Shown here piece by piece: positions 1 through 58,112 of a DNA stretch of 58,112 bases. The translations under genes and the position numbers were made by a program. Below the pieces are notes generated by a model. The model was not told where the DNA came from. It did not search any database and worked only from the letters and a program-made list of their open reading frames with translations. Within the stretch, counting starts at the first letter, position 1, and every line of letters starts with the position of its first letter. The stretch comes from Gallionellales bacterium RIFCSPLOWO2_02_FULL_59_110 (GTDB lineage Bacteria > Pseudomonadota > Gammaproteobacteria > Burkholderiales > Gallionellaceae), in contig MGXA01000023.1 of the NCBI GenBank assembly GCA_001801215.1, positions 1-58,112 of the forward strand, given 5' to 3'.

Positions 1-94
1 CCTAGTGTGAAGAACATCGGAAAGCCGTATGCGGGAGAACCGCACGTACGGTTTGATGAGGGAGGGCAGGCGAGAGCCTGTTCTCTACTCTACC
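1..94 (+). mobile_element. 3' end of a group II intron (domains V and VI), truncated by the window edge
   Basis: Positions 21-53 fold as a classic domain V: a 34-nt hairpin with the AGCCGTATGCGG...CCGCACGTACGGT core and a GAGAA-type loop. Positions 60-94 form a domain VI-like hairpin (GGGCAGGC/GCCTG) ending in the CTACTCTAC tail typical of bacterial group II introns. The reverse transcriptase/maturase ORF, if present, lies left of the window. The exact 3' splice site is uncertain by a few bases. Confidence 0.8.
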
Positions 95-240
95 CTTTAA
101 CCCTCCCCGCCCCGCCCAAGGCGCTGGTCGATGGCCCGCAAGCGATGTTGCTGAAGGAATTGCCTTACTTTCTGGAAGACGTGCAGATTGCACGAGAAGC
201 GTATCTAAAGCGCGTGGAGCTACGTCAGCGGCTGGGATAG
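95..240 (+). CDS. C-terminal fragment of an unrecognised protein just after the group II intron
   Basis: An open frame runs from inside the intron to a TAG at 238-240. After the predicted splice point it encodes about 48 residues rich in Leu, Glu and Arg (for example MLLKELPYFLEDVQIAREAY), likely helical. It could be the 3' exon of a gene interrupted by the intron or a chance open frame. The family is not recognised. The codon use resembles coding DNA, which is the only support. Confidence 0.25.
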
Positions 241-243
241 AAC

Positions 244-329
244 GTAGCCCGGATGTAGCGCGGCGGAATCCGGGGATTAGGGGCGCGGCTTGAAATTCCC
301 CGGATTTCATTGCATTTCATCCGGGCTAC
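244..329 (+). repeat. Dispersed palindromic repeat, family A (GTAGCCCGGATG...CATCCGGGCTAC), copy 1
   Basis: The 12-bp ends GTAGCCCGGATG and CATCCGGGCTAC are perfect inverted repeats, with inner inverted CCGGGG/CCCCGG blocks. Related copies lie at 2559-2633 and 28485-28562. The structure is that of a REP/BIME-like or MITE-like palindrome. There is no coding capacity. The stretch 330-506 that follows shows nothing recognisable. Confidence 0.75.
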
Positions 330-506
330 GCTCGCTTGACCGAGCCGAAGCTGCGAACCTTGGACTTCCATACAAGTATCTTCGCCCCATCCTTCCCAGC
401 CCGCGCCACCTCAAGACCACGAGCATTGACACTGACGATGATGGCTACACGAATGCTGCGGCATGTTTGATTTCGGATAAGCCGTATCTTGGCAATTTCA
501 AACCCC

Positions 507-1469
507 CTAAAACCCAACCAAATCATCCACCGGCATTTCAAGCACCCCCGCCCCAACAATCCGCCTCAACGTCTCGCCGATAACTTCGACATTGTTATCA
601 AACCCGCCGTGCGATGGGCTGTCGGTCTTCTGCTGTATGTCCGCGCCGTTTCCTCTGCGGGTGATGAATTTTTCTTCGTCGTGGGTTTTCTTGCGCTTTT
701 CCAGCCCGCTGTTTTCCACGGCGGTGCGCCAGTTGATGAGGGCTTCGGCGGTGCTTGGGGTGCCGTCCCAGCCGTTGAATTCCGGGTCGTAAACATTCGC
801 CAGCCCCAGGATGGGGATGCGCGCGTCGGCTTCGAGCGCGTTGGAGATGAAGTAGAGCAGGGATTTCTGGTAGAGGGTCGCGACGTTGTCGTCTTGTTCT
901 TTTTGATCCGCCAGTATGTTCAGGTAAAGATTTTCCATGATCTTCTCATGCGGGGCGTAGTAGCGGTTGGCGAACGCGACGGTGCAGGCGGGGGCGTACA
1001 GGTGTACTGTTTTGACGTGGCCGGTGAGGCCTTTTTGCGCGAGGTTGTTCAGCAGCCTGCCGAGCATGATGGAGCCTGCGGAATGGCCGATGAGGTGGAT
1101 TTCGAATTCGTTGCCCCAACTGCCGGCCAGCGCGCGCAGTGCGTCGGTGAGCAGGTCGCCGCCGCGCCCGCACTCTGCGGCCAGTTCGGCGTATTCTTTC
1201 ATTTCGCTCCACTGGGGGCGCGCGAAAGTCGTCCGATGGTTTTTCGACGATGGGGTCGGTGATTTTGTCGTTTATCCAGTCGCGGATGCCGCCCGCTTTT
1301 TCTGCGGTACGGAGTCGAATTTGTCCGCCAGCACGTTGCAAATGGATTCGAGCAGGCCGCTCTTCCACACGACGAACAGCGGGTATTCGGCGGTCAATCT
1401 ATGCAGCCGCTCTCGCGCTGGTGGCGGATGGCGAGGATGAGCGCCACATTACGGGCGACATCATGTGAG
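507..1469 (-). pseudogene. Decayed alpha/beta hydrolase (serine lipase-like) gene
   Basis: The longest intact piece (507-1202) encodes 231 residues with the nucleophile elbow GHSAGS and a following LGRLLNNLA helix, typical of alpha/beta hydrolases. The N-terminal half is spread over other frames. PLFVVWKSGLLES is readable near 1375-1340. After a shift near 1305, AGGIRDWINDKITDPIVEK follows. A further shift in the C-run near 1225 restores the main frame at APQWSEMKEYAEL. An in-frame stop near 1395 separates a still earlier piece, NVALILAIRHQRE. At least two frameshifts and a stop make it non-functional as read, unless they are sequencing errors. Confidence 0.7.
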
Positions 1470-1552
1470 TAATCGGCGGCGCGGAGAGCGGAGGCGGCGG
1501 CGCAGGTATAATGCGCGCCTTGGTTTGTGGCTTATTTCATTTTGGAGTTGCC

Positions 1553-2326
1553 TTGTTCAAGCTCATCGGCGCTATTGTCGGCTTTTTGTTTTTCGGGTTT
1601 TTCGGGACTCTGCTCGGCCTGTTTGCCGGGTCTGTCATCGACCGCATGAGGGCGCTTGGCTCGGGCGCGATGAACCCGATGAAGAATACAATTCGTCAGG
1701 CGATTTTCCTTGAGACGTTGTTCGTCTCGATGGGCAAACTGGCCAAGGCGGATGGGCAGGTCTCGCAGAGCGAGATCGAACATGTCGAGCAGTTCATGCA
1801 AAAACTTGGCATGATCGCGGAACATCGCCAGCAGGCGATTGCGTTGTTCAGGCGGGGCGCCGATCCGGCATTCGACATCGAGCCGACCTTGGAAAGATTC
1901 ATGGCCGTTTGCGGGCAAACCAGGAACCTGAAGGAGGTGTTGCTGGCGTACCTGATCGTGATGGCGCTGGCGGACGGGCATTTACATCCGGACGAAGAAG
2001 CCTTGCTGACCGGGATTGCCGGCCATCTCGGCTTTGGCCCGGCCGCGTTCAGGCAGATGGTCGAAATGGTGCTGAACCAATCCCACTTCGCCGGAGGGCA
2101 GGCCAACACCGCTTCGGCATTGGACGATGCCTATAAAGCCTTGGGTGTGACCAAGGACAGCAGCGACGCGGAGATCAAGCGCGCCTATCGCAAGCTGATG
2201 AGCCAATACCACCCGGATAAATTGATGGGGCAGGGCGTGCCGGAAGACATGATCGCCATGGCCACCGAGCAGGCCAAGGAAATTCAGCTTGCTCACGACC
2301 TGATCAAGAAAAGCAGGGCGGTTTGA
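1553..2326 (+). CDS. djlA: DjlA-type membrane-anchored DnaJ co-chaperone with TerB-like domain
   Basis: The protein has a hydrophobic N-terminal segment (about residues 2-27, LIGAIVGFLFFGFFGTLLGLF), a TerB-like helical region (about 45-180, with two related DG..SE/DE blocks) and a C-terminal J domain (about 188-257) with the HPD motif in YHPDKL. In the family, the J domain stimulates the DnaK ATPase from the inner membrane. I chose the TTG start at 1553, which has GGAG five bases upstream. The ATG at 1511 overlaps a TATAAT hexamer (1507-1512) that looks like the -10 box of its own promoter. That start would also add a tail ahead of the membrane segment. Confidence 0.85.
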   Translation: MFKLIGAIVGFLFFGFFGTLLGLFAGSVIDRMRALGSGAMNPMKNTIRQAIFLETLFVSMGKLAKADGQVSQSEIEHVEQFMQKLGMIAEHRQQAIALFRRGADPAFDIEPTLERFMAVCGQTRNLKEVLLAYLIVMALADGHLHPDEEALLTGIAGHLGFGPAAFRQMVEMVLNQSHFAGGQANTASALDDAYKALGVTKDSSDAEIKRAYRKLMSQYHPDKLMGQGVPEDMIAMATEQAKEIQLAHDLIKKSRAV

Positions 2327-2467
2327 GGGAAAATTTCCCATCAGGCGCAGGCCGGGTCTTAGCCAACCCTGCAAAATCATTACCGTCTTTTTTAGCCTCT
2401 TATGCCTTAGCTATCCACATTTATTATTGAGGACTACATAACTGAAGACATGATCTCCGTATCTCGC

Positions 2468-2510
2468 AGGTCGGGCTACGCCCGGCGCGGCGGGCAAAGC
2501 CCGCCCTACG
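2468..2510 (+). repeat. Dispersed palindromic repeat, family B (GTCGGGC...GCCC-CCTAC), copy 1
   Basis: AGGTCGGGCTACGCCCG is followed by GGCGGGCAAAGCCCGCCCTAC, giving a short double hairpin. It resembles the element at 42383-42426 in layout and in its GTAGG/CCTAC-type ends. It lies between djlA and yceH. Confidence 0.6.
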
Positions 2511-2558
2511 GTAAATCACATAGTCGTCATGAATTATGTAAAGCCCAATATGCAAATT

Positions 2559-2633
2559 CGCCCGGATGCAGCGACAGCGGAATCCGGGGCATCGGTTTTA
2601 TTCCCGGATTACACTGCGTTTCATCCGGGCTAC
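2559..2633 (-). repeat. Dispersed palindromic repeat, family A, copy 2
   Basis: The reverse complement begins GTAGCCCGGATGAAACGCAG and matches the element at 28485-28562 closely, including the inner AATCCGGG and CCCCGGATTCCGCTGTCGC blocks. It ends 16 bp before yceH. Confidence 0.75.
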
Positions 2634-2649
2634 CTTTAAGGATAAATCA

Positions 2650-3327
2650 ATGACCACCACACTTCCCGTTCTCTCCCTCCTCGAAACCCGTGTCCTCGGC
2701 GTGCTCGCCGAGAAGCAGCGCACGGTGCCGGACTCTTATCCGCTGACGCTGAATTCGCTGGTCTCCGGCTGCAACCAGAAGAGCAGCCGCGATCCAGTGA
2801 TCGAGGCTTCCGAATCGGAGGTGCTGGTGGCGCTGGACAGCCTGCGGGGATTGTCGCTGATCGTCGAAACCAGCGGGGGGCGGGCATCGCGTTATGCGCA
2901 CAACATCGAGCGGGTGTTGCACATTCCGACCCAATCCACCGCGTTGATCGCGATGCTGATGTTGCGCGGCCCGCAGACGACTGGGGAGTTGCGGCTCAAT
3001 TGCGAAAGGTTGCACAAATTCGCGGACATTTCTTCGGTCGAGAGTTTCCTGGTCGAACTGGCCGAACGACCGGCGGGCGGTCTGGTGGTGGAGTTGCCGC
3101 GCCAGCCCGGCGCGCGCGAGAACCGCTGGATGCACCTGCTCTCCGGCACACCGACCAGCGAGGAGCGAGTGCCCGCCGGAGCAGCATCTGCCGCATCATC
3201 GGGTGATGTGACGGTGGGGGAAATTGCCGCGCTCAAGGCCAATGTCGCCAGGCTTGAGGCGGAGGTAAGCGAACTGCGGGCGACGGTGGGCAGGTTGTGC
3301 GCGGAGCTGGGCGTCGCAGAGTCATGA
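2650..3327 (+). CDS. yceH: YceH family protein (UPF0502/DUF480)
   Basis: This 225-residue protein matches the YceH family over its full length. It has two winged-helix domains (about 8-90 and 95-175), with the recognisable stretch LAEKQRTVPDSYPLTLN and the NQKSSRDPV motif. A C-terminal heptad-like segment (about 195-222, IAALKANVARLEAEVSELRA) should form a coiled coil. The biochemical role of the family is not established. The fold suggests nucleic acid binding. The ATG at 2650 was chosen because the upstream in-frame region is repeat sequence (2559-2633). The integrative element begins about 100 bp after its stop. Confidence 0.85.
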   Translation: MTTTLPVLSLLETRVLGVLAEKQRTVPDSYPLTLNSLVSGCNQKSSRDPVIEASESEVLVALDSLRGLSLIVETSGGRASRYAHNIERVLHIPTQSTALIAMLMLRGPQTTGELRLNCERLHKFADISSVESFLVELAERPAGGLVVELPRQPGARENRWMHLLSGTPTSEERVPAGAASAASSGDVTVGEIAALKANVARLEAEVSELRATVGRLCAELGVAES

Positions 3328-3365
3328 TGCCGCACCAGGGGCGTTAGCTTCCTTTCCCCAGGCAA

Positions 3366-3400
3366 AGAAAAACCCCCGTAACTTATGCTTACGGAGGTTT
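3366..3400 (-). terminator. Rho-independent terminator on the minus strand, probably the original tRNA-Met terminator
   Basis: Read on the minus strand, CCTCCGTAA and TTACGGGGG form a 9-bp stem with a 7-nt GCATAAG loop, followed by TTTTT. It sits just outside the left att site. A similar hairpin with a related loop lies next to the intact tRNA at 10717-10752. Confidence 0.75.
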
Positions 3401-3434
3401 GCAGGATGTTTCAGGAATGTTTAAAACAGAATTT

Positions 3435-3446
3435 TGGTGATAGGTG
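3435..3446 (+). other. attL: 12-bp copy of the tRNA-Met 3' end
   Basis: TGGTGATAGGTG here is identical to 10789-10800, which is the last 12 bases of the mature tRNA-Met sequence (including the discriminator base) on the opposite strand. It marks the distal border of the element. Confidence 0.75.
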
Positions 3447-3506
3447 CAATCGAATCATCACGCACAAGCCGCTTATTTGCTTGATTCGCGTTTTATAATT
3501 TTTGCA

Positions 3507-3530
3507 GATACCAACAAAAGTACCAACAAA
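3507..3530 (+). repeat. Integrase arm-type repeat, left copy
   Basis: GATACCAACAAAA followed by GTACCAACA is repeated with one mismatch at 10650-10671, at the other end of the element inside the int promoter region. Paired repeats at both ends near att cores are typical of tyrosine-integrase arm or excisionase sites. Confidence 0.6.
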
Positions 3531-3539
3531 CAATCATGG

Positions 3540-4001
3540 CTAGCCTTTAGCGGGTGATGCCTTTTCCCTCACGATCCCGGCTTCCACCAGCGCACCCCGT
3601 GTCGGCCGCACTTCGATTCCCTGTGCGCCCAGCTGCCGATCCACTTCCGCAAACATCGCGGCCAGCGTACCGCCTTCAGCCAGGCGCATCTTGAAGCGGT
3701 TGAGCGTGGAAGCGTCCGGCATCTTGTCCCCGATCGCAAACCCTGCAAACAGCAGGAAGTCCAGGCGCACCCGCAGCGCCCTTTCCAGCTTCGGGTATGA
3801 CAGGCCAAACCAACGGGCAAGCAGCAGGGCGCGGAACATGGCGCGGTAATCGTAAGGGACGCGCCCGCCTTTCCTGAACATCGCTTGCCAGTAATCGGCT
3901 TGCATGTGCTTTTCAACTTCGCCCCACTGGATTGCATCAGCCAGCGCCAGCAGCGGATCGCCGGTCAATCCTGCCTTTGCGTTTGCTATATCTTGCTGCA
4001 T
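3540..4001 (-). pseudogene. Truncated IS5-family transposase (N-terminal DUF772 domain only)
   Basis: The product is 153 residues. It has the IS5 N-terminal signature (WGEVEKHMQADYWQAMFRKGGRVPYDYRAMFRALLLARWFGLS is one run; key parts are YDYRAMFRALLL and LSYPKLERALRVRLDFLLF). It continues through LNRFKMRLAEGG and ends at GALVEAGIVREKASPAKG, just where the catalytic DDE domain should begin. Full IS5 transposases are about twice as long. A good Shine-Dalgarno sequence (GGAGG) precedes the ATG at 4001, so a short protein may still be made. It lies about 95 bp inside the left att site. No terminal inverted repeats of a complete insertion sequence were found. Confidence 0.7.
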
Positions 4002-4178
4002 AACTCCTCCATTTTGAGAAAGGCAACCGCATTTGCAGCGGCAGAAATGGCGGTTGCCTATGTACTATGCCCACCCCTTAGCCCGCCACCGAGGTTTCCA
4101 TTACCCTTAAACAGGAATTGCCAGGAAGTACCTTTTGAGTTGCACGGTCGCGTTGCACAAACCCGGTTTTGTGGCGCT

Positions 4179-4213
4179 AATTTAATTCTCTGCCCGCACA
4201 CCACACACGCCGC
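4179..4213 (+). repeat. 35-bp repeat A, left copy
   Basis: The 35-bp sequence starting AATTTAATTCTCTGCCCGCA is present as a perfect inverted copy at 9042-9076. On both sides it lies to the left (in plus-strand order) of the larger repeat B, so the A-B order is not mirrored although both units are inverted. Confidence 0.8.
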
Positions 4214-4221
4214 GCCGCCTC

Positions 4222-4512
4222 TTTTTTTCATCCGGCACACGTTAAAAATGGTCGGGGCAGGTCGGGGCGGTCGGGGCATGGCGTATCTATTGGGCTTGCG
4301 CTGCCCCGACTTTTTGAAACGAAGTCGGGGCAGTCGGGGCAGATTGTCCGCCCCCGTCCATAGCCGTCTAGTCGCTGGATGAAAAGCCTTTGCATAACTT
4401 CGGGCGGGCGCAATGGCAATGCGGGCGCGGCTTGCGCGGCAGCGGCAAAGGGCAGGCCGTGCAACCGGCAACCCTGTAACCCGCATTGCGCCGTTGCCTG
4501 ACGCTGAAAAAT
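4222..4512 (+). repeat. Large inverted repeat B, left copy, with TCGGGGCA iterons and a 12-bp stem hairpin
   Basis: This unit of about 290 bp is repeated inverted at 9085-9373. The first 165 bp are nearly identical and the remainder more diverged. It contains tandem TCGGGGC units at 9-10 bp spacing (about 4251-4279). A palindrome, CTGCCCCGACTT...AAGTCGGGGCAG (about 4308-4342), follows, then another GTCGGGGCAG. It sits immediately downstream of the helicase gene. It resembles an iteron-bearing cis replication region. The stretch 4002-4178 shows no gene. Confidence 0.75.
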
Positions 4513-4523
4513 ACTTTGCGTGA

Positions 4524-6380
4524 TTACTCATCGCCGCCCAAATCAAACACCTTGTGCGTGATGCGATAAACATGCGCATTACCCTCGCCACCGGGTAGCC
4601 TTTCCTTGCGCGTGTAACCCTTGCCTTCGGGTGGTATCAGGCAGCCATGCCGCACCAGCAATTTGCTCACCACGCGGTGATCGAATCCGCCGCACACTTC
4701 GCCCCTGAATGTTTCCGGCATCACATAAAACTCGGTATGCGTACCCGCTACAACCTCTTCGCCTCGCCCATCCGTCATCATGTCGGTGTTGTGCTTGCGG
4801 TATCCGGCACGGTTGATCGTGCGGGGTGAATGCCCTTCGCTGTTGCTTGCTGGCCTGCTCCAATCGGTAAAGCGTGCCTCGCCGTGCGCCTCGAAGAATC
4901 GCCGCACCTGTGCCAGCATATTCAATTCTTCAAGGTTGCCCGCGCCGCCGCGCTGTGCCAGCCACGCCTTGTAACAAGTGGTGGCGGCCTGCATTGCCTC
5001 GCCCGCTTGCCAGCCGGTAATCTGCCACTTGCTGGCCAGTTCACCCGCCGCACCGATCAAGGCGAAGCGCAGGGCGGCACGGTGTACCTGCCCGCCTGCA
5101 TCGGCCTCAACATTGCCGTGCGTAAATTCAGACTGTGCTTTTTTGATCCATGCCGCCACCTTGTCGCTATGCTCCACCAGTTTTTCAATGAAGGGTTGAG
5201 CGGCCGTGCCGTAGTGCTTGCCAGCCGCTTCGGTCAAGGCTTTGGAGAATGTCGCGCCGTTCGCATATTGGTGCAACTCTTGAAACATGCCATGCCCCGC
5301 GCCCGCATCGGCGGGAATATCCAGCAAGCGAATTTCCTGCCCGGCCTTCGGTTTCTTTTTCGCTTCGGCCATGTGCTCGCTTAATCCTGCTTCGCCGGAT
5401 GATAAAAACAGGATGCGCCAGCTTGCCGGATCGCGCAGCCCGCCGTTGCGGTTCGCCCGAGCCTTGCCGCCGCCGTTCGCCAGCATGTAGGCCGCCTCAC
5501 CCGCTGCCTTCGGATCAACCTGGCTCAACTCATCCAACACCAGCAGGCAATCGGAATGCTGGGCAGCCAATGCTTCCAGCCCGTTATCGGTGGCGCGCCA
5601 GCGTTGCAAGTATTCCATGCCGCCCCACACCGAAGCGGCAGCGCGCAGCGCAGTGGTTTTGCCGGTGCTCGAATCGCCTCGCAGGTGTACGCCGCCGCTT
5701 TCCATGCCGGTGACGTGCAACAGCGGCGCGGCGAAGGCAGCGGACACGGCAAACACCAGGCGAGAATTACCGGCGCACAGCGCGGCCACATTCGCTTGCC
5801 AGCCTGCCAGCTTGCCCTTTTGCCGGAACGTGCCCGGCGTGGCGCTGGCCGATTGAAACAGAATGCGCTCTTCATCTTCACCGATGGTGCGGTCCGGCAT
5901 CACGAACACATTGCCATGCCACCCGGTGCGCTCGACACAGCGGGCGCGTTGCTCGATTGTTGCCGTCTGTATATATTGCGTCAGTAAGTTGCGCGCCTTG
6001 CCCGATCCGCCAATCTGCAACCCCATAGAAAGCAACATGCGGCGGTATTCGTTACCATCGCCGCTCAATAATTCCATCGGCATCGCCCAACAATGATGAG
6101 TGCCGTCCAGGTCGTCAAACTCAAGCAACCGCCCCCAACTTTCGTTTTTCGCATCGCGTGTGCTGGCGGTAATTTCCAACTTGCTGCACACCCACAGCGG
6201 CGGAGCATCATGCCCTTGTTCATTCCTGCCGAAAAACCACACGCCCTTATCGTTGCAATGAAAATGCGGCAACTGTTCGCCGCCCGCGTCATCGGCGGGC
6301 GCGTGGTGTTTTGGATCCCTTGCTTGTGCGGGTGCAGGCGTATCCACCGGCTGCAAAAAATCCGGCGCTTGCATCAGCAA
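4524..6380 (-). CDS. DUF927 helicase/ATPase of an integrative element (P4 alpha-like replication protein)
   Basis: This 618-residue protein contains a DUF927 core. Walker A is GDSSTGKTT (about residue 240) and Walker B is LLVLDEL (about 280), followed by sensor-like FLSSGEAGLSEH. In related elements DUF927 proteins are the replicative helicase half of primase-helicases. No primase or TOPRIM domain is visible in the N-terminal 100 residues. The C-terminal region (about 520-610) looks like a winged-helix DNA-binding tail. The start is TTG at 6380 or ATG at 6374. Either overlaps the end of the upstream DUF2285 gene by roughly 90 bp in another frame, implying coupled translation. Repeat B with its iterons begins 12 bp after the stop, so the probable target site is next to the gene. 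Confidence 0.75.
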   Translation of the reverse strand: MLMQAPDFLQPVDTPAPAQARDPKHHAPADDAGGEQLPHFHCNDKGVWFFGRNEQGHDAPPLWVCSKLEITASTRDAKNESWGRLLEFDDLDGTHHCWAMPMELLSGDGNEYRRMLLSMGLQIGGSGKARNLLTQYIQTATIEQRARCVERTGWHGNVFVMPDRTIGEDEERILFQSASATPGTFRQKGKLAGWQANVAALCAGNSRLVFAVSAAFAAPLLHVTGMESGGVHLRGDSSTGKTTALRAAASVWGGMEYLQRWRATDNGLEALAAQHSDCLLVLDELSQVDPKAAGEAAYMLANGGGKARANRNGGLRDPASWRILFLSSGEAGLSEHMAEAKKKPKAGQEIRLLDIPADAGAGHGMFQELHQYANGATFSKALTEAAGKHYGTAAQPFIEKLVEHSDKVAAWIKKAQSEFTHGNVEADAGGQVHRAALRFALIGAAGELASKWQITGWQAGEAMQAATTCYKAWLAQRGGAGNLEELNMLAQVRRFFEAHGEARFTDWSRPASNSEGHSPRTINRAGYRKHNTDMMTDGRGEEVVAGTHTEFYVMPETFRGEVCGGFDHRVVSKLLVRHGCLIPPEGKGYTRKERLPGGEGNAHVYRITHKVFDLGGDE

Positions 6381-7200
6381 CGCACAATGTCCGGCGCGCC
6401 ACCCATAGGCGATACCAGTTATCGCGCCATTCTTTTGCTTTATTTATGGCCTTGCTTACCCTGTTCGATGCGCGCCGTTCAGGGTATGAGTCTTGTCCCG
6501 GAAAAAATACAGCAGCAATATCTTTTTGTTTAATGCCGTCTGCATCTGCATCCAGCATCCTCAAATAGTCTATCAATATCATGCGCGGCGTCTTATCGGG
6601 AAATTCTTTAACGATCCCTTCCCTTACCAGTGTTCGCTGGTGCATAAGGAGGTATTTTTTTGCGGCTGTAAGTTGCGGCTCAATAGGCATGGAATAATCA
6701 AATGCCAACGCTTGCTGTGGTTCGCGTGACGGTAAATTTTCATTCTCAAAGTAGCGCCAATGCTTGGTGACTACCTCCGCTTTAGAAGCGCTTTTTTCAA
6801 ATCGAATTGCCAAGCTGCTCCGCTCGCCGTGCTTTTCGTAGTAGGGATAGAATGGGTCGGGGAAGTTCTGTTTTAAGCCCCATTTCCTTGCATACCAACT
6901 ATGCAGCGGCGTTCTTGTTCCCTGGTTCACGCGCGCCATCCAGGCGATGTTATTTTCACCCTCCAAGCGTGGCGGATCGTAATAAAAATAATCATCGTGC
7001 TCCCACAATTCAGCGCCCCAGTCACGGTTTGCATGTGGATCAAAATCAGGGGCGAGGCGGCGACAAGCGGCAAGGTATTCATGCCAATCCGCCTGATAAT
7101 CCGGATTGCGCCTAAGAAATTCCCAGGCAACCCGTTTCAATGATGCGGCATTCCACTTCGGGTATTCATTTTTATTTTTCCAGTTTGCAACTGACGCCAT
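6289..7200 (-). CDS. DUF6499-DUF2285 domain protein, putative element regulator
   Basis: The product is 303 residues. The N-terminal third has the short aromatic/basic motif found in DUF6499 (KNEYPKW then AWEFLRRNPDYQADWHEYL, residues about 10-45). The C-terminal half matches DUF2285 (PIEPQLTAAKKYLL through KAINKAKEWRDNWYRLW, about 165-275). The DUF2285 family includes regulators of excision and transfer in integrative elements, such as FseA of ICEMlSym, where two domains are joined by programmed frameshifting. Here both domains are in one frame. The ATG at 7200 is preceded by GGAAGGGG. The tail after about residue 275 overlaps the helicase start and may be poorly conserved. Confidence 0.65.
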   Translation of the reverse strand: MASVANWKNKNEYPKWNAASLKRVAWEFLRRNPDYQADWHEYLAACRRLAPDFDPHANRDWGAELWEHDDYFYYDPPRLEGENNIAWMARVNQGTRTPLHSWYARKWGLKQNFPDPFYPYYEKHGERSSLAIRFEKSASKAEVVTKHWRYFENENLPSREPQQALAFDYSMPIEPQLTAAKKYLLMHQRTLVREGIVKEFPDKTPRMILIDYLRMLDADADGIKQKDIAAVFFPGQDSYPERRASNRVSKAINKAKEWRDNWYRLWVARRTLCVADASAGFFAAGGYACTRTSKGSKTPRARR

Positions 7201-7301
7201 CGCGCACCCCTTCCAGTATGCAGCCTTCAAAGGAATGCCACCCCAAGCGGTGAAGGTTCCCGCCTTTCGCCCGGCCAGGCTAGGGGTGGCAAACTCGATT
7301 A

Positions 7302-7778
7302 TTACAGCAAACCTTTTTCGGCAAAGGATAGCGTATCTCTTCCGGCAATGACGAAGTGATCCAGCACGCGCACATCCACCAGCCCCAGCGCCTGCTTTAA
7401 CGTGCCGGTTAGCAGCTGATCCGCCTGGCTGGGTTCGGCGCACCCGCTCGGGTGGTTGTGCGCAAAGATCGCGGCGGCGGCGTTGTGATGCAGGGCGCGC
7501 TTTAGCACTTCCCTTGGGTACACGCTGGTTTGTGAAAGCGTGCCAGCGAAGAGGTGTTCCGCTTCAATCAGGCGGTGCTGCATATCCAGCCATAAAACGG
7601 AAAATACCTCGCGGTCATACCCGGCCAGATTCAGCGTCAGAAAATCCCGCACGGATCGCGGCGCGTTGAAAGCCTCGCCCGGTTTGCGCAAGCGTTTTTC
7701 CAGCAAGTGCATTGCCCGATAGATCGCCCGATCCTCGCGGGCTTGCCGTGTGGTGATGGTAGAATTCAAAGCAGCCAT
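7302..7778 (-). CDS. RadC-like JAB/MPN domain protein
   Basis: The product is 158 residues. It has the JAMM-type metal site [14 protein letters not shown] (about residues 107-120) and the preceding core [21 protein letters not shown] typical of the RadC (DUF2466) family. It lacks the N-terminal helix-hairpin-helix part of chromosomal RadC, as is normal for the short versions carried on plasmids and genomic islands. The biochemical role is uncertain. A hydrolase on ubiquitin-like or nucleic-acid substrates has been proposed for the fold. It is read in the same direction as the DUF2285 and helicase genes, with about 100 bp to the next start. ATG 7778 is preceded by a GGAGG-like stretch. Confidence 0.8.
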
Positions 7779-7883
7779 GATGCGTACCTCCTGTGTAGGT
7801 TGCGTTGTGGTTAGGGGCTGGCCGGTGGTGACACACCAGCCTGCCCCGCTTTCCCCATGATCCGCATGGGGGACGGTGAAACT

Positions 7884-8186
7884 CTATGCGGCCTTGAGTT
7901 GCTGGATGTGGGCGTAGTCGCCTTGCTGCTCCAGCGTCCACACGTCCACCGCTTGCTGCATCCGCAACCACAGCCCCGCGCCATTGCCCAGCAGCTTGCC
8001 CAAGCGGATCGCCATATCCGGCGTAACCGGGCGGCGCTCATGCAGCACTTCGGACACGGTGCGGCGCGACACGCCCAGCCGGTCGGCAAACTCGCCTTGC
8101 GTGATCCCCAGCTCGGGCAATACATCCTCCCGCAGGATAGCGCCGGGATGGGTGGGTTTACGTGCTTTGCTTCGTAGCGATTTCAT
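7884..8186 (-). CDS. higA: HigA-type antitoxin, XRE-family DNA-binding protein
   Basis: This 100-residue protein contains the VapI/HigA signature (HPGAILREDVLPELGITQGEFADRLGVSRRTVSEVL, read as two parts: HPGAILREDVLPELG and TQGEFADRLGVSRRTV). A long C-terminal helix containing LLGNGAGLWLRMQQAVD follows. In the family it neutralises HigB and represses the higBA promoter. Its ATG overlaps the TGA of higB by one base (TGATG), showing translational coupling with the toxin. Toxin-first order is the usual higBA order. It probably helps to stabilise the element. Confidence 0.9.
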   Translation of the reverse strand: MKSLRSKARKPTHPGAILREDVLPELGITQGEFADRLGVSRRTVSEVLHERRPVTPDMAIRLGKLLGNGAGLWLRMQQAVDVWTLEQQGDYAHIQQLKAA

Positions 8187-8464
8187 CAGTGATAATCCTC
8201 CAGGTTCACTTCCAGTGCATGACCGCCTTCAAACTTGAAGGTGATGCGCCAATTGCCGGACACTTTCAAACTCCAATAATCCTTCTTGTTGCCTGTCAGC
8301 TTATGCAGCCCATAGCCCGGAATGTTTAACTCTTCCGTGGTTTCCGCCTCATCGGTTGCGTCCAGCAACCGCCCTATTCGGTCACAATGCTGGGCGTTCA
8401 AACCGCTCCGGTCATTGTGCCGAAAGAACTTTTCCAGCCCCTTGTGTTTGAAGCTCTTAATCAT
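8186..8464 (-). CDS. higB: HigB-type toxin, RelE superfamily mRNA interferase
   Basis: The product is 92 residues. It starts MIKSFKHKGLEKFF and includes LNIPGYGLHKLTGNKKDYWSLKVSG (parts: PGYGLHKL, GNKKDYWSLKV) and NWRITFKFEGG, the standard landmarks of HigB/RelE toxins. Members cleave ribosome-bound mRNA. The core residues expected for activity (Arg in NWRITF, the conserved Lys/Trp in YWSLKV) are present, so it looks intact. It is followed directly by higA with a one-base overlap. Confidence 0.9.
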   Translation of the reverse strand: MIKSFKHKGLEKFFRHNDRSGLNAQHCDRIGRLLDATDEAETTEELNIPGYGLHKLTGNKKDYWSLKVSGNWRITFKFEGGHALEVNLEDYH

Positions 8465-8493
8465 GGCGTATTGTAACCCTATAAGTTACATTG

Positions 8494-8802
8494 TCAAACA
8501 TCATCGCTGCCGCTAGTTTCTTTCAGCGTGCGCGCCATCGCCGCCGCGCGTGTCTCTGTGCGAGGGGCGGGCGGCTCTACCGGCGGGGCGGCTTCCTTCA
8601 CCGGCTTAGGTGGCTTCACATACACCCGATGCAGCCGGTCAAGCTCTTGCATTACCCGCAGATATTCGGCCAACCAGACGGGGATAGGCTCGCCGGTTGC
8701 CCAGCGTGAAACGGTGCTGGTAGTCATGCCCAGCTTGCGCGCCAGTTCGCTTTGTTTCCACCCCAGGCTGTCCAGGGCTTGCCTCAATTCGTCTTTATCC
8801 AT
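8494..8802 (-). CDS. Helix-turn-helix (XRE/Cro-type) regulator of the element
   Basis: The product is 102 residues. It has an N-terminal HTH (about 3-60: LRQALDSLGWKQSELARKLG then TTSTVSRWATGEPIPVWLAEYL) and a proline/alanine-rich disordered tail. The WATGE.P.P pattern is typical of phage-like repressors. I chose ATG 8802, preceded by GAGGGC. A longer frame to 8865 lacks a clear ribosome site. It is divergent in position from the replication region at 9.0 kb and likely controls element genes. The target is unknown. Confidence 0.75.
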   Translation of the reverse strand: MDKDELRQALDSLGWKQSELARKLGMTTSTVSRWATGEPIPVWLAEYLRVMQELDRLHRVYVKPPKPVKEAAPPVEPPAPRTETRAAAMARTLKETSGSDDV

Positions 8803-9041
8803 GATGCCCTCGCGTGCGCGTGAATCGTTGTTGCTGGTAGCATAGCACAAAATCCATTTGTGCAAACGCTTTATGTGTATTTATTATGATTACGGAGTAA
8901 TGGCATTTGACATAACACCAGTTGTGCGTATTTCAAAAAACCATAACAAGCTGTATCTATTACGCTTTTTTTCGGGTGCGATTTTATGGAAATAGTTATG
9001 CACAGGTAAGGCGTTTTTTCTCAAAAAGTTATCCACAATTT

Positions 9042-9076
9042 GCGGCGTGTGTGGTGTGCGGGCAGAGAATTAAATT
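9042..9076 (-). repeat. 35-bp repeat A, right copy (inverted)
   Basis: It is the exact reverse complement of 4179-4213. It lies 5 bp after the second DnaA box. Confidence 0.8.
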
Positions 9077-9084
9077 CGCGCGGC

Positions 9085-9373
9085 ATTTTTCAGCGTCCGG
9101 CTACGCAGGAATGCGGCTTGCGGGGCTGCCCGGTACGCGCACCGCTTCACCCGGTTGCCACGCAAGCCGCTCCCGTATTGGCTTTGCGCCCGCCAGAAGT
9201 TATGCAACGGTTTTTCATTCGGCGACTAGACGGCTATGGGCGGGAGCGGACAATCTGCCCCGACTGCCCCGACTTCGTTTTAAAAAGTCGGGGCAGTGCC
9301 AGCCCAATAGATACGCCATGCCCCGACCGCCCCGACCTGCCCCGACCATTTTTAACGTGTACCGGATGAAAAA
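9085..9373 (-). repeat. Large inverted repeat B, right copy, with iterons
   Basis: It is the reverse complement of 4222-4512 with scattered differences. The same TCGGGGC units and the CTGCCCCGACTT-type hairpin are conserved in number and spacing. The two copies flank all element genes except the integrase and the IS5 fragment. Confidence 0.75.
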
Positions 9374-9378
9374 CAGCA

Positions 9379-10608
9379 TCAGCGGGTGAAAGAATTCGCC
9401 CGCAACGGGACCACTTGCGCGCCGGTTTTGAGGCTGTCCAAATAGTCCGCCCAAGACTGCATCATGGCCGTGCGCTCCGGCAGGTACATACGCCACATTT
9501 CCCGCTTATATGCAGCCTTCACCTTGTTGGCCTCTTCGTGTGCAAGCTGCCGTTCCAGCCATTCCTGTTTGTAGCCCATATTATCGAGGATAGTTGAGGC
9601 CATGGCACGGAAGCCGTGCGGGGTCATTTCCTCATTCGCCCAGCCCATGCGCCGCAAGGCGGAGCGGATCGCGTTGTCACTCATCGGGCGGTCGTGATCG
9701 CGCTCCCCCGGGAACACATACTTGCCGTGCCCTGTCAGCGGGTGGATCTCTCGCAACGTTTCCACGGCTTGCAGCGCCAGCGGAACTATGTGATGCGTTT
9801 CCGTTTTGGTGATGAAGTAAGTCCACTCCGCCGCGTCCAGGTTCACGTCCGCCCATTCCATCTTGCGCAGTTCGCCAGGGCGCACAAACAGCAGCGGCGA
9901 AAGTTTGAATGCGCACTTCACGATGAACGATCCCTGATAGCCGTCAATATCGCGCATCAGCTCCCCCACCTTTTGCGGGTCGGTGATCGCGGCAAAATGT
10001 TTATCCCGCTTCACTGGCGGCAGCGCGCCGCGCAGATCGCCGGAAGGATCACGCTGGGCGCGTCCGGTTGCCACGGCATAGCGAAACACCTGCCCACAAC
10101 AGGCAAGGGCACGGTGCGCGGTTTCCAGCGCGCCACGGCTTTCGATGCGGCGGACCACGGCCAGCAATTCGGGCGCGGCAATCTCGGCAACAGGCTTTGC
10201 ACCGATCCACGGGAAAATATCTTTTTCCAGCCGCGCGATGATTTTGCTTGAATGGTTATCCGCCCAGTTGGGCGAATGGCGCACAAACCATTCGCGTGCG
10301 ATCGCCTCGAAACCGTTTGTGGCTTGCTCCGACTTCGCGGCCTTTTGCGACTGCTTCACTACGCCGGGATCAGCACCGTTCGCCAGCAGCTTGCGCGCCT
10401 CTTCGCGGCGGGCGCGTGCATCGGCCAGGCTCACGTCAGGGTAAACCCCCAGCGCCAGCGTTTTCTGCTTACCTGCGAAGCGATAGGCCAGCCGCCAATA
10501 CTTCGCCCCATTGGGCTGCACCAGCAGGAATAACCCCCCGCTGTCCGTCAGTTTCACAGGCTTGTCGGTAGCTTTCGCCCTTTTCACTTCAATGTCAGTC
10601 AGCGCCAT
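9379..10608 (-). CDS. int: P4-type tyrosine integrase (DUF4102 arm-binding domain)
   Basis: The product is 409 residues. The N-terminal DUF4102 domain reads MALTDIEVKRAKATDKPVKL and continues with DSGGLFLLVQPNGAKYWRLAY. It binds arm sites in this family. Next come an SAM-like core-binding domain (about 100-200) and the catalytic domain. Catalytic landmarks are RPGELRKMEW (first Arg), HGFRAMAST (His-x-x-Arg) and the terminal Tyr in KAAYKRE. All are present, so the enzyme should be active. I chose ATG 10608 (ACGGGGGC upstream) rather than the longer frame, because that frame runs into arm repeats and the tRNA region. It acts on the tRNA-Met 3' end 180 bp away. Confidence 0.92.
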   Translation of the reverse strand: MALTDIEVKRAKATDKPVKLTDSGGLFLLVQPNGAKYWRLAYRFAGKQKTLALGVYPDVSLADARARREEARKLLANGADPGVVKQSQKAAKSEQATNGFEAIAREWFVRHSPNWADNHSSKIIARLEKDIFPWIGAKPVAEIAAPELLAVVRRIESRGALETAHRALACCGQVFRYAVATGRAQRDPSGDLRGALPPVKRDKHFAAITDPQKVGELMRDIDGYQGSFIVKCAFKLSPLLFVRPGELRKMEWADVNLDAAEWTYFITKTETHHIVPLALQAVETLREIHPLTGHGKYVFPGERDHDRPMSDNAIRSALRRMGWANEEMTPHGFRAMASTILDNMGYKQEWLERQLAHEEANKVKAAYKREMWRMYLPERTAMMQSWADYLDSLKTGAQVVPLRANSFTR

Positions 10609-10619
10609 GTTTGCCCCCG

Positions 10620-10680
10620 TTGTTGGTATCAGGTGATGCCAACATACCAGATACCAACAAAAATACCAACATTTGTTGGT
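10620..10680 (+). repeat. Cluster of GATACCAACAA arm-type repeats upstream of int
   Basis: It contains GATACCAACAAAAATACCAA (10650-10669), matching 3507-3526 with one mismatch. It also holds inverted GTTGGTATC (10622-10630), TTTGTTGGT (10672-10680) and a partial GCCAACATACC. The group lies in the int promoter area, so the sites may serve both recombination and autoregulation. Confidence 0.6.
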
Positions 10681-10716
10681 AGATTGCAATGGATGCGGAT
10701 ACACGACTACGGACAA

Positions 10717-10752
10717 CAAAAAACCCGCAAAGCCTTATGCTGTGCGGGTTTA
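10717..10752 (-). terminator. Rho-independent terminator downstream of tRNA-Met, supplied by the element
   Basis: On the minus strand AAACCCGCA pairs with TGCGGGTTT across a loop containing GCATAAG, followed by a T-rich run. It terminates the tRNA transcript before int and resembles the hairpin at 3366-3400. Confidence 0.75.
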
Positions 10753-10785
10753 ATGGACTTGCTTGGACTGCTTTGGATGGGTTTT

Positions 10786-10862
10786 TGGTGGTGATAGGTG
10801 GATTTGAACCACCGACCTCAGCGTTATGAGTGCTGCGCTCTAACCACCTGAGCTATATCACC
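10786..10862 (-). tRNA. tRNA-Met (CAT anticodon), elongator type
   Basis: The minus strand gives a full cloverleaf. The acceptor GGTGATA pairs with TATCACC. The D arm is GCTCAGGTGGTTAGAGC, the anticodon loop CTCATAA, and the T arm GGTGGTTCAAATCCACC. A discriminator A is followed by an encoded CCA (10786-10788). A CAT anticodon could also be tRNA-Ile2 (lysidine-modified). The GCGCAGCACTCATAACGCTG arm looks more like elongator Met. It is the integration target of the element. Confidence 0.92.
10789..10800 (+). other. attR: tRNA-proximal copy of the 12-bp core
   Basis: It is identical to 3435-3446 and lies within the 3' acceptor arm and discriminator base of tRNA-Met, so the tRNA stays intact after integration. 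Confidence 0.75.
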
Positions 10863-10893
10863 GCGAAGAGCGCGGCATTCTCCAGATTTCACC

Positions 10894-11595
10894 CTATCTT
10901 GTCAATGCGCAGGTAACCTCTTTCAGTTCGCTTCCGGCAAAATCTTTTTGTATTTCACCCAGTTTGGTTGCGGTTGCGGCATCCAGCCCGTTCAGCATGA
11001 AGATGGCCATCTTGAGTTTGCTGGCGCGTTCGCCGACTTGCGCGGAACGCACATCCTTGGTGCGCCGCAGTTCGTCGAGGAAGTGCTGTGCCGCTTCTTG
11101 CGTCCTGAACACGCCCAGCGAAATGGCGTTCTGCCAGGGGCCCGCTTCCGAAACGACGAAATATTCACTAATTCCGCGCGCCTTGAGCTGGGCAATTTTC
11201 TGGTTTATTGACACCTTGTCTTTTACCGGCGGGATATACACCCAATAGCCTATGGTGTATTCGACCTCGCGCCGGTCTAATTTATCGCCGAGCTGCAACG
11301 CGGATAATGCCGCGGTTGCCCGCGCAAGGTCGGTTCCCGAAAACTCGCTCCATTCCATGCACAAAGCATCCGGTTTGCCCGCAAGCGGCATGGGCCCCTC
11401 TAGCGGTGCCGAAGCGGGTGCGGAGGCGGGCAGAACCGCAGGCGGCTCGCCTTGCGGTGCGCTCAGCAAGGCGATCTTTTCCTCGTGCAGCGGAGGCTGC
11501 GCTGCCGACCCATCGGGGGCCGACAGCCCGCCCCACTGCATCACCGCAAAGAAGAGCGCATTCGCAAGCAGCAAAACCCAGACAAATATTTTCAT
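10894..11595 (-). CDS. SPOR-domain-like membrane or exported protein
   Basis: The product is 233 residues. An N-terminal hydrophobic segment (about 2-19, IFVWVLLLANALFFAVMQW) suggests a membrane anchor or signal. It is followed by a low-complexity Pro/Ala linker (about 35-75) and a C-terminal globular part (about 75-230). That part contains GYWVYIPPVKDK and ISLGVFRTQEAAQHFLDELR, typical of SPOR/peptidoglycan-binding repeats. Its ATG overlaps the stop of coaX (TAATG), so it is the last gene of the operon that starts near 14836. A role at the cell envelope or septum is likely by family but not proven. Confidence 0.7.
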   Translation of the reverse strand: MKIFVWVLLLANALFFAVMQWGGLSAPDGSAAQPPLHEEKIALLSAPQGEPPAVLPASAPASAPLEGPMPLAGKPDALCMEWSEFSGTDLARATAALSALQLGDKLDRREVEYTIGYWVYIPPVKDKVSINQKIAQLKARGISEYFVVSEAGPWQNAISLGVFRTQEAAQHFLDELRRTKDVRSAQVGERASKLKMAIFMLNGLDAATATKLGEIQKDFAGSELKEVTCALTR

Positions 11596-12416
11596 TACGC
11601 GTTCGTTTCCTGTGCGATTAACAAAAGGCCCTGCAAGATGAGATTATCCACGATGCGCAACGGTGCGTTAAGGTGATCCCGCAACAACGTAGCCGCGCCG
11701 CCGCTCAGCACGACCGGGGCAGCGTCCCTCCGGCCAGGATCGCAACCGGCGGCCGGGCTGGCGTTTTCGGATAGCCTGGCCGAATGGTCGGCAGTTTCAT
11801 CGGGACAGGCTTCGCCGAGCAGAGCATGCTGCCGTTCGATCGCGCCGCAACTGGCTTGCAGCGCGCCGCTGTAGAGCGCATCGGCGGTGTTCAGCGGGAA
11901 CGGCGCATATTCCCCTTGACCCTGTTTCGCTTGCGTTGCCGCCTGCAACCGGGCCGTCGCGTCGAGCAGGCTGCGCTGCATCAGTTCCACTCCGGGCAAA
12001 ATCAGCCCGCCGATAAATTCTCCCTTGGCCGACATGGCGTCGATCGTGGTGGCCGTGCCGCTGTTCACCACCAGGCACGGGCCGCGCACCAGATGCCAGG
12101 CCGCGATTAGAGCCGCCCAGCGGTCGCTGCCCAGTTGCGCGGGGCTGGAATAGTTGTTGCGCACGCCGCACTGTGCCTGTTGCGCGACGACAAAATGGGG
12201 GGCCGGAAATTCGGCGCAGGCATCGCGGATGTGCTGTTCAATTTCTTCTCCAGCGACATTGCTCACCCAGACTTGGCGTATGCCCCGCAACCCGGCGAAC
12301 TGGTGCGGCAACTCTCCACACTGTCCGACCGGCAGGGCGCCGTTGTGCAACCAGCTGCTTCCGTGCGCAAGCGCCCACTTGATGCGTGTGTTGCCCGCAT
12401 CGATCAGCAATTTCAT
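11595..12416 (-). CDS. coaX: Type III pantothenate kinase
   Basis: It catalyses the first step of coenzyme A synthesis from pantothenate. The product is 273 residues with the three family motifs: LLIDAGNTRIKWA (phosphate loop, residues 3-15), GSDRWAALIAAW (about 100-111) and SGTATTIDAM (about 122-131). GGLILPGVELM follows. A stretch near 220-245 (ACPDETADHSARLSENASP) looks like a lineage-specific insertion. ATG 12416 overlaps the TGA of birA in ATGA. The upstream frame to 12581 is only birA read in another frame. BirA and CoaX are commonly adjacent in betaproteobacteria, linking two cofactor pathways. Confidence 0.92.
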   Translation of the reverse strand: MKLLIDAGNTRIKWALAHGSSWLHNGALPVGQCGELPHQFAGLRGIRQVWVSNVAGEEIEQHIRDACAEFPAPHFVVAQQAQCGVRNNYSSPAQLGSDRWAALIAAWHLVRGPCLVVNSGTATTIDAMSAKGEFIGGLILPGVELMQRSLLDATARLQAATQAKQGQGEYAPFPLNTADALYSGALQASCGAIERQHALLGEACPDETADHSARLSENASPAAGCDPGRRDAAPVVLSGGAATLLRDHLNAPLRIVDNLILQGLLLIAQETNA

Positions 12417-13432
12417 CGCAATCCCCCCACTTCGCCGGAATTGAACTGTCGCATCCCCTGCGCGGTTTCCAGGCGTAATTCGCCGTTTGCGCCGACGCCG
12501 CGCGCGATCCCGGTCGCGACCGAACCGTCCGCCATGCGCAATTGAACCGGCTGATCCTGGTGGATATGGTAGCGCTCCCACTCGCCGCCGAACGCGGCAA
12601 AGCCGCCCTGTGCAAATTGCCGCAGCGCATCGGCCAGTTCCCGCAGCACGGCGGCCAGCAGCCGGTTGCGCGTGGGCATGTCACGGCATATTTCATCGAG
12701 CGCGCCGGCGGGCTGGTCGATCCGCTCGGCGAGATGATCCGGCAGCGAGCAATTCAGCCCGATGCCGATCACCACCGCGCTCGGCCCGAGCATATCGCCC
12801 TGCGCCTCGATCAGCACACCGCCCAGCTTGGCCCATTTGCCCGGTTTGCTTTGGCCGGCCAGGATGTCGTTCGGCCATTTCAGGCGCACTTCCCGCGCGC
12901 CCAGCCCGTCCAGTGCGCGGGCAATCGCCACGCCCACCGCGAGGCTCAGGCCGGACAGCGCATTCAGCCCGCAATCGAAGCGCCACAGCAGGGAGAACGT
13001 CAGCGTGCAGCCCAGGCCGGAGCGCCATGCCCGTCCCATCCGCCCGCGCCCGGCGGTCTGTAATTCCACCGCCAGCACGCTGCCGCTCGGCGCGCCGCCG
13101 TTCGCGGCGAGCGGCCCGGCGCGTTGCAGCAGCAGGGTATTGCTGGAAGCGGCCTGCGACAGTATGCCGATATCGAACTGTCCGGCAGCCTCGCCCAGCC
13201 AGCGCAGCACTTCTTCGCGTTCCAGCCGCTGCCACGGGCGCGCCAGGCGGTAGCCGCGGCCGCGTATGCGTTGCAGTTCCACGCCATGCTGCGCAACATC
13301 GGCCAGCGCGTTGAACACGCTGGCGCGCGATACGCCAAGCCGTTCCGCCAGCACCTCGCCGGAATGAAATTCGCCGTCCGCAAGGATATTCAGCAACTGC
13401 CAGGTGCGCGCCTGAATAGTATCTTTCGTCAT
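12413..13432 (-). CDS. birA: Bifunctional biotin-protein ligase and biotin operon repressor
   Basis: The product is 339 residues. An N-terminal winged helix (about 10-65, LADGEFHSGEVLAERLGVSR) binds DNA. The central ligase domain has the biotinyl-AMP loop GRGRMGRAW and KWPNDIL. A small C-terminal SH3-like domain (about 290-335) completes the fold. It activates biotin and attaches it to carboxyl carriers, which here plausibly include PycB (29318-31153). It overlaps the patatin gene upstream and coaX downstream by 4 bp each (ATGA), indicating one tightly coupled operon. Confidence 0.92.
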   Translation of the reverse strand: MTKDTIQARTWQLLNILADGEFHSGEVLAERLGVSRASVFNALADVAQHGVELQRIRGRGYRLARPWQRLEREEVLRWLGEAAGQFDIGILSQAASSNTLLLQRAGPLAANGGAPSGSVLAVELQTAGRGRMGRAWRSGLGCTLTFSLLWRFDCGLNALSGLSLAVGVAIARALDGLGAREVRLKWPNDILAGQSKPGKWAKLGGVLIEAQGDMLGPSAVVIGIGLNCSLPDHLAERIDQPAGALDEICRDMPTRNRLLAAVLRELADALRQFAQGGFAAFGGEWERYHIHQDQPVQLRMADGSVATGIARGVGANGELRLETAQGMRQFNSGEVGGLR

Positions 13433-14595
13433 CGCGGCATCCCGTCATCCGGGCGCGATTCCGTGTCGAGAAAACGCAGGATTTCGTCGCGCCGCTTCTG
13501 CGCGTCCCGATAACCGAGATCGATCAATTCGCTGCAAAATTTTCCTTCGGACAGCAAATAGCTCAGCAGAATGCCGCCGCCGCGCGGCATTGCGCCAACC
13601 ATGCGCAACAGCAGGCGTATCGTCCAGGGCAGTTCCGAGGCGTAACGCTCGGCAATCTTTTCGATCGGCTGGCTGGGAGAAATCACCAGCACGTCGACAT
13701 GTTTTATGTCGGCCTGTATGCAGGCCTGTTCGGGCAGCATGGCCGCGAGTTCGTTGATGCGCTGCACCCGCTCCAGGTCGACTTCCATGCTGTCGAGAAA
13801 AATACTGTTCAACGCATGTCCGGCAATATGCGCCAGCGACGGGTATTCGTTCATGTCGGCGCGCTGCGACTGGTTGACGTAGCCGTTCGACGTGACGCCG
13901 ATGACCAGGATGTGTGTCGCACCCAGATGCAGCGCCGAACTGATCGGGGCGATCTGGCGCATCGAACCGTCGCCGAAATATTCGCGGTTAACCAATGCCG
14001 CCGGAAAAATGAAAGGCAGCGCTGACGAGGCCAGCAAATGCCTGATTTCGATCCGCGCCGGGATACCGATACGCCGCGTGCGCCGCCACGAGGCCAATTG
14101 CTCCGCACCCTGGTAAAACGTGACCGATTGCCCGGAACTGTAGCCGGACGCGGTGACGCTCAGCGCATGTACCAGCCCGGCATCGATGCTGTCCTGGATT
14201 TTTTCGCAAGGGAGCACCTGTTCGAGAAAATCGATCAGCGGGGAATTGTCCAGCAGCGCTATGCGTTTGAGCTTGTTGATGCCCAGGCCGCTCAGTATCA
14301 GCCCGGTCAGCCACAGCACGGTGTTGTTAAACACGCCGACAACATCGGTGCGGTAGACCTGGCTGGCGCGGAAATTCTTCCAGACGGTATCGAGGTAGCT
14401 CACGCCCTTGCGGAAACTTCGCGCATTGATTGCAAGCGCTGCGGCATTGAGCGCCCCTGCCGAGGTTCCGCAAATCACCGGGAAAGGGTTATGCGCGCGG
14501 CGCGGCAGGAATTCGGCGATCGCCTTGAGCACGCCGACCTGATAAGCGGCCCGCGCGCCGCCGCCGGTAAGGATCAACCCTGCGCGCTTCTTCAT
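13429..14595 (-). CDS. Patatin-like phospholipase family protein
   Basis: The product is 388 residues. It has the oxyanion motif GGGARAAYQVGVLKA near residue 10, the nucleophile GTSAGALNAAAL (about 43-54), and the second dyad residue in YFGDGSMRQIAP (DGS instead of the more common DGG/DGA). The dyad Ser-Asp is therefore complete. A long C-terminal region (about 260-385) has LAAMLPEQA and VISPSQPIEKIAERYASELP. The substrate is unknown. Bacterial members act on phospholipids or acylated lipids near the membrane. It is the second gene of the operon with birA-coaX. Confidence 0.85.
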   Translation of the reverse strand: MKKRAGLILTGGGARAAYQVGVLKAIAEFLPRRAHNPFPVICGTSAGALNAAALAINARSFRKGVSYLDTVWKNFRASQVYRTDVVGVFNNTVLWLTGLILSGLGINKLKRIALLDNSPLIDFLEQVLPCEKIQDSIDAGLVHALSVTASGYSSGQSVTFYQGAEQLASWRRTRRIGIPARIEIRHLLASSALPFIFPAALVNREYFGDGSMRQIAPISSALHLGATHILVIGVTSNGYVNQSQRADMNEYPSLAHIAGHALNSIFLDSMEVDLERVQRINELAAMLPEQACIQADIKHVDVLVISPSQPIEKIAERYASELPWTIRLLLRMVGAMPRGGGILLSYLLSEGKFCSELIDLGYRDAQKRRDEILRFLDTESRPDDGMPR

Positions 14596-14602
14596 TCGCG
14601 TT

Positions 14603-14836
14603 CTATTCGGTCACGGCCAGCACCGATTCCAGCGCGTCCTTCAACGTCTCTTCCGGCAGGGCATTCAGCGTTTCCGACAGCATCTCGGCCGCATGCACCG
14701 CGCCTTCGGGCAAAGCACCGACATCGGTGTTCGCCACCAGCACGGCGGCCGCGCCAACCACCTTGAGCAAACGTGCGCGTTCTGCCATCAGCAGCTCGAT
14801 TTCCTTGCTCAACAATTCAACCTCTTGCCTGTTCAT
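14603..14836 (-). CDS. Small conserved-looking helical protein
   Basis: The product is 77 residues. It begins MNRQEVELLSKEIELLMAER, an amphipathic helix likely to form a coiled coil, followed by VVGAAAVLVANTDVGALPEG and an acidic helix. The family is not recognised. ATG 14836 is preceded by GGAGA at a good distance. It is the first gene of the operon leading into the patatin-birA-coaX-SPOR block, 8 bp before the patatin gene. Confidence 0.55.
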   Translation of the reverse strand: MNRQEVELLSKEIELLMAERARLLKVVGAAAVLVANTDVGALPEGAVHAAEMLSETLNALPEETLKDALESVLAVTE

Positions 14837-15060
14837 CTGCGATCTCCATTCATTAGGGCTTGGACGGATTATATACATTGCGACATAAATCTACTGCACG
14901 ATTCCGGAGCGAGGGGGCGCAACAGCCAACGGGCATTGCGCCCGCACGGAGCTGACCGTGGCTGTACAGCCGATGAATCTGCCGTCGCCGTGCAGCGCCG
15001 CGATGTGCGGCGTTTTATGGCAACGGAAACCGAAAAAAACGGCAACCCGTTGGTTGTCGG

Positions 15061-15089
15061 TTGACCAAACCGCCGCCAACCTTTATCTT
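15061..15089 (+). promoter_or_regulatory. Sigma70-type promoter for ilvI
   Basis: TTGACC (15061-15066), a 17-bp spacer and TATCTT (15084-15089) lie about 38 bp upstream of the ilvI ATG. A hairpin followed by TTTT (14996-15016) lies further upstream and could be a terminator for incoming transcripts. Confidence 0.5.
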
Positions 15090-15126
15090 ACGTGGTTCTT
15101 TTTGGCTTAAAACTAAGGTGTTTGCG

Positions 15127-16836
15127 ATGGAGTTGACCGGCGCGGAGATACTGATCCGCTGTTTGCAGGAGGAACAGGTTGAATATGTGTTTGGCTATCC
15201 CGGCGGGGCGGTATTGTTCATTTATGACGAGCTGTTCAAGCAGGACAAGGTCAAGCATGTGCTGGTGCGCCACGAGCAGGCTGCGGTGCACGCGGCCGAT
15301 GGCTATGCGCGCTCTTCCGACAAGGTGGGCGTGGCGCTCGTCACTTCCGGGCCGGGGCTGACCAATGCGGTGACCGGCATCGCCACCGCCTACATGGATT
15401 CCACGCCGATGGTGGTTATCAGCGGCCAGGTTCCGACCGGCGCAATCGGCGAGGATGCGTTCCAGGAAGTCGATGCGGTGGGTATTACCCGCCCGTGCGT
15501 GAAGCACAATTTCCTGGTCAAGGACGTGAAGGACATCGCCGCGACCATCAAGAAGGCGTTCTACCTCGCCAAGACGGGGCGTCCCGGCCCGGTGCTGGTG
15601 GACATTCCCAAGGACGTGTCCAACCATAAAACCAACTTCGAATATCCGGCCAGCGTGACGATCCGTTCCTACCATCCGGCGGGCAAGGGCGACAGCGCGC
15701 AGATCAGGCGCGCCGCGCAGATGCTGCTGGAGGCCAAACGGCCGATGATCTATGCGGGTGGCGGCGTGGTGCTGTCCGATGCTGCCGCGCAATTGGCCGA
15801 TCTGGCGCGTCTGCTGAACTTTCCTTGCACCAATACACTGATGGGGCTGGGCGGCTTCCCGGCCAGCGACAGGCTGTTTGTCGGGATGCTCGGAATGCAC
15901 GGCACCTACGAGGCGAACATGGCGATGCAGCACTGCGACGTGCTGCTGGCGGTCGGCGCGCGCTTCGACGATCGCGTGATCGGCAACGTCGCGCATTTTG
16001 CCGAGGTGCCGCGCAACATCATCCATATCGACATCGATCCGTCCTCGATCGCCAAGCGCGTCAAGGTGGATTTGCCCATCGTCGGCGATGTGAAGCTGGT
16101 GCTCGACGAACTGTTGGGCGTGCTGCGCGGCGGCAAACAGACGCCCGACGCGGCGGCCATGGGCGCATGGTGGAAGCAGGTGGAGGATTGGCGCGCCGCA
16201 GGCGGCGGGCTGTGCTACAAGAATTCCACCGAAATCATCAAGCCGCAATACGTGATCGAGAAGCTGCACGAGATCACCGGCGGCGATGCGTTCATTACGA
16301 CCGACGTAGGCCAGCACCAGATGTGGGCAGCGCAGTATTACAGGTTCGACAAGCCGCGCCGCTGGATCACTTCCGGCGGGCTGGGCACGATGGGTTTCGG
16401 TCTGCCGGCGGCGATGGGGGTGCAGATGGTTAACCCCGGCGCAACCGTTGCCTGCATAACGGGCGAGGGTAGCATCCAGATGAACATCCAGGAGCTGTCT
16501 ACCTGCAAGCAATTCCATCTGCCGATCAAGATTGTCGCGCTCAACAACGGCTATCTGGGCATGGTGCGGCAGTGGCAGGAGTTCTTCCACGGCAACCGCT
16601 ATTCCGAGACCTACATGAACGCGCTGCCGGATTTCGTCAAGCTGGCCGAGGCCTATGGGCATGTCGGGGTGCGTATCGAGAAACCTGCGGATGTCGAACC
16701 GGCATTGAAGGAAGCGTTTGCGCGCAAGGATGATCTGGTGTTCATGGACTTCCGCACCGACCCGACGGAAAACGTCTACCCGATGGTTCCAGGCGGGCGC
16801 GGCTTGTCGGAAATCATCCTGGCGGAGGAGCTTTGA
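15127..16836 (+). CDS. ilvI: Acetolactate synthase large subunit
   Basis: The product is 569 residues. It has a thiamine diphosphate-dependent enzyme architecture. The N-terminal Pyr domain has VEYVFGYPGGAVL and the catalytic Glu in VRHEQAAVHAADGYAR. A central FAD-binding domain (about 195-330) follows. The C-terminal PP domain carries the cofactor motif TGEGSIQMNIQEL through ALNNGYLGMVRQW. It condenses pyruvate to acetolactate for valine, leucine and isoleucine synthesis. ATG 15127 is supported by AAGGTG upstream and the promoter at 15061. The frame reaching 15061 is inside that promoter. The stop overlaps the ilvH start (TGATG). Confidence 0.95.
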   Translation: MELTGAEILIRCLQEEQVEYVFGYPGGAVLFIYDELFKQDKVKHVLVRHEQAAVHAADGYARSSDKVGVALVTSGPGLTNAVTGIATAYMDSTPMVVISGQVPTGAIGEDAFQEVDAVGITRPCVKHNFLVKDVKDIAATIKKAFYLAKTGRPGPVLVDIPKDVSNHKTNFEYPASVTIRSYHPAGKGDSAQIRRAAQMLLEAKRPMIYAGGGVVLSDAAAQLADLARLLNFPCTNTLMGLGGFPASDRLFVGMLGMHGTYEANMAMQHCDVLLAVGARFDDRVIGNVAHFAEVPRNIIHIDIDPSSIAKRVKVDLPIVGDVKLVLDELLGVLRGGKQTPDAAAMGAWWKQVEDWRAAGGGLCYKNSTEIIKPQYVIEKLHEITGGDAFITTDVGQHQMWAAQYYRFDKPRRWITSGGLGTMGFGLPAAMGVQMVNPGATVACITGEGSIQMNIQELSTCKQFHLPIKIVALNNGYLGMVRQWQEFFHGNRYSETYMNALPDFVKLAEAYGHVGVRIEKPADVEPALKEAFARKDDLVFMDFRTDPTENVYPMVPGGRGLSEIILAEEL

Positions 16837-17327
16837 TGAGACATATCATCTCCCTGCTGATGGAAAACGAGGCGGGCGCATTGTCGCGCGTGGCGGGCCT
16901 GTTTTCGGCGCGCGGCTATAACATCGAATCGCTGTCGGTTGCGCCGACCGAAGATCCGACCCTGTCGCGCATGACCATCGTCACCAGCGGTTCGGATGCG
17001 GTTATCGAACAGATCAGCAAGCAGCTCAACAAGCTGGTGGATGTCGCGGCGCTGATCGATCTGAGCGAGGGCGAGCATCTCGAACGCGAGCTGATGCTGG
17101 TCAAGGTGCGCGCCGAGGGCGCAGCGCGTGAAGAATTGAAACGCGTGGCGGATAATTCCCACGGGCGCATTATCGATGTGACCGAACATATCTACACCAT
17201 CGAACTGACCGGATCATGCGCCGAGTTGGACGATTTCCTGGAGAAGATAGGCCGCGACCTGATTCTGGAAACGGTGCGCACCGGCGCTTCGGGCATCGGG
17301 CGCGGCGAGCGGATTTTAAAATTGTAG
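16836..17327 (+). CDS. ilvH: Acetolactate synthase small (regulatory) subunit
   Basis: The product is 163 residues. An N-terminal ACT domain (residues 3-75: RHIISLLMENEAGALSRVAG and FSARGYNIESLSVAPTED) and the C-terminal ALS_ss_C domain are both present. It binds valine and confers feedback control on the IlvI subunit. ATG 16836 overlaps the ilvI TGA by one base, giving translational coupling and stoichiometric subunits. The stop codon TAG (17325-17327) is the start of a family B palindrome (17324-17390), so the gene end has been shaped by a repeat. Confidence 0.95.
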   Translation: MRHIISLLMENEAGALSRVAGLFSARGYNIESLSVAPTEDPTLSRMTIVTSGSDAVIEQISKQLNKLVDVAALIDLSEGEHLERELMLVKVRAEGAAREELKRVADNSHGRIIDVTEHIYTIELTGSCAELDDFLEKIGRDLILETVRTGASGIGRGERILKL

Positions 17328-17390
17328 GGTGGGCACGATTCCTGCGCCCACCGTTTTTCCGCGTGGGCACAAAGAACGTGCCCACCCTAC
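17324..17390 (+). repeat. Dispersed palindromic repeat, family B-like (GTAGGGTGGGCAC...GTGCCCACCCTAC)
   Basis: The 13-bp ends are perfect inverted repeats. A further internal pair (GCGCCCACC...GTGGGC) gives a cruciform-capable structure. It supplies the ilvH stop codon and probably acts as a transcript hairpin between ilvH and ilvC. Confidence 0.75.
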
Positions 17391-17397
17391 CGACTAA

Positions 17398-18441
<1,044 letters not shown>

Positions 18442-18443
18442 AG

Positions 18444-18517
18444 CGGGAAGGGTGAAGGGGGAAGAGGGAAGGGTAGAAGCCAACCCCCCCTTCTCCCTTC
18501 CCTCTTCTCCCTTCTCC
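18444..18517 (+). repeat. Homopurine/homopyrimidine palindrome between ilvC and psd
   Basis: A purine-only arm (GGGAAGGGTGAAGGGGGAAG and on) pairs with a pyrimidine arm (CTTCTCCCTTCCCTCTTC and on) across a short CC-rich loop, giving a long imperfect hairpin. It ends 2 bp before the psd start, so its RNA form would sequester the psd ribosome site. Mirror symmetry could also favour triplex DNA. Confidence 0.65.
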
Positions 18518-18519
18518 AT

Positions 18520-19170
18520 ATGAGAAATTACCCCCACCCCATCATCGCCCGCGAGGGTTGGCCGTTTCTGGCGATTTCGCTGGTTCTGGCGCTCGCCGCA
18601 TCCGCCTGGTGCGTCACATGGTCGATTCCGCTGTGGATCATCTTCGTGTTCGTGTTGCAGTTCTTCCGCGATCCCCCACGCGAAATCCCGCAGGAGGCAG
18701 GTGCGGTGCTTTCGGCTTGCGATGGGCGCGTCATCAAGGTCGAACGCGCGCAGGATGTTTATGCCGGACGCGAAGCGGTTTTGGTCAGCGTGTTCATGAA
18801 CGTGTTCAACGTGCATTCCAACCGCAGCCCGACTGACGGCACGGTGGAAAAAGTGCAGTATTTCCCCGGCAAGTTCGTCAATGCCGATCTCGACAAGGCT
18901 TCGGCGGAAAACGAGCGCAATGCGGTGGTGCTGAAGACCGCAGATGGGCAGACTGTGACCTTCGTGCAGGTGGCCGGGCTGATCGCGCGGCGCATCCTGT
19001 GCTACGTCAAGGCAGGCGACCAGTTGGCGCACGGCCAGCGCTACGGCTTCATCCGCTTCGGTTCGCGCGTGGACGTGTACCTGCCGCTGGATGCCACCGT
19101 GAAGGTGAGTATCGGCGATAAGGTGTCGGCAACTAGCACTATCTTGGCAATTCTCCCGCAAAACGGTTAA
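18520..19170 (+). CDS. psd: Phosphatidylserine decarboxylase proenzyme (short, archaeal-type)
   Basis: The product is 216 residues. A hydrophobic N-terminal segment (about 17-48) is followed by the catalytic domain. It contains FFRDPPRE, the [13 protein letters not shown] histidine region and the self-cleavage site in [11 protein letters not shown], where the Ser becomes the pyruvoyl group. It makes phosphatidylethanolamine from phosphatidylserine at the membrane. It directly precedes pssA, the enzyme producing its substrate. No clear Shine-Dalgarno is visible because the palindrome occupies that place. The start is taken as ATG 18520. Confidence 0.92.
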
Positions 19171-19179
19171 TCTGACCGC

Positions 19180-19929
19180 ATGGACGAATTCGATACCCGC
19201 AAGCCGATGAACCTGCGCAGGCGCGGCATTTACCTGCTGCCCAACCTGTTCACCACCGGCGCGCTTTTTGCCGGCTTTTACGCGATCGTGCAGGCGATGA
19301 ATTTGCGCTTCGAATTTGCGGCGGTCGCGATCTTCATCGCTATGGTGCTGGACGGGCTGGACGGGCGCGTGGCGCGCCTGACGCATACGCAAAGCGAATT
19401 CGGCGCGGAATACGACAGCCTGTCCGACATGGTTTCGTTCGGCGTCGCACCCGCGCTGGTCATGTACGAGTGGGCATTGAAAGGGCTGGGCAAATGGGGC
19501 TGGTTCGCCGCGTTCATCTACTGCGCCGCCACCGCGTTGCGTCTGGCGCGCTTCAACACCAACATCGGCGTGGTCGACAAGCGCTATTTCCAGGGCTTGC
19601 CCAGCCCAGCAGCCGCCGCGCTGGTGGCTGGGTTCGTCTGGGTGATGCTGGATTACGGCTTCAAGGGGAGCCAGTTGAGTTGGTATGCCGCCGCGCTGAC
19701 GGTGTTCGCCGGTTTGAGCATGGTCAGCAACCTGCCGTTCTACAGCTTCAAGGACCTGAACATGCGCAAAAGTGTGCCTTTCATCATGATCTTCCTGATA
19801 GCCCTGTTTTTCATCCTGATTTCCAGCTATCCGCCCGGCGTATTGTTCGGGTTGTTCCTGTGTTATGCCCTGTCCGGCTATGTGCTGTGGGCGTTGCGCC
19901 TGCGCAAAAAGCAACAGCCCATTGCCTGA
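19180..19929 (+). CDS. pssA: CDP-diacylglycerol-serine O-phosphatidyltransferase
   Basis: The product is 249 residues, an integral membrane protein. The CDP-alcohol phosphatidyltransferase motif D-G-x2-D-G-R...G-x3-D-x3-D is present as DGLDGRVARLTHTQSEFG followed by AEYDSLSDMVSFG (about residues 60-90). Several hydrophobic helices follow (about 28-50, 110-135, 150-170, 185-240). It makes phosphatidylserine, which psd then decarboxylates. It begins 9 bp after psd. Confidence 0.93.
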   Translation: MDEFDTRKPMNLRRRGIYLLPNLFTTGALFAGFYAIVQAMNLRFEFAAVAIFIAMVLDGLDGRVARLTHTQSEFGAEYDSLSDMVSFGVAPALVMYEWALKGLGKWGWFAAFIYCAATALRLARFNTNIGVVDKRYFQGLPSPAAAALVAGFVWVMLDYGFKGSQLSWYAAALTVFAGLSMVSNLPFYSFKDLNMRKSVPFIMIFLIALFFILISSYPPGVLFGLFLCYALSGYVLWALRLRKKQQPIA

Positions 19930-19956
19930 TGCGATAAAACTGGTAATATCCGTTCC

Positions 19957-20037
19957 ATGCATTTCTCTACGCACATCGCAATACTCCACTCCACGTTCAG
20001 CCTCTTGGCCGCGCTGCTGCTGCGCGGCGCGCGCTAA
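19957..20037 (+). CDS. Candidate leucine-rich leader peptide upstream of leuA
   Basis: This 26-codon ORF begins MHFSTHIAILHSTF, ends with SLLAALLLRGAR and lies 82 bp before leuA. It contains consecutive Leu codons (CTC TTG, then CTG CTG CTG), the hallmark of attenuation leaders for leucine operons. A weak promoter (TTGCCT, 16 bp, TAATAT at 19922-19949) would start transcription almost at the ATG, so it could be leaderless. No clear terminator/antiterminator pair is seen before leuA, so the control mode is uncertain. Confidence 0.4.
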   Translation: MHFSTHIAILHSTFSLLAALLLRGAR

Positions 20038-20118
20038 CCACACACCACACATTTGAAGCAAGCGCGCTGACCGTATAGCGGTTAAGCAGGTTCAACCTAT
20101 TCGTATTGGAGTTTTGCC

Positions 20119-21678
20119 ATGACAAATAAAATGCCAATTAAAATGACAGACAAATTGATTATTTTCGACACTACCTTGCGCGACGGCGAGCAGAGCCCCG
20201 GCGCGGCTATGACCAGGGAAGAAAAGCTGCGCATTGCGCGCCAGCTGGAAAAGCTCGGCGTGGACGTGATCGAGGCGGGATTCGCCGCCGCGAGCCCCGG
20301 TGATTTCGAGGCGGTGAAGGCGGTCGCCGAAGCCGTGAAGAACTCCACCGTGTGTTCGCTGGCGCGCGCTTCCGAGAACGACGTGCGCCGCGCCGGGGAA
20401 GCGATCCGCACGGCGAAATCGGGGCGTATCCATACTTTCATCGCCACCAGCCCGATCCACATGCAGCACAAGCTGCGCATGAACGAGGATCAGGTGGTCG
20501 AGCGCGCGGTGCAGGCGGTGAAGTGGGCGCTGGAATATACCGACGATGTGGAATTTTCCGCCGAGGATGCGGTGCGCTCGGAGATGGATTTTCTGGTACG
20601 CGTGTTCGATGCGGTGATCCGCGCCGGAGCGAAAACCATGAACGTGCCGGATACCGTGGGTTATTCGATTCCCGCCGCGTGGGGCGAGCGCATCAAGCAA
20701 TTGATCGAGCGCGTGCCGGATTCGGACAAGGTGATCTGGTCCACGCATTGCCACAACGATCTCGGGCTTGCGGTGGCGAATTCCCTGTCGGCGGTGATGA
20801 ACGGCGCGCGCCAGGTGGAGTGCACCATCAACGGCCTCGGCGAACGCGCCGGCAACGCTTCGCTGGAAGAGGTCGTGATGGCGGTCAGGACGCGCCGCGA
20901 TATCTTTGACCTCGACACGCGCATCGACACCACGCAGATCGTGCCGACTTCCAAGCTGGTTTCCGGCATCACCGGCTATCCGGTGCAGCCGAACAAGGCG
21001 ATCGTCGGCGCGAACGCCTTCGCGCACGAATCCGGCATCCACCAGGACGGCGTGCTCAAGCACCGCGAAACCTACGAGATCATGCGCGCCGAGGATGTCG
21101 GCTGGAATGCCAACCGGCTGACGCTGGGCAAGCTCTCGGGGCGCAACGCCTTGCGCCAGCGTTTCGCCGAACTGAACATCGAATTCGAGTCGGATGAGGC
21201 ATTCAATGCCGTGTTCCAGCGTTTCAAGGAGCTGGCGGACCGCAAGCACGAGATTTTCGATGAGGACTTGCAGGCGCTGGTCAGCGACGAGGCGGTGATG
21301 CATGTCGATGAACATTACCGCCTGGTTTCCATGCGCGCCCACAGCGAGACCGGGATATTGCCGGCGGCCAAGGTGGCGCTCGGCATCGACGGCGCGCTGC
21401 ACGAGGCCGAGGCGCAGGGCGGCGGGCCGGTGGATGCGACCTTTCAGGCCATCGAGAAAATCGCTCACAGCGGCACCGAGCTGCTGCTCTACTCGGTGAA
21501 CAACATCACCAGCGGCACCGATGCGCAGGGCGAGGTGACGGTGCGTCTGGCCAAGGGCGGGCGCATCGTCAACGGGCAGGGCGCGGACACCGACATCGTG
21601 GTGGCTTCCGCCAAGGCCTACCTGAACGCGCTCAACAAGCTGCACGGCAAGCCGGAGCGCGCCCACCCGCAGTTGTGA
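20119..21678 (+). CDS. leuA: 2-isopropylmalate synthase
   Basis: The product is 519 residues, the standard bacterial length. The TIM-barrel catalytic part (residues 10-275) begins [16 protein letters not shown], with the metal-binding region [16 protein letters not shown] and the [12 protein letters not shown] motif. The C-terminal LeuA dimer domain (about 390-505) carries leucine feedback. It condenses acetyl-CoA with 2-oxoisovalerate and commits carbon to leucine. TTGGAG precedes ATG 20119. Its TGA overlaps the GTG start of the next gene. Confidence 0.95.
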
Positions 21679-22940
21679 GCCTGCGACTGGCGCCTGTCAT
21701 GGGGAAACGCTTGGCCATACAAAAAGACTGGCTGGATTTCTTGAACTTCGCGCGCTTTGTCGCGGCGCGCTTCCATCAGGATCGCTGCATGCAGATTGCG
21801 GCGAGCCTGACCTTTACCACGCTGCTGTCGCTGGTGCCCCTGATCACCATCGCCCTGACGATGTTTTCGGCGTTTCCGGTATTCGAGAATTTTTCCGCCC
21901 AGATCAAGATATATTTGCTCAGCAACCTGATGCCGGATATGGCCGGAAAAATCATCACGCAATATATGCGGCAGTTTACCGAAAGCGCGATGCGCCTGAC
22001 CGCGGTCGGTATCGTATTTCTTGCGGTGACGGCCATGCTGATGATGCTGACCATCGATCATGCATTCAATACCATCTGGAGGGTGACACGCCCGCGGCCA
22101 TTGCTCAAGCGGCTGGTCATTTACTGGGCGGTGCTCACGCTCGCGCCGTTGCTCATCGGGGCGAGCCTGTCGCTGACCTCGTGGCTGGTCGGATTGTCGA
22201 TGGGCTATGCAAAACACATTCCGGTGTTCGGCGTGGAAGCCCTGAAGGTGTTGCCGGTGCTGTTCACCACGCTGGCGTTCGCCATGCTGTTCAGGCTGGT
22301 GCCAAACCGCCATGTGCCGCGCAAGCACGCGCTGATCGGCGCAATTGTGGCAGCGTTGATATTCGAGTCCATGAACCAGATGTTCGGCTATTACATCAGC
22401 CATTTTCCGACCTACAAACTGGTGTACGGCGCATTCGCCAGCTTGCCGATTTTTCTGATGTGGATTTATTTGTCCTGGCTGACCACCCTGGTCGGTGCGG
22501 TGATAGCGGCATCCTTGTCGCATTGGCGCGCGCCTGTAACGCAGCACTTGTCGCCGGCCGCCCAGTTGCTGAATGCGCTGCGCGTGCTGCAAATCATGGC
22601 GCAGGGCTTGCAGCGGGGCAGGGTGAGCACATTCCATGAGTTATCCGCATCGCTGCATCTCGGCTATGACGTGCTGGAAAACATCCTCGAGAAGCTGGCT
22701 AGCGCCGATATGGTGCGCAAGGCGGAAGGGCAGGGCTGGTTATTGATGCGGGACGCGAGCCATATTCGCGCCCCGGAACTGTTGCGCCTGTTCGTGCTGG
22801 ATTGCAGCGCGTCATCCGTTGCGCGAGGCGACGAGCCGTTGCAGCAATGGCTTGCCGGGTGCGCCGGGCAACTCGAACAAAACACCGACCTGACTCTGGA
22901 AGAGATATTCGCGCGCGGCGCGGAACATGCCAAGCAATGA
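21675..22940 (+). CDS. YihY/virulence factor BrkB family membrane protein
   Basis: The product is 421 residues. About six transmembrane helices occupy residues 35-285 (for example [21 protein letters not shown] and [15 protein letters not shown]). The family motif region [13 protein letters not shown] and [22 protein letters not shown] are present. A cytoplasmic C-terminal winged-helix-like tail (about 300-415) follows. The family was once called ribonuclease BN, but it is now viewed as a membrane protein of unclear function, possibly a transporter. The start is GTG 21675 in a GTGA overlap with leuA. ATG 21699 is an alternative. Confidence 0.8.
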
Positions 22941-22946
22941 TTTTGC

Positions 22947-23951
22947 TCAGGTAAAAAAACGTCGGTGAGCATCTTCCGGGATGGGCATTCCCGTCGCCTG
23001 CGCGCGTTGTAGAAGCTCCCAGTAGTAGCGGTAGGAGGCGCGGTCGTGCAGTTTGCCTTCATGCTGGATCGGCCCCCAGGCAGCATCCTGGGCGGCAGCC
23101 AATAAGGCTGCGGCTTCGCCGACTTCGGCGAAATCCGGGCGCATGGCTTCGACGATGGGCATGATCTGGTTCGGATGGATGCTCCACATGCGCAGGAAGC
23201 CGAGCTCCTGGCGGGCGCGCCTCGCGTCTTCGCGCACCACGTTGGCATCGCGTATTTCGGTGGTGACGTTATGGCTGGGTACGACACCATTGCCCAGCGC
23301 GGCGGCGGCGATTTCGCATTTGGCGCGCACCACCAGCGCATGGCCGAACTGGCCGGGCGAGCGCATCGCGGCGGCGGGAACCGCGCCATGATATGCGGAA
23401 ACGAAATCCATCAGACCGAAATCGAGAACCTCGATATGAGGCAGGCGGGCGATCTGCCACACGTCGTGCAGCGCGCCGGGCGTCTCGATCAGCACATGCA
23501 CGGGTATCTCGCGGGCGATGCCGTGGCGGCCTCGCAACTCGTCGAGCGCGGCGATCTGCGTCACGACATCTTCTGCACTCTCCGGTTTGGGCAGCACGAT
23601 ATAGGCCACGCGCTGTCCGGCCCCGCCGACGAGGGTTTCCAGTTCGTTGCGCCAGGCCGGGTGCCTGACATCATGGATGCGCGCACCGATGCGGCCGAAG
23701 CGGTTTGCGCCGGACAGAATAAGCCCGGCGATCATCTCCGCATGTTCGCGTTCCCGGCCTGCGGGCGCACCGTCTTCGCAGTCGGCGGTGATGTCGAAAA
23801 CCGGCCGCCCTTCGACCGATAATTCGGCTTGAATTTGGATCGCCTTGTTCAGCATCTTTTCGCTGCCGGCAAAGTGTTCGCAGGCGGCAAGATGCGGAAA
23901 TGGCCTGCTGCCCGCATAGAGCACGCCGGATGGGTGGATGAGGTTATTCAT
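22947..23951 (-). CDS. HpcH/HpaI aldolase / CitE-like lyase
   Basis: The product is 334 residues. It has the CitE/malyl-CoA lyase TIM-barrel pattern: LYAGSRPFPHLAACEH, FDITADCEDGAPAGRE (the conserved DxEDG metal/catalytic segment), RIHDVRHPAWRNELE, VHVLIETPGALHD (metal Glu), DFGLMDFVSAYHGA (metal Asp) and MWSIHPNQIMPI. Such enzymes cleave or form acyl-CoA thioesters of citrate, malate or methylmalate. The specificity is not readable here. It stands alone on the minus strand, opposite its neighbours. ATG 23951 fits the family start NNLIHPSGVLYAGSR. Given the nearby reductive-TCA-type genes, a citryl-CoA or malyl-CoA role is possible but unproven. Confidence 0.8.
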   Translation of the reverse strand: MNNLIHPSGVLYAGSRPFPHLAACEHFAGSEKMLNKAIQIQAELSVEGRPVFDITADCEDGAPAGREREHAEMIAGLILSGANRFGRIGARIHDVRHPAWRNELETLVGGAGQRVAYIVLPKPESAEDVVTQIAALDELRGRHGIAREIPVHVLIETPGALHDVWQIARLPHIEVLDFGLMDFVSAYHGAVPAAAMRSPGQFGHALVVRAKCEIAAAALGNGVVPSHNVTTEIRDANVVREDARRARQELGFLRMWSIHPNQIMPIVEAMRPDFAEVGEAAALLAAAQDAAWGPIQHEGKLHDRASYRYYWELLQRAQATGMPIPEDAHRRFFT

Positions 23952-24179
23952 GCTGGAGAATCTCGATAAAGGGTGAGCGTCGTCGGCCCGAATATTATCA
24001 CATGCACCCGGCACATTTTTGACCGGCAAGCTGTGTCCGAGGGGCGGCAATATGCATATTCGGCGGCTTGTCACACCCGTCCCCAATGCCGCATTTGCAA
24101 GGTTTCTGGTGCCGGACACCCGATCCGGATTTGCTCCATGCCAGACAAACATCTATGCCGGTATTTCTACTTTTCTTCT

Positions 24180-24204
24180 CGTTACCACGCGGAGCATGGG
24201 AACG
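24180..24204 (+). repeat. Short palindrome CGTTACCACGC...GCATGGGAACG
   Basis: An imperfect 11-bp stem with a GGA loop lies in the 400-bp gap 23952-24354. It resembles the CGTTCCCACGC-type dispersed hairpins common in proteobacteria. The rest of the gap shows no gene, and no confident promoter was recognised. Confidence 0.45.
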
Positions 24205-24354
24205 ATGCAAATACATAGGTATTCCTGCCTATATTATCTGTTGCAGAAGGCTGATAATGTTTGTGCTGGGAACAGAGGCCAATAAATTTGTGTAAACTTG
24301 TTGCCGCGCCGCCGGTCTGACCCGATATCCGTCCATGCCGAAACATATTCAACC

Positions 24355-24654
24355 ATGAACACCATTTCTTCTATTTCTATCTACGGCATGAACGTTGCGC
24401 AGACCAGGCTGCAGGCAGCGGCGCACAACATCGCCAATCTCAACACTGCCGGATTCCATCGCCAGGAAGTGAAGCAAAGTGCGCTGGCCGAGGGCGGCAC
24501 CCGCGCTGTGGTCGGCACCACGTTCAGTGCTGGATCCAATCTGGAGACCGATATGGTTCAGCTATTGCAGGCAAAAAACAGCTTTTTCGCCAATTTGCGT
24601 GTATTCGAGGCCAGCAATGAGGCATTGGGCTCGCTGCTGGACATATCGGCCTGA
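24355..24654 (+). CDS. Stand-alone flagellar basal-body rod-like protein
   Basis: The product is 99 residues. Its N-terminus reads ISSISIYGMNVAQTRLQAAA then HNIANLNTAGFHRQE, the flg_bb_rod signature seen in FlgB/FlgC/FlgE/FlgK. The C-terminal helix LQAKNSFFANLRVFEASNEALGSLLDI (key part FEASNEALGSLL) matches the matching end motif. So it has both ends of an axial protein and almost no middle. No flagellar operon is nearby. It could be a reduced or orphan axial component, or a module recruited for another secretion or adhesion role. Confidence 0.7.
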   Translation: MNTISSISIYGMNVAQTRLQAAAHNIANLNTAGFHRQEVKQSALAEGGTRAVVGTTFSAGSNLETDMVQLLQAKNSFFANLRVFEASNEALGSLLDISA

Positions 24655-24731
24655 GCGGGGCGGCAAGTCGCGAGTGCCTGCTTGCGGGTAGCCGGTAAAC
24701 CGGTATTGTCTGTGCAAGAAGGAGGGCAATC

Positions 24732-25232
24732 ATGGAACGCCGCACATTTCTGAATCGTTTGACAGGTATGTCATTGCTGCTTCTCATGCCTGTCTTTGCA
24801 CGGGGAGCGCAAGGCATGACCCCCCTGATCAAAAGCCGCTCCGAATGGCGCGCGCTTTTGCCCAGCGCGCGCTACGAGATTCTGTTTGAGGAAGGCACCG
24901 AGCCCGCCCACAGCAGCCCGCTCGATGATGAAAAACGCAACGGCACGTTCGTCTGCGCCGCCTGTTTCCTGCCTTTGTTTTCCTCGGCGCACAAATACGA
25001 CAGCGGCACGGGCTGGCCGAGTTTCTGGCAACCGCTCGCGGATGCCGTCGCGACCAAGACCGATTTCAAGCTGGTGTGGCCGCGCACCGAATATCACTGC
25101 GCCCGCTGCGGCGGCCATCAGGGACATGTATTCAAGGATGGCCCGCAGCCGACCGGTTTGCGCTATTGCAACAACGGGCTGGCGCTGGAATTCGTGCCTC
25201 AGGGAACGCCCTTGCCGGAGCTGCGCACATGA
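24732..25232 (+). CDS. msrB: Exported peptide-methionine (R)-S-oxide reductase
   Basis: The product is 166 residues. An N-terminal export signal (MERRTFLNRLTGMSLLLLMP; the RR start is Tat-like) is followed by the MsrB domain. Zinc ligands are in FVCAAC and YHCARCGG, the GTGWPSF motif is present, and the catalytic Cys is in RYCNNG. It reduces Met-R-sulfoxide in proteins, here predicted in the periplasm. AAGGAGGG precedes the ATG. Its TGA overlaps the msrA ATG (ATGA), so both stereoisomer-specific reductases are made together. Confidence 0.92.
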   Translation: MERRTFLNRLTGMSLLLLMPVFARGAQGMTPLIKSRSEWRALLPSARYEILFEEGTEPAHSSPLDDEKRNGTFVCAACFLPLFSSAHKYDSGTGWPSFWQPLADAVATKTDFKLVWPRTEYHCARCGGHQGHVFKDGPQPTGLRYCNNGLALEFVPQGTPLPELRT

Positions 25233-25825
25233 AGCGATTGCAGGCAGGGATGCTGGCTGGGTGCGCGCTGCTGCTGTGTGCGGCGACGGTCGGCGCCGCA
25301 ACGAAAACCGCCACGGCGATCTTTGCCGGCGGCTGTTTCTGGTGCATCGAGGCGGATTTTGAAAAGCTGCCCGGCGTGATCGCAGTCGAGTCGGGTTACA
25401 CCGGCGGAACCCTGCACAATCCGACCTATGACCAAGTGAGCAAAGGCGGCACCGGACATACGGAAGCGGTGCGCGTATCTTACGATCCGCAACAGGTCGG
25501 CTACGAAAAATTGCTCGACTATTTCTGGCGGCATATCGACCCGACGGTGCGCGACCGGCAATTCTGCGACGTCGGCTCGCAGTACCGCAGCGGAATCTAT
25601 TTCCAGAACGAAGCGGAACAGAAGCTGGCGCGCGCCAGCAAGGCGGTTCTGGAAGAAAGCGGCCGCTTCGCCAGCATCCACACCGAGGTCGAAGCGGCCG
25701 GGGTGTTCTACCCCGCCGAGGAGTATCACCAGGATTATTACAAGAAAAACCCGGTCCGCTACCAATACTATCGCTACAATTGCGGGCGCGATGCGCGGAT
25801 CAAGGCCTTGTGGGGTACGCCCTAA
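25229..25825 (+). CDS. msrA: Exported peptide-methionine (S)-S-oxide reductase
   Basis: The product is 198 residues. A signal peptide (MKRLQAGMLAGCALLLCAAT, cleavage near VGA-AT) precedes the MsrA domain. That domain has the catalytic GGCFWCIEADFEK, the GYTGGTLHNPTYDQV substrate loop, and DPTVRDRQFCDVGSQYRSGI (short part: QFCDVGSQYRSG). A downstream Cys in YNCGRDARI may recycle the enzyme. It is coupled to msrB by a 4-bp overlap. A periplasmic MsrB/MsrA pair suggests exposure to oxidants or reactive chlorine. Confidence 0.93.
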   Translation: MKRLQAGMLAGCALLLCAATVGAATKTATAIFAGGCFWCIEADFEKLPGVIAVESGYTGGTLHNPTYDQVSKGGTGHTEAVRVSYDPQQVGYEKLLDYFWRHIDPTVRDRQFCDVGSQYRSGIYFQNEAEQKLARASKAVLEESGRFASIHTEVEAAGVFYPAEEYHQDYYKKNPVRYQYYRYNCGRDARIKALWGTP

Positions 25826-25933
25826 AAGTCCCGCTGACCGGCCCGCTCGACGAACACGGACAGGCAACTCGCGCAATGGCAAAACCTGTCCGGCATCCCC
25901 TTTGCCGATTTCTTTCGCTTTGCCGGGAGCACC

Positions 25934-27457
25934 ATGATGGCCAATCGGTTCACACAGTGGCTGCAACGCCGCCGCGCGTATGACAGATGGCGGCGCCCGG
26001 TACGCTTCGAGCGCAACCTGATCGTGATCGGCGGCGGCGCGGCGGGGCTGGTGGCGGCCTATATCGCGGCGGCGGTGAAAGCCAAAGTCACCCTGGTCGA
26101 GGCGCACAAAATGGGCGGGGATTGCCTCAACTATGGTTGCGTGCCGAGCAAGGCGCTGATCCGGAGCGCGAAGCTGGCGCACCAGATGCGCCACGGCGAG
26201 CGCTACTGGCTGAACTCAAACCCGCCCGATTTCAGTTTCCGCAAAGTGATGGCGCGCGTGCAGGAAGTGATCCGCACGGTCGCGCCGCATGACAGCGTGG
26301 AGCGCTACACCGGGCTGGGCGTGGAGGTGCTGCAAGGCCATGCGCGCATCGCCGATCCGTGGACGGTCGAAATCAAGCTTGCCGACGGCACGACGCAGAC
26401 GCGCACCACGCGCAGCATCGTCATCGCCACCGGCGCGCGTCCGTTCGTGCCGCCGCTGCCAGGGCTGGAGGAGGTCGGCTACGTCACCAGCGATACCCTG
26501 TGGGAGGAATTCGCCAAACTGGATGAAGCGCCCAAACGGCTGGTGGTGCTGGGCGGCGGCCCGATCGGCTGCGAGCTGGCGCAGAGTTTTGCACGGCTCG
26601 GTTCGGGCGTGATCCAGATCGAGATGGCACCGCGCATCATGATCCGCGAAGACGAAGAGGTCTCGGAACTGGCGCGCGCCGCGCTCGCCGCCGACGGCGT
26701 GGAAATGTTGACCGGCCACAAGGCGGTGCGCTGCGAAAAAGAGGGCGAGCGCAAATACATCGTGGTCGAGCATGACGGCCAGACCCGCCGCATCGAGTTC
26801 GACGCGCTGATTGCGGCAGTCGGTCGCAGCGCGCGGCTGAAAGGCTTCGGGCTGGAGGAGCTGGGCATCCCGACCCAGCGCACCGTCACCACCAACGAAT
26901 ATCTGGAGACGCTGTACCCGAACATCTATGCCGCAGGCGATGTGGCCGGGCCGTACCAGTTCACCCACACCGCCTCGCATCAGGCCTGGTATGCGGCGGT
27001 GAACGCGCTGTTCGGTGACTTCAAACGCTTCAAGGCGGACTATTCCGTCATCCCCTGGTCCACCTTCATCGACCCGGAAGTGGCGCGCGTCGGCCTCAAC
27101 GAGCAGGAAGCGCGCGAGCAGGGCATCGCCCATGAAGTGACGAGATACGGCATCGAAGACCTCGACCGCGCCATCGCCGACGGCAGCGCGCACGGCTTCG
27201 TCAAGGTGCTGACCGTGCCGGGCAAAGACAGGATACTCGGCGTGACCATCGTCGGCGAACATGCGGGCGACCTGCTGGCGGAGTTCGTGCTGGCGATGAA
27301 GCACGGGCTGGGGCTGAACAAGATACTCGGCACTATCCACATCTACCCGACGCTGGCGGAGGCGAACAAATACGTAGCCGGGGAATGGAAGCGCGCCCAC
27401 GCGCCACAGAACGTGCTGGTCTGGCTGGAACGCTACCATGCCTGGAAGCGCGGCTGA
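25934..27457 (+). CDS. MerA/Lpd-like pyridine nucleotide-disulfide oxidoreductase
   Basis: The product is 507 residues. The FAD-binding GGGAAGLVAAYIAAA (about 33-47), redox-active disulfide GGDCLNYGCVPSKALI (about 66-81), NAD-binding VLGGGPIGCELAQSF (about 200) and the C-terminal dimerisation domain with HIYPTLAEANKY are all present. The C-terminal His-x4-Glu pair of Lpd is replaced by a YPTLAEA region, as in MerA-like proteins without the mercury-binding CC tail. The physiological substrate is unknown. Relatives are often fused to an N-terminal TVP38/TMEM64 membrane domain. Here an open stretch continues about 30 codons upstream of ATG 25934 without a start, so a lost or frameshifted N-terminus is possible. 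Confidence 0.75.
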   Translation: MMANRFTQWLQRRRAYDRWRRPVRFERNLIVIGGGAAGLVAAYIAAAVKAKVTLVEAHKMGGDCLNYGCVPSKALIRSAKLAHQMRHGERYWLNSNPPDFSFRKVMARVQEVIRTVAPHDSVERYTGLGVEVLQGHARIADPWTVEIKLADGTTQTRTTRSIVIATGARPFVPPLPGLEEVGYVTSDTLWEEFAKLDEAPKRLVVLGGGPIGCELAQSFARLGSGVIQIEMAPRIMIREDEEVSELARAALAADGVEMLTGHKAVRCEKEGERKYIVVEHDGQTRRIEFDALIAAVGRSARLKGFGLEELGIPTQRTVTTNEYLETLYPNIYAAGDVAGPYQFTHTASHQAWYAAVNALFGDFKRFKADYSVIPWSTFIDPEVARVGLNEQEAREQGIAHEVTRYGIEDLDRAIADGSAHGFVKVLTVPGKDRILGVTIVGEHAGDLLAEFVLAMKHGLGLNKILGTIHIYPTLAEANKYVAGEWKRAHAPQNVLVWLERYHAWKRG

Positions 27458-27581
27458 GCCGACGCGCATGATGGAATGCCGCAAGCCGCGAGTATTCGCC
27501 TGGCCGCATGACGGGCTGCGGACAATAGGGGAAGAGCTGCTGCTAATATCCGGCATAACCTGACCCGGTTGAGGAGGTTCC

Positions 27582-28454
27582 ATGAGTTTCGAGCAGTTCG
27601 TGCTGGACTATGAACAGGCCATCCGGCTCGCTTCGTTTTTTGGCGTATTGGCCGTGATCGGCCTGTGGGAGCTTGCGGCTCCCCGGCGCGCGTTGACCGT
27701 GTCCAAGGCGCTGCGCTGGGCGGCCAACCTCGGCATCGTCGCCCTCGACACTGTGCTGTTGCGGCTGCTCTTCCCGCTGGCCGGGGCGGGTGTTGCGGCG
27801 TTTTGCGCGGCGAACGGCTGGGGGCTGCTCAACCATTTTCAGGTGCCTTTCGTGATCGCCGTGCCGCTGGCGGTGATCGCGCTGGATTTCGTCATCTGGT
27901 TGCAGCATGTCATTTTCCATGCCGTGCCGGCTCTGTGGCGCGTACACCGGGTACACCACGCCGATCCAGATTACGACGTGACCACCGGGGCGCGCTTCCA
28001 TCCCATCGAGATCATTCTGTCCATGCTGATCAAGTTCGCCGCCATCGCCGTGTTCGGGTTGCCGGTGGCGGGTGTGGTGATCTTCGAGGTGCTGCTCAAC
28101 GCCACTTCCATGTTCAATCACGGCAACCTGCACCTGCCGGCGGGTCTGGACCGGGTGTTGCGCTGGTTCGTGGTTACGCCGGACATGCACCGGGTACACC
28201 ACTCCATCGAAGACGACGAGGCCAACTCCAACTTCGGTTTCAATCTGCCGTGGTGGGATCGCCTGTTCGGCACCTACCGCGATCAGCCGCGCGCCGGGCA
28301 TGTGGGCATGACCATCGGTATCCGCGACCATCGCGACCCGCGCGAAGTGGCGCGCCTGCCCGGTATGCTGCTGTTGCCCTTCCGGGGCGAGGTCACGGAC
28401 TACGCCATCAACCGGCGCAATTATTCCGGCGGGACGAAGGCGCGCAAGGAATGA
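27582..28454 (+). CDS. Sterol desaturase / fatty acid hydroxylase family membrane protein
   Basis: The product is 290 residues. Four or so hydrophobic helices (about 15-35, 45-70, 80-105, 145-170) and the di-iron histidine boxes are visible: QHVIFH, HRVHHADPDYD, FNHGNLHLP and MHRVHHS (about residues 107-210). The box pattern identifies the fatty acid hydroxylase superfamily, which hydroxylates or desaturates lipids using oxygen. The substrate is not predictable. GAGGAGG precedes the ATG. It is followed by a family A palindrome. Confidence 0.85.
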   Translation: MSFEQFVLDYEQAIRLASFFGVLAVIGLWELAAPRRALTVSKALRWAANLGIVALDTVLLRLLFPLAGAGVAAFCAANGWGLLNHFQVPFVIAVPLAVIALDFVIWLQHVIFHAVPALWRVHRVHHADPDYDVTTGARFHPIEIILSMLIKFAAIAVFGLPVAGVVIFEVLLNATSMFNHGNLHLPAGLDRVLRWFVVTPDMHRVHHSIEDDEANSNFGFNLPWWDRLFGTYRDQPRAGHVGMTIGIRDHRDPREVARLPGMLLLPFRGEVTDYAINRRNYSGGTKARKE

Positions 28455-28484
28455 ACCTAAGCCGGACAAGCCGGAACCAAACGG

Positions 28485-28562
28485 GTAGCCCGGATGAAAC
28501 GCAGTGAAATCCGGGAACGGGTATGATGCCCCCGGATTCCGCTATCGCTGCATCCGGGCTAC
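28485..28562 (+). repeat. Dispersed palindromic repeat, family A, copy 3
   Basis: GTAGCCCGGATG...CATCCGGGCTAC ends are separated by AATCCGGGAA and CCCGGATTCCGCT blocks. It is almost the reverse complement of 2559-2633. It lies 30 bp after the hydroxylase gene. Confidence 0.8.
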
Positions 28563-28674
28563 AAACCCCGCAAGGCTCACCTTCGTTCAAACCCTTGCCA
28601 ATGCCAGATAAATGCAAAACTCTTGTCATGTTTTGACATCATTTGATCGGTAAGAGCACTAACGTGCTGCCGGC

Positions 28675-29190
28675 TCAATGCGGCAACTTTATTTTGAAGA
28701 CATCACCTATCGCTGCAATAATTTCCGGGCTGTCCCATTCGTAGGATCCGCGAACTTTTTCGAGCACCCGGCCATTTGCATCGACCAGAACGGTCAAGGG
28801 AATCGTATCGGCGCCCAGCATGTTTTCCAGGAACAGTTTGCTGTCGAGAAAATTTTCGAACGTAACCCCGGATTTCCTGATGAACGCCGCTGCCGCGCTG
28901 CCATTGTCGTCTGTTGAAATTCCGATCACATTGAATTGTTTTCCACCGTAGCGGCGGGCAAGCCGGTTCAGCGAACCCATTTCAGCGCGGCATGGGCCGC
29001 ACCAACTGGCCCAGACATTGATAATCAGGGGTTTTCCCTTGAAGTCTGAAAATTTTTTCGTGCTCCCGGAAAACCCGCGCAATGTGGCTTCGCGCAGATA
29101 TCCGCCAATCTCGACCTCGCCGGGCGTGCTCGCAAAAGCCGTTGCAGATATTCCCAAGAGGCAGGCAAAAACCAGGAAGATAATTTTCAT
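28675..29190 (-). CDS. TlpA-like exported thioredoxin-fold protein
   Basis: The product is 171 residues. A signal peptide (MKIIFLVFACLLGISATAFA) is followed by a thioredoxin fold with the active site WASWCGPCRAE (about residues 60-70) and the cis-proline in DTIPLTVLVD. In the family such proteins reduce or transfer disulfides in the periplasm, often for cytochrome c maturation. It lies downstream of pycB on the same strand with a 127-bp gap, so co-transcription is unclear. Confidence 0.85.
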   Translation of the reverse strand: MKIIFLVFACLLGISATAFASTPGEVEIGGYLREATLRGFSGSTKKFSDFKGKPLIINVWASWCGPCRAEMGSLNRLARRYGGKQFNVIGISTDDNGSAAAAFIRKSGVTFENFLDSKLFLENMLGADTIPLTVLVDANGRVLEKVRGSYEWDSPEIIAAIGDVFKIKLPH

Positions 29191-29317
29191 TTCGAAATTC
29201 GCCTATTCGTTGCGATGTCCTGCACCGACGGGGTAGGGCATCGGGGCGGAGTCAGGGCACCCGGCCTGCCCATCACGAACGGCCAGGCAGCGCGCCGCGC
29301 CGCTGGCGGGCGCAGAT

Positions 29318-31153
29318 TTATTGGATTTCGACCAAGGTTTCGTCCGGTGCCACGCTGTCGCCTTTCTTGACATGCACGCTGATGACGAAGCCGCCGATAG
29401 GGGCCTGGATTTCGTTTTCCATCTTCATGGCTTCGATCACCAGCACGCCATCACCCGCATCAACCTTGTCTCCGACCTTGACCTTGACATCGACAATGGT
29501 GCCGGGCATGGCGGTTGCCACGCAGCCCTCGTGGGATGGGCGCGGACGCCCCGAGTCTGCTGCCGTTGTGGCGGGTTTTTTCCTGCCGTTGCCCTTGCTG
29601 CTTGAAACTTCGATTTCGTTCAGGGTTTCGACAATGACTTCCTCCGAAATGCCGTCGACGGAAACGTAGAACGGGCGCTGGGCTTCGCCGTGGTGCCCGC
29701 TGCCGGTGAGCTTGATATGGAAGGTTTCGCCGTGCAGCGTTATCTTGAATTCATTGGGCGCATAGCGTTCTGAGGAGGGGGTGGCGGCTTCCTTGGGCAG
29801 CAATGGCTCGGGCTGGAGCGTGTTGGCATTGCGCTCTTGCAGGAAGGTTATGGCGATATCCGGAAACATGGCGTACGTGAGGACATCTTCCTCGCTCTTG
29901 GCCAAGTTTTCGCACTTGATCTTGAGCTTGTTCATCTCGTCTTCAAGCAAATCCGCAGGGCGGCAGGTTATGGTTTCCGCATCGCCGACGGCAAGTTTTT
30001 TGACCTGCCCGTTGATTTCGCCGGGCGCCTTGCCGTAGTGGCCGAGCAGGTAGTTCTTGACTTCATTGGTGACCGATTTGTAGCGCTCGCCGGTTAGCAC
30101 GTTCATCACGGCCTGCGTGCCGACGATTTGCGAGGTTGGCGTTACCAGCGGCGGGTAACCCAGGTCTTCGCGCACGCGCGGGATTTCGGCGAGCACTTCG
30201 TTTATGCGGTTGAGTGCGCCCAGTTCCTTGAGCTGGTTGGACATATTGGAGATCATGCCGCCAGGCACCTGGTTCACCAGCACGCGCGTGTCCACGCCGG
30301 TGTAGGGGCTTTCGAACTGCCAGTATTTCTGGCGCACTTCATAAAAATAGGCGGTGATTTCCTGTAGCGCGGCGAGGTCGATGCCGGTGTCGTAAGGTGT
30401 GCCTTGTAGCGCGGCAACGATGCTCTCGGTCGAGGAATGGCTGGCGCCTTCGCCGAAGGAGGAATTGCAGGTATCCAGGATGGTGGCGCCCGCTTCCACC
30501 CCCTTGAGAAAGCTCATGGCCGACAGGCCGGAGGTGGAGTGGCTGTGCAGGTGGATCGGCAGGCTGACGGCGGCGCGCAGCGCCTTGACCAGTTCGGTGG
30601 TCGCGTAAGGCGTGAGCAGGCCGGCCATGTCCTTGATGCACAGGGTATCGCAGCCCATGGCTTCCAGTTCGCACGCCAGTTCGACGAATTGTGGAATGCC
30701 ATGCACCGGGCTGGTGGTATAGCTGATGCAGCCTTCGGCATGTTTGCCGGCTTTCTTTACCGCTTCGACGGAGACTTGCACGTTGCGCAGGTCGTTCATC
30801 GCGTCGAAGATGCGGAACACGTCGATGCCGTTGCCCGCCGCCTTGGCGACGAAGGCGCGCACTACGTCATCGGGATAGTGGCGGTAGCCGAGCAGGTTCT
30901 GGCCGCGCAGCAGCATCTGGAGACGGCTGTTCGGCAATGCCTTGCGCAGTTTTCTGAGGCGCTCCCACGGGTCTTCTTTCAGGAAGCGCACGCAGGAGTC
31001 GAAGGTCGCGCCTCCCCAGGCTTCCAGCGTCCAGAAGCCGATGCTGTCCAGCTTGGGGCAGATGGGCAGCATGTCGTTGGTGCGCATGCGCGTTGCGATC
31101 ACGGATTGATGGCCATCGCGCAGAACCAGTTCGGAAATAAGGGTTTTTGCCAT
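29318..31153 (-). CDS. pycB: Pyruvate carboxylase subunit B (carboxyltransferase plus biotin carrier), OadA-like
   Basis: The product is 611 residues. The HMGL-like carboxyltransferase barrel begins LRDGHQSVIATRMRT. The metal ligands lie in the HLHSHSTSGLSAM region. The conserved carboxylase domain (about 300-480) and a C-terminal biotinyl domain with the lysine in VIEAMKMENEI (about residue 577) follow. With PycA it forms oxaloacetate from pyruvate. The same two-subunit family includes the 2-oxoglutarate carboxylase (CfiAB) of Hydrogenobacter, so the keto acid must be tested. There is no sodium-pump beta or gamma subunit nearby, which argues against oxaloacetate decarboxylase. It lies 23 bp after pycA. 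Confidence 0.85.
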   Translation of the reverse strand: MAKTLISELVLRDGHQSVIATRMRTNDMLPICPKLDSIGFWTLEAWGGATFDSCVRFLKEDPWERLRKLRKALPNSRLQMLLRGQNLLGYRHYPDDVVRAFVAKAAGNGIDVFRIFDAMNDLRNVQVSVEAVKKAGKHAEGCISYTTSPVHGIPQFVELACELEAMGCDTLCIKDMAGLLTPYATTELVKALRAAVSLPIHLHSHSTSGLSAMSFLKGVEAGATILDTCNSSFGEGASHSSTESIVAALQGTPYDTGIDLAALQEITAYFYEVRQKYWQFESPYTGVDTRVLVNQVPGGMISNMSNQLKELGALNRINEVLAEIPRVREDLGYPPLVTPTSQIVGTQAVMNVLTGERYKSVTNEVKNYLLGHYGKAPGEINGQVKKLAVGDAETITCRPADLLEDEMNKLKIKCENLAKSEEDVLTYAMFPDIAITFLQERNANTLQPEPLLPKEAATPSSERYAPNEFKITLHGETFHIKLTGSGHHGEAQRPFYVSVDGISEEVIVETLNEIEVSSSKGNGRKKPATTAADSGRPRPSHEGCVATAMPGTIVDVKVKVGDKVDAGDGVLVIEAMKMENEIQAPIGGFVISVHVKKGDSVAPDETLVEIQ

Positions 31154-31176
31154 AATATTCTTGCTAGTAGAGTTGA

Positions 31177-32595
31177 TTAAATACCTTCATGGGCCGCTAT
31201 GGCGGCTGAAATGGCGGCCGCTCTCAGTTCCGGCGGAATTTTTGTGGTGTAATTGATCAACTCCGGGTGGGACTCTACAAACCCGGTATTGAAGTTCGCA
31301 TTCCTGAAGTCGGGGTGCTTCAATATTTCCAGATAATACGGAATGGTCGTTTTTACGCCATAAATCGCCATATCGTTAAGCGTCCGGCTACCGCGCGCAA
31401 TGACGTCTTCCCAGGTGAGCGCCCAGACGGTGAGTTTGGAACACATCGAGTCGAAATAGGGCGGGATTACATAGCCGCTGTAGATCGCGGCGTCGCTACG
31501 GACGCCGGGGCCGCCCGGCGCGTAGTAGCGGGTGATTTTGCCGAAGCTCGGCAAAAAGCCGTTTTTGGGGTCTTCCGCGTTGATGCGGAACTCCATGGCA
31601 TAGCCGCGAAACCCGACATCTTTCTGTTTGTATTGCAGTTCGAGGCCGTCGGCGATGCGGATCTGCTCCTGCACGATGTCGATGCCGGTAATGGTCTCCG
31701 TCACGGTGTGTTCGACCTGGATGCGGGTATTCATTTCCATGAAATAGAAATTGTTGTCCTGGTCGAGCAGGAATTCGACGGTGCCCGCATTTTCATAGCA
31801 CACGGCGCGGCTTGCCTTGACGGCCAGGTCGCCGATGTATTCGCGCTGTTCGGATGTGATCTGCGGCGACGGGGCAATCTCGATCAGTTTCTGGTTGCGG
31901 CGCTGGATGGAGCAGTCGCGTTCGAACAGGTGGATCATGTTGCCGTGACTGTCGCCCAGCACCTGCACTTCGATGTGACGCGGGTTGACCACGCATTTTT
32001 CCATGAACACTTCCGGCTGGCCAAAGGCCTTGTTGGCCTCTGAAATTACGCGCTCGTAGTTGCTGAGCAGGTCTTTATCGCTGTCGCAACGGCGGATGCC
32101 GCGTCCGCCGCCGCCATTGGTGGCCTTGAGCATTACCGGATAGCCGATTTTGTTTGCCAGTACGCGCGCTTCTTCGACATCGGCGAGGTTGCCGTCACTG
32201 CCCGGCACACACGGGATGCCGGCGGCTATCATCGCTTTTCGAGCCTGGACTTTATCGCCCATCTGGCGAATGACATTTGCTTTCGGGCCGATGAATTTAA
32301 TGTCGCGACGCGCGCAAATTGCCGCCAGTTCGGGGTTTTCCGCAAGAAAGCCATAACCCGGATGCAGCGCATCGCATCCAGAGGTTGCCGCGATATTGAC
32401 GATGTTATGGGCGTTAAGATAGCCGTTAACCGGCTCGGAACCGAGATGGTAGGCTTCATCCGCTTTCTTTACGTGCAGCGCATGACGGTCAGCATCCGTA
32501 TAGATGGCGACCGACTTGATGCCCATTTCCGAGCAAGCGCGCACAATGCGAACCGCAATTTCACCGCGGTTGGCGACGAGTATTTTTGTAATCAC
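31177..32595 (-). CDS. pycA: Pyruvate carboxylase subunit A (biotin carboxylase)
   Basis: The product is 472 residues. The biotin carboxylase N-domain (ILVANRGEIAVRIVRACSEM) leads into an ATP-grasp region with the glycine loop KATNGGGGRGIR (about 160-171). Metal-binding EFLLDQDNNFYFMEMNTRIQVEHTVTE (short part: FMEMNTRIQVEHTV) comes next, then the C-terminal B-domain. It carboxylates the biotin of PycB at the cost of ATP. A separate subunit adjacent to pycB, with no acetyl-CoA carboxylase accB, supports a pyruvate carboxylase rather than AccC role. The promoter at 32694-32723 lies about 95 bp upstream. Confidence 0.88.
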   Translation of the reverse strand: MITKILVANRGEIAVRIVRACSEMGIKSVAIYTDADRHALHVKKADEAYHLGSEPVNGYLNAHNIVNIAATSGCDALHPGYGFLAENPELAAICARRDIKFIGPKANVIRQMGDKVQARKAMIAAGIPCVPGSDGNLADVEEARVLANKIGYPVMLKATNGGGGRGIRRCDSDKDLLSNYERVISEANKAFGQPEVFMEKCVVNPRHIEVQVLGDSHGNMIHLFERDCSIQRRNQKLIEIAPSPQITSEQREYIGDLAVKASRAVCYENAGTVEFLLDQDNNFYFMEMNTRIQVEHTVTETITGIDIVQEQIRIADGLELQYKQKDVGFRGYAMEFRINAEDPKNGFLPSFGKITRYYAPGGPGVRSDAAIYSGYVIPPYFDSMCSKLTVWALTWEDVIARGSRTLNDMAIYGVKTTIPYYLEILKHPDFRNANFNTGFVESHPELINYTTKIPPELRAAAISAAIAAHEGI

Positions 32596-32693
32596 AAATT
32601 ATCCTGAATCCGGCTAAATGCGGGGTGTTTGGCCGGGCGATAGTTGGGTTGCATGTTTCTGCCCGGCGGGTTTTAACCAGGCCCGAGTCCCGC

Positions 32694-32723
32694 ATTATAG
32701 CGGCATCGTCCCGCCATGCTCAA
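32694..32723 (-). promoter_or_regulatory. Promoter for pycAB on the minus strand
   Basis: Minus-strand TTGAGC (32718-32723), an 18-bp spacer and a consensus TATAAT (32694-32699) give an expected start near 32687. The rest of the 32596-32927 gap shows no gene or clear signal, and the opposite-strand ABC gene has only a weak TATAAG-like box near 32875. Confidence 0.55.
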
Positions 32724-32891
32724 TGGGAAATCTAATCGGGGTTCTGATCGGCACGGAATTTGTGAGCCGAAACATCGAGGGAAAATCGGTATGCGGGTCG
32801 GCAAACCGGATTCTGCACCTACCTTGAGCGGCAAGGAAAAGGGCATTCTTCGTCAAATCGGTCTGGAGTTATGCTATAAGGCCATGGATAA

Positions 32892-33710
<819 letters not shown>

Positions 33711-33729
33711 TACCGCAGCAGCATTGCGC

Positions 33730-34383
33730 ATGAATTTCCTCGACATTATTGTGCTGTTAACGCAGGGTGTGGGTTATACCGTTATGGTCACCCTGGCATG
33801 CAGCGCCACAGGCCTGTTGGTGGGGCTTGTGGCGGCCGGCATGCGCCGGCTTGCCTGGTTTGGCGTAATACCTCTGCTCGACGGTTTTACCTATGTCTTT
33901 CGCGGCATCCCTGTATTGGTGCTGCTCTTCCTCGTCTATTTCGGTTTGCCGGGAATCGGCATAAAGGTTCCGCCTCTGCTGGCGATGATGTTGAGCCTCG
34001 GACTTATTGCCGGAGCCTATCTTGCCGAAGTTTTTCGTGGTGCATTGGATTCGGTCGATGCGGGGGAGATTCTTGCCGCGCAGGCGATGGGCATGACCCG
34101 GCTGCAAATTCTGGCTTACATCGAATTCCCGCAAATGCTGCGTTTTGCCGTGCCGGGGATGGTGAACGAGTTCACCACCGTGCTGAAATACTCACCGTTT
34201 GCCTATACCGTGGGTATTCCGGAAATCACCAAGCAAGCCATGACGCTCGCATCGACTACCCTGCGCGGCATCGAGGTTTATCTTGCGGTAGGCGTTTTGT
34301 ACTTCGCCATTTACCGCATCCTGCTTATTGGCGTGCAATGGCTGGAGCGGCGTTATCGTGTTCCCGGCATCGGGTTGGCATAG
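33730..34383 (+). CDS. Amino acid ABC transporter permease 1
   Basis: The product is 217 residues with about five membrane helices. The HisM-type motif lies in RGIPVLVLLFLVYFGLPGIG. The EAA loop region is GAYLAEVFRGALDSVDAGEILAAQAMGM. It pairs with the second permease (35145-35819), which it resembles in length and layout. ATG 33730 was chosen over the earlier TTG 33724. It lies 19 bp after the substrate-binding protein. Confidence 0.88.
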   Translation: MNFLDIIVLLTQGVGYTVMVTLACSATGLLVGLVAAGMRRLAWFGVIPLLDGFTYVFRGIPVLVLLFLVYFGLPGIGIKVPPLLAMMLSLGLIAGAYLAEVFRGALDSVDAGEILAAQAMGMTRLQILAYIEFPQMLRFAVPGMVNEFTTVLKYSPFAYTVGIPEITKQAMTLASTTLRGIEVYLAVGVLYFAIYRILLIGVQWLERRYRVPGIGLA

Positions 34384-34410
34384 GCTTGAAAAGAATCCTG
34401 TGGAGCTGAT

Positions 34411-35148
34411 ATGGCATTAATCGAGATTCGCGATCTGGTGAAGAAGTTCGACCGGCAAGTCGTGCTGGACGGCATCAATCTGGACGTGGTCGAGGGAGAG
34501 GTCAAAGTCGTGATGGGCACGTCGGGTTGCGGCAAATCGACTTTGCTGCGCTGCATCAACCGGCTTGTAGAGCCCAGTTCCGGCACGATTCATTTTCGCG
34601 GCCAGGACATAACCGGCCACGGCGTCGATGTGCGCGCCTTGCGGCAAAGCATCGGGTTCGTTTTCCAGCAATTTGCCCTGTATCGGCATCTCACCGTGCT
34701 CGACAATGTCACGCTCGCCTTGCGCAAGTTGCGCGGCATGAGCCGCGCCGAGGCAGAAGAAAAAGCCTTGCACGAACTGGCGCGCCTGGATATGGCCGAT
34801 CATCGCGACAAATATCCCGCGCAAACTTCGGGCGGACAGAAGCAGCGCGCCGCGCTGGCGCGCGCGCTGGCCATGGACCCTGCCGTCGTGGTTCTGGATG
34901 AGCCTACCTCGGCGCTCGATCCGGTGATGTCGCGCGAAGTGGCGCAGTTGATCGACCGGTTGCACCGCGAAAACGTCACCATGCTTTGCGTGACCCACGA
35001 TTTGTTGCTGGCCGGTTCCATTGCCGACCGGGTCACTTTTCTCGACAAGGGGGTGATCCGGGCCGAAGACACCATCGCGCATTTATCGAAACATCACCCC
35101 GACGAACAAGTGCGCGCTTTTTTCGGCTGCGAGGAAAACGCCAGATGA
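34411..35148 (+). CDS. Amino acid ABC transporter ATP-binding protein
   Basis: The product is 245 residues. It has Walker A GTSGCGKST (about 35-43), Q-loop VFQQFALYRHLTVLDN, signature SGGQKQRAALARALAMDP, Walker B VVVLDEPTSALDP and the switch His in LCVTHD. All ATPase motifs are intact. It powers the transporter of the flanking permeases. Its TGA overlaps the start of the second permease (ATGA). Confidence 0.92.
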   Translation: MALIEIRDLVKKFDRQVVLDGINLDVVEGEVKVVMGTSGCGKSTLLRCINRLVEPSSGTIHFRGQDITGHGVDVRALRQSIGFVFQQFALYRHLTVLDNVTLALRKLRGMSRAEAEEKALHELARLDMADHRDKYPAQTSGGQKQRAALARALAMDPAVVVLDEPTSALDPVMSREVAQLIDRLHRENVTMLCVTHDLLLAGSIADRVTFLDKGVIRAEDTIAHLSKHHPDEQVRAFFGCEENAR

Positions 35149-35819
35149 GCGGATGGAATGCGTTTCTGCGCGATTTGTTCGAACAGATGCCGCTGATTCT
35201 GACCGGCCTGGGCGAAACTCTGAAGCTTACCGTCACGATCAGCATCAGCGGGTTGTTATTGGGGGTAGTCGTTTTCTATTTCAGCCAGAGCCATTGGGCC
35301 TGGGTGAGGCACCTGATACGGGCTTACATCTCCTTTTTCATCGGGATGCCACTGATCGTGCTGTTGTTCCTGATGTATTACGGCTTGCCGCAGTGGGGTG
35401 TGTCCATGTCCCCATTCATGGTCGCGGTGATCGGCTTTACCTTCAATGTGGCCGCCTACAACGCCGCCTACTTGACGACAGCCTATAACGGCCTCGATCA
35501 CGGCGAAATCGAAGCGGCCAGGGCGCAGGGCTTCAAACCGCTGCAAATATTCCGCTTTGTCACCTTGCCGCAGGTGCTGCGTTTGTCGGTGCCGGCGCTG
35601 ACGAACCAGATCATTTGCAACCTGAAGGATAGCTCGGTCGCCTTCCTGATCCAGTACACCGAATTTTTCGCCCGCGTGCAGGAGCTGGCCGCCACTAATT
35701 TCCAGTTTTTCCGGGCCTACCTGTTTGCGGCGCTGGTCTATCTGGCCTTGGTTTCCCTCATCGTGCTGGCCGCGCGCTTCATCGAGAAAAGGGTTGTGAT
35801 CCCCGGGGTATACCGTTAA
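35145..35819 (+). CDS. Amino acid ABC transporter permease 2
   Basis: The product is 224 residues with about five membrane helices. The HisQM motifs are in ISFFIGMPLIVLLFLMYYGLP and the EAA loop in AYLTTAYNGLDHGEIEAARAQGFKPLQIF. ATG 35145 overlaps the upstream ATPase stop by 4 bp. The longer frame reaching 34986 is the ATPase gene read out of frame. The separate permeases suggest a heterodimeric channel. Confidence 0.88.
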   Translation: MSGWNAFLRDLFEQMPLILTGLGETLKLTVTISISGLLLGVVVFYFSQSHWAWVRHLIRAYISFFIGMPLIVLLFLMYYGLPQWGVSMSPFMVAVIGFTFNVAAYNAAYLTTAYNGLDHGEIEAARAQGFKPLQIFRFVTLPQVLRLSVPALTNQIICNLKDSSVAFLIQYTEFFARVQELAATNFQFFRAYLFAALVYLALVSLIVLAARFIEKRVVIPGVYR

Positions 35820-35970
35820 CCGCTAAGGGCTAAACCGCTATCTCTTGAAGCGGTGATGCGAATTCTTCGAGATTTTCGAAGGAAATCACCGGGTAAGAGT
35901 ATGGGCCCTGAAGCCTTTGTTATAGAATCGCCACAATGGAATCTCATTCATGCCGCTCCAGGGGGGGATT

Positions 35971-36870
35971 ATGTCGCGCAAGCATCCGATCATCGCAGTC
36001 ACAGGTTCATCCGGCGCAGGCACCCCCGCAGTTAGACAGGCATTTGAAAACCTGTTCCGGCGCGAAATAAACATCCGTGCGGCGTTCATCGAGGGCGCCA
36101 GTTTACACAGCCTGGATCGCATGGCGTTCCATGCCGCGGCGACCGAGGCTGCCGGTGCGGGCAACAACACCTTCAGCCATTTTGGCCCGGAAGCCAACCA
36201 CTTCGATAAACTTGAAGAAACATTCAGGAGCTACGCTGAAACCGGCATGTGCAGGCGGCGCTACTACGTGCATAGCGAGGCCGAAGCCGACAGGCACAAC
36301 AGGCACTTCGGCCTGACCGACCTGAAGCCCGGCGTATTCACGCCATGGGAAGACATAGAAGAGAATTCCGACCTGTTGATTTACGAGGGGCTGCATGGCC
36401 TGGTGGTCGACGAGGCCAGCAATATCGACGTTGGGCGCCATGTGGATTTCGGGATTGGCGTCGTGCCGGTCGTCAATCTGGAATGGATTCAGAAAATTCA
36501 CCGCGACAAGGCGGAGCGCGGTTATTCCACCGAGGCGACCGTGGATACCATCCTGCGCCGCATGCCCGAATACATCAAGTACATCACCCCGCAATTTTCG
36601 CGCACCCACATCAATTTTCAGCGCGTGGCGACGGTGGACACCTCGAATCCGTTTGTCTCGCGCGACATTCCGTCCCTGGACGAGAGCTTTGTGATAATCC
36701 GTTTTCGCGATCCGCGCGGGGTGAATTTCCCTTACATGCTGGATATGGTTCCCGGCTCTTTCATGTCGCGCGCCAATACGCTGGTGGCACCCGGCGGAAT
36801 GATGGGCGTTGCGATGGAGGTCATTCTCGCGCCGATCGTGCGCGAGATGATGGAAAACAGGGGCGGTTGA
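35971..36870 (+). CDS. Phosphoribulokinase homologue (PrkB-like) lacking the catalytic Asp
   Basis: The product is 299 residues, clearly of the class I bacterial phosphoribulokinase family: VTGSSGAGT phosphate loop, FGPEANHFDKLEETF, YEGLHGLVV, VVPVVNLEWIQKIHRDKAERGYSTEA, ITPQFSRTHINFQRV, VDTSNPF and PSLDESFVIIRFRDPRG. The segment that in Rhodobacter sphaeroides reads EGDAFHRFNR is EGASLHSLDR here, so the catalytic Asp42 is Ala. The neighbouring His and Arg are kept. The phosphate loop also reads GTPAV instead of GTSTV/GTTTV. Either the enzyme is inactive on ribulose 5-phosphate or it has a new role. ATG 35971 follows a strong GGGGGGG site. It sits 12 bp before rmuC. Confidence 0.85.
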   Translation: MSRKHPIIAVTGSSGAGTPAVRQAFENLFRREINIRAAFIEGASLHSLDRMAFHAAATEAAGAGNNTFSHFGPEANHFDKLEETFRSYAETGMCRRRYYVHSEAEADRHNRHFGLTDLKPGVFTPWEDIEENSDLLIYEGLHGLVVDEASNIDVGRHVDFGIGVVPVVNLEWIQKIHRDKAERGYSTEATVDTILRRMPEYIKYITPQFSRTHINFQRVATVDTSNPFVSRDIPSLDESFVIIRFRDPRGVNFPYMLDMVPGSFMSRANTLVAPGGMMGVAMEVILAPIVREMMENRGG

Positions 36871-36882
36871 TTCTCGAACGAT

Positions 36883-38247
36883 ATGGCGATTGAACTATGG
36901 ATCGGTTTCGGGGTGATCGGGGCGTTGCTGCTGCTCATCGCGCGGAAGCTTTTTACGCTCGGCGGCGCAGCAGGGCAGGGCGACGGCCAGCAGATCGAGC
37001 AGTTGCGCATGGAATTGTCGCGGCTGGATGGAGCGATACGCGCGCAGTTGCAGTCCGGCGACAACCAGCTTTCCGATTTGCGCAAGTCCGTGGCCGGTGC
37101 GCAGCTCGCGGTCAACGAGATGCTGGACAGGAAATTGACCCAGGTTCTGAGTGAATCGCGCATCGATCGCGAGGCGATGGTCAAGGCGCATCGCGATGCG
37201 GGCGATGCGCTGAAGAACGATGTGAACACCCGGCTTACCAGCATGAGCACCGCGCTGACCGAGCAGTTTGCCGCGACCGGAAATCAGCTGCGCGGCACGC
37301 TCAACGAGCGGCTGGGCGAGATTCAGGCGGATACCGCGAAAAAGCTGGAAGAGATGCGCAAGACCGTGGACGAGAAGTTGCACGCCACGCTGGAGCAACG
37401 GCTGGGGGAATCGTTCAAGCAAGTTTCGGATCGGCTGGAACAGGTGCATCGCGGCCTCGGGGAGATGCAGTCGCTGGCGACGGGCGTGGGCGACCTTAAA
37501 CGGGTGCTGACCAATGTCAAGGCGCGCGGCACCTGGGGCGAGGTGCAGCTCGGCTCGCTGATCGAGCAGGTGCTGACGCCCGATCAGTATGCCAGGAACG
37601 TTTCCACCGTGCCGGGCAGCCGCGACCTGGTCGAATTCGCCATCAAGTTGCCGGGCAAGGAAGAAGGCTCGCCTGTATGGTTGCCGGTAGATGCCAAGTT
37701 TCCGGTGGAAGACTACCAGCGCCTGATGGATGCCCAGGACAAGGCGGATACCGAACAGGTGGAACAGGCCGCCAGGGCGCTGGAGGCGCGCATCAAGCAG
37801 GAAGCCAAAACCATCCGCGACAAATACATCTCCCCGCCGCATACCACCGATTTCGGCATCATGTTTTTGCCGACCGAGGGTTTGTACGCCGAAGTGTTGC
37901 GCCGTCCCGGCCTGGCGGATTTTATTCAGCGCGAATATCGCGTCATCGTTTCGGGCCCGACCACCTTTGCCGCAGTATTGAACAGCCTGCAAATGGGTTT
38001 CCGGACCTTGGTCATCGAACAACGCGCCTCCGAAATCTGGGTGTTGCTCGGCGCGGTGAAGACCGAGTTCGGCAAGTTTGGCGACGTGATCGAAGCGACG
38101 CAGAAGAAGCTCGATCAGGCGTCGGAACAATTCGAGAAAGTCGGACAGCGCACCAGGGCGATCAATCGCAGGCTGAAGGGGGTGGAAGCGCTGCCGGTTG
38201 CCGAGGGCGCGGCGCTGGGAGTTTTTGACGGTGAAGATGAAAGTTGA
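36883..38247 (+). CDS. rmuC: DNA recombination protein RmuC
   Basis: The product is 454 residues. The N-terminal membrane helix (FGVIGALLLLIARKLFTL, about 6-23) is followed by a long coiled coil (about 35-210, for example RLDGAIRAQLQSGDNQLSDLR) and the RmuC nuclease-like domain (about 220-420). The latter includes GTWGEVQLGSLIEQVL, VDAKFPVEDYQRL and DFGIMFLPTEGLYAEVL. RmuC limits DNA inversions in E. coli. Its mechanism is not fully known. It probably shares a transcript with the phosphoribulokinase homologue 12 bp upstream. Confidence 0.9.
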   Translation: MAIELWIGFGVIGALLLLIARKLFTLGGAAGQGDGQQIEQLRMELSRLDGAIRAQLQSGDNQLSDLRKSVAGAQLAVNEMLDRKLTQVLSESRIDREAMVKAHRDAGDALKNDVNTRLTSMSTALTEQFAATGNQLRGTLNERLGEIQADTAKKLEEMRKTVDEKLHATLEQRLGESFKQVSDRLEQVHRGLGEMQSLATGVGDLKRVLTNVKARGTWGEVQLGSLIEQVLTPDQYARNVSTVPGSRDLVEFAIKLPGKEEGSPVWLPVDAKFPVEDYQRLMDAQDKADTEQVEQAARALEARIKQEAKTIRDKYISPPHTTDFGIMFLPTEGLYAEVLRRPGLADFIQREYRVIVSGPTTFAAVLNSLQMGFRTLVIEQRASEIWVLLGAVKTEFGKFGDVIEATQKKLDQASEQFEKVGQRTRAINRRLKGVEALPVAEGAALGVFDGEDES

Positions 38248-38752
38248 GCGCCGGGCGGGGCACAGGCAAAGCCCGTGCCGGGTTGCTGGCAGTGGGCGGA
38301 GGTGCCTGGACAAGCCAACTTGCATGTCGATCGCGCGTAAAAAATTTCACAGCGTAAATAGTTGAGATAGAATACGCACTTTCAGGCTTGCTGAATTTGC
38401 CGGGCACCGTTACTCGTGCCCTTGCTTGCCTTTTGAATGATATGAAGATTCCGGTTATGGCATCAGGTTCGCCTGCGGCGAATTTTGGCATTCTCTGAAC
38501 TTGCATTTATCCGGCAGGCCGTAAGAGTTTACGACGCTTTGCCGCGAAACTCTGCGCCCGCTAGGGCTATATCAATCAAGAGGGGTAACGGGGATGGGCG
38601 GTTTCTCCGCCCGGCTCGCAATTCTGCGCAAGCATCATGCGAATTTGCCTCGAAGAGAGACTGTTGCTCTTCGGGTATGAAATATTCGGGCTATGCCCAG
38701 GCTTGATTCCCGGGCGACCGGACACAATTATTAATGACTGAAGGAGTTTTTG
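38248..38752 (+). other. 500-bp leader region of por with hairpins
   Basis: This non-coding stretch holds several hairpins: GGCACAGGC/GCCCGTGCC (38258-38280, probably the rmuC terminator without a T-run), GGGCAC/GTGCCC (about 38402-38420) and CGAAGAG/CTCTTCG (38653-38676). AAGGAG precedes the por ATG by about 7 bp. No open frame of credible composition is seen. I recognise no known riboswitch class. The length is unusual next to the tight spacing elsewhere. Confidence 0.5.
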
Positions 38753-41700
38753 ATGCACCACGCGCAAATGGTTACGATCGACGGGAATGAGGCCGCCGCC
38801 TATATTGCCCATCTGACCAACGAGGTAATCGCGATTTATCCGATTACTCCCTCATCGCCGATGGGTGAGTATTCCGACGCCTGGTCGGCTGCCTGCACAC
38901 CCAACCTGTGGGGCACGGTTCCCGAAGTTATCACCATGCAGAGCGAAGGCGGCGCCGCCGGCACGGTGCACGGCGCATTGCAGACCGGCTCCCTGACGAC
39001 CACCTTTACCGCCTCGCAGGGCTTGCTGCTGATGATCCCCAACATGTACAAAATTGCCGGGGAGCTGACGCCGTTTGTCATGCATGTGGCGGCGCGTTCG
39101 CTCGCAGCCCAGGGTTTGTCGATCTTCGGCGACCATAGCGACGTGATGTCGGCGCGCTCTACCGGTTTTGCCTTCCTCTCTTCCAATTCGGTGCAGGAAG
39201 CCATGGACATGGCGCTGATCGCCCAGGCAGCGACGCTCGAAGCGCGCATACCGATCCTGCATTTCTTTGACGGTTTCCGCACTTCCCACGAAGTGGCCAA
39301 GGTCGAGCAGGTACCGCTGGAAGTTGTGCGCGAGATGATCGACGACAGGCTGGTGTTCGCGCACCGCGCGCGCGCGCTGACGCCGGATCATCCGGTGCTG
39401 CGCGGCACCGCGCAGAACCCGGACGTGTATTTCCAGGCGCGCGAGACGGTCAATCCCTTTTACGATGCGATGCCCGGCATTGTGCAGAAGGCGATGGACA
39501 AATTCGCCAAACTCACCGGACGCCAGTACAAGCTGTATGAATACGTCGGCGCAGCGGATGCTGAACGGGTGATGATTCTGATGGGTTCGGGTGCGGATGC
39601 TGCCGAGGAAACCGTAGAGCACCTGACCGCACACGGCGAAAAGGTTGGCATCGTGAAGGTGCGCCTGTACCGCCCCTTTGTTGCCGACGAACTGCTCAAG
39701 GCCATCCCGGCCACGGCCAAGCGCATCGCGGTTCTCGATCGCACCAAGGAACCCGGTGCGGACGGCGAGCCGCTGTACAAGGACGTGGTGACGGCGTTCG
39801 CCGAGTCCTTTACCTCCGGCGCGAACAAGCTTGCCGCCATGCCGCGTGTGGTAGGCGGGCGCTACGGCCTGTCCTCCAAGGAATTCACGCCGGGCATGAT
39901 CAAGGGCGTATTCGACGAGCTGAAAAAAGACCAGCCGAAAAACCATTTCACCGTCGGTATCATCGACGATGTCACCCATACCAGCCTGAAGTGGGATGCG
40001 GACTTCCGCAACGATGCCAGCAGCGGCGTGAACCGTTGCCTGTTCTATGGCCTCGGCTCGGACGGCACGGTGGGCGCCAACAAGAACACCATCAAGATCA
40101 TGGGCGAGGAAACCGAGCTGTATGCTCAGGGTTATTTCGTTTATGACTCGAAAAAAGCCGGCGCGGGAACCGTCTCGCACCTGCGCTTCTCGCCCAAACC
40201 GATCCACTCACCCTATCTGATCGGCAATAACGAGGCGAATTTCATCGGCTGCCACCAGCCGGTATTCCTGGAGCGCTACGAGATGCTGGATCATGCCGCC
40301 GAGGGCGCGGTGTTTCTGCTCAACACGACGACGGCGCCGGACAAGGTGTGGAATCTGCTGACGCGCAAGATGCAGCAGCAGATCATCGACAAGAAAATCG
40401 AATTTTACGCGATCGACGCCTATGCCATCGCCAAGGCGACCGGCATGGGCAGCCGCATCAACACCATCATGCAGACCTGTTTCTTTGCCATTTCCGGCGT
40501 GTTGCCGCGCGAGCTGGCAATCGAGAAGATCAAGTCCGCCGCCGAAAAATCCTACAGCAAGAAGGGCAGGGATGTGGTGGAAGCCAACTGGAGAGCGATC
40601 GACGAAACCCTCGCCAACCTGCATAAGGTAAAAATTCCCGCCGCCGCCACCAGCACGTTCGAAATGCCCGAACCGGTGGGCGCCAATGCGCCGGATTTCG
40701 TCAAGCGCGTCACCGCCGAAATCATGGCCGGACGCGGCGACCGCCTGCCGGTCAGCGCGCTGCCTCCGGATGGCACCTGGCCTACCGGCACCGCAGTCTG
40801 GGACAAGCGCAACCTGGCACTGGAAATCCCGGTATGGGATGAAGAGCTGTGCATCTACTGCGGCAAGTGCCCTCTGGTCTGTCCGCATACCGCCATCCGT
40901 TCCAAGGTTTTCCCTGCGGATTTGGCCAAGAATGCGCCGCCCACCTTCAAGCATATCCAGATCAAGGGCAAGGAATTCGAGCAGGGCATGCACGTCACTT
41001 ACCAGGTGGCGCCCGAGGACTGCACCGGCTGCACGCTGTGCGTCGATATCTGCCCGGCGGTATCCAAGACCGACCCGAACTACAAGGCGCTCAACATGCG
41101 CGATATCGTGCCGTTGCGCGAACAGGAAAAGGAGAACTTCGAGTTCTTCCTCAAACTTCCGGAATTCGACCGCACCAAGTTGCGCACTTCCACCATCAAG
41201 GGCGCAATGATGTTGCAGCCGCTGTTCGAGTTTTCTTCCGCCTGCGTCGGCTGCGGCGAAACGCCCTATATCAAGCTGGCGACCCAGTTGTTCGGCGACC
41301 GCATGGTGGTGGCCAATGCCACCGGCTGTTCATCGATCTACGGCGGCAACCTGCCCACTACGCCTTACAGCAAGAACGCCGAAGGGCGCGGCCCGGCCTG
41401 GTCAAATTCGCTGTTCGAGGACAATGCCGAATTCGGCTTGGGTTTCCGCGTCAGTATCGACAAACAAGCCGAGCATGCGCGCGAATTGCTGGCGCAATTG
41501 AAGGATAAGGTTGGCGCAGAACTGGTCGAATCACTCCTCAACGCCGATCAGTCCACCGAGGTGGGCATCTTTGCCCAGCGCGAGCGCATCGAAGCATTGC
41601 GCTCGAAACTGGCCGGCATCGATTCCGCAGTGGCGCGCAATCTGGAAAGCCTGGCAGACTATCTGGCGAAGAAGAGCGTATGGATCATCGGCGGCGACGG

Positions 41701-42352
41701 ATGGGCCTACGACATCGGTTTCGGCGGGCTGGATCACGTGCTGGCCTCGGGGCGCAACGTCAACATCCTGGTGCTCGATACCGAAGTCTATTCCAACACC
41801 GGCGGGCAGTGCTCCAAGGCCACCCCGCGTGGCGCAACGGCCAAATTTGCCGCCGGCGGCAAGCCTACCGGCAAGAAGGACCTGGGGCAGATCGCCATGA
41901 GCTACGGCAATGTTTACGTCGCCCATGTCGCCTATGGCGCGAAGGATATCCATACGCTGAAGACTTTCATCGAGGCAGAATCCTTCGATGGCCCGTCGCT
42001 GATCATTGCCTATAGCCCCTGCGTCGAGCACGGCTACGAAATGGGCAAGCAGCACCAGCAGCAGGAACTGGCGGTCAACACCGGTCACTGGCCGCTGTAC
42101 CGTTACGATCCGCGCCGCGAGGAGGAAGGCAAGAATCCGCTGTCGCTGGATTCGCAGAAACCTTCCGTGTCTTACCGCGAGTTCGTGCAGAACGAGCCGC
42201 GCTTCCGCGGCCTGGTGAAGAGCATGGACAGCGACAGCGGAAAAACAGTGGCGTTTTTCGATAAGGAATTGCAGAAACACTATGCGATTTTTGAACATAT
42301 GGCGGCCGATTCCCGCAAGGATGCAGGAACGGACGCCAAGAAAACCGACTGA
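38753..42352 (+). CDS. nifJ: Pyruvate:ferredoxin (flavodoxin) oxidoreductase, single-chain type
   Basis: The product is 1199 residues, matching single-chain POR/NifJ. Domains in order are: an N-terminal TPP-pyrimidine domain (IAHLTNEVIAIYPITPSSPMGE), a POR gamma-like domain (about 430-620), two 4Fe-4S clusters (CIYCGKCPLVCP about 703-714 and CTGCTLCVDICP about 760-771), and the C-terminal TPP-binding beta domain with CVGCGETPY, GDGWAYDIGFGGLDHVLASG and the proximal cluster Cys. It interconverts pyruvate with acetyl-CoA, CO2 and reduced ferredoxin. In an autotroph it can carboxylate acetyl-CoA. It sits directly upstream of ppdK, which takes pyruvate to PEP. Confidence 0.93.
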   Translation: MHHAQMVTIDGNEAAAYIAHLTNEVIAIYPITPSSPMGEYSDAWSAACTPNLWGTVPEVITMQSEGGAAGTVHGALQTGSLTTTFTASQGLLLMIPNMYKIAGELTPFVMHVAARSLAAQGLSIFGDHSDVMSARSTGFAFLSSNSVQEAMDMALIAQAATLEARIPILHFFDGFRTSHEVAKVEQVPLEVVREMIDDRLVFAHRARALTPDHPVLRGTAQNPDVYFQARETVNPFYDAMPGIVQKAMDKFAKLTGRQYKLYEYVGAADAERVMILMGSGADAAEETVEHLTAHGEKVGIVKVRLYRPFVADELLKAIPATAKRIAVLDRTKEPGADGEPLYKDVVTAFAESFTSGANKLAAMPRVVGGRYGLSSKEFTPGMIKGVFDELKKDQPKNHFTVGIIDDVTHTSLKWDADFRNDASSGVNRCLFYGLGSDGTVGANKNTIKIMGEETELYAQGYFVYDSKKAGAGTVSHLRFSPKPIHSPYLIGNNEANFIGCHQPVFLERYEMLDHAAEGAVFLLNTTTAPDKVWNLLTRKMQQQIIDKKIEFYAIDAYAIAKATGMGSRINTIMQTCFFAISGVLPRELAIEKIKSAAEKSYSKKGRDVVEANWRAIDETLANLHKVKIPAAATSTFEMPEPVGANAPDFVKRVTAEIMAGRGDRLPVSALPPDGTWPTGTAVWDKRNLALEIPVWDEELCIYCGKCPLVCPHTAIRSKVFPADLAKNAPPTFKHIQIKGKEFEQGMHVTYQVAPEDCTGCTLCVDICPAVSKTDPNYKALNMRDIVPLREQEKENFEFFLKLPEFDRTKLRTSTIKGAMMLQPLFEFSSACVGCGETPYIKLATQLFGDRMVVANATGCSSIYGGNLPTTPYSKNAEGRGPAWSNSLFEDNAEFGLGFRVSIDKQAEHARELLAQLKDKVGAELVESLLNADQSTEVGIFAQRERIEALRSKLAGIDSAVARNLESLADYLAKKSVWIIGGDGWAYDIGFGGLDHVLASGRNVNILVLDTEVYSNTGGQCSKATPRGATAKFAAGGKPTGKKDLGQIAMSYGNVYVAHVAYGAKDIHTLKTFIEAESFDGPSLIIAYSPCVEHGYEMGKQHQQQELAVNTGHWPLYRYDPRREEEGKNPLSLDSQKPSVSYREFVQNEPRFRGLVKSMDSDSGKTVAFFDKELQKHYAIFEHMAADSRKDAGTDAKKTD

Positions 42353-42382
42353 TGCATAATCGGGGTTGAACTGAAACCAGAT

Positions 42383-42426
42383 GTAGGTCGGGCTATACCC
42401 GGCATGGTGGGCATAGCCCACCCTAC
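42383..42426 (+). repeat. Dispersed palindromic repeat, family B, copy 2
   Basis: GTAGGTCGGGCTATACCCGG followed by GGTGGGCATAGCCCACCCTAC. It lies between por and ppdK, 32 bp before the ppdK start, and could modulate read-through or RNA stability. Confidence 0.65.
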
Positions 42427-42457
42427 GCAGCCGAGTCAAAATTTGAAAGGGGGAGTC

Positions 42458-45253
42458 ATGGGTAGCGATAAGAGATACATTTATTCGTTCGAAGAGGGCG
42501 ACGGCAAAAACAAGATGCTGCTGGGGGGCAAGGGTGCAAACCTGTGCGAGATGACCCAGATCGGCTTGAATGTGCCGCCCGGCTTCACCATCACGACCGA
42601 CGCGTGCAACGCCTACTTGGAGAAGAACAAGCTGCCGGACGGCCTGATGGACGACATCAAGGCCTACATGCAGGCGCTGGAAAAGAAGACCGGCAAGGGT
42701 TTCGGCAGCGGCGAGAACCCCTTGCTCGTTTCGGTGCGCTCCGGCTCGTCCATGTCCATGCCGGGCATGATGGACACCATCCTCAACCTCGGCCTCAACG
42801 AAACATCGCTGCAAGGCCTGATCAGGCAGACCGGCAACGAGCGTTTTGCCTATGACACTTACCGCCGTTTCATCCAGTTGTTCGGCAAGATCGCGCTCAA
42901 TATCGGCGACGAGCATTTCGACGAACGCATGGCCGCGATCAAGCGCAAATACGGCGCGCCCCAGGATCTGGATCTGAACGTCGATCATCTCAAGGAACTG
43001 GCGGGCGAATTCCTCGCCATCGTCCAGAAACTGACCGGCAAACCGTTCCCGCAGAATCCTTACGAGCAACTGGAAATCTCGGTGGGCGCGGTGTTCGGCT
43101 CGTGGATGGGCAAGCGCGCGGTGGATTACCGCAGGCAGTTCAGGATCACCAGGGATCAGGCCAACGGTACGGCGGTGAACATCTGCACCATGGTGTTCGG
43201 CAACATGGGCAACGACTCCGGTACCGGCGTCGGTTTCACGCGTAACCCCGGCACCGGCGAGAACATGATCTACGGCGAGTACCTGGTCAATGCGCAAGGC
43301 GAGGACGTGGTGGCGGGGATCCGCACACCCAAGGCCATCGCCGAGATGGAACAGGAGATGCCGGAGATCTACCGCCAGCTGATGACGCTGCACAACCGGC
43401 TGGAATCGCATTACCACGAGGTCCAGGATTTCGAGTTCACTATCGAGAAGGGTGTCCTGTACTGCCTGCAAACGCGCAACGGCAAAATGAACGCGCGCGG
43501 CATGGTGCGCACTTCTGTGGAGATGTTCAACGAGGGGCTGATCTCCAAGGAACGCGCGTTGCTGCGTGTCGAGCCGGCGATCCTCGAACAGTTGCTGGTG
43601 CCGCAGTTGGCGCCGAATTTTCACGGAAAGTCGCTTGCGCAGGGGCTGCCTGCCTCGCCCGGCGCGGCTTCCGGCAAGATCGTGTTCGACGCCGACACCG
43701 CCGAAGCGCGCGGGCGCGCCGGCGAGAAGATCATCCTGGTGCGAGAAGAGACCAAGCCCGAGGATATCCACGGCTTCTTCCAGGCGCAGGGCATCCTGAC
43801 CAGCCGCGGCGGCAAGACCTCGCACGCTGCCGTGGTGGCGCGCGGCATGGGTAAACCCTGCGTTTCGGGCTGTGACCAGATCGTCATCAACGATCATTTG
43901 CGCAATGCCCGGATCGGCGAGACCACCTTGCAGGAAGGCGATATCATCACCATCGACGGCGGCACCGGCCATGTCTATGCCGGCGAAGTGCCGACGGTGG
44001 AGGCAGAATTTTCCGAGGAAATGGCCACCCTGCTGGCCTGGGCGGACGAGACAGCGAAGCTCAAGGTGATGGCGAACGCCGATACGCCCGGCGACGCCCT
44101 GCGCGCGCGCGAGTTCGGCGCGATGGGTATCGGCCTGTGCCGCACCGAGCGCATGTTCAACAGCACCGACCGTCTGCCGATCGTGCAGGAAATGATCCTG
44201 GCCGAGACCAAGGAAGCCCGCCAGTCCGCGCTGGACCGCTTGCTGCCGATCCAGCGCGCCGATTTCAAGGGTATCTTCAAGGCGATGAAGGGGTTGCCGG
44301 TCACGGTGCGCCTGCTCGACCCGCCGATGCACGAATTTCTGCCCACCGCAGCGCAGCTCGAACTGGAAATCGCCCACCTGCACCAGTTGCGCGACACCAT
44401 CGACGGCCTGGAAGAGCTGCCGGACACGCTCAAGATGCTCAACCCCAAGCTCTACCAGCAGTATGCCGACGGCCTGAACAAGCTGATGGACGGGCTGGGC
44501 ACCTTCAAGGGTTCGCACATGGAAGAAGATGTGATCGACAAGAAGGAAGTGATTCTGAAGAAAGTCAGGGCGCTGGCCGAGGTCAACCCGATGCTGGGGC
44601 ATCGCGGCGTGCGGCTGGGCATCACCTACCCGGAAATCTACTCGATGCAGATTCGCGCGATCCTGGAAGCCGCTGCGCTGTGCGCCAAGGAAGGTGTCGA
44701 GATATACCCGGAAATCATGGTGCCGCAGGTGGCCACTGTGGAAGAGCTCAAGCGCATCCACAGCTACGTGCAGCGCATTCACCAGGAAGTGAAGGCGACC
44801 CACGGCATCGAGGTGCAGTTCAAGTTTGGCTCGATGCTGGAAGTGGTGCGCGCCTGCGTGCGCGCCGGGCGCATGGCGGAAACCGCCGAATTTTTCTCGT
44901 TCGGCACCAACGACCTGACGCAGGCGACGTTCTCCTTCAGCCGCGAGGATGCGGAAAACAAATTCCTCCCCTCTTACACAGAGAGCGGCATCCTGGAAGA
45001 CAATCCGTTCGAGGTGCTGGACATCAAGGGCGTGGGGCAATTGATGAAGATGGCGGTGGCGAACGGCCGCGGAACAAATCCCGATCTGAAGATGGGCATT
45101 TGCGGCGAGCATGGCGGGCATCCCGGTTCGATCCATTTCTGTCATCACATTGGGCTCAATTACGTCTCCTGCTCGGGGCCGCGCGTGCCCATCGCGCGCC
45201 TGGCGGCGGCGCAGGCCAAGCTGCTGGAGAATCAATACCGCGAGCCGGGCTGA
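42458..45253 (+). CDS. ppdK: Pyruvate, phosphate dikinase
   Basis: The product is 931 residues. The N-terminal ATP-grasp domain begins KYIYSFEEGDGKNKMLLGGKGANLCEMT (key KMLLGGKGANLCEM). The central phosphohistidine domain has the swivelling His in GGKTSHAAVVARGMGKPCV (about residue 463). The C-terminal PEP/pyruvate barrel includes GLCRTERMF, GSMLEVVRACVRAG, FSFGTNDLTQ and CGEHGGHPGS with the catalytic Cys. It converts pyruvate, ATP and phosphate to PEP reversibly. ATG 42458 follows AAGGGGGAG. Next to por, it indicates pyruvate-to-PEP (gluconeogenic, autotrophic) flow. Confidence 0.94.
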   Translation: MGSDKRYIYSFEEGDGKNKMLLGGKGANLCEMTQIGLNVPPGFTITTDACNAYLEKNKLPDGLMDDIKAYMQALEKKTGKGFGSGENPLLVSVRSGSSMSMPGMMDTILNLGLNETSLQGLIRQTGNERFAYDTYRRFIQLFGKIALNIGDEHFDERMAAIKRKYGAPQDLDLNVDHLKELAGEFLAIVQKLTGKPFPQNPYEQLEISVGAVFGSWMGKRAVDYRRQFRITRDQANGTAVNICTMVFGNMGNDSGTGVGFTRNPGTGENMIYGEYLVNAQGEDVVAGIRTPKAIAEMEQEMPEIYRQLMTLHNRLESHYHEVQDFEFTIEKGVLYCLQTRNGKMNARGMVRTSVEMFNEGLISKERALLRVEPAILEQLLVPQLAPNFHGKSLAQGLPASPGAASGKIVFDADTAEARGRAGEKIILVREETKPEDIHGFFQAQGILTSRGGKTSHAAVVARGMGKPCVSGCDQIVINDHLRNARIGETTLQEGDIITIDGGTGHVYAGEVPTVEAEFSEEMATLLAWADETAKLKVMANADTPGDALRAREFGAMGIGLCRTERMFNSTDRLPIVQEMILAETKEARQSALDRLLPIQRADFKGIFKAMKGLPVTVRLLDPPMHEFLPTAAQLELEIAHLHQLRDTIDGLEELPDTLKMLNPKLYQQYADGLNKLMDGLGTFKGSHMEEDVIDKKEVILKKVRALAEVNPMLGHRGVRLGITYPEIYSMQIRAILEAAALCAKEGVEIYPEIMVPQVATVEELKRIHSYVQRIHQEVKATHGIEVQFKFGSMLEVVRACVRAGRMAETAEFFSFGTNDLTQATFSFSREDAENKFLPSYTESGILEDNPFEVLDIKGVGQLMKMAVANGRGTNPDLKMGICGEHGGHPGSIHFCHHIGLNYVSCSGPRVPIARLAAAQAKLLENQYREPG

Positions 45254-45308
45254 TCCGCACGCATACCGTTTTCTGCCGGCAGCGCAGGACACTGCGTGCC
45301 TGTGAAGC

Positions 45309-45350
45309 CCGCCGATTACCCATCGTTCCATGATGGGTAACCGGCGGTTT
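45309..45350 (+). terminator. Terminator hairpin after ppdK
   Basis: CCGCCGATTACCCATC pairs with GATGGGTAACCGGCGG (15 of 16 Watson-Crick, one G-T), with a 7-nt loop followed by TTT. The symmetric stem could work in both directions. The rest of 45254-45563 shows no gene. Confidence 0.7.
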
Positions 45351-45563
45351 GATTGCGCCCTGCTGCTTTCCTAAATTTGTGCGCTGCAATATAATTCGTA
45401 AGTTGGATTTTTGATTGAACTTCATGCCATCGTGTTGTCTGTCACAAGCGGGTTCGGCGTAGCGCACAGATTTGATGCGATCGGCATCGTGCGGTGCAGG
45501 ACACCCGCCCATCACGTATAACGTCCACACGTGTAGTTTCCCGGCAATCTGGCCGGATGTGGC

Positions 45564-45668
45564 ATGAAAACTCTGCCCATGCGTTTAATGTGGGCTGTTG
45601 CAGTGCTGTTTTGGCTGGAGGGCGACGCTATTGCACACGGTAGCCCGGACGCCGGAAAAAAGCTGTAA
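45564..45668 (+). CDS. Short exported peptide or remnant of a cytochrome c N-terminus
   Basis: This 34-codon ORF begins MKTLPMRLMWAVAVLFWLEG, a signal peptide. It continues to DAIAHGSPDAGKKL and stops. GSPDAGKKL resembles the conserved start of class I cytochromes c (GDxxxGKxLY, just before the CXXCH). The stop comes where the heme motif should begin, so it looks like a truncated cytochrome gene. It lies 23 bp before apbE. It may alternatively be a real short secreted peptide. Confidence 0.4.
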   Translation: MKTLPMRLMWAVAVLFWLEGDAIAHGSPDAGKKL

Positions 45669-45691
45669 GTTAATTTATTGAGGTCGTATTT

Positions 45692-46690
45692 ATGCATACT
45701 GCCATATCGCGTCGCCGCTTTATCGCTTTCGTTGCCGCCGCTGCCGGCCTGCCGCTGTTGCTGAAGGCGGGGAGTTCGCAGGCTAAACCGGTGCGCTGGG
45801 AAGGCACCGCGCTGGGCGCGCCTGCCTCCATCCAGCTTTTTCACAACGACGAGGCGCAGGCACGCGCTGCCATCGCCGCCGGACTGGGCGAGTTGAAACG
45901 TCTTGAGGCGATTTTCAGCGTTTACCGTGCGGACAGTTCCATTTCGCAACTCAACCGCGAAGGCGTGCTGGAAAATGCGCCGGACGATTTCGTCGCCATG
46001 CTCACACGCGCCCTCTCGCTGGCCAGGATCAGCGACGGCGTCTACGACCCCACCGTGCAACCGGTGTGGCAAACCTATTTCCGCCACTTCGTTTCCAGTA
46101 ATCCAGACCCTGCCGGACCGGCGCCGCATGATCTCGCGGCTGCGCTGGCGTTGGTGGATTGGCGCGCGGTCGAGGTGGATGCAGCGAACAAACGGGTATC
46201 CTTCGCGCGCCCCGGCATGGGGTTGACGCTGAACAGCGGCGCGCAGGGCTACATCACCGACCGCGTTGCCGATGTGTTGCGCGCCCACAGTTTTGACCGC
46301 ATGCTGGTCGATATGGGCGAACCGCGCGCGCTGTCGAACAAGCCGGATGGATCGGCATGGCGCATCGGCATCGCCGACCCGTCCAACCCGAAGCGCACCA
46401 TCGTCACGCTCGACGTGGTGGATAAGTGCATTTCTACCTCGGGCGGTTACGGCACCCTGTTCGATTCCGCGAGCGCCTTCACCCATTTGATTGACACCCG
46501 CAGCGGGCGCACCGCGCCGGCGTTGCTGGGTGTCTCGGTGGTGGCGGACACAGGCACTGTCGCCGACGGCCTTTCCACCGCGATGCTGATGGCGCCGGTC
46601 GAGCGCCGTCAACATATTCTCCGTGCTGCCGGCGGGCAGCAGGCTATCTACGTCACGCCGGATGGCGTTGTCTCCACTGTCGATGCATGA
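45692..46690 (+). CDS. apbE: FAD:protein FMN transferase
   Basis: The product is 332 residues. A Tat-like signal (ISRRRFIAFVAAAAGLPLLL) is followed by the ApbE fold with ELKRLEAIFSVYRADSSISQLNR, GAQGYITDRVADVL, LVDMGEPRAL and the C-terminal metal-binding region with TAMLMAP. ApbE attaches FMN by a phosphoester bond to a Thr of the flavin-carrying subunits of Rnf and Nqr in the periplasm. Here the targets would be the Thr residues in RnfD and RnfG encoded a few kilobases downstream. Its TGA overlaps the rseC start (ATGA), so it belongs to the rnf operon. Confidence 0.92.
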   Translation: MHTAISRRRFIAFVAAAAGLPLLLKAGSSQAKPVRWEGTALGAPASIQLFHNDEAQARAAIAAGLGELKRLEAIFSVYRADSSISQLNREGVLENAPDDFVAMLTRALSLARISDGVYDPTVQPVWQTYFRHFVSSNPDPAGPAPHDLAAALALVDWRAVEVDAANKRVSFARPGMGLTLNSGAQGYITDRVADVLRAHSFDRMLVDMGEPRALSNKPDGSAWRIGIADPSNPKRTIVTLDVVDKCISTSGGYGTLFDSASAFTHLIDTRSGRTAPALLGVSVVADTGTVADGLSTAMLMAPVERRQHILRAAGGQQAIYVTPDGVVSTVDA

Positions 46691-47196
46691 TGATGGGCGG
46701 AATTGTGGATAGCTCGACGGACTACAGCGCGCCAGCGTTGACCGAAGGCATTGCCCAAGTGGTGGCCGTGGAAGGCGATATGGCATGGCTGGTGCCAGAA
46801 TCCGGCACCAGTTGCGGTGGCTGTTCTTCTGCTGCGGCATGCGGCTCCAAGGGTATCGGCACCGTGGCGAGCCGTCTGGAACAACGCCGCTTCCAGATGG
46901 TCAACGATGCAGGGCTCAAAATCGGCGAACGCGTGGTGGTGGGGGTCAGCGAGAATGCGGTGCTCAGGGCATCGCTTATCGCCTATGCGATTCCGCTCGC
47001 CACCTTGCTGGTTTCCGGCGGGATGGCACAGTGGGCGGCAGGTCACGACTTCATCACCATGGGGGCGATGCTGGTCGGCCTCGTGTTCGGGCTGTGGCTG
47101 TCGCGCGTGAGGGCAGGACAAATGATGGCCAGGGGCGAGCTCGCCCCGCGTTTTATCCGCCGCGCCAGCATGGGCGAGACATGCAACCTTGAGTAG
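46687..47196 (+). CDS. rseC: SoxR-reducing system protein RseC/MucC family
   Basis: The product is 169 residues. An N-terminal Cys cluster region GTSCGGCSSAAACGSKG (Cys residues near 43-55) precedes two membrane helices (about 95-115 and 120-140) and a basic tail. RseC-type proteins occur with Rnf/Rsx operons and with sigma-E regulation. The exact role is not settled. It is tightly coupled to apbE upstream and lies 15 bp before rnfA. Confidence 0.8.
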   Translation: MMMGGIVDSSTDYSAPALTEGIAQVVAVEGDMAWLVPESGTSCGGCSSAAACGSKGIGTVASRLEQRRFQMVNDAGLKIGERVVVGVSENAVLRASLIAYAIPLATLLVSGGMAQWAAGHDFITMGAMLVGLVFGLWLSRVRAGQMMARGELAPRFIRRASMGETCNLE

Positions 47197-47211
47197 GCAG
47201 GGAACAGAAAA

Positions 47212-47790
47212 ATGGAAGCATACGTACTTTTGTTTGTGAGCGCGGCGTTGGTCAACAACGTCATCCTGGCGCGTTTTCTCGGCCTGTGCTCGTTCATGGG
47301 CGTCACCACGCGCATCGACACCGCCGTCGGCATGGGCCTGGCGACCACCTTTGTGATTACCGTATCTTCGATGGCCGACTGGGCGGTCGGCGCCTATCTG
47401 CTGGAACCCTACAACCTGTGGTATCTGCGCACGGTGACCTTCATCATGGTGATCGCCGCCGCCGTGCAGTTCACCGAGCTGACCGTGAAGAAGGTGTCGC
47501 CGCCGCTGTTCCAGATGCTCGGCATCTACCTGCCGCTGATCACCACAAACTGCGCGGTGCTGGGCGTTGCCATCCTGCTGGTCGAGCACAAGATGAATTT
47601 CATCGAGGCCACGCTGTTCGGCTTCGCCTCTTCGGTCGGCTACAGCCTGGTGATGGTCATGATGGCCGGGCTGCGCGAGCGGCTGGCGCTGGCAGATGTT
47701 CCGCGCCTGTTCGCCGGGCCACCGAACGGTTTTATCGTCGCCAGCCTGCTGGCGCTGGCGTTCATGGGCTTCTCCGGCATGACGGCGTGA
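47212..47790 (+). CDS. rnfA: Rnf electron transport complex subunit A
   Basis: The product is 192 residues, an integral membrane protein with six helices. The family-typical start is AYVLLFVSAALVNNVILARFLGLCSFMGVT. Later landmarks are ITTNCAVLGVAIL and FIEATLFGFASSVGYSLVMV. RnfA and RnfE are the paired homologous core subunits that carry a Fe-S cluster across the membrane. Each contains one of the conserved Cys: here LGLCSFMG and TTNCAVLG. Confidence 0.95.
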   Translation: MEAYVLLFVSAALVNNVILARFLGLCSFMGVTTRIDTAVGMGLATTFVITVSSMADWAVGAYLLEPYNLWYLRTVTFIMVIAAAVQFTELTVKKVSPPLFQMLGIYLPLITTNCAVLGVAILLVEHKMNFIEATLFGFASSVGYSLVMVMMAGLRERLALADVPRLFAGPPNGFIVASLLALAFMGFSGMTA

Positions 47791-47811
47791 CGAACTGAGG
47801 ATATATAGAAC

Positions 47812-48375
47812 ATGTGGATCGCAATCGGCAGTCTTACGGTAATGGGCATCGTTCTGGGCGCCTTGCTCGGCGTGGCGGCAAAATTTCTTGCGGTCAAGGA
47901 AAACCCGCTGGAAGAGGAATTGAAGGAGTTGCTGCCCGGCTCGCAATGCGGCCAATGCGGCTATGTCGGTTGCAGCCAGTACGCGGCGGCGCTGGCCAAG
48001 GGCGAGGCTTCGGTGACCCTGTGCACGCCCGGCGGCAAGGCAACGATCGAAGCGCTGGCCAAAAAGCTGGGCGTCACCGCCGACACCTCGGAACATGAAG
48101 AGAAGCTGCCGGAGCACGCCTTCATCGTCGAGGATCTGTGCATCGGCTGCACGCGCTGCATCCGGGAGTGCTCGACGGACGCGATCATGGGCGCCAACAA
48201 GCTGATGCACACCATCATCGTCGATGCCTGTCACGGCTGCGCCAAGTGCGTCAAGGTTTGCCCCACCGATGCCATCGTGATGGTTCCGGTAAAAGTGACG
48301 CTGCGCAACTGGCATTGGCCCAAGCCAAATATTGAGCAAACGCACGCCGAGCACCAAGCCGGGCACGCGCATTAA
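47812..48375 (+). CDS. rnfB: Rnf electron transport complex subunit B (ferredoxin-like)
   Basis: The product is 187 residues. An N-terminal membrane helix (about 3-25) is followed by a 4Fe-4S domain GSQCGQCGYVGCSQYAAA with the fourth Cys in TLCTPGG. Two ferredoxin clusters follow: CIGCTRCIRECSTDAIMG and CHGCAKCVKVCPTDAIV. In the first ferredoxin motif, the usual Pro after the last Cys is Ser. It passes electrons between soluble ferredoxin and RnfC/RnfD in the complex. Confidence 0.94.
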   Translation: MWIAIGSLTVMGIVLGALLGVAAKFLAVKENPLEEELKELLPGSQCGQCGYVGCSQYAAALAKGEASVTLCTPGGKATIEALAKKLGVTADTSEHEEKLPEHAFIVEDLCIGCTRCIRECSTDAIMGANKLMHTIIVDACHGCAKCVKVCPTDAIVMVPVKVTLRNWHWPKPNIEQTHAEHQAGHAH

Positions 48376-48390
48376 AGGAGCAGTCAACAG

Positions 48391-49887
48391 ATGAAACTTT
48401 TCCCGATTCGCGGCGGCATACACCCAGACTACCGCAAGGAATTGACCAGCGATAAGGCGATTGCCGCTTTGCCGATGCCGGCCACGCTGTACATTCCGCT
48501 GCAACAGCATATCGGCGCGCCCGCCGAGGTACTGGTTAAAGAAGGAGACATGGTCAAGAAAGGGCAGATGATCGCGCGCAACCAGGGTACGGTGTCGGCG
48601 TCGCAGCATGCGCCCACCTCGGGCCGCATCAGGGCCGTGGCCGAGGTGACCGCACCGCATCCTTCCGGGTTGCCGCAGTCGACCATCATCCTCGAATCCG
48701 ACGGCAAGGACGAATGGGCAGAACTGCCCGAACCGATCACCGATCCTTTTGCCGCCGACGCGCACACCATCAACGAGCGCGTCTCGCAATCGGGCATCGT
48801 CGGCATGGGCGGCGCCGCTTTTCCGTCGGCGATCAAACTGAACCTCGGCGAGCAGAAAAAACTCGACATCCTGCTGCTGAACGGTGCGGAGTGCGAGCCT
48901 TATTTGACCTGCGACGACCGGGTGATGCGCGAGTATCCGGACGCGATCGTCGACGGCGCACGCATCATGGCGCACGCGCTGGGCACGCCCAGGGTGATTA
49001 TCGCTATCGAACAGAACAAGCCGCAGGCGATCGAAATTATGACCAAGGCTGCCTCGGCCTTTCCCGGTGTCGAAGTGATCGGCGTGCCGGTGCAGTACCC
49101 GATGGGTTCCGAGCGCCATCTGGTGCAGGCGATCACCGGCCGCGAAACACCCGCGCGCAAGCTCACCGCCGACCTCGGCGTGGTGGTGCACAATGTTTCC
49201 ACCGCGCGTGCGGTGCATGACGCGGTGCGCTTCGGTCGCCCGCTGGTCGCACGAGTGGTGACGGTGAGCGGCGGTGCGATCCGCGAACCCAAAAACGTCC
49301 TGACGCCGATCGGCGCTTCTATCACCGATCTGGTCGGATTCTGCGGCGGGTTTGCCGTGCGTCCCGAGAGCGTGGTCAATGGCGGGCCGATGATGGGCCA
49401 GCCGCTGCCCGGCCTGGACGCGCCGGTGGTCAAGGGCACGTCGGGTATCCTGGCGCTTACCGCCGGGGAGATTAACGACAATCCAACCAGCGCCTGTATC
49501 CGCTGCGGCAGTTGCATCACCGTCTGCCCGTGCGGACTGTCGCCGGTGGACATGTCCGCTTTCATCCGCAAGGACAAGCTGGAAGTCGCCGCCAAGCTGG
49601 GCGTGATGGATTGCTTCTCCTGCGGCAGTTGCTCGTACGTGTGCCCGTCGCATATCCCGCTGGTGCACTACTTCAATTATGCCAAGGGCGTGCTGAACGA
49701 CTTGGAGCGCGAGCGGCAGAAGAACGAACGCATCAAGACGCTCGCCGAGGTGCGCACCATCCGCATCGAAAAGGCCACCGAGGCCAAGCGCGCCGCTCTG
49801 GCCGCGCGCAAACCGGCCGCGGATAGCGCAGCGCCGGGCAATGCGGGCGAACCCAAGGCTACAACCGAAGAAAAGGCCAACGCATGA
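48391..49887 (+). CDS. rnfC: Rnf electron transport complex subunit C (NADH-binding)
   Basis: The product is 498 residues. An N-terminal barrel-sandwich domain (GAPAEVLVKEGDMVKKGQMI) leads into the FMN/NADH-binding Rossmann-like domain (LLNGAECEPYLTCDDRVM and GVPVQYPMGSERHLVQAITG). Two 4Fe-4S clusters (CIRCGSCITVCPCGL and CFSCGSCSYVCPSHI) and a charged Lys/Ala tail complete the chain. It is the NADH site of the complex. It overlaps rnfD by 4 bp (ATGA). Confidence 0.95.
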   Translation: MKLFPIRGGIHPDYRKELTSDKAIAALPMPATLYIPLQQHIGAPAEVLVKEGDMVKKGQMIARNQGTVSASQHAPTSGRIRAVAEVTAPHPSGLPQSTIILESDGKDEWAELPEPITDPFAADAHTINERVSQSGIVGMGGAAFPSAIKLNLGEQKKLDILLLNGAECEPYLTCDDRVMREYPDAIVDGARIMAHALGTPRVIIAIEQNKPQAIEIMTKAASAFPGVEVIGVPVQYPMGSERHLVQAITGRETPARKLTADLGVVVHNVSTARAVHDAVRFGRPLVARVVTVSGGAIREPKNVLTPIGASITDLVGFCGGFAVRPESVVNGGPMMGQPLPGLDAPVVKGTSGILALTAGEINDNPTSACIRCGSCITVCPCGLSPVDMSAFIRKDKLEVAAKLGVMDCFSCGSCSYVCPSHIPLVHYFNYAKGVLNDLERERQKNERIKTLAEVRTIRIEKATEAKRAALAARKPAADSAAPGNAGEPKATTEEKANA

Positions 49888-50960
49888 GCATCACAATCGC
49901 AAACAAAAGCGCGCCGTTTGCGCACGGGGTCAGCAGCGTCCGGAAAACCATGTTCCTAGTGCTGCTGGCGCTGACGCCGGCAACCTTATTCAACCTCTAT
50001 CTGTTCGGCTGGCCGGCGATTATGCTGTTCACCGTCACGGTCGCCGCCTGCCTGATCGTCGAAGCGGGTTGCCTGTCGCTGGCGGGCAAACCGGTGATGG
50101 CGACGCTGGCCGACTGTTCGGCACTGCTGACCGGCTGGCTGCTGGCGATGAGCCTGCCGCCCTGGGCACCCTGGTGGCTCGGCGTGATCGGCGCGGTTTT
50201 CGCCATCGCCATGGCCAAGCATTCCTTCGGCGGCCTCGGCCAGAACGTGTTCAATCCCGCGATGGTGGGGCGCACCGTGTTGCTGATCTCTTTTCCGGTG
50301 GCGATGACTACTTGGATTGTGCCTTATCCGCTGTTTTCGGCAGGTGCGCCGGGGTTCATCGATGCGCTGGCCATCACCTTCGGCGGACAGATGCCCGATG
50401 CGGTGAGTTCGGCTTCGGCGCTGGGCCACATCAAGACCGAATTGTCGCGCCATATTCCGGTGATACAGTCGATGGCGGACGTGCCCGGTCTGACCGATAT
50501 GCTGCTCGGCTACCGCGCAGGCAGCATGGGAGAGACCTCGGCGATCCTGATTCTCGCGGGCGGCCTGTTCCTGATGTATAAGCGCATTATCTCCTGGCAT
50601 ATCCCGCTGAGCGTGATGGGAGGCCTGTTCGTGATGGCGTCGATATTTCACTTGGTCGATCCCGCCAAATTTGCCTCCGGCACCTTTCATTTAGTATCCG
50701 GCGCGACCTTCCTCGGCGCGTTCTTCATTGCCACCGATTACGTCACCTCGCCGGTGACCCGAACCGGCCAACTGATATTCGGCGTCGGCTGCGGCGTGTT
50801 GATCTGGTTGATCCGCACCTTCGCCGGCTACCCGGAGGGCGTGGCTTTCGCGGTGCTGCTGATGAACGCGCTGACGCCGATCATCGACCAATACACGCGC
50901 CCGCGCGCGTTCGGGCGTAACCGCAAGGGCGAGCCGCTGCCGCTGGAGAAGAGGCCATGA
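49884..50960 (+). CDS. rnfD: Rnf electron transport complex subunit D
   Basis: The product is 358 residues with about eight membrane helices. The FMN-carrying Thr lies in LVSGATFLGAFFIATDYVT (about residue 272). GQNVFNPAMVGRTVLL and GYPEGVAFAVLLMNALTPIID are family landmarks. It is the large ion/electron-translocating membrane subunit. ApbE encoded upstream would add its FMN. It overlaps rnfC and rnfG by 4 bp on each side. Confidence 0.95.
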   Translation: MSITIANKSAPFAHGVSSVRKTMFLVLLALTPATLFNLYLFGWPAIMLFTVTVAACLIVEAGCLSLAGKPVMATLADCSALLTGWLLAMSLPPWAPWWLGVIGAVFAIAMAKHSFGGLGQNVFNPAMVGRTVLLISFPVAMTTWIVPYPLFSAGAPGFIDALAITFGGQMPDAVSSASALGHIKTELSRHIPVIQSMADVPGLTDMLLGYRAGSMGETSAILILAGGLFLMYKRIISWHIPLSVMGGLFVMASIFHLVDPAKFASGTFHLVSGATFLGAFFIATDYVTSPVTRTGQLIFGVGCGVLIWLIRTFAGYPEGVAFAVLLMNALTPIIDQYTRPRAFGRNRKGEPLPLEKRP

Positions 50961-51592
50961 AAAAACAGCGCACATTTAGCCACGGGCTGATTCTGGGCGC
51001 GTTCTGCCTCGGTTTCGGGATCGTGCTCGCCTACAGCGACCACATCACCGTGGACGATATCAAGGCAGCCGCGCTGCAGGATCGCTTGAATTCGCTCGGG
51101 CAGGTGATCCCGGCCAGCATCCACGACAACAATCTGGTCGATGACGCCATGGTCATGAACAACCAGGGCGATCAGGAGATCACCGTCTATCGCGCCACCA
51201 AGGACGGAAAAGTGACCGGCTTGGCTTACGAGATATTCGGCGTCGGTTATGCGGGCAAGATAAAGCTCATGCTGGGCATCGATACCGAAGGCAAAGTCCT
51301 CGGCGTACGCGTCCTCGCGCACAAGGAGACCCCTGGGCTGGGCGACAAGATGGAAGTCAAAAAAACCGACTGGATACTCAAGTTTGACGGTTTATCCCTG
51401 GGCAATCCGCCCGTGGAGAAATGGAAGGTCAAGAAGGACGGCGGGCAATTCGATTACTGGGCGGGCGCTACCATTACGCCGCGCGGCATCGTCAACGCCA
51501 TCCGCAACGGGCTAGAGCTGTTTGCGGCCAACAAGGAAAAAATGATGGACATGAATGCGCCCAAGGCAGAACCGAACAAGGGAGGACACTAA
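50957..51592 (+). CDS. rnfG: Rnf electron transport complex subunit G (FMN-bearing)
   Basis: The product is 211 residues. An N-terminal membrane helix (about 8-25) is followed by a periplasmic FMN-binding domain with VLAHKETPGLGDKME and the flavinylation motif AGATITPRGIV, whose second Thr is the predicted FMN site. AGATITP matches the proteobacterial RnfG form. It overlaps rnfD by 4 bp and ends directly at the rnfE start. Confidence 0.94.
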   Translation: MKKQRTFSHGLILGAFCLGFGIVLAYSDHITVDDIKAAALQDRLNSLGQVIPASIHDNNLVDDAMVMNNQGDQEITVYRATKDGKVTGLAYEIFGVGYAGKIKLMLGIDTEGKVLGVRVLAHKETPGLGDKMEVKKTDWILKFDGLSLGNPPVEKWKVKKDGGQFDYWAGATITPRGIVNAIRNGLELFAANKEKMMDMNAPKAEPNKGGH

Positions 51593-52264
51593 ATGGCTCA
51601 GTACAAAACCATCGTCAAGGACGGTTTGTGGGAAAACAACGGCGTGTTCGCCATGCTGTTGGGTCTGTGCCCGGCCATGGCTATGACCGGCACTGCCACC
51701 AACGCGCTGGGCATGGGGCTGGCGACGGCTGCGGTGATGGCCGCGTCGAGCATGCTGGTCGGCATGTTCCGCAACCAGATCACCCAGGAAGTACGCATCC
51801 CGGTTTTCATCCTGGTCGTCGCCTCGATGGTGACGCTGGTGGACCTGTTCATGAACGCCTGGATGCACGAGTTGTACAAGGTGCTGGGCATGTTCATCCC
51901 GTTGATCGTATCCAACTGTCTGCCGCTGGCGCGCCTCGAGGCGTTCGCCGGCAAGAACTCGACCCTGCCCTCGCTGATGGACGGCCTGTTCATGGGCCTC
52001 GGCTTCACCATCGCGCTCACCATGATCGGCGCGGTGCGCGAGATCGTCGGTACCGGCACCCTGTTCGCCGATGCCTCGCTGCTGTTCGGCCCGGCCTTCA
52101 AGGTTATGGAGACGCGCCTGCTGCCGGAAGACACCGGCATCCTGATGATGATTTTGCCGCCCGGCGGCTTCCTGGTGCTAGGACTGCTGGTGGTCGGCAA
52201 GCGCATCCTGGACGTGCGCGCCGGCAAGGCAATCCAGATGGGCGGTGCCCACAGTGCCGCATAA
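51593..52264 (+). CDS. rnfE: Rnf electron transport complex subunit E
   Basis: The product is 223 residues, with six membrane helices, homologous to RnfA. Landmarks are GLCPAMAMTGTATNALGMGLA, FIPLIVSNCLPLARLEAFA (conserved Cys in SNCLPL) and MILPPGGFLVLGLL. It forms the RnfA-RnfE pair around the membrane Fe-S site. It begins immediately after the rnfG stop. Confidence 0.95.
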   Translation: MAQYKTIVKDGLWENNGVFAMLLGLCPAMAMTGTATNALGMGLATAAVMAASSMLVGMFRNQITQEVRIPVFILVVASMVTLVDLFMNAWMHELYKVLGMFIPLIVSNCLPLARLEAFAGKNSTLPSLMDGLFMGLGFTIALTMIGAVREIVGTGTLFADASLLFGPAFKVMETRLLPEDTGILMMILPPGGFLVLGLLVVGKRILDVRAGKAIQMGGAHSAA

Positions 52265-52274
52265 GGGGGATGTC

Positions 52275-52565
52275 ATGAAAGTTGGAATCGCTTACGCTCT
52301 GCCGCAACGCCAGGCCTGGTACGATGTCGAAGTGCCCGATGGCGCCACCGTCAAAGACGCCATCGAGCGGTCTGGAATCCTCGCTCAATTTCCCGAGATC
52401 GACCTGGTGCAGCAGAAGGTCGGCATTTACGGGAAGGTCAGCAAGCTGGATGCCGTGCTCAACGGTGGCGACCGCGTCGAAATCTACCGCACCATCACCT
52501 GTGATCCGAAGACCGTGCCGCGCAAGGCCAAGGCGGGGGAGGCAGCATCCGAGGCCGAAGGCTGA
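52275..52565 (+). CDS. rnfH: RnfH family ubiquitin-like protein
   Basis: The product is 96 residues with a beta-grasp (ubiquitin-like) fold: GIAYALPQRQAWYDVEVPDG, ATVKDAIERSGILAQFPEID and GDRVEIYRTITCDPK. It is often the last gene of rnf operons or paired with ratA. Its function is unknown, possibly complex assembly or regulation. ATG 52275 follows AAGGGGG. A strong terminator comes next. Confidence 0.85.
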   Translation: MKVGIAYALPQRQAWYDVEVPDGATVKDAIERSGILAQFPEIDLVQQKVGIYGKVSKLDAVLNGGDRVEIYRTITCDPKTVPRKAKAGEAASEAEG

Positions 52566-52592
52566 TTGCGGCCCGGCATGCTTGCGCGATAG

Positions 52593-52637
52593 CCGGTATT
52601 GCCCGATGATTTCTCGCGGCAATCCGGACAAGTTTTT
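52593..52637 (+). terminator. Rho-independent terminator of the apbE-rseC-rnf operon
   Basis: CCGGTATTGCC pairs with GGCAATCCGG (one bulged T), followed after a few bases by TTTTT. It separates the rnf operon from the fumarate reductase operon. Confidence 0.7.
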
Positions 52638-52796
52638 AAAGGCGCTTATATGCGATTATCCGGGTCGTAAAATGTACATATCTGTCTTCTTCTTCGGCCT
52701 TTTTATTTAATAAAACAGATGAGCGATAAGCGGTATGCCGCAAATAGATACACGGTAAATAGGGATTAAAATTTTAAAATTTTTTCGATAATTCTC

Positions 52797-52826
52797 TTGT
52801 TAAATTTTCACAAACATCTTTATAAT
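52797..52826 (+). promoter_or_regulatory. Sigma70-type promoter of the fumarate reductase-Hdr-Kor operon
   Basis: TTGTTA (52797-52802), an 18-bp spacer and a perfect TATAAT (52821-52826) sit in an AT-rich island unlike the surrounding GC-rich DNA. The expected start is near 52833. The AT-rich tract 52755-52800 could act as an UP element. Confidence 0.65.
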
Positions 52827-52832
52827 CTGACA

Positions 52833-52967
52833 CACGTAAAAAAAATCGAAGTGTCGGAGTCGGCTGGCTCACATCACTCAAGGTGTCCTCCCCTAATTGC
52901 AAGATGTTGGCCCTGACCGCACTGCGGACGGGGGTTCCGATGCGGGAATAAGATAAAGGTATTTACT
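52833..52967 (+). other. Long 5' leader of the fumarate reductase operon
   Basis: About 135 nt of transcribed leader is expected from the promoter position. It contains a hairpin GACCGCACTGCGGAC (about 52915-52929) and GC-rich segments just before the start codon. The ribosome site is weak (ATAAAGG at about 52953). It could hold a regulatory element. I recognise no known class. Confidence 0.35.
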
Positions 52968-53711
52968 ATGACGAGCGCGATGGCAAAGACAGGGAAAAAT
53001 CTGTCGGTTTCACAGGCTGATGAGAAGGGCAGCGTAGCAAAGCAGCGCCTGATTACGGTCTCTATCATGGGCAAACCCTACGAGGTTCCGGAAGATGCGA
53101 CCATCATGGGCGCCATCGAATTTGCCGGGCACCAGATCATCCGTGGCGCCGGTTGCCGCGAGGGTTATTGCGGCGCTTGCGCCACCATCTACCGCCTGCC
53201 CGGAGACTACAAAATCCACACCGGCCTGGCCTGCATGACTATGGTCGAAGAGGGCATGACACTGACACAGGTGCCTTATGTTCCGGCCGAGAAGGCCATC
53301 TACGACATCGAAAAACTCAAGCCCAACGTGACCGCCATCCAGCAGATGTACCCGACGGTTTTCCGCTGCGTCGCGTGTAACACCTGCACCAAGTCCTGCC
53401 CGCAGGGACTCCAGGTGATGGACTACATCCAGGCCGCCAAGCGCGGCGACATCGCGACGGTGATGGATCTGTCTTTCGATTGCGTGGTGTGCGGGCTGTG
53501 CATGTTGCGTTGCCCCGCCGAAATCACGCAGCCCCTGGTGGGCATCCTGGCGAAGCGCCTGTACGGCCGCTACCTGCGCAAGGACAGCCCGGAGCTGGCG
53601 GAACGCGTCAAGGCCGTGGAAGACGGCGCCTACAACGCGGAATACGCGGAACTGATGTCGATGAGCCGCAAGGAATTGTCGGATCGCTACTACGCCCGCG
53701 ACTCGGAATAA
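52968..53711 (+). CDS. Fumarate reductase/succinate dehydrogenase-type iron-sulfur subunit
   Basis: The product is 247 residues. The N-terminal 2Fe-2S domain has GAGCREGYCGACATIYRLPG and the fourth Cys in TGLACMTM. The C-terminal region has two 4Fe-4S motifs, CVACNTCTKSCPQGL (about residues 136-150) and CVVCGLCMLRCPAE (about 172-185), instead of the 3Fe-4S plus 4Fe-4S of ordinary SdhB. It passes electrons between the flavoprotein and the HdrC/HdrB subunits encoded downstream, as in the soluble or Hdr-linked fumarate reductases. There is no membrane anchor gene (sdhC/sdhD) in the cluster. Confidence 0.85.
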   Translation: MTSAMAKTGKNLSVSQADEKGSVAKQRLITVSIMGKPYEVPEDATIMGAIEFAGHQIIRGAGCREGYCGACATIYRLPGDYKIHTGLACMTMVEEGMTLTQVPYVPAEKAIYDIEKLKPNVTAIQQMYPTVFRCVACNTCTKSCPQGLQVMDYIQAAKRGDIATVMDLSFDCVVCGLCMLRCPAEITQPLVGILAKRLYGRYLRKDSPELAERVKAVEDGAYNAEYAELMSMSRKELSDRYYARDSE

Positions 53712-53741
53712 CCGGCACACGGAATAAGAGAGGATTTCAAG

Positions 53742-55457
53742 ATGTATCCAGATTACATGGAAGAATCGTTGCGCAAGGTAGTTCAGACACGACCGAAGCG
53801 TTTGGAGCTGGCCAGGAAGCCCGACCCGGTCTACCCGCCGATGAATGCGGAAGAACGCCGCGCTGTCCTGGAAGGCTTTCACCCCGATTTTGAAGCCAGC
53901 GCCAGACGCAAGGTGCGCGTCGGCCCGAACCGGGACGAGTCGCTGACCACCGAAGTTGCCGATTTGCTGGAATCGCATTCCTGGCTGCGCAGCAATCAGG
54001 TGGATCTTAAAAAACCGGATTTCGAGACCGATCTGTTGATCATCGGCGGCGGCGGCGCGGGTTGCAACGCGGCGCTGGTCGCGATGAAGGAACATGGCCT
54101 GCGCTCGATTATCGCCACCAAGCTGCGCATGGGCGATGCCAATACGATGATGTCGCAGGGCGGCATGCAGGCCGCCGTGTCGCGCACCGATTCGCCGACG
54201 CGCCACTATCTCGACGCCATCGGCGGCGGGCACTTCGAAAACAAGCCGGAGCTGGTCAGGGCGCTCACCGAGGACGGCCCGGGCGTGGTCAAGTGGCTCG
54301 AAGACCTGGGCGTGGTGTGGGACAAGGAAAAAGACGGTTCGATGAAGACCATGCACGGTGGCGGCACTTCGAGGAAGCGTATGCTTTCCTGCCGCGATTA
54401 CACCGGTGCGATGATCATGCGCACCCTGATGGACGAGGTGCGCAACCATCCCGACATGATCGACGTGAAGGAATTCATGCCGGCCGTGGAATTGATCATG
54501 GACGACAAGGGGTGTTGCGCAGGCGCGGTTCTGTATAGCTTGGACAGCGAGGAATTCTTCACCGTCAAGGCGAAGTCCACCATCGTCGCCACCGGCGGCT
54601 ACGGCCGCCTGCACATCCGCGGTTACGACACCACCAACCACTACGGTGCCACCGGCGACGGGCTGGTGATGGCCTACCGCGCTGGCGCGAAGCTGATGTA
54701 CATGGACTCCGTCCAGTACCACCCGACGGGCGTTTCGTTCCCCGAACAGATCGCCGGCTTCCTGGTCACCGAGGCGATCCGCGGCGCGGGCGGTCAGCCG
54801 CTGAACAAGGACGGCGAACTGTTCGTCTTCCCGCGCGAGCCGCGCGACATCGAGGCTTCGGCCATCATCCGCGAGTGCGTGCAGAACGGCGGCGGTGTCA
54901 CGACACCCTCCGGGCGCGTCGGCGTGTGGCTGGATTCGCCGCTCATCGATATGCTGCACGGCGAGGGCTACACCGACAGGCACTTTCCGGCCATGTACCG
55001 CCAGTTTATTCAATACGGTATCGACATTACCAAGCTGCCGATGCTGATCTACCCGTCGCTGCACTACCAGAACGGCGGCATCGAAATCAACGAGCGTTGC
55101 GAGACCGATCTGCCAGGCCTGTATGTGGCGGGCGAGGCGAGCGGCGGCCTGCATGGCCGCAACCGCCTGATGGGCAACTCGGTGCTCGACTACAACGTGT
55201 TCGGCAGGCGCGCAGGAAAATATGCCGGCGAATACGCCAAGAAGGTCAAGCTCGGCAAGCTCAGCCTGGCGCACCTCGAAGCCTACGAGAAGGAATTGAA
55301 GGATGCCGGCGTGAAAACCGACCTGGTGACCCCGGTGCTGTTGCCGTCTTATGCGCCGGAGGATGTCAGGAAGCGCCAGTTGCTGCGCGCCGACAACGAG
55401 TTGCCCGGCACGTCGGTGCTGCACAACCGGCTACACGACGAAAGGCCCGGCGCTTAA
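53742..55457 (+). CDS. Fumarate reductase/succinate dehydrogenase-type flavoprotein subunit
   Basis: The product is 571 residues. The FAD-binding motif lies in LLIIGGGGAGCNAALVAMKE (about 87-106). The HPTG active-site motif is YHPTGVSFPEQ (about 327-337). EPRDIEASAII supplies the catalytic Arg. LHYQNGGIEIN and VAGEASGGLHGRNRLMGNS complete the site. At the place of the FAD-linking His (SHT in E. coli FrdA) it has ANT, so FAD is predicted to be non-covalent. In E. coli FrdA, replacing that His kept fumarate reduction but lost succinate oxidation. About 85 N-terminal residues precede the Rossmann fold, longer than in typical SdhA. It reduces fumarate to succinate, or the reverse. Confidence 0.85.
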   Translation: MYPDYMEESLRKVVQTRPKRLELARKPDPVYPPMNAEERRAVLEGFHPDFEASARRKVRVGPNRDESLTTEVADLLESHSWLRSNQVDLKKPDFETDLLIIGGGGAGCNAALVAMKEHGLRSIIATKLRMGDANTMMSQGGMQAAVSRTDSPTRHYLDAIGGGHFENKPELVRALTEDGPGVVKWLEDLGVVWDKEKDGSMKTMHGGGTSRKRMLSCRDYTGAMIMRTLMDEVRNHPDMIDVKEFMPAVELIMDDKGCCAGAVLYSLDSEEFFTVKAKSTIVATGGYGRLHIRGYDTTNHYGATGDGLVMAYRAGAKLMYMDSVQYHPTGVSFPEQIAGFLVTEAIRGAGGQPLNKDGELFVFPREPRDIEASAIIRECVQNGGGVTTPSGRVGVWLDSPLIDMLHGEGYTDRHFPAMYRQFIQYGIDITKLPMLIYPSLHYQNGGIEINERCETDLPGLYVAGEASGGLHGRNRLMGNSVLDYNVFGRRAGKYAGEYAKKVKLGKLSLAHLEAYEKELKDAGVKTDLVTPVLLPSYAPEDVRKRQLLRADNELPGTSVLHNRLHDERPGA

Positions 55458-55475
55458 AGCACCGGAGTCAGGCCG

Positions 55476-56009
55476 ATGACGCATATTGACGACAAGATAA
55501 TCGAGCTGGCGCGCACCGCGCTCAGCTTCGAGTATGGCGAGGAGCACTTCCACCGCCATGCCGCAGAGATGACCAAGAATTCGGGCGGCAAGGCCATGTT
55601 CCTGCGGCTTGCGGAAGAGGAGTCGGACCGCATCGAGGACATGCACAAGCTGTTTGGCGCCGTGATGGGGCAGGAAGCATGGCAGCAGCTTGCTGCCGAA
55701 GAAGCGGCGAACGCGCACCCGTCGAAAGTGATCGCCGAAATGGAAGCCGCCGTCACCCTGCGCGGGCATGCGGCGCTCGTCGACGATGCCCAGGCAGTGC
55801 GCATGGCGATGGAGCTTCAACGCCGCATCATCCATATCTTCAAGGGCATGTCGGAACATGTCAGCGATCCGGATATCGTCAAGCTGGCCGACAAGATGAT
55901 CCAGGAGGAATGCTCGCGATATGATTTCTTGCAGGCGCAACTGGATAGCTTGCAGAACGTCGGGTTATGGCTGGACACCCCGGAGTTTCGTATGGATGGA
56001 AGGTTCTGA
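55476..56009 (+). CDS. Ferritin-like (rubrerythrin-related) four-helix protein
   Basis: The product is 177 residues, predicted all-helical in two pairs: FEYGEEHFHRHAAEMTKNS with AMFLRLAEEESDRIEDMHKLF, and VRMAMELQRRIIHIF with DIVKLADKMIQEECSRYDFL. The E...EExxH pattern of rubrerythrin is only partly kept: the His positions read Arg and Tyr, so di-iron binding is uncertain. There is no rubredoxin domain. It is inserted between the flavoprotein and hdrC with 18 bp and 11 bp gaps, so it is probably part of, or protects, the oxygen-sensitive complex. Function unknown. Confidence 0.6.
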   Translation: MTHIDDKIIELARTALSFEYGEEHFHRHAAEMTKNSGGKAMFLRLAEEESDRIEDMHKLFGAVMGQEAWQQLAAEEAANAHPSKVIAEMEAAVTLRGHAALVDDAQAVRMAMELQRRIIHIFKGMSEHVSDPDIVKLADKMIQEECSRYDFLQAQLDSLQNVGLWLDTPEFRMDGRF

Positions 56010-56020
56010 ACGGGCACGCT

Positions 56021-56440
56021 ATGGATACTACCCTACGCATTACCTCGGCCCATGCCGGCAGTTCTTTTACGGCGCGGATCGAAAAGATCAGCGGCCAGAA
56101 GCTGCTGGCCTGCTACCAGTGCGGCAAATGCTCCGCCGGCTGCCCGATGGCGGCACACATGGACGTGCTGCCCAACCGGATGATCCGCATGGCGCAACTG
56201 GGGATGCAGCAGCAACTGCTGGAGACCAAGGCCATCTGGATGTGCGTGTCCTGTCTGACCTGCAACTCGCGTTGCCCGAAGGGTATCAAAATTGCCGAGG
56301 TCATCGAAGCGCTGCGTAAGGCGGCGTTGGGCGGCGGCGAACGCAACGACAACCTCAAGATCATGGAGCTGACACCGGAGGCGCGCAGCGTATTACCGCC
56401 CATTGCCACGATCAGCGCCATGCGTAAATTGACCTCATGA
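56021..56440 (+). CDS. hdrC: Heterodisulfide reductase subunit C-like protein
   Basis: The product is 139 residues. Two 4Fe-4S motifs are present: CYQCGKCSAGCPMA (about residues 32-45) and CVSCLTCNSRCPKGI (about 75-89). This is the HdrC layout. In Hdr it links the HdrA flavin or partner to the HdrB non-cubane cluster. ATG 56021 fits the family start better than the longer frame to 55967, which overlaps the ferritin-like gene. It is directly followed by hdrB. No hdrA is present in the window, so the electron source would be the fumarate reductase side or ferredoxin. Confidence 0.85.
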   Translation: MDTTLRITSAHAGSSFTARIEKISGQKLLACYQCGKCSAGCPMAAHMDVLPNRMIRMAQLGMQQQLLETKAIWMCVSCLTCNSRCPKGIKIAEVIEALRKAALGGGERNDNLKIMELTPEARSVLPPIATISAMRKLTS

Positions 56441-56444
56441 TGGA

Positions 56445-57371
56445 ATGCCCCTGATGGGAAATGAAAATAAACCGATGAAGCTCGCCTATTATCCCGGCTG
56501 TACGCTGAAGAACCAGGCCACCAACTTCGATGTGTCCACCGTTTCGTCGATGGCGAAACTGGACGTGGAAGTCGAGGAACTGGATCGCTGGAACTGTTGC
56601 GGCACGGTACATGCGCTGGATTCAGACAACGTCATGAACCGCGTCGCGCCGATCACCAACATGATCCGCGTCAAGGAAATGCAGGCCAAAACGGAAGGCA
56701 TGGCCGGCGAGTTCATGACCTCCTGCGCGATGTGCTACAACACGCTCAAGCGCGCCAACATCGACGTGCAGCAGCGCGCCGATGCGCTGGAAACCATCAA
56801 CGAACTGCTGTACCTCGAAAAAACCAAGTACCAGGGCGATGTCGAGGTTCTGCATCTGCTCGAATACCTGCGCGATCGCGTCGGTTTCGACAATCTGGCG
56901 AAGAAGGTGACCAGACCGCTCAAAGGGCTGCGCGTGGCCTGCTATTACGGCTGCCTGCTGATGCGCCCGAAAGAGGTTGCTTTCGACGATGCCGAGAACC
57001 CGACGATTATGGAAAACCTGATTCGCGCTCTCGGCGCCACACCCGTGGAGTTTTCGCACAAGATGGAGTGCTGCGGCGCTTACCAGACGGTCGATAAGCC
57101 GGATGTCATCGCCGACCGCACCGACCGGATCATGGGTTCGGCGAGCGAGGAGCGGGCCGACCTGGTGGTGGTGAGTTGCCCGCTGTGCGCCTTCAACCTG
57201 GACTACCGGCAGGACGACGCCAAGCGCCTCAACCCGGACTTTAACAACATGCCGGTGCTGTACTTCACGCAGTTGATGGCGCTGGCGTTCGGCTGCGACG
57301 AAGCGGCGCTGCGTTTCGACCTTCAGCATATCGATCCGCTGCCGGTCTTGAAGGCGCGCGGGCTGGATTAG
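56445..57371 (+). CDS. hdrB: Heterodisulfide reductase subunit B-like protein
   Basis: The product is about 299-308 residues. Two CCG domains bind non-cubane 4Fe-4S clusters. The first is YYPGCTLKNQA with NCCGTVHALD and SCAMCYN. The second is CYYGCLLMRP with ECCGAYQ and SCPLCAFNL. The Cys set is complete in both. Possible starts are ATG 56445, 56454 or 56475 (MKLAYYPGC, the usual family start). Upstream ribosome sites are weak, so it is probably coupled to hdrC. In methanogens HdrB reduces a heterodisulfide. Here a thiol/disulfide or electron-relay role for fumarate reduction is inferred. Confidence 0.88.
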   Translation: MPLMGNENKPMKLAYYPGCTLKNQATNFDVSTVSSMAKLDVEVEELDRWNCCGTVHALDSDNVMNRVAPITNMIRVKEMQAKTEGMAGEFMTSCAMCYNTLKRANIDVQQRADALETINELLYLEKTKYQGDVEVLHLLEYLRDRVGFDNLAKKVTRPLKGLRVACYYGCLLMRPKEVAFDDAENPTIMENLIRALGATPVEFSHKMECCGAYQTVDKPDVIADRTDRIMGSASEERADLVVVSCPLCAFNLDYRQDDAKRLNPDFNNMPVLYFTQLMALAFGCDEAALRFDLQHIDPLPVLKARGLD

Positions 57372-57381
57372 GGAGGAAAGC

Positions 57382-57645
57382 ATGTTTTTCAACGACCTCA
57401 AGCCGACACGCGGCGAAGTTTTCATCAACGCCACCTGGTGCAAGGGCTGCGCTTTCTGCGTGCAATTCTGCCCGACCAACGTGCTGGAAATGTCCAAGGA
57501 ATTTAACGCCAAGGGTTACCACCCGCCTTATGCGAAGAACCCGGAAGCCTGTACCGATTGCAAATTTTGTCAACTGATCTGTCCGGAGTTTTCCATCTTC
57601 GTGAACAGGGTAGAAGGCAACAACATAGGAGAAACGGAAAAGTGA
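57382..57645 (+). CDS. korD: 2-oxoglutarate:ferredoxin oxidoreductase delta-type ferredoxin subunit
   Basis: The product is 87 residues. Two 4Fe-4S clusters are present: CKGCAFCVQFCPTNVL (residues 20-35) and CTDCKFCQLICPEFSI (about 58-73), with the KorD/OorD-type NAKGYHPPYA linker. It starts 10 bp after hdrB with GGAGG. Its TGA overlaps the GTG of korA (GTGA), showing it is the Kor subunit rather than a free ferredoxin. Confidence 0.85.
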   Translation: MFFNDLKPTRGEVFINATWCKGCAFCVQFCPTNVLEMSKEFNAKGYHPPYAKNPEACTDCKFCQLICPEFSIFVNRVEGNNIGETEK

Positions 57646-58112
57646 AAACGAAGCCAAGCGAAGTTTCAGAGCAGGCTAATGTTCGCGCCAGCGAACGTTA
57701 TGCCGGAACTAAGACTGTCGCAGCAGACCCCAAAGGAGTCGATTCCGGCCCGCATTTCATGGATGGCGACCACGCGCTGGCCGAAGGCGCGCTGGCGGCA
57801 GGCTGCCGGTTTTTTGCCGGCTATCCCATCACCCCATCGACCGAAACCGCCGAGCGTTTCGCCGAACGCGCGCCGGAAGTGGGCGCGCTGTTCATCCAGA
57901 TGGAAGACGAGCTCGCCTCCATCGCAGCCAATATCGGCGCGGCATGGGCGGGGCAAAAGGTGATGACCGTGACCTGCGGCCCCGGCTTTTCCCTGATGAC
58001 GGAAAACCTCGGCTTGGCCTGCATGACCGAAACCCCGATGGTGATCGCCAACGTGCAGCGCGGCGGACCGTCCACCGGCCTGCCGACGCTGACCGCGCAG
58101 CAGGACATGATG
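57642..58112 (+). CDS. korA: 2-oxoacid:ferredoxin oxidoreductase alpha subunit, N-terminal part (cut by window end)
   Basis: The visible 157 residues begin with a GTG start in a GTGA overlap with korD. After about 40 unconserved residues come HALAEGALAAGCRFFAGYPITPSTE and continue to MEDELASIAANIGAAWAGQK, then TVTCGPGFSLMTENLGLACM and QRGGPSTGLPTLTAQQD. These are the standard KorA/PorA family motifs. The YPITPSTE form and the korD neighbour suggest 2-oxoglutarate, but specificity cannot be proved from this part. ATG 57759 is a possible later start. The beta subunit is expected right of the window. Confidence 0.85.
   Translation, partial: MKTKPSEVSEQANVRASERYAGTKTVAADPKGVDSGPHFMDGDHALAEGALAAGCRFFAGYPITPSTETAERFAERAPEVGALFIQMEDELASIAANIGAAWAGQKVMTVTCGPGFSLMTENLGLACMTETPMVIANVQRGGPSTGLPTLTAQQDMM

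What the first reader, a model, noticed from the sequence alone, without database searches (positions are those of the whole stretch)
28675..58112. Reductive-TCA-type gene block in a betaproteobacterium
Within 30 kb lie two-subunit pyruvate carboxylase, pyruvate:ferredoxin oxidoreductase, pyruvate phosphate dikinase, the Rnf complex with ApbE, an Hdr-linked fumarate reductase and a Kor-type 2-oxoacid:ferredoxin oxidoreductase. These are the ferredoxin-dependent carboxylations and the fumarate step of a reductive TCA cycle. Rnf can supply reduced ferredoxin from NADH and the ion gradient. No ATP-citrate lyase is visible, so a reversed oxidative TCA (citrate synthase running backwards) is a possible alternative. 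Betaproteobacteria are usually credited with the Calvin cycle, so this would be unusual. The set could also serve assimilation or an oxidative cycle.
Basis: partly seen in the sequence, partly recalled or inferred. Interest (0 to 1): 0.85.

Follow-up and report, generated by a model that had tools for sequence, protein, structure and literature searches.

The report
Second CO2-fixation cycle in iron bacteria
This relative of freshwater iron-oxidising bacteria, a group credited with fixing CO2 by the Calvin cycle, also carries an intact-looking gene cluster for the reverse citric acid cycle, including the citrate-splitting enzyme, so it may have two ways of making biomass from CO2.

Summary
The window is a whole contig (C23) that breaks inside korA and continues on contig C75 through a 78-nt exact overlap. 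Joined order: PycBA, PRK, PFOR, PPDK, ApbE-Rnf, FrdBA-Rbr-HdrCB-KorDABC-HdrA-Flx-like genes-AclB-AclA-aconitase. The same genome has RuBisCO, two PRKs, citrate synthase and 2-oxoglutarate dehydrogenase, so the reverse TCA set sits beside the Calvin and oxidative TCA cycles. AclA is in 20 of 76 genomes of this Gallionella/Sideroxydans-type genus and co-occurs with PFOR (17 of 20 versus 7 of 56) and KOR (18 of 20 versus 3 of 56). The layout matches the tubeworm-symbiont/Thioflavicoccus cluster (PMC6315080). My searches found no such report for Gallionellaceae; one Ferrovales-like betaproteobacterial MAG is precedent (PMC6094481). Unexpected: a 105-190 residue Lys/Ala-rich KorB tail in 12 of 12 such KorB genes of the genus. 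Direction and activity are inferred.

The parts
29318..31153 (-). pycB, pyruvate carboxylase subunit B
   Evidence: NF006761, 896.9 bits, cut-off 402; also passes the oxaloacetate decarboxylase alpha model TIGR01108
31177..32595 (-). pycA, biotin carboxylase subunit
   Evidence: NF005525, 908.7 bits, cut-off 768; model named acetyl-CoA carboxylase biotin carboxylase; pairing with pycB is by position
35950..36870 (+). phosphoribulokinase (Calvin cycle), near PFOR
   Evidence: NF011997, 445.3 bits, cut-off 362; second copy at C49:7729-8613
38750..42352 (+). PFOR, one-chain pyruvate:ferredoxin (flavodoxin) oxidoreductase
   Evidence: TIGR02176, 1777.4 bits
42404..45253 (+). PPDK, pyruvate phosphate dikinase
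   Evidence: TIGR01828, 1312.1 bits
45692..46690 (+). ApbE-like flavin transferase
   Evidence: PF02424
46687..47196 (+). RseC/MucC-like protein
   Evidence: PF04246
47212..52264 (+). rnfA, rnfB, rnfC, rnfD, rnfG, rnfE
   Evidence: six Pfam-supported ORFs in order
52968..53711 (+). frdB-like, 2Fe-2S plus two 4Fe-4S motifs
   Evidence: TfrB model far below its cut-off
53742..55457 (+). frdA-like flavoprotein
   Evidence: best model TfrA, 343.8 bits, cut-off 718 not met
55476..56009 (+). rubrerythrin-like protein
   Evidence: PF02915, 21.6 bits, cut-off 22.8 not met; place as rbr in PMC6315080 Fig. 2 legend
55967..56440 (+). hdrC-like
   Evidence: TIGR03290, 84.3 bits, cut-off 160 not met
56445..57371 (+). 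hdrB-like, two CCG domains
   Evidence: PF02754, two stretches; TIGR03288, 171.1 bits, cut-off 345 not met
57382..57645 (+). korD, 87-aa dicluster ferredoxin subunit
   Evidence: two CxxCxxCxxxC motifs, same place in L045, L097, L098 and in G075, G228; no NCBIfam match
57642..58112 (+). korA, first part; continues on C75 (L009:1-840)
   Evidence: GTG start overlapping korD stop; PF01855 on both pieces; 78-nt contig overlap

Best explanation
The window and the next contig encode a reductive (reverse) TCA module of the tubeworm-symbiont/Thioflavicoccus type, in a Gallionella/Sideroxydans-type betaproteobacterium that also has RuBisCO, PRK and an ordinary oxidative TCA cycle. How it most likely works: type II ATP-citrate lyase AclBA splits citrate with ATP and CoA into acetyl-CoA and oxaloacetate (domains, fold and invariant residues shown; activity inferred). 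PFOR carboxylates acetyl-CoA to pyruvate; PycAB and PPDK give oxaloacetate and PEP (genes shown; direction inferred). Oxaloacetate goes by malate to fumarate, which the FrdBA-HdrCB unit reduces (inferred). HdrA with the MvhD/FlxD-like and NAD-binding/iron-sulphur Flx-like subunits takes electrons from NADH and bifurcates them: some go up through HdrCB to FrdBA and fumarate, some down to ferredoxin/KorD, so that KorDABC can carboxylate succinyl-CoA to 2-oxoglutarate (gene order shown; bifurcation inferred from known Flx-Hdr systems). Rnf makes more low-potential ferredoxin from NADH and the ion gradient (inferred). IDH and aconitase close the cycle to citrate. The likely use is cheaper CO2 fixation at very low or no oxygen, with the Calvin cycle at higher oxygen (inferred).
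Against: No activity, expression or labelling data. The genome has citrate synthase and 2-oxoglutarate dehydrogenase, so an oxidative cycle is also possible. FrdA, FrdB, HdrA, HdrB and HdrC models are below their curated cut-offs. The lyase domain of AclA is very remote by sequence (E 0.0066 and 0.48). MDH, succinyl-CoA synthetase and IDH were not searched for in the own genome. AclAB homologues also occur without rTCA neighbours in heterotrophs. Co-occurrence counts are not corrected for kinship. Three of 20 acl+ genomes lack PFOR and two lack KOR in these searches, and G070 has both KORs but no AclA match.
Confidence: 0.7

Rival explanations
1. Partial use: the Calvin cycle makes the biomass and this set runs only as assimilatory branches (KOR and FRD for 2-oxoglutarate, PFOR for pyruvate, ACL for acetyl-CoA), without net cycling.
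For: RuBisCO is in 67 of 76 genus genomes and 16 of 20 acl+ ones; PRK in all acl+ genomes but G095; KOR or PFOR without AclA in some genomes.
Against: ATP-citrate lyase in one cluster with KOR, FRD, aconitase and IDH makes a full cycle, and the lyase costs ATP that a branch to 2-oxoglutarate would not need.
Confidence: 0.2
2. Oxidative or catabolic use: ACL splits imported citrate, and KOR, PFOR and Frd run oxidatively, with Rnf taking ferredoxin electrons.
For: AclAB homologues without rTCA neighbours (57 loci) include some beside TctA tricarboxylate transporters (8 of 57 loci hold the TctA-type family; four checked by Pfam).
Against: No such transporter was noticed in the block, though none was searched for genome-wide. 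The AclA tree sets the Gallionellaceae-type rows with L097 and L098, which have kor-hdr neighbours, apart from those loci. An ordinary oxidative route is present already.
Confidence: 0.07
3. Reversed oxidative TCA: citrate synthase runs backwards, and this set supplies the rest.
For: Citrate synthase is present.
Against: ATP-citrate lyase is encoded in the same cluster.
Confidence: 0.02
4. Artefact: misassembly or foreign contigs in the bin.
For: The genome has 112 contigs and the cluster crosses a contig break; C23-C75 adjacency rests on a 78-nt overlap and on relatives.
Against: Same order in four genus genomes, G075 and G228; on a 339-kb contig of G075 PRK, PFOR and the cluster lie within 47 kb; third-position GC of cluster genes is like that of neighbours.
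Confidence: 0.01

Closest known systems
rTCA cluster of Thioflavicoccus mobilis, the Escarpia laminata symbiont and an aquifer gammaproteobacterial MAG (Rubin-Blum et al. 2019, PMC6315080; two of three parts of the text read)
   Same: Type II aclAB, korABCD, tfrAB-like fumarate reductase, rubrerythrin, flxABCD-hdrABC genes interspersed, acn and idh beside acl, Rnf, and RuBisCO in the same genome.
   Different: Host is a Gallionella/Sideroxydans-type betaproteobacterium; KorB has a long Lys/Ala-rich tail (not compared with T. mobilis, whose sequence I could not fetch); PRK stands near PFOR; a second KorAB-FrdBA-NuoF-like module is present. pntAB was not looked for.
Candidatus Endoriftia persephone (PMC9796809, passages)
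   Same: aclAB, korDABC near other rTCA genes, additional dimeric KorAB, form II RuBisCO.
   Different: Marine symbiotic gammaproteobacterium.
Ferrovales-like boreal-lake MAG bin 139a (PMC6094481, passages)
   Same: Betaproteobacterium said to hold all genes of the CBB and rTCA pathways.
   Different: No gene arrangement or ACL type in the passages seen; the same paper credits its Gallionellaceae-related bin 129 with the CBB cycle.
Type II ATP-citrate lyase of tubeworm symbionts (PMC3522073, passages)
   Same: Divergent ACL type beside RuBisCO form II.
   Different: Sequences not compared here.
Soluble NADH-dependent fumarate reductase of Hydrogenobacter (recalled, no call)
   Same: Fumarate reductase tied to soluble redox partners; the C81 module FrdBA-NuoF-like resembles it in kind.
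   Different: Subunits were not compared.

Membership tests
T. mobilis/tubeworm-type rTCA cluster | aclAB, korABCD, tfrAB-like and flx/hdr genes interspersed in one cluster | tested here: met
   C23+C75 order
T. mobilis/tubeworm-type rTCA cluster | acn, idh and mdh accompany acl | tested here: inconclusive
   acn starts on C75 and is cut by the contig end; idh follows in G005, G008, G075, G228, mdh in L082; not searched for in the own genome
T. mobilis/tubeworm-type rTCA cluster | RuBisCO in the same genome | tested here: met
   NF010002, 901.9 bits, cut-off 489
T. mobilis/tubeworm-type rTCA cluster | Sequence kinship of AclA with T. mobilis and symbiont AclA | not tested
   Those sequences were not obtained (one search failed)
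ATP-citrate lyase | Citrate-binding/ATP-grasp subunit | tested here: met
   AclB: PF16114 57.9 bits (cut-off 26.8), PF08442 48.7 bits (cut-off 29.5)
ATP-citrate lyase | CoA-binding subunit with phosphohistidine | tested here: met
   PF02629 and PF13607 over cut-off; H273 in GHAGA invariant in 31 rows; role by analogy, recalled
ATP-citrate lyase | Citryl-CoA lyase domain on the same chain | tested here: met
   By predicted fold of the 90% identical L079 protein; by sequence only E 0.0066 and 0.48; PF00285 does not see it
ATP-citrate lyase | ATP-dependent citrate cleavage | not testable with these tools
   Needs enzyme assay
CoM/CoB fumarate reductase TfrAB | Curated model cut-offs | tested here: not met
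   TfrA 343.8 of 718, TfrB 36.1 of 385 bits; so 'Tfr-like', not Tfr
Electron-bifurcating Flx-Hdr | HdrA, HdrB with two CCG domains, HdrC, MvhD/FlxD-like and NAD-binding subunits in one cluster | tested here: met
   by domains; HdrA, HdrB and HdrC curated cut-offs are not reached
Electron-bifurcating Flx-Hdr | NADH-driven bifurcation | not testable with these tools
   Needs purified complex
Reversed oxidative TCA cycle | No ATP-citrate lyase; citrate synthase cleaves citrate | tested here: not met
   aclBA encoded
2-oxoglutarate:ferredoxin oxidoreductase (four-subunit) | alpha, beta, gamma and ferredoxin-type delta subunits | tested here: met
   NCBIfam KorB and KorC equivalog cut-offs not reached, so substrate is inferred from context

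The most novel reading that the evidence does not exclude
In Gallionellaceae the rTCA carboxylase is built differently: KorB has gained a 105-190 residue Lys/Ala-rich, histone-H1-like tail ending in or near KTRK. The tail gathers acidic ferredoxin and the Frd-Hdr-Flx-Kor proteins into one electron-channelling assembly, or anchors them to nucleoid or polyphosphate, letting an oxygen-sensitive cycle run in a microaerophile that also keeps the Calvin cycle. Some strains in which no RuBisCO was found (G013, G084) might rely on the rTCA cycle alone.
Probability: 0.15. Interest if true: 0.88.

Novelty: new variant of a known kind. Interest (0 to 1): 0.72.

Why it matters
Gallionellaceae are prominent freshwater and groundwater iron oxidisers, and their CO2 fixation is taken to be the Calvin cycle. 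The 2023 pangenome paper (PMC10734462, passages) looked in 103 genomes for RuBisCO genes; the terms 'TCA cycle', 'Calvin' and 'citrate lyase' do not occur in its main text. If about a quarter of one such genus (20 of 76) carries a second cycle, then carbon-isotope budgets, RuBisCO-based surveys and energy models of iron-fed ecosystems need revision. It is testable: 'Candidatus Ferrigenium altingense' AG, the primary member of a nitrate-reducing Fe(II)-oxidising enrichment culture, carries aclBA and aconitase (L089, accession JAHRYS). The contig has the same length as G020:C7, which also holds PFOR and the second KOR-FRD module.

Tried and rejected
Reversed oxidative TCA: set aside because AclBA is encoded. 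'KOR and FRD replace a missing 2-oxoglutarate dehydrogenase': rejected, sucA and sucB are present next to gltA.

'acl+ strains have lost the Calvin cycle': not upheld. Four of 20 acl+ genomes show no RuBisCO (G013, G016, G031, G084), but PRK is present in all four, so assembly gaps are possible; 5 of 56 acl- genomes also show none.

A direct comparison with T. mobilis or Endoriftia sequences was not made (one search failed). Tandem repeats in the KorB-tail DNA: none found. PF00285 (citrate synthase) does not see the AclA lyase domain. The third-position GC printed for sucA used wrong coordinates and is ignored.

Rows dropped or counted with care. L099 has a stop in frame and was left out of alignment A2 and the tree. 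KorB matches in G036, G088 and G089 (34-36%, E about 1e-26) were not counted as KOR. G005's RuBisCO is a 74-residue fragment, counted as present. AclA in G018 (246 residues) and G097 is incomplete and in G082 lies in two reading frames; all three are counted as present. One search stopped with an error after AclA-G016, so AclA-G013, PFOR and PPDK dN/dS were not computed and not rerun; KorB core for G013 covers 170 codons only.

Papers: from the 11 I saw passages of six; PMC9239080, PMC11641172, PMC5078718, PMC12322008 and PMC7005843 were not opened.
Full report
WHAT IS THERE. The window is the whole of contig C23 of a 2.81-Mb genome in 112 contigs (99.72% complete, 0.65% contaminated). The named genes are real: PycBA, PFOR and PPDK pass curated NCBIfam cut-offs; ApbE, RseC and RnfABCDGE match Pfam. 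FrdB, FrdA, a rubrerythrin-like protein, HdrC, HdrB, KorD and KorA lie head to tail with gaps of -43 to 30 nt. KorD (57382-57645) had been overlooked. An amino-acid-type transporter and an RmuC-like gene (by eye) also lie there, so the interval is not one pure pathway block.

THE REST OF THE GENOME. It has one RuBisCO large subunit (NF010002, 901.9 bits, cut-off 489). The model's 459-aa length and the following genes, which read by eye as CbbQ and CbbO, suggest form II; those two genes had no NCBIfam match at 1e-30. There are two PRKs, citrate synthase beside 2-oxoglutarate dehydrogenase E1 and E2, and class I fumarase. A second module on C81 has KorAB (alpha over the TIGR03710 cut-off, beta over TIGR02177), FrdBA and a NuoF-like protein; its FrdA is 44% identical to the first. 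MDH, succinyl-CoA synthetase and IDH were not searched for in this genome. IDH follows aconitase in G005, G008, G075 and G228, and L082 has MDH after IDH.

WHO. AclA at 81-90% identity hits contigs titled Gallionella, Sideroxydans, Gallionellaceae, Gallionellales, 'Candidatus Ferrigenium altingense', Nitrosomonadales, Betaproteobacteria and, twice, Gammaproteobacteria (the best 80 of 216 related stretches are shown).

DISTRIBUTION. AclA (E <= 1e-30) is in 20 of 76 genomes of the genus, 12 of 44 of high quality. PFOR (E <= 1e-60) is in 24 of 76: 17 of 20 acl+ and 7 of 56 acl-. KOR of either type is in 18 of 20 acl+ (the two misses, G018 and G031, are 79% and 66% complete) and 3 of 56 acl- (G064, G070, G099). 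Fisher p is 7e-9 and 2e-12, but the genomes are kin, so these overstate the evidence. RuBisCO is in 67 of 76 genomes and 16 of 20 acl+ ones. PRK is in 20 of 21 genomes asked, the 20 acl+ and G098; the miss is G095. In 399 genomes drawn from the order AclA (E <= 1e-100) is in 3: the own, G228 (another genus of the family, 88%) and G428 (another family, 85%). FrdA of this type (89% or more) is in 6 of 61 relatives searched, all in the genus; in the one genome taken from each of 24 other families the longer matches shown are at most 38% identical. Outside that sample G228 has it at 90%.

ARRANGEMENTS. Type A is FrdBA-Rbr-HdrCB-KorDABC-HdrA-Flx-AclBA, in G000, G005, G007, G013, G016, G075 and G228, with aconitase next or within a few kb in all of these but G007, where none was seen in the stretch fetched. 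Another arrangement is AclBA-Acn-IDH-KorAB2-FrdBA2-NuoF in G008, with the same pieces, IDH and NuoF not checked, in G017. On one 339-kb contig of G075 PycBA, PRK, PFOR, PPDK, the type A cluster and the KorAB2-FrdBA2-NuoF module lie within 47 kb; Rnf was not seen in the stretch fetched. PRK stands next to PFOR in G075, G083, G017, G008 and G016, one gene away in G000, and beside a PFOR fragment in G082.

ANCESTRY. In the AclA tree of 80 rows (79 of the 80 loci plus the own) the 22 Gallionellaceae-type rows, own included, form one group (SH-aLRT 100), sister to L097 (titled Thiotrichales) and L098 (titled Alphaproteobacteria), which have the same frd/hdr/kor or hdr/kor/flx surroundings. The other 57 loci, many from heterotrophic genera, show no rTCA-cluster neighbours of these kinds in the DNA held, apart from a 32% aconitase match in L154. 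A TctA-type tricarboxylate transporter family occurs in 8 of these 57 loci (four checked by Pfam), which fits citrate as the substrate of the family. They also include Nitrospirae and Sedimenticola rows whose use of AclA is open. One MAG (G094) has a second, distant AclA that groups with Rhodoferax.

MECHANISM. HdrA, an MvhD/FlxD-like protein, a NAD-binding flavoprotein, HdrC and an HdrB with two CCG stretches are the parts of a Flx-Hdr complex. HdrCB genes follow FrdBA, and hdrA follows korC. I infer that NADH electrons are split between fumarate (high potential) and ferredoxin/KorD (low potential), feeding the carboxylation. The same was proposed for the E. laminata symbiont (PMC6315080). 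Not shown: any activity, and that FrdBA reduces fumarate; TfrA, TfrB, HdrA, HdrB and HdrC models are all below their cut-offs. dN/dS against up to five relatives is 0.037-0.118 for FrdA, HdrB, KorB core, HdrA, AclB and AclA, so the genes are under purifying selection.

THE KORB TAIL. KorB has 445 residues; KorB of L097 and L098 has 311 and 310. The extra part is Lys/Ala/Pro-rich. It is in 12 of 12 KorB genes of this type in the genus: 105-190 residues from the YGKT motif, 32-50 Lys+Arg, 8-12 Asp+Glu, KTRK at the end (11) or one residue before it (1). It is in all 14 Gallionellaceae-type rows, some the same genomes; one of them, L093, ends differently. Of 517 ORFs picked in fetched Gallionellaceae-type loci, 14 pass a K/A-rich filter and all are KorB; L095, whose tail one search shows, was not among them. 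Median pairwise identity is 93% in the core and 65% in the tail (66 pairs). Tail dN/dS is 0.05-0.17, but dS is near saturation and the alignment gapped, so I lean little on it. Function unknown; best guess electrostatic gathering of acidic partners. One literature search listed three papers, none on such a tail judging by the listing.

LITERATURE. 'Gallionellaceae' with 'ATP citrate lyase': 0 papers. 'Gallionellaceae' with 'rTCA': 11; passages of six (PMC7242380, PMC11366258, PMC12501874, PMC8114936, PMC6094481, PMC9516098) do not credit Gallionellaceae with rTCA; the other five were not opened. Further searches. Passages of PMC6137239, PMC6792436, PMC12622760, PMC11784278 and PMC12607638 gave no rTCA claim for the family. 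PMC6094481 reports one Ferrovales-like betaproteobacterial MAG with all CBB and rTCA genes. Only open-licence PMC papers were searchable, so a report elsewhere is possible.

VERDICT. A real, intact-looking rTCA cluster of a known kind in an unexpected and ecologically important family, with its own variations (KorB tail, PRK-PFOR linkage, alternative KOR-FRD-NuoF module). The reading of direction and use is inference.

Noticed in passing
L009:837-2174 (C75); loci L163-L174: KorB carries a 105-190 residue Lys/Ala-rich, histone-H1-like tail in 12 of 12 such genes of the genus; KorB of L097 and L098 lacks it.
   Followed up: partly
L010:9139-15269 (C81): Second KorAB-FrdBA-NuoF-like module in the same genome; FrdA 44% identical to the window's. 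Similar FrdA in G008, G016, G017, G020, G026.
   Followed up: partly
L099, L102-L105, L107-L158: AclAB homologues (AclA 58-64%) in many heterotrophic genera without rTCA neighbours; 8 of 57 loci hold a TctA-type tricarboxylate transporter family: a possible ATP-driven citrate catabolism.
   Followed up: partly
window 35950-42352: A Calvin-cycle PRK close to PFOR; adjacent also in G008, G016, G017, G075, G083 and beside a PFOR fragment in G082.
   Followed up: partly
window 3540-10862: Phage-type integrase (9379-10719) beside tRNA-Met (10786-10862), with int-alpA RNA (7224-7290), a DUF927 protein and a transposase-domain ORF: looks like an integrated element at the tRNA.
   Followed up: no
window 20-93: Rfam match to a group II intron end at the edge of the contig.
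   Followed up: no
G082:C35:14756-17408: AclA lies in two adjacent reading frames in this genome; sequencing error or broken gene not decided.
   Followed up: no
G013, G016, G031, G084: acl+ genomes with no RuBisCO match although PRK is present; G013 is 99% and G084 97% complete.
   Followed up: partly
G070: Both KOR types but no AclA match in a 95% complete genome.
   Followed up: no
window 22947-24152: HpcH/HpaI (CitE-like) aldolase-family ORF, modest match of 36.6 bits.
   Followed up: no
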